A stretch of DNA of 35,979 nt from Deltaproteobacteria bacterium (GCA_016193465.1 JACPSE010000183.1:1-35979), one strand, 5' to 3'; counted from the first letter of the stretch, positions 1 to 35,979 are shown. A program made the numbers and translations. The notes: a model not told the origin generated them from the sequence alone.

Positions 1-1
1 A

Positions 2-397
2 TGTCCGACTGGGGCGACTTATAAGCGGGAGGACGGGATTGTTTTGATTGATTACGATATGTGCATTGGGTGTCGTTCCTGCATGGAAGCGTGTCCCTAC
101 GGGCCGCGCGCTTTCTATGAGAGCGACGGCGCTTATTATCCCGGAGAGCAGACCCCTTACGAAAAGAGCCAGCAGGATTTTTCTGAAGGCGTCGTGATGA
201 AGTGTAATTTTTGCGTGGAGCGAGTGGATAAGGGACTGGATCCTGCCTGTGTGGTGACCTGTGTGACCGAATGCCGCGTTTTCGGCGACCTGGATGATCC
301 TCAGAGCGAGGTGTCGCGCTTGGTGGCGGAGAAAAAGGCCCGTCCTCTCTTACCTGAGAAGGGGCTCGATCCCTCCGTCTTCTATATCGGCAGTTAA
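2..397 (+). CDS. 4Fe-4S ferredoxin-type electron-transfer subunit, 5' truncated (DmsB/PhsB/NrfC-like)
   Basis: The gene enters the window already open: the frame beginning at base 2 reads CPTGATYKREDGIVLIDYDM without a stop, so the ATG at 59 or any later start is internal to a larger protein. Visible cysteine motifs are the tail of one cluster (CPTG), then CIGCRSCMEACP, then CNFCVERVDKGLDPACVVTCVTECRVFGD. This order is that of the four-cluster iron-sulfur subunits of molybdopterin oxidoreductases (DMSO, polysulfide, tetrathionate, nitrite reductase families), which pass electrons between a membrane anchor and a catalytic subunit. One oddity is CVTECR where the family usually has CPTxxR. The catalytic and membrane subunits, if present, lie to the left of the window. 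The next gene starts 33 bases downstream and is unrelated, so this is probably the end of its own operon. The exact substrate cannot be told. Confidence 0.9.
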   Translation, partial: CPTGATYKREDGIVLIDYDMCIGCRSCMEACPYGPRAFYESDGAYYPGEQTPYEKSQQDFSEGVVMKCNFCVERVDKGLDPACVVTCVTECRVFGDLDDPQSEVSRLVAEKKARPLLPEKGLDPSVFYIGS

Positions 398-430
398 GGC
401 TGGCATCCTTCTCAAGGGTTTAGGCTCATC

Positions 431-1363
431 GTGAAAGCATTTGTTCTTGCCGCGGTGGTCTGCTTGCCGTTCCTGACGCCGTCCCGCCTTTCTGCGCAAA
501 AGATAACTATTTTATACAGCAACGCAACTTTTACCGGCACCGCCCTGTTCGTGGCCAAGGATGCGGGGCTCTGCAAACAAAAGGGGCTAGAGCTTGAATT
601 GGTTCTGGGCGGTGGTTCCGCACCCACGGTCGGTGCTGTTCTGGGCGGGTATGCCCAATTTATTCAAGTCTCGGCCTCTTCGATAGTCAACGCCGCAATG
701 CAGGGCGGACCTGTTGTCATCGTGGCCAAGGTGATGGGACCTCCTCCCTATAAGCTCGTTGGAGGCATATCGGTTAAACGCGTCGGAGATCTCAAAGGGA
801 AAAAGATCGGGGTTAACCGGTTTGGTGGCGCTCCGGATTTTCTTTTGCGCCACGTTCTGGCAAAGAACAGACTGGATGCCCAAAAGGATCTTGCGATTCT
901 CCAGACGGGTGATCCAGCAGCCAGACTGGTGTCCCTGTTCAGCGGCGCCTTGGATGCCGCGATGCTTCTCGTTCCCGAAGAGAAAGTAGCGGTGGAAAAG
1001 GGTTACCCGGTGATCATCGATTTTGCCGCGCTGGGGTTGCCCTACGTCAATATCGTCTTCGGGGCCTACAAGAAATTCCTCGAGGAAAATCCCGCCCTGG
1101 TAAAGACCTTTCTCGGTTGTTACTGGGAAGGTGTAAAAAAGGCAAAGGCAGATCCTGAATTTACCAAGAAAGCCTTGGCCCGCTGGACGCGCACGAGCGA
1201 TTCGTCTCTGCTCGATTATACCTACAAATCGTGGCGCGCCGACTATGCCCCGGAATCCCTTAAGGTCGAGAGTAAAGAGCTTGATCTCTTGCTTGAGTCG
1301 GCGCCGAAGCTTGGCACCAGGAGGGACACTTCCCAGTTCCTCGACACGCGTTATCTCCCTTAG
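431..1363 (+). CDS. ABC-type substrate-binding protein, NMT1/THI5-like (NitT/TauT class)
   Basis: This 310-residue protein starts with GTG and opens with a cleavable signal peptide (MKAFVLAAVVCLPFLTPSRLSAQ), so it should be periplasmic. The mature part has the type-2 periplasmic binding fold pattern of the SsuA/TauA/THI5-like family: an early FVAKDAGLCKQKGLELELVLGGG segment, a VGDLKGKKIGVNRFGG segment near residue 120, and a SGALDAAMLLVPEE segment before the second lobe. Members bind small organic ions such as aliphatic sulfonates, nitrate, or pyrimidine precursors and hand them to an ABC permease. No permease or ATPase gene is near. It is the first of three such proteins in a row, the others at 1470 and 2520, each separated by about 100 bases. 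The ligand is unknown. Confidence 0.85.
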   Translation: MKAFVLAAVVCLPFLTPSRLSAQKITILYSNATFTGTALFVAKDAGLCKQKGLELELVLGGGSAPTVGAVLGGYAQFIQVSASSIVNAAMQGGPVVIVAKVMGPPPYKLVGGISVKRVGDLKGKKIGVNRFGGAPDFLLRHVLAKNRLDAQKDLAILQTGDPAARLVSLFSGALDAAMLLVPEEKVAVEKGYPVIIDFAALGLPYVNIVFGAYKKFLEENPALVKTFLGCYWEGVKKAKADPEFTKKALARWTRTSDSSLLDYTYKSWRADYAPESLKVESKELDLLLESAPKLGTRRDTSQFLDTRYLP

Positions 1364-1469
1364 GCAAGAGAGTTCGGAGGGTCCAGGTGAAGCCGCGAGA
1401 AGAAGCTTGTCCGATTTTCCGCGCGGCTACCGGGCGCTGTTCGGTCAATTCGACTCCGTGAGGTAAATT

Positions 1470-2429
1470 ATGGCAAGAGAAAAATGGCTATTGGCGGCAG
1501 GACACCACCACCTCTTTCACATCGTCGCGCCGATTGTGGCCCGTGCGCGCGGTTATTTTGAAGAGGAGGGCGCAGGGGAGTGCGATTTCTTTTGCACCGG
1601 AAGTGATTCCAACACCATCGAGGGGATGAAAGAGGGCAGGTATCAAGTCGGACTAGATCCCAAACCCTTTCTGGTCTGTGGAGCAAAAGCCCAAGGGGTA
1701 GATCTCTGGATCATCGGTGGATGGCTCAACAGCCCCGCTTACGCCTTTATGGCTGCCAAGGGCAGGGGGATCAGTTCGCTCAAGGCTCTCACAGGGAAAA
1801 AGGTCTCTGTCCGGGAGCCTGATGGTATTGATACCCGTTTCACCCGGGCGCTGTTTCGTCGGGAAGGTCTTGATGCGGATCGAATGGTTCAATGGGTGGT
1901 CAAAGGTTCTCGCTCGCGGCGTTTTCAGCAGCCGCTTTTGGACTCTGGGGAGGTTGATGCGGCAATGATTATTTCGGGGGATGCCGCGGAGATGGTCAAG
2001 GAAGGCTATCCACTTCTAGGGGATCTCTCAAAGGTCTATCCGCACGGTTATGCTGTGAGGGTTACGGCTGCAAGAGGGGATGTGGTGCGCGATGACGCGG
2101 CACGGCTTACGGGGCTTCTCAGCGCCTTGATCCGTTCTTATCGCTTCATGAACCAGCGGTATAGGGAAACGATGGAAATAGTTCAAAAGGCGGGTTATAA
2201 GCTGGACAAGGATATGGATGCGTCTCTGTGGGAAGGGAAGTACCACATGTTTGAGCAGATCCCTCAAGATGGCATGGTAAATGAGACGGGCCTGGAGCTA
2301 GTGATCGGAGAGGAAAAGGCGACGGGCAAACTTCCGAGTGGTTTCAGTATCGACGAAATTCTCATGGACCGGTTGGTGAAAGAGGCCGCCGATTCTGTAA
2401 ACCGCCGCTTTGGCATGGGGTGCGAATAG
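1470..2429 (+). CDS. NMT1/THI5-like binding protein lacking a signal peptide
   Basis: A 319-residue protein starting MAREKWLLAAGHHHLFHIVAP. It has the family layout (ARGYFEEEG, LKALTGKKVSVREPDGIDTRF, LLDSGEVDAAMIISGDAAEMVKEGYPLL) of NMT1/THI5-like periplasmic binding proteins. Unlike its two neighbours it shows no hydrophobic leader, so it is predicted to stay in the cytoplasm. The first residues GHHHLFHIVAP are where a ligand-contacting loop normally sits directly after the leader, so the mature domain appears complete and the leader is genuinely absent. I checked for an in-frame upstream extension and see none with a leader. It could be a cytoplasmic THI5-like enzyme or sensor rather than a transport protein; the function is not assigned. 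It lies between two secreted paralogues. Confidence 0.75.
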   Translation: MAREKWLLAAGHHHLFHIVAPIVARARGYFEEEGAGECDFFCTGSDSNTIEGMKEGRYQVGLDPKPFLVCGAKAQGVDLWIIGGWLNSPAYAFMAAKGRGISSLKALTGKKVSVREPDGIDTRFTRALFRREGLDADRMVQWVVKGSRSRRFQQPLLDSGEVDAAMIISGDAAEMVKEGYPLLGDLSKVYPHGYAVRVTAARGDVVRDDAARLTGLLSALIRSYRFMNQRYRETMEIVQKAGYKLDKDMDASLWEGKYHMFEQIPQDGMVNETGLELVIGEEKATGKLPSGFSIDEILMDRLVKEAADSVNRRFGMGCE

Positions 2430-2507
2430 GGGGTGTCTCGCCGCTACGAGGTCCGTCCGAGAGGGTGCTATGCGACTTGCGATAGTGGAATTTCGGGTGG
2501 CTCAAAA

Positions 2508-2513
2508 AGGAGG
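2508..2513 (+). promoter_or_regulatory. Strong Shine-Dalgarno that fixes the start of the third binding protein
   Basis: AGGAGG followed by six bases and then GTG at 2520. The open frame begins at 2433, but only translation from 2520 places a signal peptide at the N terminus, so this site decides the start. Confidence 0.75.
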
Positions 2514-2519
2514 GAGTCT

Positions 2520-3560
2520 GTGAAAAAGGACTTCTCTGGGGCGATTTCGCAGAGGGTGAGAAAGGGAGGGTTGCTGTCTCTTTGTCTTCTCCTTCTGTTT
2601 GGGAGTTCCGGCAAGGCGGCGGAGTTGCCTCTGGTGCGCATCGCCCACGGGGCCTTCAACGAAAAGGTTGAAGCGCTCTGGATTGGGGTCGAGCAGGGTT
2701 TTTTCCGCAAGCACGGTCTCCAGGTCGAAGTCATTAATATCCGCAGCGGCCCTCAAACGATGGCGGCGCTGGCCTCCGGCGATATCCAGATGGCTTACAC
2801 GATCCCAGGAGCGGTATTAAGCGCTGCCGCGGGAGGGATGGACATCGCTTTCTTTGGCGGTGTCGTCAATCGGGGCGACGGCGATTTTGTCGTAGCGTCA
2901 TCGATCCGTAGAAGCGAAGATCTCAAAGGGAAAAGAGTTGGCGTTCAGAGCATCGGCGGCGGGGTTTGGTCCTTGACTATGCTGGCCCTCGAATACTTCA
3001 AGCTGGAACCGACGAGAGACAAAATCCTCATAATGATCGTTGGGGACCAGTCCGTCCTAACTCAGGCCTTGGCGACCGGCTCGATCGACGGCGCTTATCT
3101 GGGTTATACCTTCAGTACGATACTGAAGGAGAAGGGCTTTCGCGTTCTATTGGATATCGGCCAATCCCCAATCCCTTATCAGGGCCTGTCGCTCGCCACT
3201 GGGCGCTCTTATCTCAGGCAGAATCCTCAAGTGGTCGATTCGGTTCTCAGAGGGGTAATCGAATCGGTTGCCTTCATTCAGAGCCCGGCCAACCGAGCGA
3301 CGGTGCTTAAGTCTCTGGCCAAGAATCTGAGACTCAAAGGCACTGGAGGGGCGGAAAATGGGCATGGGGTTTTGCAGTGGCTCTACAGTTTTGATATCAA
3401 ACCTAATTTGAAAGGCATTGAAAACATGCAGCGCCTCCTCTCTATCACCAATCCCCGGGTAAAAGAAGTCAAGGCCGAAGATGTGGTGGACAATAGTGCG
3501 GTGGAGCGTCTGGAAAAGAGCGTCTTTTATCGGGATCTCGTGGCTGCGGCAAAAAGGTAG
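2520..3560 (+). CDS. ABC-type substrate-binding protein, NMT1/THI5-like, third paralogue
   Basis: A 346-residue secreted protein. From the GTG at 2520 the product begins with a basic stretch (KKDFSGAISQRVRKGG) then a hydrophobic core LLSLCLLLLFGSS and a likely cleavage after GKAAE, a normal signal peptide; the frame extends 29 codons upstream to 2433 but those residues are not leader-like and overlap almost to the stop of the previous gene. Family features: FFRKHGLQVEVINIRSGPQ, LASGDIQMAYTIPGA, SEDLKGKRVGVQSIGGG, and a C-terminal helix-rich part. It should bind a small organic ligand in the periplasm. No transporter partner is encoded nearby, as for the two upstream paralogues. A LLM oxidoreductase follows after 49 bases and may act on the same class of ligand. 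Confidence 0.85.
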   Translation: MKKDFSGAISQRVRKGGLLSLCLLLLFGSSGKAAELPLVRIAHGAFNEKVEALWIGVEQGFFRKHGLQVEVINIRSGPQTMAALASGDIQMAYTIPGAVLSAAAGGMDIAFFGGVVNRGDGDFVVASSIRRSEDLKGKRVGVQSIGGGVWSLTMLALEYFKLEPTRDKILIMIVGDQSVLTQALATGSIDGAYLGYTFSTILKEKGFRVLLDIGQSPIPYQGLSLATGRSYLRQNPQVVDSVLRGVIESVAFIQSPANRATVLKSLAKNLRLKGTGGAENGHGVLQWLYSFDIKPNLKGIENMQRLLSITNPRVKEVKAEDVVDNSAVERLEKSVFYRDLVAAAKR

Positions 3561-3609
3561 CCAATCCCACGCCGGCAGACCATCAGTTCATGCAGGGACA
3601 CTGTCAATC

Positions 3610-4524
3610 GTGCAATTCGGTATAGCTCTACCTCACTTCGGGCCGGCGGCTAGTCCTGAGGCTATCATAAAGGTAGCAAAGAAGGCTGAGGCGTTGTCGT
3701 TCGACTCAGTCTGGGTTCTGGATCGCCTCCTGTGGCCTTTGCAGGCAATTGCCAGATATCCTGGAAACCCCCAGGGTAAACTCCCTGCGGTCATGCAGAA
3801 TAGCTATGACCCTTTAACGGTTCTTGCCTTTGCGGCGGCTCACACTGAACGGGTGCGCCTGGGGACCAGCGTGTTGGTGGCAGCCTACCGCAGCCCGGTG
3901 GTTGTAGCCAAGATGGCAGCAACTTTGGATGTGCTTTCGGGAGGCCGCCTTATTCTTGGGCTGGGTAGCGGCTGGAGCCAGGATGAGTTTATTTCCGTCA
4001 ACCAGCCCTGGATGGAAAGGGATGAGCGGACGGATGAATTTATTAAGGTCCTGCGTGCCCTTTGGACCACTGAGAAAGCGGGTTTTGAGGGGAAATACTA
4101 TCGGGTTCCGGAGGCATACTTTTTACCCAAGCCACTTCAGATGCCAGGTCCGCCCATTTGGATTGGGGGAAACAGCCGGCGGGCGGTCCGGCGGGCTGCG
4201 GAGTTTGGAGACAGTTGGCATCCGACCAGCCGTTTGAGCCCTTCGGCTTTGGCCGAGGAGATGAAATACCTCCGGGAACTGGCGCGCAAAGCAGGCCGTG
4301 ACCCTGAGGCGGTGGCGCTCACTCTGCGCTGGAATGCCCTACCGGACCTAAAACAAAAGAGCGCTGTTCAAGAAACGAAGGGGAGGCTCCGTCAATACCA
4401 GGAGGCTGGCGTTCGGCACATCTGCTTCGACCTCAACCTCCCACAGCCAGTTTCCCTTGCGCTCGCGCTTGAGACCATGGAGCGGCTCGTGCATGAAGCA
4501 CTGCCGGGAATTTGGCAAGGGTGA
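3610..4524 (+). CDS. LLM-class (luciferase-like) flavin/F420-dependent oxidoreductase
   Basis: The protein is 304 residues from the GTG at 3610, which gives the family-typical opening VQFGIALPHFGPAASPEAI; the open frame reaches back to 3481 but that part overlaps the previous gene. The TIM-barrel luciferase-like family is shown by FDSVWVLDRL, DPLTVLAFAAAHTERVRLGTSVLVAAYRSPVVVAKMAATLDVLSGGRLILGLGSGW in order (strands 3 to 5 of the barrel) and GPPIWIGGNSRRAVRRAAEFGDSWHP near residue 180. Such enzymes use FMN or coenzyme F420 for monooxygenation or hydride transfer on sulfonates, alkanes, nitriles and other small organics. Its place directly behind sulfonate-type binding proteins is consistent with a desulfonation-like role, but this is inference. 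The cofactor is not decided by sequence. Confidence 0.88.
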   Translation: MQFGIALPHFGPAASPEAIIKVAKKAEALSFDSVWVLDRLLWPLQAIARYPGNPQGKLPAVMQNSYDPLTVLAFAAAHTERVRLGTSVLVAAYRSPVVVAKMAATLDVLSGGRLILGLGSGWSQDEFISVNQPWMERDERTDEFIKVLRALWTTEKAGFEGKYYRVPEAYFLPKPLQMPGPPIWIGGNSRRAVRRAAEFGDSWHPTSRLSPSALAEEMKYLRELARKAGRDPEAVALTLRWNALPDLKQKSAVQETKGRLRQYQEAGVRHICFDLNLPQPVSLALALETMERLVHEALPGIWQG

Positions 4525-4590
4525 AAAACTCTATTTGCAAACCGACCTGGCTCTCGCCTTCGGTTGAAACCTTTCTCGCTTGGCCGGTTC

Positions 4591-4854
4591 TCACTCCTTG
4601 ACGCAACCCTGTCCGCATCCCCGCTCTCTCGCCCACAGCGAGCAGTTTTTGACTCGCAGTAAGGGTCTGCCGAAGGCCGAGGAAAAGGCAGCGGCTTGAG
4701 CGTCGATATCGACCTCGGCTGATCCGTTGGTTTCCGGGCACCGGAAGACCATCTTGTGGCTATAGCGCCGGAAGGTGTGAACGACAACCGGGAAGAGGAC
4801 ATAGAGACACGCAAGCGCAACGACCGCTGCAATCGTGATTAATGGAGTATTCAT
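4591..4854 (-). CDS. Small single-span membrane protein with C-terminal cysteine motif
   Basis: An 87-residue protein. A strong ribosome site (AGGAGG, near 4860 to 4865) precedes the ATG. Residues 4 to 27 form one hydrophobic span (ITIAAVVALACLYVLFPVVV), followed by a soluble part with FRCPETNGSAEVDID and the ending NCSLWARERGCGQGCVKE. The spaced cysteines (one after FR, then C..C.C near the end) could bind a metal or be redox active. I have seen this arrangement as a conserved hypothetical in environmental Proteobacteria-like genomes but know of no assigned function. It lies 87 bases downstream of the LysR gene on the same strand and may be co-transcribed with it. Confidence 0.65.
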   Translation of the reverse strand: MNTPLITIAAVVALACLYVLFPVVVHTFRRYSHKMVFRCPETNGSAEVDIDAQAAAFSSAFGRPLLRVKNCSLWARERGCGQGCVKE

Positions 4855-4941
4855 CTGCGCCTCCTTTGCTTCTCTCGTAGATCTAAAGAGCCGCGAAAAG
4901 CCTGCCCGCTTAGAAAAATCCTTCTCCCACCCAAAGACCGG

Positions 4942-5826
4942 CTAATCATCATCTTCGGTAAGAACGGCAATGAATGTTTTCACCGCCGGAGGTAGCACCC
5001 TGCCGCGCCGATGGAGGATGGCAATCGGGCGCGTAAAGGGGCCCTCCTCGAGCGGAAGTGCCTTGAGCTGGCCCGCCTGGATCTCAGACTTTATCGTCAT
5101 CGATGGAACGATAGCAATGCCGATTCCTATCTCCACAGCGCGCTTGATCAGCTCGATGTTGTCGAATTCCGTTTTGGTCACAACGGCAACCCCATTTTTT
5201 TTGAGGATCTCATCCAGTGCCCTGCGCGTCGGAATATCTCCTTGAAACTTGACGAAAGGCTGAGCAGCCAGTTTTTTTAACGCTATCGACTGGTACTGAG
5301 CGAAAGGGTGATCGGGGGAGCAGATCAGGACCAGTTCATCCTCACGGAATGGAATCCACCGAAGCTGGGGTTTGTTGGCGGGATAGGCGACGATCCCGAG
5401 GTCAACAGAACCGTTGGCGACATCCTGGTAGATTTTATTCGACCTGCTGTATTCGATCTGGACCTCTATTTCAGGATAGCTTTTGAGAAACTTTTTGACG
5501 TGGGGAGCCAGCTCATACAGCCCTACGCTGTAAATGGCCGCCAGCCTGACTGACCCAGTGATCTTGCCATTTAACCCTCGCAAGTGTTCCTCAAGCTCGC
5601 GCAGCTCGGCGAGAATGCGCCTGGCGCCTTTATAGACTGCCTCCCCGGCTTTGGTTAGGAAGAGCTGCGTGCCATGCCGCTCAATGAGGGGCATCCCGAA
5701 TCTCTTTTCTAAAACTTTAAGGCGCTGGCTTACCGCTGACTGGGTAATAGAGTTCGCCGCTGCCGCCTGGGTAAAGCCTTTAAGCTGTATGACGTCGCAG
5801 AATAGCTTTAGGGTTTCAATATCCAC
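4942..5826 (-). CDS. LysR-family transcriptional regulator
   Basis: A 294-residue regulator from the GTG at 5826 (VDIETLKLFCDVIQLKGFTQAAAANSITQ), which is the canonical LysR N terminus; the frame runs back to 5892 but that extension is not family-like. The winged helix-turn-helix covers residues 1 to 60 (AAAANSITQSAVSQRLKVLEKRFGMPLIERH) and the remaining part is the effector-binding domain (SVRLAAIYSVGLYELAPHVKKF, LGIVAYPANKPQL, IEIGIAIVP-type segments). The sequence resembles the CysB/CbbR/CysL branch. A purine-rich site AAAAGAAG sits just before the start. It is read toward the small membrane protein gene, and its targets are unknown; the binding-protein cluster on its far side is a possibility. 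Confidence 0.9.
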   Translation of the reverse strand: MDIETLKLFCDVIQLKGFTQAAAANSITQSAVSQRLKVLEKRFGMPLIERHGTQLFLTKAGEAVYKGARRILAELRELEEHLRGLNGKITGSVRLAAIYSVGLYELAPHVKKFLKSYPEIEVQIEYSRSNKIYQDVANGSVDLGIVAYPANKPQLRWIPFREDELVLICSPDHPFAQYQSIALKKLAAQPFVKFQGDIPTRRALDEILKKNGVAVVTKTEFDNIELIKRAVEIGIGIAIVPSMTIKSEIQAGQLKALPLEEGPFTRPIAILHRRGRVLPPAVKTFIAVLTEDDD

Positions 5827-5849
5827 AATTCTTCTTTTATAATTGCCCC

Positions 5850-5865
5850 AGCAAAAAAGAGGCCA
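5850..5865 (-). promoter_or_regulatory. Possible sigma-54 promoter for the LysR gene
   Basis: On the - strand the sequence is TGGCCTCTTTTTTGCT. It has GG and GC separated by ten bases, the -24/-12 hallmark, and matches the consensus except for C in place of A after TGGC. The predicted start (12 bases past the -12 C) is 5839, leaving a 13-base leader that holds the ribosome site. It lacks the paired palindromes seen at the other promoters, so it may be coincidence. Confidence 0.35.
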
Positions 5866-5991
5866 AAGGAGGGCGTGCATTCTAACAGTCAAGGGAAGGC
5901 TCCTAATGGCCTTGGATTCCTAGGGTTGCGAGGGCCGCTCCAAGATTTTCTCAGATCTGGGAGAGCCAGGACTTGTTCACCTTGGTTTTCT

Positions 5992-6594
5992 CTACGGGTG
6001 CGCTCCCAAGACAGTAAAGCCCTTCTCCGCGAGCGCATCAGCGATGCGGCTGGGATCAGCAGCCTTCAAGCGCAGGTAGCAAACTGAACTCTCGCCCCAC
6101 TTCTCTCGGTACGTTCCCACGCCCAGGACCTCACCGTCTTGCTCAGAGACCGTTGTAGAAGCGCTGGAGAGGTCGTGTCCTTCTCCCTCCAGTAGGAGGT
6201 CAATGCGGCTGGTATCCTCTTCTGAAGCGCCCATGACGTCGAGAAAGGCCTGGAGGATGTCGCTGGTCGTGATGATGCCAACCAATTTCTTATTTTCGAC
6301 CACAGGGAGAGCGCCAATCTTGTGTTTGAGCAGCAACTGCGCAGCTTCCTCAAGAGTGGATTGAGGGTTTACGGTTATCAGATTCTCTGCCATCGCGACA
6401 TCAACCTTGGTGCGATCGAGAAATCCCGTATGCTGGCGCAGATCCCGATCAGTGATGATGCCGACCAGTTCTCCCTCCTTGACTACTGGCAGTCGGCGAA
6501 AACTGCCCGTTCGCATCTTTTCCCTAGCCGCGGCCAAATGGTCCTCTGGAGCAATCGTTACCGGCTCCCTGCTCATGCGCTTGCCGACCAGCAT
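5992..6594 (-). CDS. CBS-pair protein with C-terminal ACT-like domain (AcuB-like)
   Basis: A 200-residue protein, started here at the ATG at 6594 (MLVGKRMSREPVTIAPEDHL) because a GGGAGAA ribosome site precedes it; the frame extends to 6645, overlapping the upstream gene. It has two CBS motifs, residues 1 to 55 (PVTIAPEDHLAAAREKM..FRRLPVV..GELVGIITDRDL) and 65 to 120 (ITVNPQSTLEEAAQLLLKHKIGALPVVENKKLVGIITTSDIL), then an ACT-like C-terminal domain. CBS pairs bind adenine nucleotides such as AMP and ATP; AcuB-type proteins affect acetate/acetoin metabolism. It sits 47 bases downstream of the sigma-54 response regulator on the same strand and is probably co-transcribed, suggesting an energy-charge input to the same programme. 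Role inferred, not shown. Confidence 0.85.
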   Translation of the reverse strand: MLVGKRMSREPVTIAPEDHLAAAREKMRTGSFRRLPVVKEGELVGIITDRDLRQHTGFLDRTKVDVAMAENLITVNPQSTLEEAAQLLLKHKIGALPVVENKKLVGIITTSDILQAFLDVMGASEEDTSRIDLLLEGEGHDLSSASTTVSEQDGEVLGVGTYREKWGESSVCYLRLKAADPSRIADALAEKGFTVLGAHP

Positions 6595-6641
6595 CTTATT
6601 CTCCCTTTGTTTTGATTGAGAACGTTGACAACGAATGTTCT

Positions 6642-7991
6642 TCAATCAAAATCGAGGCCCAACTTCTCCATCTTGCGGTAGAGCGTGGAGAGGCTAAAGC
6701 CGAGGATTTCCGCGGCGCGCTTCTTATCGCCGCCTGTTTTTTCGAGAATCCTTTCAAGGTGGTTTTTCTCACATCCCCTGAGCGCCTCTTCGAGGTTGCC
6801 ATTCAGGGAAACTTCCTTTTCGGGGGCCTCCTCGCCAGGCAAATCGGCAGACGTGATCCACTCGCCGTTGCCCAGAATCATGGCCCGCTCCAGGACGTTA
6901 TCGAGCTCGCGGACGTTTCCCTTCCAAAGAAGCGACATGAGGGTCCTCATGGTTGCATTGTCCACCCCCTTGTAGTTTTTCTTCATCTCCAGGTTGTGGC
7001 GATGAATCAGGTGCTCCACCAATAGAGGGATATCCTCGCGTCGCTCGCGCAGCGGGGGAATGTGAATGCCTATGACGTTCAGCCGGTAATACAGGTCTCC
7101 GCGGAAGCGGCCAGCCTCAACTTCCTCTTTGAGCTCGCGATTGGTGGAAGCCAGAATGCGAACATCCACGTGCACGGGATTGTTGGAGCCTACCGGCAAC
7201 ACTTTCTTTTCTTCAATGACCCGCAGGAGTTTTGGCTGCAGGCTCAAGGGCATCTCCCCGATCTCATCGAGAAAGATCGTGCCTCCGCGGGCCCGTTGAA
7301 ACAGTCCCTCCTGAGAGCCAACGGCGCCGGTGAAAGCACCTTTGACGTAGCCAAAGAGTTGGCTTTCAAGCAGGGTTTCTGGGATTGCGCTGCAGTTTAC
7401 CGGGAGGAACACGTTGTCTTTGCGGGGGCTTTGCATATGGATGGTTCGGGCCACCACTTCTTTTCCCGCTCCGCTCTCGCCGGTGATAAGCACCGTGGAG
7501 GGAGTGGGCGCCACCTTTTCTATCAGCATTAAGATTTCCTGCATTACCTGGCTTCGCCCAACCGGCTGATCTGAGGCGAAATGCCTGTTAATTTCCCGCC
7601 TGAGCACTTGGATCTCCCAGGCGAGGTTCCTGTGGTTCATGAGATGATGTATCTTGCGCAGCACTTCCTCAAAGATGAGCGGTTTTAGAATGTAGTCCTG
7701 AGCGCCTAGACGCATGGCTTCTATCGCCGTCTCGACCGAGGCATGGGCAGTCATGAGGACCACGAGGGTCTGTGGAGAAACTTCCCGAACGTGCTTCAGC
7801 ACCGCCAGCCCGTCAGCTCCAGGCAGTACTAGGTCTGTCAAAACAAGGTCCAGATCAAGCTCATCCGCCTGCTTTATCGCTGCTCTGCCATCGGCAGCCT
7901 CGTAAACCTGGTGGCCTTCTTCACGCAAAAGCTCGCAAAGACTCTGTCGAGCAGTTTCTTGATCCTCAACCACGAGGACGGTTCCGGTCAT
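6642..7991 (-). CDS. Sigma-54-dependent response regulator, NtrC family
   Basis: A complete 449-residue three-domain activator. The receiver domain (1 to 120) has acidic residues near 9 to 10, the phosphoacceptor Asp53 in LTDLVLPGADG and Lys103 in YILKPL. The AAA+ domain (about 143 to 370) has Walker A GESGAGKE (171 to 178), the sigma-54 contact loop GAFTGA (218 to 223) and Walker B TIFLDEIGE. The C terminus has a Fis-type helix-turn-helix (KKRAAEILGFSLSTLYRKMEKLG). It would be phosphorylated by the kinase encoded upstream at 8188-10239 and then open sigma-54 promoters. A good sigma-54 promoter lies at 8115-8130 in front of it, so it may be positively autoregulated. Eight strong sigma-54 promoters in the window and three pairs of palindromes make this protein the likely master activator of the region. 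Confidence 0.97.
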   Translation of the reverse strand: MTGTVLVVEDQETARQSLCELLREEGHQVYEAADGRAAIKQADELDLDLVLTDLVLPGADGLAVLKHVREVSPQTLVVLMTAHASVETAIEAMRLGAQDYILKPLIFEEVLRKIHHLMNHRNLAWEIQVLRREINRHFASDQPVGRSQVMQEILMLIEKVAPTPSTVLITGESGAGKEVVARTIHMQSPRKDNVFLPVNCSAIPETLLESQLFGYVKGAFTGAVGSQEGLFQRARGGTIFLDEIGEMPLSLQPKLLRVIEEKKVLPVGSNNPVHVDVRILASTNRELKEEVEAGRFRGDLYYRLNVIGIHIPPLRERREDIPLLVEHLIHRHNLEMKKNYKGVDNATMRTLMSLLWKGNVRELDNVLERAMILGNGEWITSADLPGEEAPEKEVSLNGNLEEALRGCEKNHLERILEKTGGDKKRAAEILGFSLSTLYRKMEKLGLDFD

Positions 7992-8114
7992 GCCAATAGC
8001 CCCTTTCTGTATTTCTCATAATTGCGAAAAAAGCCGCCTTTTTTTTCAGAAACGCAGCAGTGGCGAAGAAACCCTTTGAATTTCAAAGGCCTTTACCACC
8101 GATGTTTTTAAGTT

Positions 8115-8130
8115 CGCAAATCCTATGCCA
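8115..8130 (-). promoter_or_regulatory. Sigma-54 promoter of the response regulator gene
   Basis: The - strand reads TGGCATAGGATTTGCG, matching TGGCAYRNNNNTTGCW at nearly every position, with GG and GC ten bases apart. The predicted transcription start is near 8104, giving a leader of about 113 bases to the ATG at 7991. It lies in the 196-base gap after the histidine kinase gene. I did not find the paired palindrome upstream of it. Confidence 0.75.
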
Positions 8131-8187
8131 CCGTGCCAGGAAGGGTTTTATAAAGGACGACGTGCGCTGACGAGCCCGAAGGTCCCC

Positions 8188-10239
8188 TCAAGGAGTTGTC
8201 GGAGGAAAGGTACCTAAGGGCAGGCTCAGAGAAAACACGGTTCCCTTGCCGCGCTCGCTGGCATAGGTAATCGTGCCTTCGTGGGCTGCGACGATTTGCC
8301 GGACTATAACTAGTCCGAGCCCGGTACCCCAGGGCTTGGTGGTGGCAAAAGGCTCAAAGATATCGACCCCATCCGGAATGCCGAGCCCGGTATCTACCAC
8401 CTCCAGAACTACTTGCTCCTTGGAATTGCGTGCCCTGAGAACTAGCGTTCCCCCCTGGGGCATTGCCTCCACGGCATTCTTGCATAGATTTAGCAGGGCC
8501 TGTTTCAGCTTCTCACTATCTGCTATGACCAGGGGCAAATCCGCAGGGAAGGCCTCTTCCACATGGATCCCCAGCGCGGCATACCGAGGCCTTTCCATGT
8601 CTAGGACTTCCGCGGCCACAGCGGCGAGTGCGGTTGGTCGGAAATTGTACTTTTCGCGTCGGGAGAGAGAACGAAACTCGTAGAGGAGTTGGTTGAGGTG
8701 GGTGATCTCGTCTTTGAGAGTTTGCATAGAAGATTTGACGGTGTCGTCTATCGCGTCCATACGTCTGGCAAGGCGCCGCTCCAAAAGCTGGACGGTCATG
8801 TACATCCCATTGAGCGGATTGCCGATCTCGTGCGCAAGCTTGGCCGCTGTGGTGCCAATAGCGGCTAAGCGCTCAGTCTCGATCAACTCCTCCTGGAGTC
8901 TGACTTTTTCGGAGATATCGCGGAGGAAGGCCGCGTAGCGTACCTCCCCAAGGGTTGTGACCTCTGTCAGTGAGAGCTCGGCGGGAAACACCTCGCCGTT
9001 CTTGCGTCTAGCCACTACTGTACGGATGCGGCCAATGGCGCGGCGTTCGCGGGTCTGCTCGTAGCGGGCAATATACCTGTCGTGCTCACTTGCATGAGGC
9101 TCGGTCATCAGCAGGTTGATTTTTCTCCCATCGATTTCGGCTTTCTTATAACCAAACATTTGCTCAGCCGCAGGGTTAAAAAGCACGATCCGTCCCTGCC
9201 GGTCGATAGAGATAATCGCATCCTGGGTAGTATCGATCAGACTTTGCAGCCAAGTTTCCGCTCTTTTTCGTTCGCTGGCACCCCGTTCCTCTGCCAGCTT
9301 GCGCTCGGTGATGTCGGTGGCGATGCCGCAAACCGCGTAGGCAACGCCGGCAGAGTCGAACATGGGAAACTTGTTGGCGATGTAGATATGCACCCCGTCA
9401 TCTTGCGGGACCGTCTCCTCGAACTTTAACGGGGCCTTGGCCTCAACCACTTGCAGGTCATTTTTCCTGAAAGCGTCCGCCATCTCCTTCGGGAAGATGT
9501 CGTAGTCGGTCTGGCCTTTGATTTGCTCCCGGGTGATGTGGAACAGTTTTTCGTACTCGCGGTTCACCAGCATGTAGCATCCCCGGGTATCCTTGAGGAA
9601 GATCACGGCAGTGGAGTTGTCCAAAATAGCTTGCAGTCGCGCCTCACTTTGCCGCAGTTCTTCTTCTGCTTGCTTATGCTGAATCACCCAACCCAATTGG
9701 GTCGCAACTGCTGAAACGTCCTCAACCAGCCGTTTGTCCTCCCGGCGGGATTGCAGCATAAAGAATCCCAAAACGGCGAGCACCTCATCGTTGGCAATAA
9801 TGGGGACTCCCAAGGCTGCCTTGATACCAAAGCCCTTAGCGATCTTGGCGCGTGGATGGGTCTTGTCCGGCAAGACAGAAATGTCCTGAATCCACTCGGG
9901 CCGCTTGGATGCCCAAACGCGTCCGGGCAACCCGATGCCCGGTGGGAATGTCAGGCCTTCACACAAGGCTCTAAATTTTTCCAGGCTTTTTGTTCTTCCG
10001 TACCACGAGGGGCAGCATGCCAGAGCTGTTCCGTCGGTACACGGAATCCACGCCTCGCCAAAATCCCACCCTGTCGCCTCGCACACCTCGCGCAACGCGA
10101 CCTCGATGGCGGCTTGATAGGTTGGGGCTTCGTGGATTGCCTGCGTTACGGCGAGAAAGAGCTTAAACCTCCAGCGGTCGGAGTCCACGGTCTTACGGAG
10201 GGGGGCGCGCCTCCTCTGGGATGTTTGTTTTCCGGCCAT
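8188..10239 (-). CDS. Soluble GAF-PAS-PAS sensor histidine kinase
   Basis: A 683-residue kinase with no membrane segment, hence a cytoplasmic sensor. Domains: GAF about 30 to 185 (WRFKLFLAVTQAIHEAPTYQ to LGVPIIANDEVLAVLGFF), PAS 1 about 195 to 315, PAS 2 about 330 to 445 (AIISIDRQGRIVLFNPAAEQMFGY), a HisKA dimerisation domain with the phosphorylated His470 in AKLAHEIGNPLNG, and an ATPase domain with the N box NLCKNAVEA (N587), DTGLG (G1) and GTGLGL (G2). It would phosphorylate the NtrC-type regulator encoded 196 bases downstream on the same strand. The HisKA/HATPase part resembles NtrB-type partners of sigma-54 activators. The stimulus sensed by GAF and PAS is not shown; the regulated genes suggest NO, oxygen lack or energy state. 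No sigma-54 promoter was found in front of it. Confidence 0.95.
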   Translation of the reverse strand: MAGKQTSQRRRAPLRKTVDSDRWRFKLFLAVTQAIHEAPTYQAAIEVALREVCEATGWDFGEAWIPCTDGTALACCPSWYGRTKSLEKFRALCEGLTFPPGIGLPGRVWASKRPEWIQDISVLPDKTHPRAKIAKGFGIKAALGVPIIANDEVLAVLGFFMLQSRREDKRLVEDVSAVATQLGWVIQHKQAEEELRQSEARLQAILDNSTAVIFLKDTRGCYMLVNREYEKLFHITREQIKGQTDYDIFPKEMADAFRKNDLQVVEAKAPLKFEETVPQDDGVHIYIANKFPMFDSAGVAYAVCGIATDITERKLAEERGASERKRAETWLQSLIDTTQDAIISIDRQGRIVLFNPAAEQMFGYKKAEIDGRKINLLMTEPHASEHDRYIARYEQTRERRAIGRIRTVVARRKNGEVFPAELSLTEVTTLGEVRYAAFLRDISEKVRLQEELIETERLAAIGTTAAKLAHEIGNPLNGMYMTVQLLERRLARRMDAIDDTVKSSMQTLKDEITHLNQLLYEFRSLSRREKYNFRPTALAAVAAEVLDMERPRYAALGIHVEEAFPADLPLVIADSEKLKQALLNLCKNAVEAMPQGGTLVLRARNSKEQVVLEVVDTGLGIPDGVDIFEPFATTKPWGTGLGLVIVRQIVAAHEGTITYASERGKGTVFSLSLPLGTFPPTTP

Positions 10240-10359
10240 GTGCGATCCAGCCGGGCCTTCGCCTCGGCTTGGTAAAAGGCTACCGCTTGTACTGGGCTGA
10301 GGTCAAGGGCACCGGAGGCCTGCTTGTAAAATGAGAAGATAGGGAGGTTTGTGGTGAGG

Positions 10360-11703
10360 TCACGCAGCTTCCTTCGCAGATGGCCCGGGGCGCAGGGTCA
10401 TTAGGTCCACCACGGTCAAGAGGACTCCTCCCAGAAAGACAACTCCAAGAACAGCCAGAATGGCAAAGGAAAGGCGCATCTGGGCCTGCGCGGTCATATA
10501 GCCTAAACCCATGATCCGTTCGATGTGGGTCTGCAAAACGCCAGCGACGCTGAAGGCAAGAGTCATTACGCTCATAGTTATACTTAACCACCAGAAGGCG
10601 ATATTTCCCCGCCGCTCGTTAAAGAGAGTTAGCCCCTTAAGCTTTGGCATCGCATAGTAGAAAAACGTGAGGTTCAGGAGGACGTATGCGCCGAAGAATG
10701 CAAGGTGACCGTGAGCTACGGTGATTTGGCTACCATGGGTATAGTAGTTGATTTGAGGAAGGGTATGGGCGAAGCCCCACACCCCGGCGCCGACAAAATG
10801 CAAGATCGCCATGCCAACAGCATACGTAAAGACCAGACGCCCCTTGATCTCGCTCCGGCGGTTTCGGAGGTAGTGCCAAGCATCCGCCAGCATAAGGAGG
10901 ATCGGGACAGGCTCCAGGGCGCTGAATATCCCGCCCACCCAAAGCCAGTAGCTGGGTGCGCCGAGCCAGTAGTAATGATGTCCGGTGCCGGCGATTCCTG
11001 TGAACAGGAAAAGTCCGAGCTCAACGTAAAGCCATTTCTCCACTGTAGCTCGAGGAACGTTGGTGATCTTGATAAGGATCCATGCAGTCAGAGCTGCCGC
11101 CACCAGCTCCCATGCCCCTTCCACCCAGAGGTGAATGACCCACCACCAGTAGTACCAATCGATGCTGAGGTTGGCATAAAAGGGGAGATTGAAGAGGTAC
11201 ATGACGGCGAGGAAGACCAGGCCGCCGAAAAGCGATCCCTGGATAACAGTCCATTGTCGGGCGCGAAGGATAGTCATGCCAACATTGAAGAGAAAGATCA
11301 GCGCACCCACTACGACCAAATAGTCCAGGGGAAATGGAATCTCCAGGAGCGGTTTCCCCTTCGTCCAGCCGAAGACGAAACCTGCCAGAGCGGTCACGCC
11401 AGTTCCGACAAGAAGGAGAAGCTGGATATAGGCCAACGTCGGGCTGTAGATCTCTCGCTCGGTCTCCTCAGGCGCCATGAAGTAGGTGCTGCCCATGAAG
11501 CCCAGCAGCAGCCACAAAACCAGAAGATTTGTGTGGACAGCCCGTGTGGTGCTGAAAGGAAGGAGATCGACCAGCCACTGTGGTATCGTTAGGGCATAGC
11601 TCAAGGCGAGCCAGATCCCTACGATAACTTGCAGGACAAACAGCAGGAGTGCGACAACGAAGTAGGGGTACGCTACACGCTGCGAGGGGTAGGCTAATGG
11701 CAT
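10360..11703 (-). CDS. norB: Nitric oxide reductase, large subunit (cytochrome b)
   Basis: A 447-residue polytopic membrane protein of the haem-copper oxidase superfamily that reduces two NO to N2O. The conserved metal ligands are present: His57 (HTNLLVLW) and His333 (VAHGH) for haem b, His331 for the active-site haem b3, and His191 (VIHLWVEG), His242 and His243 (GTGHHYYW) for the non-haem iron. The three glutamates typical of true NO reductases are also present: Glu195 and Glu199 in HLWVEGAWE, and Glu264 in FSALEP. These argue against an NO dismutase or oxidase. The gene is 26 bases downstream of norC, so the two form an operon, which is expected to start at the sigma-54 promoter at 12550-12565. 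The assembly genes norQ, norD and norE are not in the window. Confidence 0.96.
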   Translation of the reverse strand: MPLAYPSQRVAYPYFVVALLLFVLQVIVGIWLALSYALTIPQWLVDLLPFSTTRAVHTNLLVLWLLLGFMGSTYFMAPEETEREIYSPTLAYIQLLLLVGTGVTALAGFVFGWTKGKPLLEIPFPLDYLVVVGALIFLFNVGMTILRARQWTVIQGSLFGGLVFLAVMYLFNLPFYANLSIDWYYWWWVIHLWVEGAWELVAAALTAWILIKITNVPRATVEKWLYVELGLFLFTGIAGTGHHYYWLGAPSYWLWVGGIFSALEPVPILLMLADAWHYLRNRRSEIKGRLVFTYAVGMAILHFVGAGVWGFAHTLPQINYYTHGSQITVAHGHLAFFGAYVLLNLTFFYYAMPKLKGLTLFNERRGNIAFWWLSITMSVMTLAFSVAGVLQTHIERIMGLGYMTAQAQMRLSFAILAVLGVVFLGGVLLTVVDLMTLRPGPSAKEAA

Positions 11704-11729
11704 AAAGGCATCTCCTTCTCTGTCTCTTC

Positions 11730-12413
11730 CTATTTCAGCCCGGCCAGGAAGTGTCCCACCTGATACCGTTCCTCGTGTGAGAGGGGTGGGGTAGGCATGG
11801 TCGCTTCAGGGTTCCCTGAGCGGGGGTCTGTCAAAATCCGCTCGATTGTCTCGTAGCTTAGGCGGGAGCCGACGTGAGTGAGATCAGGGCCCGCTCCTCC
11901 GCCCGCTTCATAAAGGCGGTGACAAGCGAAGCAACCCTTCGCCTGGTAAAGCGCCGCCCCCGGGCTCACCCCCAGGGCCACCGCCTGACCGGCACCAGCG
12001 CGAAGTTTTTGATCCTGGGGTGGCCAGCCCTGGTTGTCGATCTCGCTGGTCCACTGGAGGAAGGCCACTAGATTTTCTAGCTCTTTGTCTGTCAAGGGCA
12101 GGCGAGGCATCTTCCGCCAGGTTGTAAACGTCTCCGGGCTGCGGATGACCGCCTTAATTCCCTCGCTTCCGCGCCGCCAGTAAACCTTGGTCATATCGGG
12201 GGCATAGTACGAACCAAAGCCCAGGATGGTATGGCAGTCATTGCAGTTGTACTTCTGCCAGACACGCTTGCCCGCCACTACCTGTTCACTCAGCCGGTCC
12301 GCGTGCGTTAAGGTCTGGATCTGCCTGTGAGTGTCTACGGTGAGAACGAGGAAGAGCGCCAAAGAAATCAGAGTGCCAATATAAAAAATCCAGCGCGCAG
12401 TCTTGGTACTCAT
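11730..12413 (-). CDS. norC: Nitric oxide reductase cytochrome c subunit with an extra haem c domain
   Basis: The first 135 residues are a normal NorC: an N-terminal membrane anchor (residues 8 to 26), haem motif CNDCH (57 to 61), the NorC-specific TILGFGSYYAPDMTKVYWRRG stretch in two parts, and a Met102 ligand in KMPRLPL. Ordinary NorC ends at about 150 residues with one haem. This one continues to 227 residues with a second c-type domain: CFACH (161 to 165), GPDLTHVGSRLS, and Met206 in ATMPTPPLSHEE. It would pass electrons from a periplasmic donor or directly from a membrane complex through two haems to NorB. The ATG at 12413 (MSTKTARW) is the only good start. The operon order norC-norB is the usual one. 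Confidence 0.93.
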   Translation of the reverse strand: MSTKTARWIFYIGTLISLALFLVLTVDTHRQIQTLTHADRLSEQVVAGKRVWQKYNCNDCHTILGFGSYYAPDMTKVYWRRGSEGIKAVIRSPETFTTWRKMPRLPLTDKELENLVAFLQWTSEIDNQGWPPQDQKLRAGAGQAVALGVSPGAALYQAKGCFACHRLYEAGGGAGPDLTHVGSRLSYETIERILTDPRSGNPEATMPTPPLSHEERYQVGHFLAGLK

Positions 12414-12549
12414 AGGCCTAACCGTCGGCTATCCACGAGCATAGCCCGATCTCTTTCTTCAGTAGTCGTTGCCAGGCGAATAAATATTTCACTTTTCATA
12501 TTGAGTACTCCCTTCTTCTTGACGTGGCCGGAATCGAATATCCAGCGGG

Positions 12550-12565
12550 AGCAAGATTTATGCCC
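12550..12565 (-). promoter_or_regulatory. Sigma-54 promoter of norCB
   Basis: The - strand reads GGGCATAAATCTTGCT. Only the first base departs from the TGGCAYRNNNNTTGCW consensus, and the GG-N10-GC spacing is exact. The predicted start is near 12539. The midpoint of the upstream palindrome pair lies about 101 bases upstream of this start, a normal enhancer distance. Confidence 0.75.
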
Positions 12566-12617
12566 GCAATGGCGTTCCCATAAGGACTGCGATTTCTTTG
12601 TCTAGACGGGAGCGGAT

Positions 12618-12663
12618 TTTGCAGCTTTGCGATTAGAGCTTCGATTCTTCGCACCTATGCAAA
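12618..12663. promoter_or_regulatory. Paired enhancer-like palindromes (candidate binding sites of the sigma-54 activator)
   Basis: Two sites: TTTGCAGCTTTGCGAT at 12618-12633 and TTCGCACCTATGCAAA at 12648-12663. Both fit TTYGCA-N4-TGCRAW, which is self-complementary. Their spacing is exactly 30 bases, three helical turns. Nearly the same pair occurs at 14892-14938 and 26048-26095, always between two divergent sigma-54 promoters. Confidence 0.7.
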
Positions 12664-12734
12664 TTGGCGTTCGGAAAGAGATTCCTGATCCCAAAAAAGT
12701 ACAATAGTCTTCGAAATATCTCCCGGGTATGGGC

Positions 12735-12750
12735 TGGCATAGAAGATGCT
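12735..12750 (+). promoter_or_regulatory. Sigma-54 promoter of the two-domain universal stress protein gene
   Basis: The sequence is TGGCATAGAAGATGCT, with GG and GC ten bases apart and a full TGGCA; it departs from consensus at one T of TTGC. The predicted start is near 12761, and the palindrome pair lies about 120 bases upstream of it. Confidence 0.7.
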
Positions 12751-12905
12751 TTTAAAAAATGACGAAGAGACGAAGAAAGGAAAAGATTCTATCTGCTTAA
12801 GACCGAGGAGGCCAAGAAGAAAGAGGTCAAGGTGAGAGTGGAGTGAAATCCCTTGAATCCTGATCTTAGGGTGCAGGGGACTATCCCCAGGGAGCAGGCA
12901 AAACA

Positions 12906-13823
12906 ATGTACAAGAAGATCCTGGTGCCGCTAGATGGGTCCCAGCTATCAGAGGGGGTTCTACCCTACGCCCGTTTTTTTGCCAAGCAGCTAAAGATTCC
13001 CGTCGAGCTGTTGCAAGTCATCGAACCAGAGACCGTCTCGACTTTCTCCGATCCCGCGCACGGCCACTACGTTGATGCTGTCGAGGCCGGTATGAAGGCC
13101 AGCAGTCTCGATTATCTGGAACCGGTGGCAGGCTCTTTCCCGGACCCGTCGGCGGTTGACTGTTCTGTGGAGATAGGAAAGCCGGCTGAGGTCATCGTGG
13201 ACAAAGCTTTAGCCCAGGCAGGGGCCTTGGTAGCGATGGCCACGCACGGGCGTTCCGGGCTGCGGCGCTGGCTCTTGGGGAGCGTGGCCGAAAAAGTCCT
13301 ACGGGCAACGAATAACCATCTCCTCCTGGTGCGTCCGGCCGGCCGGAACGGGGCTAGTGGGCTGGCACGTCTGGTGAAAGTGCTCGTAGCCTTGGACGGC
13401 TCTCCCTTGGCGGAAAGGGTGTTGCCGCCCGTAGCAGTCCTATCCAGGAAGATGGACATGGAGGTGGTCCTGTTGCAGGCCTACACTCTACCCCAGGTCG
13501 CGTATGTCGCTGATGACTACGCGCCTAATATGGACCAGATCGCCCAACAGACTCGAGAGGAAGCGAAGAGTTATCTTGAAGAAAAGGTGGAGCAGTTGCA
13601 GGCTGAAGGGCTCCGCAGGGTCTCCTATGTGTTGCTGGACGGTGATGCTGCTGGAGAGATCATTGACATCGCCCGGCGCACCCCTGACAACCTGGTAGCG
13701 ATGTGCACCCACGGGAGGTCCGGGATCGGACGATGGGTGTTGGGTAGCGTGACAGAACGCGTGGTTCGTCATTCTGGTGATCCTGTTCTAGTCGTCCGAG
13801 CCACGGCCACCGGGTTGGATTGA
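12906..13823 (+). CDS. Tandem universal stress protein (two UspA domains)
   Basis: A 305-residue protein made of two UspA domains, residues 1 to 145 (MYKKILVPLDGSQLSEGVLPYA) and 157 to 300 (VKVLVALDGSPLAERVLPPVA). Each ends with the ATP-binding signature G-x2-G-x9-G-S/T (THGRSGLRRWLLGSVAEKV and THGRSGIGRWVLGSVTERV), so both halves should bind ATP. Such proteins support survival under starvation, anoxia, or NO. The ATG has a GGGAG ribosome site 12 to 16 bases before it. A sigma-54 promoter at 12735 and shared enhancer sites link it to norCB, which is read in the opposite direction. The next gene is convergent. Confidence 0.93.
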   Translation: MYKKILVPLDGSQLSEGVLPYARFFAKQLKIPVELLQVIEPETVSTFSDPAHGHYVDAVEAGMKASSLDYLEPVAGSFPDPSAVDCSVEIGKPAEVIVDKALAQAGALVAMATHGRSGLRRWLLGSVAEKVLRATNNHLLLVRPAGRNGASGLARLVKVLVALDGSPLAERVLPPVAVLSRKMDMEVVLLQAYTLPQVAYVADDYAPNMDQIAQQTREEAKSYLEEKVEQLQAEGLRRVSYVLLDGDAAGEIIDIARRTPDNLVAMCTHGRSGIGRWVLGSVTERVVRHSGDPVLVVRATATGLD

Positions 13824-13892
13824 ATGGTGGATGGGTCAGAGCCACTTCATCGAGACTGAAACTGAACTGATCTCCGGAGACGAAAATAGATT

Positions 13893-14252
13893 TCAGGCAG
13901 CATTTGCCCTGAGCGCCTCAGCGCTCAGCTTCAATTCTCTTTCCTTCCATTTGATTAAACCGCGCCGGAGGCAGGACGGATTGATCCCCAGGGTCTCACA
14001 GATATTCTCGAAAGAGAAAATCCAGTCGTTGTCCTTTTTCAAGATCCACTCTTCTGCCTCGCGGAACAGGGTTTTCCCCTTGTTGTCCCTGGCATGGACA
14101 TACTTCTGAAAACAGGCGACCGCATCTTCCAGCACCGCCAACATGAGCCCCTCTTCCCCCTCCCGGAGGTTTTTCTGAAGCAAATTCTCCAGGAATTCGA
14201 CCTCGATGCTGCAAGTGGCTGGATGATATAGAAGAGGCAGAGCGTTTTTCAT
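13893..14252 (-). CDS. Small conserved protein with HTH-like C terminus
   Basis: A 119-residue protein from the ATG at 14252, which follows a strong GGAGG site; the open frame runs to 14336 but would overlap usp2. The central part (LREGEEGLMLAVLEDAVACF) is helical and the end (FSFENICETLGINPSCLRRGLIKWKE) looks like a helix-turn-helix preceded by EAEEWILKKDNDWI. I recall similar small proteins in Desulfobacterota-like genomes, with no assigned function. It lies 14 bases behind usp2, so the two are co-transcribed from the sigma-54 promoter at 14825. It may be a small DNA-binding regulator or partner of the stress protein; this is inference. Confidence 0.75.
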   Translation of the reverse strand: MKNALPLLYHPATCSIEVEFLENLLQKNLREGEEGLMLAVLEDAVACFQKYVHARDNKGKTLFREAEEWILKKDNDWIFSFENICETLGINPSCLRRGLIKWKERELKLSAEALRANAA

Positions 14253-14266
14253 GGATCGACCTCCGG

Positions 14267-14773
14267 TTAGGCGACCGCCGCGGCCTTTTGGCACGCCTTG
14301 TCCCCGAGCTTGGAATGGACGGAAAGGACTGGGCAAGGGGCATTACGGACTATCTGGTCTGCCACATGCCCTGCGGAGGGATGAGACAGATCAACCCTTC
14401 CGTGGATCGAGATCACGATTAAATCTGTCCCCTCTTTTGTAGCCCATTCCACAATGTTTTTGTCCGGCAAGCCCAGCTCAACCTTTTCGCGAACCTTAAC
14501 CCATGGGACGAGATCCGAGAAATGTTCATTCAAGAATCGCGCCAGAGCGAGTTGCTGGCTTTTCCGGAGACGATCGGCCTGCCGAAGCGTGAGATGGCTA
14601 ATCACCCCTTTTGCCGACGCTTCACCGTATGGCATAAACTCCCCGTGATTGACGACGTGATAGGCGGTTACTTCCGCCCCCAAAGCCTTGGCTAAAATGA
14701 GGGCGTAGCGGACTCCCGCTTGCGAAGGTTCGGAAAGGTCTGTCGGAGCGAGAATTCTTCTTATCTTATCCAT
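14267..14773 (-). CDS. Universal stress protein (single UspA domain)
   Basis: A 168-residue UspA-domain protein starting MDKIRRILAPTDLSEPSQAGVRYAL at the ATG 14773, preceded by a GGAG site. The longer frame from 14806 would begin before the predicted transcription start of the sigma-54 promoter leaves room for a leader, which supports the shorter form. The middle contains LVVISIHGRVDLSHPSAGHVADQIVRNAPCPVLSVHS-type sequence; the loop SHPSAGHVADQ departs from the ATP-binding G-x2-G-x9-G-S pattern, so this protein may not bind ATP. It is the second stress protein under sigma-54 control here and leads a two-gene operon with the HTH-like protein. Confidence 0.92.
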   Translation of the reverse strand: MDKIRRILAPTDLSEPSQAGVRYALILAKALGAEVTAYHVVNHGEFMPYGEASAKGVISHLTLRQADRLRKSQQLALARFLNEHFSDLVPWVKVREKVELGLPDKNIVEWATKEGTDLIVISIHGRVDLSHPSAGHVADQIVRNAPCPVLSVHSKLGDKACQKAAAVA

Positions 14774-14824
14774 CCGTGTCTCCAAGCTCCTGCGTGCGGC
14801 GACCATCCCCTTTCAGTGACACCC

Positions 14825-14840
14825 CGCATAAAATGTGCCA
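14825..14840 (-). promoter_or_regulatory. Sigma-54 promoter of usp2
   Basis: The - strand reads TGGCACATTTTATGCG, with full TGGCAC and GG-N10-GC. The predicted start is 14814, which leaves a 41-base leader to the ATG at 14773. The palindrome pair midpoint is 101 bases upstream, the same distance as at norCB and the cytochrome gene. Confidence 0.78.
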
Positions 14841-14891
14841 ACTGGAAAGTAAAGGAATCTTCACGAGACGCAAGGCGAAGCCGTGATTGAC

Positions 14892-14938
14892 TTTGCACCT
14901 TTGCAATCTGTGGCCCCCCAATTTCGCAAGGGTGAAAA
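14892..14938. promoter_or_regulatory. Paired enhancer-like palindromes, second pair
   Basis: TTTGCACCTTTGCAAT at 14892-14907 is an almost perfect TTYGCA-N4-TGCRAW palindrome. TTCGCAAGGGTGAAAA at 14923-14938 is a weaker copy whose reverse complement resembles the first (TTTTCACCCTTGCGAA). The spacing is 31 bases. The pair lies between the divergent promoters of usp2 and the nucleotidyltransferase operon. Confidence 0.7.
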
Positions 14939-14980
14939 AGGTCCATCATGCTGCCGGGGCTAAAAATAAGGAAAATTTTC

Positions 14981-14996
14981 TGGCATAGGCATTGCA
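14981..14996 (+). promoter_or_regulatory. Sigma-54 promoter of the nucleotidyltransferase-galT-glgA operon
   Basis: TGGCATAGGCATTGCA matches the -24/-12 consensus at all conserved positions. The predicted start is 15007, which lies inside the open frame that begins at 14992 and therefore moves the translation start to the GTG at 15028. The enhancer pair is centred about 92 bases upstream. Confidence 0.85.
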
Positions 14997-15027
14997 GCCC
15001 TCTCTCGAGACAGCAGGAAAAAGCGAC

Positions 15028-16023
15028 GTGATACACGACTCTCATAAATCACTCCGCTGCGGTATCGTGTTGGCCGCAGGGGAGGGCGAACGCCTCAGGC
15101 CCTTTGTCCGCCGGTTGCGCGGCGATACCCTCCCAAAACAGTATGTCAATTTCATCGGCGCTCGCTCGATGCTCGAGCATACCTTCTGTCGAGCCGAGAG
15201 GGTGATTTCGCCGGAGCGCCTCTTTACAGTCGTAAGCCAGGAACATCTGCGCCACCCTGAAGTCGAGGAGCAACTTTCAGGCCGCGCTGGCAGCACCGTT
15301 ATCGTGCAGCCTGAGAACAAGGAGACCGGGCCGGGAATTCTTCTTCCCCTGATGCACCTTTACAAGCGCTATCCTGACTCCGCAGTGGCAGTCTTCCCTT
15401 CGGACCACTTCATTGTGGAAGAGGCGCTCTTCATGGCCCACGTAGATCTGGCCTACCACGTGGTCGAGCGCCATCCCCGCTGCTTGGTGCTGCTGGGGAT
15501 GGAACCCAGGTACGCTGAGCTGGAATATGGGTACATCCTGCCCGGCGCCAGGGTGCAGCCACCGGCCCCGTTGGCTATCCATGAGGTCCATCGCTTCATT
15601 GAGAAACCACGGCTTCAGGTGGCACGGGAGCTGCTCCAAGAGGGAGGGTTGTGGAACACCATGGTGATGGTCTTCAGGGTCGAAACTCTGCTGGAGTTGG
15701 TTCGTACGACCGCTCCGCTGCTCTATCGTCTTTTTAAGCGAATCCTGGAGGCTATCGGAACAGTGAATGAGATGCGTGTGGTGGAGGCGGTCTATCGGCA
15801 TATGGAGACGGTGAATTTTTCTCGCGGGCTGCTCGAGCCACTTTCCTTAGGGCATGCCACACGCTTGTTAGTTGTTCCGGTCCCGGGTGTATTCTGGAGC
15901 GATTGGGGATCGGAGGAGCGCATTTGGAAGGCTCTCAGCAAATCCGGTCTCCCGGCGCAGCTTCCGGGAACCGGCGCCCATCGTCTTCCCGGCGTCCTGG
16001 ATCATCACAGGAATTCCACATAG
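15028..16023 (+). CDS. Sugar-phosphate nucleotidyltransferase (mannose-1-phosphate guanylyltransferase-like)
   Basis: A 331-residue protein from the GTG at 15028, which has AGGAAA upstream and follows the sigma-54 start at about 15007. The N terminus has the nucleotide-binding signature GIVLAAGEGERLRPF with LPKQYVNF, the ManC/GMP pattern, then VFPSDHFI (metal-binding Asp of the PSDH motif), EYGYILPG and FIEKP, all in the order of the GT-A-like nucleotidyltransferase fold. It would make an NDP-sugar, most likely GDP-mannose, from a sugar 1-phosphate. It lacks a left-handed beta-helix or cupin domain at the C terminus. It opens an operon with galT (76 bases downstream) and glgA, so a link to storage or cell-surface glycans is likely. 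Substrate specificity is inferred. Confidence 0.82.
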   Translation: MIHDSHKSLRCGIVLAAGEGERLRPFVRRLRGDTLPKQYVNFIGARSMLEHTFCRAERVISPERLFTVVSQEHLRHPEVEEQLSGRAGSTVIVQPENKETGPGILLPLMHLYKRYPDSAVAVFPSDHFIVEEALFMAHVDLAYHVVERHPRCLVLLGMEPRYAELEYGYILPGARVQPPAPLAIHEVHRFIEKPRLQVARELLQEGGLWNTMVMVFRVETLLELVRTTAPLLYRLFKRILEAIGTVNEMRVVEAVYRHMETVNFSRGLLEPLSLGHATRLLVVPVPGVFWSDWGSEERIWKALSKSGLPAQLPGTGAHRLPGVLDHHRNST

Positions 16024-16099
16024 CGAATTCGTCTGCAATTCAAATGGACAAATCTCGCTAAAGGTGCTAATAAAATGGTGTCGACAACGCACACTAAGC

Positions 16100-17098
16100 A
16101 TGCCCCAGCTCAGAAAAGATCCCGTGGTAGGCCGATGGGTTATCATCTCTACTGAAAGGGCGAAGAGGCCTGGCCACTACGAACACCGTAAGAACCCATC
16201 ACGCAATGGTCCCTGCCCGTTCTGTGAGGGAAACGAAGAAATAACCCCGCCGGAGATCCTGGCCTATCGGCCGGGAGGATCCAGTCGCGGCGGCCCGGGG
16301 TGGACGCTCAGAGTCGTGCCCAATAAATTTCCTGCCCTGATGATCGAAGGGGATCTGGGTCGGCGCGGCGACGGGGTCTATGACCTGATGAACGGCGTCG
16401 GCGCTCATGAGGTGATCATCGAGACGCCAAGTCATGAAACGAATATGGGGGCCTTAAGCGAGAAACAGTTTGAAGAGGTCCTGTGGGCCTATAGGGACCG
16501 GATCTTGGACCTGAGAGAGGACAAACGCTTTCGCTATGTCTTGATTTTCAAAAATCAGGGCTCTGAGGCCGGCGCTACCTTGGAACACACCCATTCCCAA
16601 CTCATTGCCCTGCCCATTGTCCCGCGTAATGTCACCGACGAGCTCATGGGAGCCCAGGAATACTACAAATACAAGGAACGCTGCATCTACTGCGACATTG
16701 TGCGACAAGAATTGGAAGAGAGAGTCAGAGTCGTGAGTGAGAATGAGAATTTCGCCGTAATCTGCCCCTTTGCTCCACGTTTTCCGTTTGAGACATGGAT
16801 TTTACCGAAAAAGCATTCCTCTTATTTCGAGCACGCTTCAAAGCAGGAGTATGGCGATCTCTCGCGCTCCCTGAGGGAGACCCTCATCCGAATCAATAGA
16901 TCGCTGAATGATCCGCCTTTGAACTATATTATCCATTCCATGCCCTTCGAGGAAGCGGACAACGGCCATTATCACTGGCATGTCGAGGTTATGCCCAAGC
17001 TCACCCAAGTGGCCGGTTTTGAGTGGGGCACAGGTTTTTACATCAACCCGGTAACTCCCGAGGAGTCCACGATCTCCCTGCGGGAGATTGCGCTGTAA
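16100..17098 (+). CDS. galT: Galactose-1-phosphate uridylyltransferase family protein
   Basis: A 332-residue protein started at the ATG at 16100 (MPQLRKDPVVGRWVIISTERAKRP), the canonical GalT opening, although its ribosome site is weak and the frame is open back to 15872. The zinc-binding CPFCEGNEE..TPPE comes near residue 35, and the active site HTHSQLIALP near 170 fits HxHxQ, whose His is the uridylylated nucleophile in the histidine-triad superfamily. The C-terminal half has the second lobe with PFAPRFPFETWILPKKH and HWHVEVMPK. The enzyme swaps UMP between UDP-glucose and galactose 1-phosphate, or acts as an ADP-glucose or hexose-1-phosphate phosphorylase-type relative. Here, next to glgA, it may connect hexose 1-phosphates from glycogen to nucleotide sugars. 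Confidence 0.88.
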   Translation: MPQLRKDPVVGRWVIISTERAKRPGHYEHRKNPSRNGPCPFCEGNEEITPPEILAYRPGGSSRGGPGWTLRVVPNKFPALMIEGDLGRRGDGVYDLMNGVGAHEVIIETPSHETNMGALSEKQFEEVLWAYRDRILDLREDKRFRYVLIFKNQGSEAGATLEHTHSQLIALPIVPRNVTDELMGAQEYYKYKERCIYCDIVRQELEERVRVVSENENFAVICPFAPRFPFETWILPKKHSSYFEHASKQEYGDLSRSLRETLIRINRSLNDPPLNYIIHSMPFEEADNGHYHWHVEVMPKLTQVAGFEWGTGFYINPVTPEESTISLREIAL

Positions 17099-17151
17099 AT
17101 AAAAGGATCCCGTTCATTTTTCCCATGACTGTGAGGGTTTTGTAATTAAAG

Positions 17152-18609
17152 ATGAAAGTCCTCATGGTTTCCCCGGAAATTGCTCCTTTGGCCAAGACGG
17201 GCGGGCTGGCAGACGCCGTTGGCGCCCTTGCTCGCGCCTTGGTTGATCTCGGGAGCGAAGTGACGCTGGTAATGCCCGCCTATCGTACCGTTCTGGAAAA
17301 CGTCTCTCCATTGCAAGAAACCGGGATCGAGGTTGAGGTTCCCATCGCAGGGCGCAGCGTGCGAGGGGTTATCCTGAGGACCCGGGTTGGGGAAAGGCTC
17401 CCGGCTTTTTTGATCCGGGCCGATTCCTACTTTCTGCGCGATGGTCTCTACGGCAACCCTCAAGGGGACTACGCGGATAATGCAGAGAGATTTGTGTTTT
17501 TTTGTAAGGCTACCCTGGAGCTGGCGCGGAGAACGGCGCCTTGGGATGTGCTCCATTGTCATGACTGGCAAACGGCCCTCGTTCCTGTCCTCAGAAAAGT
17601 CCACGGTCAGTTGTACAGCGAAATTCAGGAAACCAAAGCTCTGTTCACCGTCCACAATCTCGCCCACCAGGGGAATTTCCCTTTCTCTGTCTGGGACCTC
17701 TTGGGTCTGGAGATGCAATACTTTACCCCTCGCTATCTGGAGTTTTACGGCAATATCAATCTGCTCAAGGGCGGGATACTCTTTGCCGATGCCATGACCA
17801 CGGTCAGTAAGAAATACGCCAGCGAGATCAGAACTCCCGAGTGGGGATGCGGCCTCGACGGAGTCATCCGCGATAGAGAGAAAGATCTCTACGGAATTTT
17901 AAATGGCGTCGATTACCAGGAATGGAATCCCGAGACGGACCCTGATATCAAAAAAAAATACCAGGCCAAGAACCTGATCGGCAAAAAGTTCTGCAAGAAG
18001 GATCTGCAGGAGATCTATGGTCTTCCCGATAAGGCATCCATTCCTTTGGTCGGCGTGGTCTCCCGTCTGGTGGATCAAAAGGGGCTGGACATCCTTAATG
18101 AGGCGGTAGAGGATCTCATGCATCTCGATCTACAACTGGTTATCCTCGGGGCCGGCGATCAGAGATACCAGGCGCTGTTAGACGGGCTGCCCGGCAGATA
18201 TCCTGAAAAGGTAGGTGTCAGGATCGGCTTTGACAACGCCCTCGCCCATAAGATCGAGGCTGGGGCCGATATTTTTCTTATGCCTTCTAAATTTGAGCCT
18301 TGCGGTCTGAACCAGATGTACAGTCTCAAGTACGGAACCATTCCTGTCGTTCGCGCCACGGGAGGCCTGGACGACACCATTGAAGATTACAACCCCTTAT
18401 CGGCAAGCGGCAACGGCTTCAAATTTAGCGGCTATTCCGGGCCGACCCTGCTCGAAGCGGTCAAGCGCGCGATAACTCTCTACGTTAACAAGCCGGCTTG
18501 GCGTCGGTTGATGGCCGGCGCTATGGCCTGTGACTTTTCCTGGGAAAAGTCCGCTAACGAATATTTGGCCCTTTATCAGAAGCTCATCGAGCGCGGCGGT
18601 CCGCACTAA
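17152..18609 (+). CDS. glgA: Glycogen synthase (ADP-glucose), GT5
   Basis: A 485-residue protein starting MKVLMVSPEIAPLAKTGGLADAVGALARAL. The KTGGL motif binds ADP-glucose, and HDWQTALVPV, TVHNLAHQGNF and the C-terminal SKFEPCGLNQMYSLKYGTIPVVRATGGLDDT are the usual GT5 segments including the E-x7-E-like donor-phosphate site. The length is typical for bacterial GlgA. It extends alpha-1,4-glucan chains from ADP-glucose made by GlgC, whose gene (18841-20079) is convergent with it. It is 53 bases behind galT, the last gene of the operon driven from the 14981 promoter. Confidence 0.96.
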   Translation: MKVLMVSPEIAPLAKTGGLADAVGALARALVDLGSEVTLVMPAYRTVLENVSPLQETGIEVEVPIAGRSVRGVILRTRVGERLPAFLIRADSYFLRDGLYGNPQGDYADNAERFVFFCKATLELARRTAPWDVLHCHDWQTALVPVLRKVHGQLYSEIQETKALFTVHNLAHQGNFPFSVWDLLGLEMQYFTPRYLEFYGNINLLKGGILFADAMTTVSKKYASEIRTPEWGCGLDGVIRDREKDLYGILNGVDYQEWNPETDPDIKKKYQAKNLIGKKFCKKDLQEIYGLPDKASIPLVGVVSRLVDQKGLDILNEAVEDLMHLDLQLVILGAGDQRYQALLDGLPGRYPEKVGVRIGFDNALAHKIEAGADIFLMPSKFEPCGLNQMYSLKYGTIPVVRATGGLDDTIEDYNPLSASGNGFKFSGYSGPTLLEAVKRAITLYVNKPAWRRLMAGAMACDFSWEKSANEYLALYQKLIERGGPH

Positions 18610-18662
18610 GATAGTTCGTTGGGCCAAAGAATCCCGACCCCGTAAAATTTCCCCGGATTGAC

Positions 18663-18690
18663 ACTTCAAATTATCATGATGATATGAAGT
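18663..18690. promoter_or_regulatory. Imperfect 28-bp palindrome over the start of a small gene
   Basis: The arms ACTTCA (18663-18668) and TGAAGT (18685-18690) are perfectly inverted around a central ATCATGAT, with short mismatched segments between. It overlaps the ATG at 18684. Such a site over a start codon is the usual place for an antitoxin to repress its own gene, but this is inference. Confidence 0.4.
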
Positions 18691-18815
18691 GCATGTTCAC
18701 GCGTGCCCTTCGTTTGCCTCGGCAAGGTACGGAAACAATGACCGACGATGAGCTGCTAGCGGCTGCAGACCAGGTCTTCCTCGATCTCGATCACGGCGGA
18801 GCCGGTCTCCTTTAA
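18684..18815 (+). CDS. Short antitoxin-like protein without a visible toxin partner
   Basis: A 43-residue frame, too short for most annotation, lying between glgA and glgC. It reads MKCMFTRALRLPRQGTETM and then MTDDELLAAADQVFLDLD with a short end. The second part resembles the C-terminal helix of small antitoxins found upstream of MazF/PIN-type toxins. The downstream toxin is absent: glgC, on the other strand, begins 25 bases further. A truncated or orphan antitoxin is the best reading. The start could also be the ATG at 18693. Confidence is limited because of the length. Confidence 0.4.
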   Translation: MKCMFTRALRLPRQGTETMTDDELLAAADQVFLDLDHGGAGLL

Positions 18816-18840
18816 CCGAGTAACGATCAGCGAAATACCA

Positions 18841-20079
18841 TCACGGCACGGCCGAGCGCGGCTCTTTCCGTGGGATGACCACGATGCCGCCCTCGGTTGT
18901 AAAATAGCTCTTCCGGTCCGCCTCGGAGTTGCAGCCGATCTCGGTTCCCGGGGGGATATGGACGTTTTTATCGATGATGACCCGCCTGAGCCGGCAATCT
19001 CTTCCAATCTCCACCCGGCTCATGATGATTGCATCTTCGATAATCGAGTAACTGTGAATGCGGACGTTGCGGCCGATAACTGAGTTCCGAATGAGGCTCC
19101 CCGTGATGATGGTCCCCTCTCCGACAATGGAGTTTAGCGCCATCCCTCGCCGCCCATCTTCATCGAAAGCGAACTTGGCAGGCGGGTCGCCGTAGCTGAC
19201 GGTGCGGACCGGCCAACTCTGGTTGTAGAGATTAAGGGATGGGTCCACTGCCCGCAGCTCCATATTCGCCTCGTAGTAGGCCTCGATGGTCCCAATATCG
19301 CGCCAGTAGCTGGGCTCCTCCCCTTTGAGCGGAGTCGGAATACGGTTTTCCCTGAAATCGTAAGCGTGGACCCTTCTACCTTCCTTTACCAATCGGGGGA
19401 GGATGTCCATGCCGAAATCATGCGTGCCTTGGGCGTTTGCGGCGTCATCCTCCAGCGTTTCCAGGAGGAGTTTCGTAGCAAAAATATAATTCCCCATGGA
19501 GGCAAGGGCCCAGTCCGGCTCCGCCGGAATGGACTTGGGCTTTTCAGGCTTCTCCTCGAACCCAAGGATGCGCCATTTGTTGTCCACCTCCATTACGCCG
19601 AACTGTGAGGCCTCACGGAGCCTCACAGGCAATGCCGCGACGGTTACTTCGGCTTCCTTGTGCCGGTGGTGCTCCACCATCTGACGGATATTCATTTTAT
19701 AGACGTGATCGGCGCCGAAGATGGCGACGGACTTGGGATCGGCTCGCCGAATCAGGTGAAGGTTTTGATAGACGGCATCGGCTGTCCCCCGGTACCAGTC
19801 GATGCCTGAGCGCATCTGGGCCGGCACCGGGATAACGAAGTAATCACGAAGGACGCTGCTCATTTGCCATCCTTCTTGGAGATGCTCCATCAGGGATTGG
19901 GCCTTAAATTGGGTGAGAACGTATATGCAGTAAATCCCAGAATTTACGAGATTGGATAAGACAAAGTCTATGATGCGATACTTGCCGCCAAAAGGAACTG
20001 CCGGTTTCGCCCGGTCCTTAGTTAACGGATGGAGCCGCTTCCCGCGGCCTCCGGCCAGAACCATTCCGAGGACTTCCAC
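18841..20079 (-). CDS. glgC: Glucose-1-phosphate adenylyltransferase
   Basis: A 412-residue protein that makes ADP-glucose from ATP and glucose 1-phosphate. I start it at the GTG 20079 (VEVLGMVLAGGRGKRLHPLTKDRAKPAVPFGGKYRIIDF) because AGGAAAG lies just before it; the frame opens five codons earlier with TTG whose codons overlap that ribosome site. Signature motifs GGRGKRLHPLT, the PAVPFGGKYRIIDF activator/substrate region, FGADHVYKMN and the beta-helix C terminus (VGEGTIITGSLIRNSVIGRNVRIHSY) are all present. It is 57 bases behind malQ on the same strand. Confidence 0.96.
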   Translation of the reverse strand: MEVLGMVLAGGRGKRLHPLTKDRAKPAVPFGGKYRIIDFVLSNLVNSGIYCIYVLTQFKAQSLMEHLQEGWQMSSVLRDYFVIPVPAQMRSGIDWYRGTADAVYQNLHLIRRADPKSVAIFGADHVYKMNIRQMVEHHRHKEAEVTVAALPVRLREASQFGVMEVDNKWRILGFEEKPEKPKSIPAEPDWALASMGNYIFATKLLLETLEDDAANAQGTHDFGMDILPRLVKEGRRVHAYDFRENRIPTPLKGEEPSYWRDIGTIEAYYEANMELRAVDPSLNLYNQSWPVRTVSYGDPPAKFAFDEDGRRGMALNSIVGEGTIITGSLIRNSVIGRNVRIHSYSIIEDAIIMSRVEIGRDCRLRRVIIDKNVHIPPGTEIGCNSEADRKSYFTTEGGIVVIPRKEPRSAVP

Positions 20080-20136
20080 AATCTTTCCTCCCAACCTGCG
20101 TCCCGGACTATATCGCCGGCATCGAGGGGAGTCAAT

Positions 20137-21636
20137 TTAGGCCCTGCCGTACCGCTCGGTGATCTTTGCAAGCTCTGCGATCAACGCAGGCGTGATCTGT
20201 TCCGGGGTGAAGCGCCACTCCCAATTGCCTTTTGCTGTTGCGGGGAGATTCATTCTCGCCTCCGCGCCAAAACCCAGGAGGTCCTGCATAGGGATGATGG
20301 CCGTATCCGCCGCGGACATAAGGGCCAGCCGTATCAACTCCCAAGGAGCCTGCTCTTCGGACACCTGTCGGCCGATGTAGGCGAAGAGCCGCCTGCGATC
20401 CTCAGGGCGAGCCTCGCATTTGAACCAGCCTCTTGCCGTGTTGGTGTCGTGGGTGCCCGTATATACGACACAATTCTCGCTGTAGTTGTGGGGGGCATAA
20501 GGGTGGTTGGTCAGATCTTCTCCGAACGCAAACAACAGGACCTTCATACCGGGCAAGCCGAACCGCTGCATCACCTCGCGCACATCGGGTGTGATTACAC
20601 CGAGATCCTCAGCCAGAATAGAGATAGGAGGGAACTGTTCCACCAAGCTTGCAAAAAAGTCATCGGAAGCGGCCTTCACCCATCGCCCATGGATCGCCGT
20701 GCTCTCGCCGGCCGGGACCTCCCAGCAGCCGACCAATCCTCTGAAGTGGTCCAATCGAACCTTATCGAAACACTGCAGATTGTGGTGGATGCGCTTAATC
20801 CACCAGGCGTATTGCGTCGCTTTGAGCACATCCCACCTGTAAACCGGGTTGCCCCAGAGCTGGCCTGTCCTGCTGAAATAGTCCGGCGGGACTCCGGAGA
20901 CAACCGTTGGCCGTTTCTCATCATCGAGCTTGAAAGTTTCCGCGTTGGCCCAGACATCGGCGCTGTTGTAGTCGACGTAGATAGGCAGGTCACCAATCAT
21001 CAGGATGTTTTTCCCGTTGCAGTATTGCTTGAGCTGAGTCCACTGTTTGAAAAAGAGGTATTGGAAAAACTGTTCCTTCCTAATCTCTTCCCGGCATTGG
21101 ATCTTCCACTGGCGTAGCGCCTGCTCTTCACGGTCTCTCAGCTCCTGGGGCCAGTCGCTCCAAACCAATCCCCGGAAGTGACTTCCCAAGGCCAGAAACA
21201 GACTGTAGTCATCAAGCCACTGAGCGTTGTCGTGGCAAAAGCGGGCAAAGGCATTGTCGTTGGCGAGTCGGCTCTGATAGCGCTGGTAGGCCCTATTGAG
21301 AAGCCGCAATTTATGTTTGGTGACAACCTTGTAGTCAACGCGTCCACTCGGAAAAGAAGCAACTTCCTCAAGATCACCTTGCTGCAACAGCGCTTCCTCC
21401 AGGAGCAGATCAGGACTGATGAGCAGGGGATTTCCCGCGAAGGCGGAGGAGCTGCTATAAGGGGAGTTCCCGCAGGCAATGGAGGTTGGGTTTAACGGCA
21501 GAATCTGCCAATAGCGCTGTCGGCTTTCGGCAAGCAGGTCGGCGAAGCGGTAGGCCCATGGCCCGAGATCGCCGATACCGTAGCGTGACGGCAGGGAGGT
21601 GATATGGAGCAGGATGCCGCTTGCTCTTCGCTTCAT
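20137..21636 (-). CDS. malQ: 4-alpha-glucanotransferase (amylomaltase), GH77
   Basis: A 499-residue enzyme that transfers alpha-1,4-glucan segments and releases glucose. It starts MKRRASGILLHITSLPSRYGIGDLGPWAYRFADLLAES, the classic GH77 opening. The catalytic residues lie in VRLDHFRGLVGCWEVP (nucleophile Asp), ILAEDLGVIT (acid/base Glu) and YTGTHDTNTARGW (transition-state Asp). The length is that of the bacterial type. It belongs to the - strand glycogen operon, 283 bases downstream of the GH57 gene and directly upstream of glgC. A weak GG-N10-GC element upstream (near 21667-21680) was not accepted. Confidence 0.96.
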   Translation of the reverse strand: MKRRASGILLHITSLPSRYGIGDLGPWAYRFADLLAESRQRYWQILPLNPTSIACGNSPYSSSSAFAGNPLLISPDLLLEEALLQQGDLEEVASFPSGRVDYKVVTKHKLRLLNRAYQRYQSRLANDNAFARFCHDNAQWLDDYSLFLALGSHFRGLVWSDWPQELRDREEQALRQWKIQCREEIRKEQFFQYLFFKQWTQLKQYCNGKNILMIGDLPIYVDYNSADVWANAETFKLDDEKRPTVVSGVPPDYFSRTGQLWGNPVYRWDVLKATQYAWWIKRIHHNLQCFDKVRLDHFRGLVGCWEVPAGESTAIHGRWVKAASDDFFASLVEQFPPISILAEDLGVITPDVREVMQRFGLPGMKVLLFAFGEDLTNHPYAPHNYSENCVVYTGTHDTNTARGWFKCEARPEDRRRLFAYIGRQVSEEQAPWELIRLALMSAADTAIIPMQDLLGFGAEARMNLPATAKGNWEWRFTPEQITPALIAELAKITERYGRA

Positions 21637-21919
21637 TTTCTTGTGCCTGCGGGAAAATCCTAAAGGGCATAGATAAAACCTAGTATGCCCTCACTTTCCA
21701 CTCATTCACGTATTCAAGCCAGGCCCCTTGAGCACAATTGGGGGGACAATTGGGGTCAGACTTCTACGACTCAACAATTCTAGCAAGCCTCTTTACGTTC
21801 CGTGCAACCTGCTCGTCGGACTGCATCCGCTCGAATAGCCGCGCGACCAAAGTTCCCACCGTTGCAATTTCGGCGGTGTATTGGGATACAGACACTTAGT
21901 CTAACCGAGGCGTGACTTT
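21637..21919. other. Gap between malQ and the GH57 gene with REP-like sequence
   Basis: The stretch near 21731-21765 has a short repeat, CAATTGGGG twice within about 25 bases, followed by GGGGTCAGACTTCTAC. Runs like this are common beside REP-associated tyrosine transposases in environmental genomes. No transposase is present. Part of the remainder is a 43-codon frame listed separately. Confidence 0.4.
21764..21895 (-). CDS. 43-residue frame of unknown nature, possibly a gene remnant
   Basis: A GTG-started frame reading VSVSQYTAEIATVGTLVARL and then FERMQSDEQVARNVKRLARIVES. It looks like real protein (balanced charges, amphipathic helix) but has no clear ribosome site and no family that I recognise. 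It lies directly behind the unusually short GH57/DUF3536 gene and beside REP-like sequence, so a remnant left after a deletion is possible. Confidence 0.3.
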   Translation of the reverse strand: MSVSQYTAEIATVGTLVARLFERMQSDEQVARNVKRLARIVES

Positions 21920-23422
21920 TCAAGCAAGGGCAATTTTTGGCGACGGCTTGACAAATAACTCGTAAGTCTTGGCCCCGTTCACGTGCAGGTTGCTCGGCGC
22001 GGCTTTCAACATCCTGACGTATTCCGGCTCCAGCCGTATCCCTCCTACCTCTTCGGCAAGCTCCATGGCCCTCGCGGCGTAGCGCATGACCTGAACAGCC
22101 TCAATCCCTGCGATGTCGTCGAAGAACCAACCGCAACTGGTGTATATCAGCATGGCGTTTTTCGCCATTTCGAGGAGCTTGAAAAGCCGTTGTCGCTCCT
22201 CGCTTGTGAGTTTCCTATGAGCATGCATCTTAAGAAACTTCTCGACGCGCCCCGGTGACCTATCGAGCATCACCTCGATATAGTTGTTTCTCGCCTCCCA
22301 TGGGTCACTGAGATAGATTGCGGCTGCCTCATCATAGATACCGGCGATGTGGTCCCTTAGCCAGTCCATCGCCTGTCGTAGCGGTTTTCTCCAGGGCTGG
22401 GTCCATCCGGGGTGCATCCCAGTGTTACAGCCGCAGTTGTCCCGCCATCGTTCAACGCCATGCGCACAGCTCCACGAGGAGCTCTCAACGATCTCGACTA
22501 CCTGCGTCGGAGGATATTTTTCAAGATACTCTCCGTAATTGGTGAGTCTGGCCGACTCGTTGGACTCAAGGGAATAGAGGCAATAGCCAAGCGCCATGTC
22601 GCCATAGCGGCGGTGATGGCCGTAGGTTTCGCCATCCGTGGCAATGTGGACGATTTGCGGCCGGTCGTTTTGATCGCTAAAGGCGCTCAGCAATTTTTTC
22701 GCAAACAGCTCACCGTTGTTCAGAAGATCGCCAAACGCCACATCCAGGGAGATCAAGCCGTTGTAAAAAAAAACGTTGATCGAGCGTCCGGATGGCAGGC
22801 AGCAGAGATAAGCCGTAGTGGGATCGATCTGCCCGCCGCTCACATCGTGCCATTCTCCGCGCCCGATTTCTTTGACGTTTTGCGCCTGATGCGGGGCAAG
22901 AATCGTGAACTTGATGCCGAGCGCGGCCAGGATCTCCAGGGTCTCAAGATCGACAGCGGCTTCCGGGAGCCACATGCCTTCTGGAAAGCGTCCAAACCGT
23001 TTTTGGAAGTCTTTGATTCCCCAGATTGCCTGCGTCTGCTTGTCTCGTCTGTTGGCGAGCGGCATGATCATGTGATTGTAAACTTGTGAAAGGGCCGATC
23101 CATGTCCAGAGAAGCGCTCCCTGCTAAGTCGGTCTGCCTCAAGAATAGCCTGATATACATCGGCTCTATGCGTTTCCATCCAGGAGAGCAATGTCGGGCC
23201 AAAGTTAAAGCAGATCTTGGCGTAATTGTTTACCGTTTGGATGACCCGCTGGTCCCTGTCCAGAATGGGTGAGGCGGCGTTGGGCGCGTAACACTCGGCT
23301 GTGATTCTCTCGTTCCAGTCGTGATACGGGGCCGCTGACTCCTGCGGCTCGATGGTCTGCAGCCAGGGGTTCTCCCTGGGCGGCTGATAAAAATGGCCAT
23401 GAATGCAGATGTACCGCTCCAT
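21920..23422 (-). CDS. GH57-like glycoside hydrolase with partial DUF3536 domain
   Basis: Started at the ATG 23422 (MERYICIHGHFYQPPRENPWLQTIEP); the frame opens 18 bases earlier with GTG. The N-terminal GH57 domain has the family His motif HGHFYQPP, FPEGMWLPEAAVDLETL (the position of the catalytic nucleophile Glu is expected in WLPE) and HIATDGETYGHH (acid/base Asp). The second part (WRKPLRQAMDWLRDHIAGIYDEAA to YTSCGWFFDDIAGIEAVQVMRYAARAMELAEE) is the beginning of DUF3536. From memory, full GH57-DUF3536 proteins run to about 800 residues; this one stops at 500, after YELFVKPSPKIALA. GH57 enzymes act on alpha-glucans (amylase, branching, glucanotransferase). It follows glgB by about 36 bases, so it belongs to the glycogen operon. 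Confidence 0.85.
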   Translation of the reverse strand: MERYICIHGHFYQPPRENPWLQTIEPQESAAPYHDWNERITAECYAPNAASPILDRDQRVIQTVNNYAKICFNFGPTLLSWMETHRADVYQAILEADRLSRERFSGHGSALSQVYNHMIMPLANRRDKQTQAIWGIKDFQKRFGRFPEGMWLPEAAVDLETLEILAALGIKFTILAPHQAQNVKEIGRGEWHDVSGGQIDPTTAYLCCLPSGRSINVFFYNGLISLDVAFGDLLNNGELFAKKLLSAFSDQNDRPQIVHIATDGETYGHHRRYGDMALGYCLYSLESNESARLTNYGEYLEKYPPTQVVEIVESSSWSCAHGVERWRDNCGCNTGMHPGWTQPWRKPLRQAMDWLRDHIAGIYDEAAAIYLSDPWEARNNYIEVMLDRSPGRVEKFLKMHAHRKLTSEERQRLFKLLEMAKNAMLIYTSCGWFFDDIAGIEAVQVMRYAARAMELAEEVGGIRLEPEYVRMLKAAPSNLHVNGAKTYELFVKPSPKIALA

Positions 23423-23457
23423 ATGTGGGGATCTTTTCACTGCCGGTGAAAAGCCGG

Positions 23458-25401
<1,944 letters not shown>

Positions 25402-25498
25402 GACTTCAGAGCCTATTCCTTGCTCTATAACCTGTCAAACCGTCCAGGCAAAGAAAGGGGGTCGAACTCTTGCCATGGGTGTTTCCGCAGGGCGCCAG

Positions 25499-25906
25499 TT
25501 AACGCTGCAGGGTAGCTAGGTACTCGGCGATTGTCCTGGTTTCATGCAGCGTGGTCAACTCCCGATATTTTTCTTCTTTCAACTCTTTTTTGAAAACCTC
25601 TCCCCATATCGGCATCGACGGTTCTCCGTGGGCTCGGACGGACTGGCTCCCATCAACGGAGGACATGACCCTGGATAAGGGGAAGACCCCTTTGTTGTTC
25701 TTCTTGAGCGTCGTTAAGTCGGGAACCTTAACCTTGAGGGAAGGGCTGACCGGACCCTCACCCCTGCCGTCCTTTCCATGGCACGAACTGCAATACTTGA
25801 GATAGAGAGTTCGTCCAGAATCGACGTTTTCAGCCCGGCTTGACAGTTGAAAGTAGAGAAGCCCTGCGCATGTGGCGCTTACCCCAAAAAAGATTCTTCG
25901 TTTCAT
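25499..25906 (-). CDS. Secreted monohaem cytochrome c
   Basis: A 135-residue protein from the ATG at 25906 (MKRRIFFGVSATCAGLLYFQLSSRAENVDSG), which has GGAG six bases upstream; the frame begins four codons earlier with TTG. It has an N-terminal hydrophobic signal/anchor, one haem motif YCSSCHG (Cys39, Cys42, His43), GRGEGPVSPSLKVKVPDL and a distal Met candidate in HGEPSMPIWGEVF. This is the class I, cbb3-CcoP/NorC-like periplasmic cytochrome type with the PSMPIWG loop. It is the first gene after the sigma-54 promoter at 25981-25996, opposite to glgP. It could donate electrons to NorCB or act in another respiratory chain; the partner is inference. Confidence 0.9.
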   Translation of the reverse strand: MKRRIFFGVSATCAGLLYFQLSSRAENVDSGRTLYLKYCSSCHGKDGRGEGPVSPSLKVKVPDLTTLKKNNKGVFPLSRVMSSVDGSQSVRAHGEPSMPIWGEVFKKELKEEKYRELTTLHETRTIAEYLATLQR

Positions 25907-25980
25907 TTTTTTCTCCAAAGCCTTCCAGGCTCAAATTTCAAAAAAGTTTTTACTCCTCAACTCTGGGAGCTTGATAAAGG

Positions 25981-25996
25981 AGCAATAAACATGCCT
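25981..25996 (-). promoter_or_regulatory. Sigma-54 promoter of the cytochrome-glgB-GH57-malQ-glgC unit
   Basis: The - strand reads AGGCATGTTTATTGCT, with GG-N10-GC and one departure (A for T at the first position). The predicted start is 25970, a 64-base leader before the cytochrome ATG. The palindrome pair midpoint lies about 101 bases upstream, exactly as at norCB and usp2. Confidence 0.75.
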
Positions 25997-26047
25997 CGAT
26001 ATGGCTCTTGTAAACGCAGGGAAAATTTTATAGGCAGCGGGTAAGGT

Positions 26048-26095
26048 TTCGCACCGTCGCAATTTATGCCCACAGCATTTTCGCATTCCTGGGAA
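26048..26095. promoter_or_regulatory. Paired enhancer-like palindromes, third pair
   Basis: TTCGCACCGTCGCAAT at 26048-26063 and TTCGCATTCCTGGGAA at 26080-26095 fit TTYGCA-N4-TGCRAA with one or two departures each. The spacing is 32 bases. They lie between the divergent sigma-54 promoters of the cytochrome and glgP units. The distal right half site (TGGGAA) is the weakest of the six. Confidence 0.6.
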
Positions 26096-26123
26096 TGGGT
26101 TGTGGGAGCCGGTGGTGAAGAGT

Positions 26124-26139
26124 TGGCATGAAACGTGCG
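26124..26139 (+). promoter_or_regulatory. Sigma-54 promoter of glgP and the P-type ATPase
   Basis: TGGCATGAAACGTGCG has full TGGCA and the GG-N10-GC spacing; one of the two Ts before GC is a G. The predicted start is 26150, about 69 bases before the glgP start. The enhancer pair is centred about 78 bases upstream, the closest spacing of the set. Confidence 0.7.
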
Positions 26140-26218
26140 TTTGGATTAGTTCTGACACGAAAGAATAGCAGGAAGCGCAGGCTATCGAAAACGAGAAAGG
26201 AGCCAAGCACAAGAGCCA

Positions 26219-27916
26219 GTGCATTACCAAAATATCATTGCCTATTTCTCAATGGAGATCGCGGTTGAAACGGAGATTCCGACCTACGCTGGCGGCCTGG
26301 GCGTGATGGCGGGAGACACGATTCGCTCCGCTGCCGATCTCAAAGTCCCGATGGTCGCGGTAACTCTCCTTCATCGGATGGGTTATTTCAGCCAGACTCT
26401 CGAACCGAGCGGATGGCAGAGAGAGGCGCCTATGAAATGGCCTGTCGAGGAGCGTCTGGAAGAGATGCCCGAGCGAGCGGCCGTTACTTTAGAGGGCCGG
26501 ACCGTTCACCTTCGCTCTTGGAGATACGAAGTTCGCGGCGAGGGAGGATTCCGGGTGCCGGTTTATTTTCTCGATGCCGATCTCCCGGCAAACTCCGAAT
26601 GGGACAGGACGCTTACCCACTTTCTTTACGGCGGGGATCAGCATTACCGGCTTTGTCAGGAAGTGATCCTCGGAATCGGTGGTGTGAGAATGCTCCGCGC
26701 CCTTGGTTATAACGACATCGAACGCTTTCATATGAACGAGGGACATGCCAGCCTCCTCGTCTTGGAGCTTTTGGATGAGGAGGCAAGAAAAGCTGCCAGA
26801 GCATCTATTAACCATGATGACGTCGAAGCGGTCAGGCAAAAGTGCGTTTTCACGACCCACACCCCTGTTCCGGCGGGACACGATCAGTTTCCGAAAGATT
26901 TAGCCGAGGGCGTTCTGGGTAAACACCAAGCAATATCTGAGGTAAGAGATTTGATTTTATGCGGAAACGTGCTGGATATGACATTCTTGGGTTTTAAGCT
27001 GAGTCACTACGTCAACGGAGTCGCTACAAAACACGGGGAAGTTTCAAGGCGGATGTTTGCCGGTTATTTAATTGATGCCATTACTAATGGAGTCCACGCG
27101 GCTACCTGGGTGGCGGAACCTTTCCAGGGGCTCTATCAACGCCATATCCCGGGCTGGAAGCAGGACAACTTCAGCCTGCGCTACGCCTTGAGCATTCCGC
27201 GGGGGGAGGTGTGGGAGGCCCACACTCAGGCGAAGAATCGGTTGCTTCAGTGCGTGAAGCGTAAGGCCGATGTTGGGATGGATGCGGACGTTTTGACTCT
27301 GGGCTTCGCCAGGCGCGCTACGACTTACAAAAGAGCGGATCTTCTCTTCCAGGATATCGAGAGATTGAAAAGAATTGCCTCGAGCGCCGGCCTCTTCCAG
27401 GTGATCTATGCAGGGAAGGCCCATCCTCAAGACCAGGGGGGCAAGGAACTCATCCAGCGAATTTTTCAGGTCAAAGAATCGCTTAAGAAAGATATCAAGA
27501 TAGCTTACCTGGAAAATTACGACCTGGAGCTTGGGAAGATGATAACTTCGGGCGTGGACGTGTGGCTGAACACGCCCCAACCGCCGCTGGAAGCTTCGGG
27601 GACAAGCGGCATGAAGGCTGCGCTTAACGGCGTCCCCAGCCTGAGCATTTTGGATGGATGGTGGATCGAGGGGTGCATCGAGGGGGTGACCGGCTGGTCC
27701 ATCGGAGAAGACGGACGGGGAGCGGAAGAAGCTGGCGACAGGTCCAAAGATGCGTCGTCCCTTTACGACAAGTTGGAGCAGGTCATCATTCCTTTATTTT
27801 ATCAAAATCGCGACCGTTTCATCGACGTGATGCTCCACTCCATCGCCCTCAACGGATCGTTCTTCAATACCCATCGGATGATCCAGCAGTACGTTCTGAA
27901 AGCCTATCTTTATTAA
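26219..27916 (+). CDS. glgP: Alpha-glucan (glycogen/maltodextrin) phosphorylase, short GT35 type
   Basis: A 565-residue short-form GT35 phosphorylase, which cuts alpha-1,4-glucan with phosphate to give glucose 1-phosphate. It starts [33 protein letters not shown] at the GTG 26219; IAYFSMEIA is conserved, so the start cannot lie further in, although the AGGAG site is 16 bases away, longer than normal. Other motifs are [62 protein letters not shown] and the PLP-region [28 protein letters not shown]. The short family (Thermotoga-like) lacks the N-terminal regulatory region of the 800-residue enzymes. It is 19 bases before the ATPase gene. Confidence 0.93.
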
Positions 27917-27935
27917 GATCGGAGACAACTGCGCG

Positions 27936-30512
27936 ATGGTTCCATGGTTAGACATCTCTCACGTCTCCGGCCTTACGGAGCAAGAAGCGGCTGAGAGGCT
28001 GACGGAAGAGGGATATAACGAACTTCCCTCGACAAAGCGACGCAGCATTTTTGCCATCGCCTTGGAGCTTGCGCGCCAGCCCATGTTCTTGCTCCTTGTC
28101 GGCGGCGGAATCGTTTATCTCGTATTGGGAGATGTGCAGGAAGCGTTGATGCTGCTTGGGTTTGTTTTCGTAGTCATGGGCATTACCTTTTATCAAGAAC
28201 GCAAAACAGAGCGCGCGCTGGAAGCGTTGCGGGACTTGTCCAGTCCACGCGCCCTGGTGATTCGGGAGGGTCGAGAAAGGCGCATCGCGGGCCGTGATGT
28301 GGTCTGCGGCGACATTGTGATCCTGATAGAAGGCGATCGTGTCCCGGCCGACGCCATGCTCTTGTCGAGCGTCAATCTCTCCGTGGATGAGTCTTTGTTG
28401 ACCGGCGAATCGGTGCCCGTGCGTAAGGTCGTCTGGGATGGGGCTATGGGTTTATGCCGTCCCGGCGGCGATGATTTACCCTTTGTTTTTTCCGGAACCC
28501 TTGTGGTTCGGGGGCACGGCATGGGTCGGGTGCATGCAACCGGCATGAAAACTGAAATCGGCAAGATCGGCAAGGCGCTGCAAACGGTGGAAACAGAGGA
28601 GACCTTGTTGCAGAAAGAGACCGGAAGGTGGGTGCGTAATCTTGCCCTTTTGGGGTTATCCCTCTCCCTCTTGGTCGTGGTCTTATATGGTCTCACAAGA
28701 GGTCACTGGCTCGATGCCCTTCTGGCCGGCATTGCCCTGGCCATGGCGATGTTGCCTGAGGAATTTCCCGTGGTCTTGACCGTCTTCCTGGCCCTGGGCG
28801 CATGGCGCATCTCGCAAAGACAAGTCCTCACCCGTCGTGTTCCGGCCGTAGAAGCCCTGGGTTCAACCACGGTCCTATGCGTGGACAAGACCGGGACACT
28901 GACCTTTAACAGGATGTCGGTGCGCAAGATTTTTGCCCAAGGCGAGTTCTATGATCTCGCAGGGAATATGCAGGAGCCGCTCCCGGAAAGCTTCCATGAG
29001 CTTGTGGAGTTCGCTATTCTGGCAAGCCAAAGGGAGCCCTTCGACCCGATGGAAAAAGCGCTAAGGCAGCTTGGGGGTCGTCACCTTTGCGGCACCGAAC
29101 ATCTCCACGACGATTGGAATCTGGTGCGTGAATACCCCTTATCTCAGACCATGCTCTCCCTCGCACACGTTTGGGAATCGCCCGGCGGCGGCGAGTTCGT
29201 GATCGCCGCCAAAGGCGCGCCGGAGGCCATTGCTGACTTGTGCCATTTAGATGGGGCGCAGATGCAGGCATTGGCCGGACCTATTTATTCGATGGCGGAC
29301 GAAGGTCTACGGATACTGGGCGTGGCGAGGGCGACTTTTAGACAGCCCAGTTTGCCCGGCGGCCAGCATGATTTCGACTTCGAGTTCTTGGGACTTATGG
29401 GGTTTGCCGATCCGGTGCGGCCTACCGTCGCAGGCGCCGTCGAGGAGTGTTACAGCGCGAGGATAAGGGTGGTGATGATAACCGGGGATTATCCGGTCAC
29501 TGCGCAGAACATCGCTCGACAGATAGGCCTCGCCTCTGTGGACGAGTATATCACGGGGGCCGAGCTGGACGGGATGGACGATGCGGAGCTGCAACGACGT
29601 ATTCAGACGGTAAATATTTTCGCGCGGGTGGTGCCGGAACAGAAACTGCGTCTGGTCAATGCGCTGAAGGCCAACGGCGAAATCGTGGCCATGACAGGCG
29701 ACGGCGTGAACGATGCGCCGGCATTGAAGGCGGCGCACATCGGCATCGCAATGGGAGCGAGAGGCACGGATGTGGCTCGGGAGGCGTCAGCGCTGGTGTT
29801 GCTGGACGACGATTTCTCATCCATCGTGCAGGCGGTAAAACTGGGCAGACGGATCTTCGATAATCTCAAGAAGGCTTTGGCTTATATCTTTGCCATCCAC
29901 GTTCCAATCGCCGGTCTCTCGCTGCTTCCCGTGTTGCTGCGATGGCCGCTGGTGCTTTTTCCGGTTCATATCGCCTTTCTCGAATTGATTATTGACCCGG
30001 CCTGCTCCGTTGTCTTCGAGGCGGAGCCCGAAGAAAGGGATGTGATGAGGCGTCCGCCGCGCAATCCGAAAGAGCCTCTGTTTGACAGGCGCACCGTGGG
30101 GCTGAGCGTGATGCAAGGGCTGGGGGTATTGTTCATTGTCGCGGTTGTCTATATCGTCGCGCTTTATCGGGACCAAGGTGAGCTAGATGCCCGTGCCCTG
30201 ACCTTTGGCACCCTCATCATCGCCAACCTGGGGCTGATTCTCACCAACCGCTCATGGTCAAGAACGATCCTGGCAACTCTAGACGCGCCGAACCGGGCGC
30301 TGTGGTGGGTGGTAGGAGGCGCGCTGCTCTTCCTTGGCTTGGTGTTGTACCTTCCCGTATTGCGAGATATGTTCCGTTTTTCTACGCTGCATGCCGTTGA
30401 CCTGGCGATCTGCCTAGCCGCAGGCGTACTCAGCATCCTCTGGTTCGAGGGGTTTAAGATACTTGATGGCATGCGGCGAAGACAATCCAGCATGCAATCG
30501 GCAAGTTCTTAA
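27936..30512 (+). CDS. P-type cation-transporting ATPase (PEEFP subgroup)
   Basis: An 858-residue P-type pump, P2-like in layout. It has an N-terminal cation-ATPase domain (VSGLTEQEAAERLTEEGYNELP), actuator TGES (156 to 159), the M4 motif PEEFP (274 to 278), the phosphorylated Asp317 in CVDKTGTLT, the nucleotide-binding AAKGAPEAIADLC, hinge MTGDGVNDAPALKAA and six C-terminal membrane segments with FLELIIDPACSVVFEAEPEE in M6. Classical Ca2+ and Na+/K+ pumps have PEGLP or PEALP; PEEFP marks a group whose ion is not settled. The start GGAGAC..ATG is 19 bases behind glgP, so glycogen breakdown and ion pumping share an operon. Confidence 0.93.
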   Translation: MVPWLDISHVSGLTEQEAAERLTEEGYNELPSTKRRSIFAIALELARQPMFLLLVGGGIVYLVLGDVQEALMLLGFVFVVMGITFYQERKTERALEALRDLSSPRALVIREGRERRIAGRDVVCGDIVILIEGDRVPADAMLLSSVNLSVDESLLTGESVPVRKVVWDGAMGLCRPGGDDLPFVFSGTLVVRGHGMGRVHATGMKTEIGKIGKALQTVETEETLLQKETGRWVRNLALLGLSLSLLVVVLYGLTRGHWLDALLAGIALAMAMLPEEFPVVLTVFLALGAWRISQRQVLTRRVPAVEALGSTTVLCVDKTGTLTFNRMSVRKIFAQGEFYDLAGNMQEPLPESFHELVEFAILASQREPFDPMEKALRQLGGRHLCGTEHLHDDWNLVREYPLSQTMLSLAHVWESPGGGEFVIAAKGAPEAIADLCHLDGAQMQALAGPIYSMADEGLRILGVARATFRQPSLPGGQHDFDFEFLGLMGFADPVRPTVAGAVEECYSARIRVVMITGDYPVTAQNIARQIGLASVDEYITGAELDGMDDAELQRRIQTVNIFARVVPEQKLRLVNALKANGEIVAMTGDGVNDAPALKAAHIGIAMGARGTDVAREASALVLLDDDFSSIVQAVKLGRRIFDNLKKALAYIFAIHVPIAGLSLLPVLLRWPLVLFPVHIAFLELIIDPACSVVFEAEPEERDVMRRPPRNPKEPLFDRRTVGLSVMQGLGVLFIVAVVYIVALYRDQGELDARALTFGTLIIANLGLILTNRSWSRTILATLDAPNRALWWVVGGALLFLGLVLYLPVLRDMFRFSTLHAVDLAICLAAGVLSILWFEGFKILDGMRRRQSSMQSASS

Positions 30513-30520
30513 TGCCGATT
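30496..30520 (+). terminator. Perfect 8-bp stem-loop over the ATPase stop codon
   Basis: AATCGGCA (30496-30503) and TGCCGATT (30513-30520) are perfect inverted repeats with a nine-base loop holding the TAA stop. The sequence after it is pyrimidine-rich but without a clean T run, so a weak terminator or an mRNA stability element is as likely. It also lies about 123 bases upstream of the predicted start of the next operon. Confidence 0.4.
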
Positions 30521-30604
30521 CTCACTCTTGCTATTGATCTCTTCTATTCTTCCCAATACTGAGAAAAGCAACTCTCCCTTGCAATAAAAACCGCAAAGAT
30601 TCCC

Positions 30605-30620
30605 TGGCATAGCTCTTGCT
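30605..30620 (+). promoter_or_regulatory. Sigma-54 promoter of the 2-oxoacid:ferredoxin oxidoreductase operon
   Basis: TGGCATAGCTCTTGCT matches the consensus at every conserved position, GG-N10-GC included. The predicted start is 30631, only three bases before the ATG at 30634, which would make the mRNA almost leaderless. I found no matching palindrome pair in the 150 bases upstream. Confidence 0.8.
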
Positions 30621-30633
30621 CTTTCTCTCTGTC

Positions 30634-32568
30634 ATGGTTGCTTTTCCCGGCATTTCCAGTACAGCAGACGGCTCCGAGGCGGTGGTGTGGGTAGAAATCC
30701 ACATCAGTCAAGGAGCCTGTGCTTACCCGATAACGCCGTCCACCAATATGGGAGGAGGCTACCAGATGGCGGTGGCCAACGGGCAGCAAAATCTCTGGGG
30801 AGAGCCGCTGGCATTTTTGGAACCGGAATCAGAGCACAGTTCTGCCAGCGCTTGCGAGGGATTCGCGCTCGCAGGAGGCCGGGTGGCTAATTTCACCTCG
30901 GGACAAGGACTGATCCTGATGAAAGAGGTGTTGTACGTGATAGCCGGCAAGCGCTTGCCGGTTGTTTTTCACATCGGCGCGCGCGCCCTGACATCGCAGG
31001 CGCTGAATATCCACGCAGGCCATGATGACGTCATGGGTGTTGCCGACTGCGGTTGGGGGATGCTCTTTGCTCGCAACGCGCAGGAGGCGGCGGACCTGGC
31101 GCTGATCGCCCGGCGAGCTGCCGAAGAGGCGGAGACACCCTTCTTTAACGTTCAGGACGGCTTCTTGACGACGCACACGATCGAAAGCCTGTGCTTGCCG
31201 GAGCCCGAGCTGATGCGCGAATTCGTGGGCGATCCCCATAGCGAGCATCGCTTGCGCGATCTGATGGATCCGGCGCACCCGATCATGAGCGGCGTGGTGC
31301 AGAACCAAGACAGTTACATGAAAGGCAAAGTCGCGCAGCGCTATTTCTACGACAGGCTGCCGGCTATCGTGCAGCAGGTGATGGGGCGCCTCCACGATCT
31401 CACAGGCCGTCGCTACGGCTTGGTCGATTCTTACCGATTAGAGGACGCGGAGTACGCCCTTGTGGGGATGGGCAGCATGCTGGAGACTGCTTCCGCGACC
31501 GTTGATTACCTGCGTGATCAGGAAGGGCTCAAGGTCGGATCGCTGCACGTGACCTGCTACCGCCCATTTCCGGGGCCTGAGATCGTGCAGGCGCTCCAAC
31601 AGGTCAAAGCCGTTGCCGTCGTCGAGCGTCTGGATGATCCGGCAGCTCAGTCCAATCCCCTGACCGCAGAGATCAAGGCTGGCTTCGCGGACGCGTTGGC
31701 GGGCGCCGCCGGCTATCCGGCCGTGAAGCGCGCGCCCATCATCTATTCCGGCGCTGCCGGCCTTGGCAGCAGGGATGTCCGTCCCGCTGATTTCGTGGCG
31801 GTAGTGGATCATATGAGGCGCCAAAAGGAGCGGCGCTTTTTTGTGCTCGGGATTAAGCACGAACTGGCGCTGTTCCCCGATCGCGAACCCGATGTTCGGC
31901 CGCCGGGCGCCTTCTCCATGCGGGGATATTCCGTGGGCGGCTATGGCTCCGTGACCACCAATAAAATCATTGCTACCGTTGTCGGGGATCTTTTTGGTCT
32001 TAAGGTCCAGGCCTATCCTCTATACGGCTCGGAGAAGAAAGGATTGCCGACCACCTACTACCTGACGGTGGCGAAGGAAGCGATCCGGGTTCATTCGGAA
32101 CTGAAGTATGTCGATTTTGTGCCGCTCAACAACGTCAATGCTTTCAATCTGGGAAATCCACTGGAGGGTCTGGCCCCGGGCGGCGCGATCTTCCTGCAAC
32201 ACCAGAGCACCGATCCGGCGGAGGTGTGGACGGCGATCCCTGCCTCCGCCCGCGATACGATTCGCCGCAAGCGCATTCGCGTTTTTGCGCTCGACGCCGT
32301 GAAGATCGCGGAGGAGGTAGCGAGCCGTCCGGATCTGGCGCAGCGGACGCAGGGCATCGTGCTGTTGGGCGTATTCCTGCGGGCGGCGCCGTTTATCCTT
32401 CAGCGCAGAATGGGGGAGGAAGAGCTCTACGGCGCCGTGGAAAAATCGCTGCGCAAGTTTTTTGGCAAGCACAGCGAGCAAGTGATCCAGGATAACCTCA
32501 AGGCGGTGAGGCGCGGCCATAGGGAGCTCTTCGAGGTCCCGTCCGGAGTGATCCAGGCGGCGGCATGA
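30634..32568 (+). CDS. 2-oxoacid:ferredoxin oxidoreductase, fused alpha and gamma subunits
   Basis: A 644-residue protein from the ATG at 30634 (MVAFPGISSTADGSEAVVWVE); the earlier ATG at 30616 lies upstream of the predicted sigma-54 start and overlaps the -12 element. The first 400 residues are the alpha subunit (ACAYPITPSTNMGGGYQMAVANGQ, ASACEGFALAGGRVANFTSGQGLILMKEVLY, HAGHDDVMGVADCGWGM, LHVTCYRPFP). The rest is the gamma domain (MRGYSVGGYGSVTTNKIIATVVGDLFG, YLTVAKEAIRVHSE, LNNVNAFN). Together with the beta protein at 33036 it should oxidise pyruvate or a related 2-oxoacid to an acyl-CoA and reduce ferredoxin, as in NifJ-type PFOR, which fuses all the parts in one chain. The preferred substrate is probably pyruvate, inferred from the layout. 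CoA and TPP contacts are in alpha and beta respectively. Confidence 0.88.
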   Translation: MVAFPGISSTADGSEAVVWVEIHISQGACAYPITPSTNMGGGYQMAVANGQQNLWGEPLAFLEPESEHSSASACEGFALAGGRVANFTSGQGLILMKEVLYVIAGKRLPVVFHIGARALTSQALNIHAGHDDVMGVADCGWGMLFARNAQEAADLALIARRAAEEAETPFFNVQDGFLTTHTIESLCLPEPELMREFVGDPHSEHRLRDLMDPAHPIMSGVVQNQDSYMKGKVAQRYFYDRLPAIVQQVMGRLHDLTGRRYGLVDSYRLEDAEYALVGMGSMLETASATVDYLRDQEGLKVGSLHVTCYRPFPGPEIVQALQQVKAVAVVERLDDPAAQSNPLTAEIKAGFADALAGAAGYPAVKRAPIIYSGAAGLGSRDVRPADFVAVVDHMRRQKERRFFVLGIKHELALFPDREPDVRPPGAFSMRGYSVGGYGSVTTNKIIATVVGDLFGLKVQAYPLYGSEKKGLPTTYYLTVAKEAIRVHSELKYVDFVPLNNVNAFNLGNPLEGLAPGGAIFLQHQSTDPAEVWTAIPASARDTIRRKRIRVFALDAVKIAEEVASRPDLAQRTQGIVLLGVFLRAAPFILQRRMGEEELYGAVEKSLRKFFGKHSEQVIQDNLKAVRRGHRELFEVPSGVIQAAA

Positions 32569-32608
32569 AGTAGGTGCGCGTGAGCGATCCAAACGAGATG
32601 GGTGTTTC

Positions 32609-33013
32609 ATGAACAAGAAGACGGTTCGCGCCTGGATGCATCGTGGCGTGATCAGTTGCCGTCCTGACACGTCGCTGGAACAGGTGTCGCATACCATGGA
32701 TTCCAAGGACATCAGTGCCCTCGTGGTTGTCGACGAGGTAGGCGACGTGGCGGGCGTGATCTCGCGGACCGATTTGGTCAATGCCCGTTTTGTGGAACCG
32801 TATATGAAGCATTGGCGGGGCATGACGGCGGAGCACTTGATGAGCCGGCCTGTTATCAGCGTTGGCCCGAACACACCTGTGATGGAGGCCGCAAACCTGC
32901 TGCGCGAAAAGCAGATTCACCGCCTGGTGGTCGTTGAGAAGAAGGGAAAGCACGTGCGGCCGCTGGGAATCCTGTCTGTAACGGATCTGGCAAAACACGT
33001 CGTTTCAGAGTGA
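32609..33013 (+). CDS. CBS-pair protein between the oxidoreductase subunits
   Basis: A 134-residue protein consisting of two CBS motifs only: residues 1 to 60 (VRAWMHRGVISCRPDTSLEQVSHTM..ISALVVVDEVGDVAGVISRTDLV) and 73 to 130 (AEHLMSRPVISVGPNTPVMEAANLLREKQIHRLVVVEKKGKHVRPLGILSVTDLAKHVV). CBS pairs usually bind AMP, ADP or ATP. It lies 40 bases behind the alpha-gamma gene and 22 bases before the beta gene, so all three are in one operon. Its place inside the enzyme operon suggests a nucleotide-sensing regulator of the enzyme, which is inference. A second CBS protein sits behind the response regulator at 5992-6594. Confidence 0.85.
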   Translation: MNKKTVRAWMHRGVISCRPDTSLEQVSHTMDSKDISALVVVDEVGDVAGVISRTDLVNARFVEPYMKHWRGMTAEHLMSRPVISVGPNTPVMEAANLLREKQIHRLVVVEKKGKHVRPLGILSVTDLAKHVVSE

Positions 33014-33035
33014 AAGATGGCGCGGAGATCTCACA

Positions 33036-34721
33036 GTGAAGAGGCGTGAAGAAAAATCCAGCTCAAAGAATGCCTTTCGGAAGCCGAGCGAAATGGGTGT
33101 CAAACAGCCGGGGGAGGCGAAAGAGACTCACGAGACAACCTTCCTGGATACTTACCTCCTGGAACTCGATCTGGACACGTACGTAGATGATTTCAACCGG
33201 CGGGTCATCGGCGCCTACCAGCAAGGCACTGGCTCGGTCGCGCTCCCGGCCGACGTCGGTATAGCCCGTAGCCTCATCCCTCCCGGCACGGCCGCTCTGC
33301 GCGACTTCAGTTACATTGCCCCTGAGATTCCGGAATTCGTCTCAGACAAATGCGTCGGCTGTATGGGCTGCGTCACCGAGTGTCCGGACACGGCCATCCT
33401 GGGTAAGGCGATCCCGGCCTCCCGGGTGGAAAAGGCCTTGGCAGAGATCGGCGCCCCCGAAGAGCAGGCCTGGGTGAGATCCCACTGGAGCCGGACCCGC
33501 AAGTATTTCGACCAGTCCGAGAAAAAAGGAGATGAGGGCGCGTTGTTCGGCATCTTCATAGATCCGACCAAGTGCAAGGGCTGCGCGGAGTGCGTCCAGG
33601 TGTGCGATGAGCTGGGCTATCACGCCCTCAAAATGGTCAAGAAAGACGAAGCGACGCTGCCGCGCTACCGTCATGCCTTCAATTTCTTTCGCCGGATCGG
33701 AGCGACGCCGAAAGAGTACATCAATGAGCGCGCGCTGGCCGACTTCATGCTGGCGGAGGCCTCCGCGCTGCTTTACGTCGGTGGGGCGGGCTCCTGCATG
33801 GGATGCGGCGAGGCGACCGCGATTCGGATGATGTTGGCAGCTAGCGGCTTTGTCTACGGTCCCGAGAGGATCGCAGTCGTCGCAGCCACCGGCTGCCACA
33901 CCGTCCACGGACCCACTTATCCTTACAATCCCTTCCTGGTGCCGTGGACGAACTCGCTGTTTGAAAACGCACCGGCAGTCGCCATGGGGATACGCGCCCG
34001 CTGGAATCAAAAAAGCTGGGGCGATAAAAAGCTCTGGGTTATCGGTGGCGACGGCGCCATATATGACATTGGCTTCCAGAGCCTCAGCCGGCTGCTGGCC
34101 AGCGGGATGGACATCAATGTTCTGGTGCTCGACACCCAGGTCTACTCGAACACCGGCGGTCAGGCCTCGACCGCTTCCTTCTTCGGTCAGGATGCCAAGA
34201 TGGCGGCCATCGGGGGCTCCGTTCCAGGAAAACAGGAGCACAGGAAAGAGTTGGCGCAGATCTGCCTGATGCACCCCGATGTCTATGTTGCTCAGACAAC
34301 GCCGGCTCACATCAACCACTTTTACAAAGCCATCATTGAGGCCAACGACTATCCGGGTCCGGCGCTCATTAACGTCTACGCCACCTGTCAGCCGGAACAC
34401 GGGGTGGCCGATAATATGTCGGCGCAGCATGCCAGGCTGGCGGTAGAATCGCGCGCCTTTCCCCTGTTGGTCTACGATCCGAGAAAGGGCAAGAGAATCC
34501 GCGAGCGTTTGAGCTTGGTCGGCAATCCGGCGCAAAAAGAGGATTGGTGGACGCCGCCCAATAGCGGCAAGCCGTTTACCTTCGTTGATTTCGCTCGCAC
34601 CGAGCGCCGCTTCGCCAGGCAGTTCGACGCCGAGGGGAATCCATCAGGGGCGCTGCTACAGGGGCAGGAAGAGCGGCTGAGAAATTGGCTTGTGCTACAA
34701 GAGCTGGCGGGACTGCGCTAA
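33036..34721 (+). CDS. 2-oxoacid:ferredoxin oxidoreductase, ferredoxin and beta (TPP) subunit
   Basis: A 561-residue protein started at the GTG 33036, after GGAG at eight bases. The first 90 residues have no clear domain. Two 4Fe-4S motifs follow: CVGCMGCVTECP (Cys106, 109, 112, 116) and CKGCAECVQVC (Cys180, 183, 186, 190), the delta-like ferredoxin part. The remainder is the TPP-binding beta subunit with CMGCGE, VVAATGCHTVHGPTYPYNPF, GDGAIYDIGFQSLSRLLASG and NVLVLDTQVYSNTGGQ, the GDG...NTGG motif that holds TPP and Mg2+. With the alpha-gamma chain it completes a PFOR-type enzyme that yields reduced ferredoxin. Its 3' end overlaps a doubtful convergent frame by four bases. Confidence 0.93.
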   Translation: MKRREEKSSSKNAFRKPSEMGVKQPGEAKETHETTFLDTYLLELDLDTYVDDFNRRVIGAYQQGTGSVALPADVGIARSLIPPGTAALRDFSYIAPEIPEFVSDKCVGCMGCVTECPDTAILGKAIPASRVEKALAEIGAPEEQAWVRSHWSRTRKYFDQSEKKGDEGALFGIFIDPTKCKGCAECVQVCDELGYHALKMVKKDEATLPRYRHAFNFFRRIGATPKEYINERALADFMLAEASALLYVGGAGSCMGCGEATAIRMMLAASGFVYGPERIAVVAATGCHTVHGPTYPYNPFLVPWTNSLFENAPAVAMGIRARWNQKSWGDKKLWVIGGDGAIYDIGFQSLSRLLASGMDINVLVLDTQVYSNTGGQASTASFFGQDAKMAAIGGSVPGKQEHRKELAQICLMHPDVYVAQTTPAHINHFYKAIIEANDYPGPALINVYATCQPEHGVADNMSAQHARLAVESRAFPLLVYDPRKGKRIRERLSLVGNPAQKEDWWTPPNSGKPFTFVDFARTERRFARQFDAEGNPSGALLQGQEERLRNWLVLQELAGLR

Positions 34722-34984
34722 TCGAGCATGAGGTCTAAATCTCCGTAACTTTCGTCCATTATACCGCAACAATCGACTTCGCGAAGTCTTGCCAAAGGCT
34801 CCGTTATTATTTCGGCCTTTGACAGACCGTTGAAAAAGGCCCGGTTGTTTCGTTCTGGTTCGTGCCCGTCGACCAACACGCGCCACGACCGGTCCTTTTT
34901 GTCTGCTGCTTTTTTTGTGTTGCCTTCCCTATAAATTTGCCTTATTTTACGCGAAACTGACTTCGGCTGGATCTCCCCGGTCAC
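34718..34984 (-). CDS. Doubtful small protein convergent with the beta subunit
   Basis: An 88-residue frame starting GTG at 34984. It is rich in Lys and Arg at the beginning (KSVSRKIRQIYREGNTKKAADK) and acidic at the end (EVDCCGIMDESYGDLDLMLD). I recognise no family. The region is AT-richer than its neighbours, which suggests transferred or decaying DNA. The ends overlap by four bases with the oxidoreductase beta gene. No good ribosome site is visible. It may be a real accessory gene, a remnant, or chance. Confidence 0.3.
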   Translation of the reverse strand: MTGEIQPKSVSRKIRQIYREGNTKKAADKKDRSWRVLVDGHEPERNNRAFFNGLSKAEIITEPLARLREVDCCGIMDESYGDLDLMLD

Positions 34985-35004
34985 ATCGTTGATTCTGCAT
35001 CATC

Positions 35005-35040
35005 GCCCGGACTGGCTCTCCCCAGCCGGGCTTTGCTTTG
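35005..35040 (+). terminator. Rho-independent-like terminator
   Basis: GCCCGG-A-CTGG and CCAG-CCGGGC form a stem with one bulged base and a five- to six-base loop (35005-35031), followed by TTTGCTTTG. It would end + strand transcription about 300 bases past the oxidoreductase operon. Confidence 0.6.
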
Positions 35041-35324
35041 TGGGGGGTTTGGGGGGTCAGGCGTGATATTTGCTATTTTTGGTTTTCGGAAAAGTTTTTG
35101 GGAAAAAAGGGGACGCGAACCTTTTCTGCGGAAATTTGAAGGGTCGGCAGTACTTTTCACGCAATCAATAGCATGACCTCGGAGCGCTGTCTATCTCACA
35201 CGGCCATAAAAGCAGATGCCACGGACTGATCACCAGACAGTATTCGGCAACGCGGATACCGGGCTCTCTCGTGGTTTCTTGGAGATCCACCCGAAAATTC
35301 GATGGCTTCATTCTTCGCTCGACA
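35041..35324. other. Gene-poor stretch with REP-like sequence
   Basis: I see no convincing gene. GGGAAAAAAGGGGACGCG near 35100-35117 resembles sequences next to REP-associated tyrosine transposases. Open frames on the - strand here are low in coding quality and cross the tandem repeat. Confidence 0.4.
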
Positions 35325-35420
35325 CGATAACCTAAAAATGATACAACATAATAACCTAATGAGGATGCAGCACGAAAACCTGGCGAGCGCGCAGCGCCAT
35401 AACCTAATGACAGGATACAG
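35325..35420 (+). repeat. Four tandem copies of a 24-bp direct repeat upstream of the Fic gene
   Basis: Starting at 35325, 35349, 35373 and 35397, each unit carries AACC at the same offset (35329, 35353, 35377, 35401, exact 24-base steps). Units two and four agree best (AACCTAATGA then AGGAT and CAG with a shift of one or two bases); unit one is AT-rich and unit three GC-rich. The array ends three bases before the ATG at 35424. It could be an iteron-type operator, a variable minisatellite, or a slippage product; there are no spacers, so it is not CRISPR. Confidence 0.65.
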
Positions 35421-35423
35421 CTC

Positions 35424-35979
35424 ATGGCAACGCCGCAGGAGAAACTGGCCGAATCCCTTGAAGTCCTGAGGGTGCTTCAGGACCGGGGTGTCGTCGCCAT
35501 CCGGGCCGCCGACCTCAAACGGGTGCACCGGGAGCGCCTGTTCAAGAACGGCTTCCTGCAAGAGGTCATGAAGGGCTGGTACATAGCGACGCACCCGGAT
35601 TACGCGGGCGGCGAAAGCACAGCCTGGTATGCCTCCTTCTGGGCCTTCTCGGCCGCTTATCTGCGCGAGCGCTTTGGCAGCGACTGGTGCCTTTCACCGG
35701 AGCACTCCCTCTCCCTGCATGCCGGGAACCATGCCGTACCGCCCCAGCTTGTGGTGCGCTCTCCCAGGGGCGGCAACAAGGCCACGGCGCTGCCGTACGG
35801 AACTTCGTTGTTCGATGTTCGCGCCGCCGTACCCGAGGAGAAGGACATCGAAGAGAGGGACGGGCTGCGGCTATTCTCGCTGCCTGCGGCGGTGATTGCC
35901 AGCTCGCCCGGATTCTTCGAGCACAATCCCACTGACGCGCGCGCGGCACTTGCGACGATCCGCGATGCTTCGGAAGTGC
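35424..35979 (+). CDS. Fic-family protein, N-terminal part only (runs off the window)
   Basis: From the ATG at 35424 the frame is open to the window end (185 codons) and was missed by closed-frame listing. It begins MATPQEKLAESLEVLRVLQD and shows KNGFLQEVMKGWYIATHPDY, SFWAFSAAYLRERFG, WCLSPEHSLSLHAGNHAVPPQL, LPYGTSLFDVRAAVPEE and SLPAAVIASSPGFFEHNPTDARAALA. This is the wHTH/AbiEi-like N-terminal region found in front of Fic domains in large Fic-family proteins, which AMPylate or otherwise modify target proteins; the HxFx(D/E)GNGRxxR active site is beyond the edge and cannot be checked. The N-terminal wing may bind the 24-bp repeats directly upstream for self-control. It is a mobile-type accessory gene at the end of the metabolic region. 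Confidence 0.75.
   Translation, partial: MATPQEKLAESLEVLRVLQDRGVVAIRAADLKRVHRERLFKNGFLQEVMKGWYIATHPDYAGGESTAWYASFWAFSAAYLRERFGSDWCLSPEHSLSLHAGNHAVPPQLVVRSPRGGNKATALPYGTSLFDVRAAVPEEKDIEERDGLRLFSLPAAVIASSPGFFEHNPTDARAALATIRDASEV

What the first reader, a model, noticed from the sequence alone, without database searches (positions are those of the whole stretch)
5992..34721. A sigma-54 regulon spanning about 28 kb, with its own activator inside
Six intergenic elements carry full TGGCA and GC at the exact -24/-12 spacing (8115, 12735, 14825, 14981, 26124, 30605) and two more differ only at the first base (12550, 25981). All eight face the first gene of a unit. By a rough count at equal base frequencies, TGGCA plus GC at a fixed distance should turn up less than once in the non-coding DNA here, on both strands together. 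The units are response regulator-CBS, norCB, usp1, usp2-HTH, nucleotidyltransferase-galT-glgA, cytochrome-glgB-GH57-malQ-glgC, glgP-ATPase and the 2-oxoacid oxidoreductase. A GAFTGA-containing regulator is encoded in the same region. I know of no described regulon with this gene set.
Basis: partly seen in the sequence, partly recalled or inferred. Interest (0 to 1): 0.93.

Follow-up and report, generated by a model that had tools for sequence, protein, structure and literature searches.

The report
Sigma-54 low-oxygen survival regulon
Most units in a cluster of stress-survival, glycogen-storage and nitric-oxide-removal genes of an unnamed bacterium share sigma-54-type promoter sequences and paired copies of one palindromic DNA site, which a regulator encoded in the same cluster is predicted to bind when its partner, a likely haem-based oxygen sensor, reports that oxygen has run low.

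Summary
All eight -24/-12 elements exist; eight matrix hits lie in 3.0 kb of intergenic DNA against 0.1 in shuffles, and the genome has rpoN. What joins six of the eight promoters is a 16-bp palindrome, TTYGCA-N4-TGCRAA, in pairs 30-32 bp apart, one pair between each of three divergent promoter pairs. Outside the window, 6 of 62 strict -24/-12 sites have it upstream (0.14 expected; reversed control 0). Around close orthologues of the response regulator in nine relatives, 20 of 72 sites have it (control 0). Spacer 4 gives 24 dyads, others 0-1. It lies in the regulator's own leader in 10 of 10 close orthologues (one weak) and 0 of 9 distant ones. The adjacent kinase has a FixL-like haem-PAS domain. 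I infer a two-component, sigma-54 low-oxygen survival regulon reaching beyond the window (Mtr-type cytochromes, a molybdo-oxidoreductase, OsmC). The oxidoreductase site at 30605 is doubtful, and a receiver-less paralogue could share the sites. Closest known: NmpRSTU of Myxococcus xanthus; this is a variant with another sensor, enhancer code and gene set.

The parts
6642..7991 (-). Response regulator of the NtrC family (receiver, AAA+ with GAFTGA, Fis-type HTH); predicted activator of the regulon
   Evidence: Pfam Response_reg, Sigma54_activat 2.7e-69, HTH_8; GAFTGA in the translation; best PDB relative an NtrC-family regulator, 4l4u, 3.2e-110
8188..10239 (-). Sensor histidine kinase GAF-PAS-PAS-HisKA-HATPase; PAS at residues 328-454 is FixL-like
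   Evidence: Pfam; Bradyrhizobium FixL haem domain 1dp6 6.6e-26, ungapped over the His/Arg haem-pocket stretch in the 8js5 alignment
5992..6645 (-). CBS-domain protein, overlaps the regulator gene by 4 bp (same unit)
   Evidence: Pfam CBS 2.6e-33
8115..8130 (-). -24/-12 element of the regulator-CBS unit
   Evidence: TGGCATAGGATTTGCG; same sequence and place in G003, weaker forms at -120 to -139 in seven other close orthologues
8013..8028 (.). Palindrome in the leader of the regulator gene, downstream of its own promoter (predicted +76 to +91)
   Evidence: 1 mismatch; a palindrome (score 9.5 or more) between promoter and start in 10 of 10 close orthologues, this genome included (G016 only 10.1), 0 of 9 distant ones
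10360..11703 (-). norB, nitric oxide reductase large subunit
   Evidence: 3o0r chain B (NorB) 3.8e-113
11730..12413 (-). norC-like cytochrome c subunit with two cytochrome c stretches
   Evidence: Pfam
12550..12565 (-). -24/-12 element of norCB (perhaps norCB-kinase)
   Evidence: GGGCATAAATCTTGCT; the same off-consensus form GGGCATAGTTCTTGCT in relative G006, before another gene
12618..12633 (.). Palindrome, second copy of pair 1
   Evidence: TTTGCAGCTTTGCGAT, 1 mismatch
12648..12663 (.). Palindrome of pair 1, shared by norCB and usp1
   Evidence: exact; one of 4 exact places in 4.5 Mb
12735..12750 (+). -24/-12 element of usp1
12906..13823 (+). usp1, two-domain universal stress protein
   Evidence: Pfam Usp 6.3e-48
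13893..14336 (-). Small gene downstream of usp2, HTH-like C-terminus by eye (start uncertain)
   Evidence: no Pfam match; translation
14267..14806 (-). usp2, universal stress protein (start likely near 14773)
   Evidence: Pfam Usp 1.1e-24
14825..14840 (-). -24/-12 element of usp2
   Evidence: TGGCACATTTTATGCG; TGGCACGCTTTATGCG and TGGCACGTTTTATGCG before usp2 of G006 and G010, palindrome at the same 67-68 bp
14892..14907 (.). Palindrome of pair 2
   Evidence: TTTGCACCTTTGCAAT, 1 mismatch
14923..14938 (.). Palindrome, second copy of pair 2
   Evidence: TTCGCAAGGGTGAAAA, 1 mismatch
14981..14996 (+). -24/-12 element of the nucleotidyltransferase-galT-glgA unit
   Evidence: same gene, promoter and palindrome at 89 bp in G006
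14992..16023 (+). Nucleotidyltransferase (ORF as listed; start likely GTG near 15028)
   Evidence: Pfam NTP_transferase
15872..17098 (+). galT-like
   Evidence: Pfam GalP_UDP_transf
17152..18609 (+). glgA, starch/glycogen synthase
   Evidence: Pfam Glyco_transf_5 2.2e-75
18841..25918 (-). glgC, malQ, GH57, glgB, cytochrome c unit (cytochrome gene first)
   Evidence: Pfam
25981..25996 (-). -24/-12 element of the cytochrome-glgB-GH57-malQ-glgC unit
   Evidence: AGGCATGTTTATTGCT; same off-consensus AGGCATG..TTGCT before usp1 of G006, G009, G016
26048..26063 (.). Palindrome of pair 3 (degenerate right half)
   Evidence: TTCGCACCGTCGCAAT, score 11.1
26080..26095 (.). Palindrome, second copy of pair 3
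   Evidence: TTCGCATTCCTGGGAA, 1 mismatch
26124..26139 (+). -24/-12 element of glgP-ATPase
26219..27916 (+). glgP, alpha-glucan phosphorylase
   Evidence: TIGR02094 9.6e-166
27936..30512 (+). P-type cation ATPase, nearest to PMR1-type Ca2+ ATPases (below that family's cut-off)
30605..30620 (+). -24/-12-like element before the 2-oxoacid oxidoreductase; membership doubtful
   Evidence: perfect sequence but weak palindrome match at 30550 (score 10.1) and a predicted 3-nt leader
30616..34721 (+). 2-oxoacid:ferredoxin oxidoreductase subunits with a CBS protein between; doubtful member
   Evidence: Pfam POR_N, CBS, TPP_enzyme_C

Best explanation
Operons that share -24/-12 promoter elements and paired copies of a palindrome, TTYGCA-N4-TGCRAA, likely form one sigma-54 regulon that the NtrC-type response regulator at 6642-7991 is predicted to switch on when its neighbour kinase, predicted to sense oxygen with a FixL-type haem domain, finds oxygen low. 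Shown by sequence: the promoter elements; palindrome pairs 30-32 bp apart placed between divergent promoters; a palindrome in the leader of the regulator gene; recurrence before further operons of this genome and around close orthologues of the regulator (promoter plus palindrome in 6 of 9 relatives at score 14, 8 of 9 at score 12). Inferred: the phosphorylated regulator binds the pairs as enhancers, forms a hexamer and remodels RNA polymerase-sigma-54 by ATP hydrolysis, so that one enhancer serves two promoters. The genes it would turn on prepare cells for oxygen shortage: universal stress and CBS proteins, glycogen synthesis and breakdown, NO reductase, a cation ATPase and, elsewhere, Mtr-type multihaem cytochromes, a molybdo-oxidoreductase, OsmC and, with weaker sites, Usp-malate dehydrogenase-citrate synthase. 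The palindrome downstream of the regulator's own promoter would give feedback, most likely a brake.
For: Promoters: 8 against 0.1 in shuffled intergenic DNA; rpoN present.

Palindrome in this genome: 42 places at 1 mismatch or fewer, 36 outside the window, against 21 for the reversed palindrome. 6 of 62 strict -24/-12 sites outside the window have one 16-300 bp upstream; expected 0.14, Poisson P 1e-8; 0 on the downstream side; reversed 0.

Palindrome in relatives: around close orthologues (9 genomes, 278 kb) 23 palindromes at score 14 against 2 reversed; 20 of 72 promoters have one upstream against 0 reversed and 1 on the downstream side; at score 12, 38 against 6, and 30 of 72 against 0. Around distant homologues (9 genomes, 213 kb, 18 promoters) none. 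The relatives' matches helped to shape the palindrome, so this test is not fully independent. Dyad spacer: YGCA-N4-TGCR 24 upstream and 1 downstream of 81 promoters; spacers 2, 3, 5, 6, 7, 8 give 0 or 1 upstream. Promoter+exact palindrome: 31 against 2 reversed in 25 genomes of the family; 4 against 1 in 33 genomes of other families.

Link to this regulator: palindromes between promoter and regulator start in 10 of 10 close orthologues (G016 weak), 0 of 9 distant; recognition helix SLST/SIST (close) against SLSS/SRSS (distant).

Geometry: near copy 67-68 bp from the promoter at norC, usp2 and cytochrome here and at usp2, usp1 and ntp of relatives; the facing promoters have 44-117 bp.

Sensor: FixL haem-PAS match. 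His200 equivalent in 7 of 8 readable family kinases, Arg220 equivalent in 6 of 8; roles in PMC10765370 (passages).
Against: No binding, transcription or oxygen data exist. A receiver-less paralogue (about 62% identical over AAA+ and HTH) sits on contig C14 of this genome, and in three relatives such a paralogue lies within 2 kb of an exact palindrome, so it could read the same sites. Of the 31 promoter+palindrome hits in the family, 20 are in genomes with a close regulator, 9 in genomes where one search found none (G001, G002, G011, G014, G020; G001, G002 and G020 are 78-87% complete, G011 and G014 94-98%), 2 in genomes not examined for it. One of the four exact palindromes of this genome (C87:12517) lies inside an ORF with no promoter hit of score 12.5 nearby. 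The haem ligand His is lost in the kinase of G010, and no kinase match was found beside the regulator of G017. Two of eight window promoters (8115, 30605) lack an upstream pair. -24/-12-like sequences also occur inside genes (8 of 14 by the loose pattern).
Confidence: 0.72

Rival explanations
1. The regulon is real, but its activator is the receiver-less NtrC-type paralogue (contig C14 in this genome) or both proteins together; the response regulator is one of its targets.
For: The paralogue is 54-62% identical over AAA+ and HTH, lies among usp, CBS and glycolysis-type genes in several relatives, and has exact palindromes within 2 kb in G007, G011 and G015. Nine of 31 promoter+palindrome hits are in genomes where no close response regulator was found.
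Against: No palindrome on the 5.5-kb contig with the paralogue of this genome (score cut 11.5). No palindrome near distant homologues, and no exact one in G021, which has the paralogue but no close regulator. The paralogue helix is SLSS in 9 of the 10 receiver-less copies read (the G002 copy could not be read); the exception, G011, is a genome that keeps the palindromes.
Confidence: 0.2
2. The system responds mainly to nitric oxide or to energy/redox state rather than to oxygen; the haem-PAS or the GAF domain senses that signal.
For: norCB is among the targets and lies directly upstream of the kinase gene on the same strand; haem-PAS domains can also bind NO and CO (recalled); CBS and Usp proteins are linked to adenylate state (PMC11841059, section read).
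Against: The set with palindromes outside the window (Mtr-type cytochromes, molybdo-oxidoreductase; weaker: citrate synthase, UbiD) is broader than NO detoxification; the PAS match is to oxygen-sensing FixL.
Confidence: 0.25
3. The -24/-12 matches are chance or unrelated sites belonging to several different activators.
For: TGGCA-N8-GC alone is only twofold above shuffles in the window, no more than the wrong spacing N7, and 8 of 14 are inside genes; the genome has 16 NtrC-type matches.
Against: Shared palindrome pairs at stereotyped distance, found again in relatives of other genera, with reversed controls at zero.
Confidence: 0.03

Closest known systems
NmpRSTU / NmpR regulon of Myxococcus xanthus (PMC11841059; abstract and sections 13, 16, 17 and 22 read, further passages)
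   Same: NtrC-like response regulator, sigma-54 promoters, paired dyads (14-15 nt between sites in five of seven bound promoters; here 14-16), haem-binding input kinase, regulation of its own genes; targets include a CBS protein, a universal stress protein and a P-type ATPase; proposed response to oxygen depletion.
   Different: Dyad is GCGCA-N5-TGCGC there and TTYGCA-N4-TGCRAA here (N5 not found upstream of 81 promoters). Sensor is a protoglobin kinase in a four-part phosphorelay there; the adjacent kinase here has a FixL-type PAS. Targets there: cbb3 oxidase, hemN, hemerythrin, pilR; here: glycogen metabolism, norCB, Mtr-type cytochromes, a molybdo-oxidoreductase. Sequence of NmpR was not compared (not at hand).
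FixL/FixJ oxygen-sensing two-component system of rhizobia
   Same: Haem-PAS domain with proximal His and distal Arg equivalents (PMC10765370, passages).
   Different: FixJ is a NarL/LuxR-type regulator acting without sigma-54 (recalled); here the neighbour is NtrC-type with GAFTGA.
DosR dormancy regulon of Mycobacterium tuberculosis (PMC3095998 table passage, PMC8044303 passages)
   Same: Hypoxia-linked set with an Hsp20 protein (hspX), a cation ATPase (ctpF) and a universal stress protein (Rv2005c); in relatives the present regulon adds Hsp20, an S30AE-domain protein and nicotinate phosphoribosyltransferase.
   Different: DosR is a NarL-type regulator without sigma-54 (recalled); no homology of the regulators is claimed. 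Resemblance of content only.
NorR sigma-54 control of nitric oxide reduction genes
   Same: Sigma-54 control of NO reductase.
   Different: NorR has a GAF domain and no receiver (recalled); here a response regulator with a wide target set; NCBIfam NorR model far below cut-off.
Sigma-54 regulome of Desulfovibrio vulgaris (PMC4641369, abstract start and passages)
   Same: Comparative reconstruction of activator motifs with -24/-12 promoters.
   Different: The terms universal stress, glycogen, CBS domain and oxygen do not occur in its main text; supplements not seen.

Membership tests
Sigma-54-dependent (bEBP-activated) promoters | TGGCA-N8-GC type -24/-12 element facing a gene | tested here: met
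   (two of eight differ at the first base)
Sigma-54-dependent (bEBP-activated) promoters | rpoN encoded in the genome | tested here: met
   PF04552 1.9e-61 on contig C113
Sigma-54-dependent (bEBP-activated) promoters | upstream enhancer dyads | tested here: met
   six of eight window promoters; not met for 30605; downstream position for 8115
Sigma-54-dependent (bEBP-activated) promoters | transcription start 12 bases past GC, rpoN-dependent | not testable with these tools
   no expression data
NtrC-family response regulators | receiver + AAA+ with GAFTGA + Fis-type HTH | tested here: met
NtrC-family response regulators | membership in a named equivalog (AtoC, NtrC, ZraR, NtrX, NorR) | tested here: not met
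   the best 25 of 118 NCBIfam families are all below their cut-offs
FixL-type haem-PAS kinases | PAS domain with proximal His and distal Arg of FixL | tested here: met
   by alignment; roles from PMC10765370
FixL-type haem-PAS kinases | NCBIfam sensor FixL equivalog | tested here: not met
   233 bits against cut-off 850
FixL-type haem-PAS kinases | haem binding and O2-inhibited kinase | not testable with these tools
   needs protein
NmpR regulon | GCGCA-N5-TGCGC pairs upstream of sigma-54 sites | tested here: not met
   0 with N5 upstream of 81 promoters near close regulators; N4 dyad instead
NmpR regulon | protoglobin kinase NmpU and hybrid kinase NmpS | tested here: inconclusive
   the adjacent kinase is GAF-PAS-PAS without globin domain; the rest of the genome was not searched
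NmpR regulon | orthology of the regulator to NmpR | not tested
   NmpR sequence not at hand
DosR regulon | NarL-type DosR regulator | tested here: not met
   regulator is NtrC type

The most novel reading that the evidence does not exclude
An uncultured bacterial family runs its whole low-oxygen survival programme (stress proteins, glycogen cycling, NO reduction, Mtr-type extracellular electron transfer, chaperones and a hibernation-type ribosomal factor in relatives) through sigma-54, with a FixL-type haem kinase feeding an NtrC-type regulator. The regulator uses a new enhancer code, TTYGCA-N4-TGCRAA pairs, as shared two-way enhancers between divergent promoters, and a conserved enhancer downstream of its own promoter as a feedback brake. 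It would be a sigma-54 counterpart, evolved independently, of the DosR dormancy regulon.
Probability: 0.5. Interest if true: 0.75.

Novelty: new variant of a known kind. Interest (0 to 1): 0.62.

Why it matters
Sigma-54 is best known for nitrogen control, motility and particular catabolic operons (recalled). A regulon that joins storage, stress and respiratory genes under one enhancer code would make the oxygen response of an unnamed, probably uncultured lineage readable from DNA: any genome of the family can be scanned with the palindrome plus -24/-12 rule. It would also give a second case, beside NmpRSTU, of a predicted haem kinase wired to an NtrC-type regulator, and a clean test of whether low-oxygen survival regulons of similar content (Usp, CBS, Hsp20, cation ATPase) arose independently under different regulators. 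The conserved palindrome downstream of the regulator's own promoter is an unusual, directly testable autoregulatory layout.

Tried and rejected
Chance: rejected for six sites. NmpR-type N5 dyad: tested, not found. First motif TTYGCACC-NN-YGCAA was too narrow; its one exact match outside the window (C42:42593) has no -24/-12 site near it and was dropped as chance. Looser promoter patterns GG-N10-GC and TGGCAYG-N4-TTGCW with 3 mismatches are not clearly above shuffles (490 against 477; 100 against 86). A first scan with the wrong spacing N7 gave 15 hits against 7.4 expected, as many as N8, none of them intergenic between 431 and 34721; it now serves as a control. Literature: searches found 0 papers; led to NmpRSTU, to the D. 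vulgaris regulome, to the FixL paper, to DosR papers; one search gave two listings judged off the point from titles and the start of the abstracts. No structure prediction, homologous-protein search or viral scan was run. The G003 kinase is cut by the contig end and the G008 regulator is split by a frame break; both were used only as far as read.

Full report
What was claimed.

The elements are real. All eight are where stated. A full matrix is: 8 of the 9 hits at score 12.5 or more in the gene region are intergenic, while intergenic DNA is 8.8% of it (P=3e-8), and shuffled intergenic pieces give 0.1 hits at score 13 or more on average against 8 (matrix from recalled consensus frequencies, gene starts set by me). 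The genome carries rpoN. A strict whole-genome pattern has 66 hits against 32 for the reversed pattern; four are in this window and one of those (15620) is inside a gene.

The genes. Pfam, NCBIfam and PDB searches give a response regulator of the NtrC family, a GAF-PAS-PAS histidine kinase, CBS proteins, NorB (3o0r, 3.8e-113), a cytochrome subunit, two universal stress proteins, a nucleotidyltransferase, a GalT-like protein, GlgA, GlgC-type, MalQ, GH57, GlgB-type, a cytochrome c, an alpha-glucan phosphorylase, a P-type cation ATPase and 2-oxoacid:ferredoxin oxidoreductase subunits.

A shared palindrome. Reading 260 bp upstream of each site showed one sequence in the middle of each of the three divergent promoter regions: TTCGCACCTATGCAAA (12648), TTTGCACCTTTGCAAT (14892), TTCGCACCGTCGCAAT (26048). 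Matches in the relatives' regions turned this into a palindrome, TTYGCA-N4-TGCRAA, and showed second copies 30-32 bp away (12618, 14923, 26080), that is, 14-16 nt between sites. So each divergent pair shares one tandem site.

Tests. (a) In this genome, palindromes with at most one mismatch occur at 42 places (36 outside the window) against 21 for the reversed palindrome. Of the 62 strict -24/-12 hits outside the window, 6 have a palindrome 16-300 bp upstream; 0.14 expected, P 1e-8; none on the downstream side; none for the reversed control. One of the six (C32) had already appeared before the palindrome was fixed; the other five had not. (b) Around close orthologues of the regulator (72% identity or more, 9 genomes, 278 kb) there are 23 palindromes at score 14 against 2 reversed, and 20 of 72 promoter hits have one upstream against 0 reversed; promoter plus palindrome is found in 6 of the 9 genomes at score 14 and 8 of 9 at score 12. 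Around distant homologues (55-64%, 9 genomes, 213 kb, 18 promoter hits) there are none. Because one search had shown me matches in several of these relatives, test (b) is not fully independent. (c) The spacer: YGCA-N4-TGCR 24 upstream and 1 downstream, other spacers 0-1 upstream (81 promoters, window included). (d) Exact palindromes: 52 against 23 reversed in 23 genomes of the family, 5 against 6 in 16 other genomes. Exact palindrome plus TGGCA at 56-117 bp: 31 against 2 in 25 genomes of the family, 4 against 1 in 33 others. (e) The near copy lies 67-68 bp from the promoter start at norCB, usp2 and cytochrome of the window and at usp2, usp1 and nucleotidyltransferase promoters of G006, G010, G015 and G016; the facing promoters have 44-117 bp. 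Even the off-consensus first bases (GGGCATA at norC, AGGCATG at the cytochrome) recur in relatives, before other genes of the set.

Results against. One of the four exact palindromes of the genome (C87:12517) lies in an ORF without a good promoter hit nearby. Of the 31 family hits in (d), 20 are in genomes with a close regulator, 9 in genomes where one search found none (G001 2, G002 1, G011 3, G014 1, G020 2) and 2 in genomes not examined (G039, G040). G001, G002 and G020 are 78-87% complete, so the gene may be missing from the assembly; G011 and G014 are 94-98% complete.

Which protein reads it. In 10 of 10 close orthologues (this genome included) a palindrome of score 9.5 or more lies between promoter region and start codon of the regulator (G016 has only 10.1, the other nine at least one of 12 or more); a scored -24/-12-like element stands 120-139 bp before the start in 9 of 10, and in G017 one was seen only by eye. 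None of 9 distant homologues has the palindrome. The recognition helix differs accordingly, SLST or SIST in close, SLSS or SRSS in distant. The main complication is a receiver-less paralogue, 54-62% identical over AAA+ and HTH, found in many relatives and on contig C14 here. In G007, G011 and G015 an exact palindrome lies within 2 kb of it. G011 has no close regulator yet has palindromes, and its paralogue carries SLST; its congener G021 also lacks the regulator, has no exact palindrome, and its paralogue carries SLSS. That is one event, suggestive only.

The signal. Residues 328-454 of the kinase match the haem domain of Bradyrhizobium FixL (1dp6, 6.6e-26); the 8js5 alignment runs without gaps through the haem-pocket stretch, with His, Arg and Arg at the places of His200, Arg206 and Arg220. 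His200 is the proximal ligand, Arg220 bonds the bound O2, and Arg206 matters for signalling (PMC10765370, passages). Of ten genomes with a close regulator, eight kinases could be read: the His is kept in 7 (lost in G010) and the distal Arg in 6; G003 is cut by its contig end and no kinase match lies beside the regulator of G017. Low oxygen as the signal is therefore a prediction.

Reach of the regulon. Elsewhere in this genome the six strict sites with palindromes stand before a SHOCT protein followed by ABC-transporter genes (C52), OsmC (C238), a TctC-like gene (C238), a DUF7948 protein (C32), an Fe-S/molybdopterin oxidoreductase/cytochrome c7 unit and a multihaem cytochrome-MtrB/PioB unit (C142). 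With sites outside the strict rule: 2-oxoacid oxidoreductase/HdrA-like (C70), ArsR/C_GCAxxG (C155), Fe-S/NrfD (C237), UbiD (C132) and Usp-malate dehydrogenase-citrate synthase (C142) (ABC, TctC and HdrA named by me from the translations). Not all 42 palindrome places were fetched and read. In relatives, 30 promoter-palindrome pairs at scores 12.5 and 12 were listed; 18 have a same-strand gene within about 150 bp, 11 have none within 500 bp by my crude gene caller, and one has none called. Targets among the 18 include usp1, usp2, the nucleotidyltransferase, Hsp20 (G006, G016), a ribosomal S30AE-cold-shock fusion (G006, G010), RNA 3'-phosphate cyclase (G016), a DksA/TraR zinc-finger-BON protein (G010) and nicotinate phosphoribosyltransferase (G007) (three of the ten proteins given had no Pfam match).

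What is doubtful. The oxidoreductase site at 30605 would give a 3-nt leader before ATG 30634, its best palindrome match scores only 10.1 (30550), and the same gene in G007 has only a poor match (9.3) about 314 bp upstream. The regulator's own promoter has its palindrome downstream, so feedback is more likely than activation.

Mechanism. Most likely: low oxygen empties the haem of the kinase, the kinase phosphorylates the regulator, the regulator assembles on paired palindromes, contacts RNA polymerase-sigma-54 in both directions and drives the divergent units. Shown: the DNA elements and protein families. Inferred: binding, signal and direction of response.

Comparison. The nearest described system is NmpRSTU of M. 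xanthus (PMC11841059, abstract, four sections and passages): NtrC-like regulator, sigma-54, haem kinase, dyad pairs mostly 14-15 nt apart, CBS, Usp and P-type ATPase targets, induction under hypoxia. The code (N5 and GCGCA halves), the sensor type and most targets differ, so I class this as a new variant. The resemblance to the DosR dormancy set (PMC3095998, PMC8044303, passages) is of content only. None of the papers listed appeared, from listing or passages, to describe this regulon; most subscription papers are not in that library.

Noticed in passing
G000 contig C14, L199:334-1278 and relatives L200-L206: A receiver-less NtrC-type activator (314-388 aa ORFs where called), 54-62% identical to the regulator, sits among usp, CBS, GAPDH- and phosphofructokinase-like genes in some relatives (named by eye); possibly a second arm of the same response.
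   Followed up: partly
L181 (G000 C142) 702-717 and 5791-5806: Two identical palindromes each 221 bp before a -24/-12 site, in front of a molybdopterin oxidoreductase unit and of a multihaem cytochrome-MtrB/PioB unit: a duplicated promoter region suggesting regulated extracellular electron transfer.
   Followed up: partly
window 8013-8028 and the leaders of close orthologues: Palindromes downstream of the regulator's own -24/-12 promoter in 10 of 10 close orthologues (one weak); an unusual autoregulatory layout.
   Followed up: partly
window 11730-12413: The norC-like subunit has two cytochrome c stretches, whereas NorC is usually monohaem (recalled).
   Followed up: no
L113:10872-11528 and L114:8755-9354: Ribosomal S30AE (hibernation-type) domain fused to a cold-shock domain, behind palindrome and -24/-12 site in two relatives.
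   Followed up: no
window 431-5892: Left flank: three NMT1/THI5-like binding proteins, a luciferase-like monooxygenase and a LysR regulator, without intergenic -24/-12 matrix hits; outside the regulon.
   Followed up: no
L202 (G011) 5971-5986 with 6069-6084: A genome without a close regulator match keeps palindromes; its receiver-less paralogue has the SLST helix while its congener G021, without exact palindromes, has SLSS.
   Followed up: partly
L019 / L129 (G008): The regulator gene is split by a frame break and a stop after SLSTLYRK; assembly error or decay not resolved.
   Followed up: no
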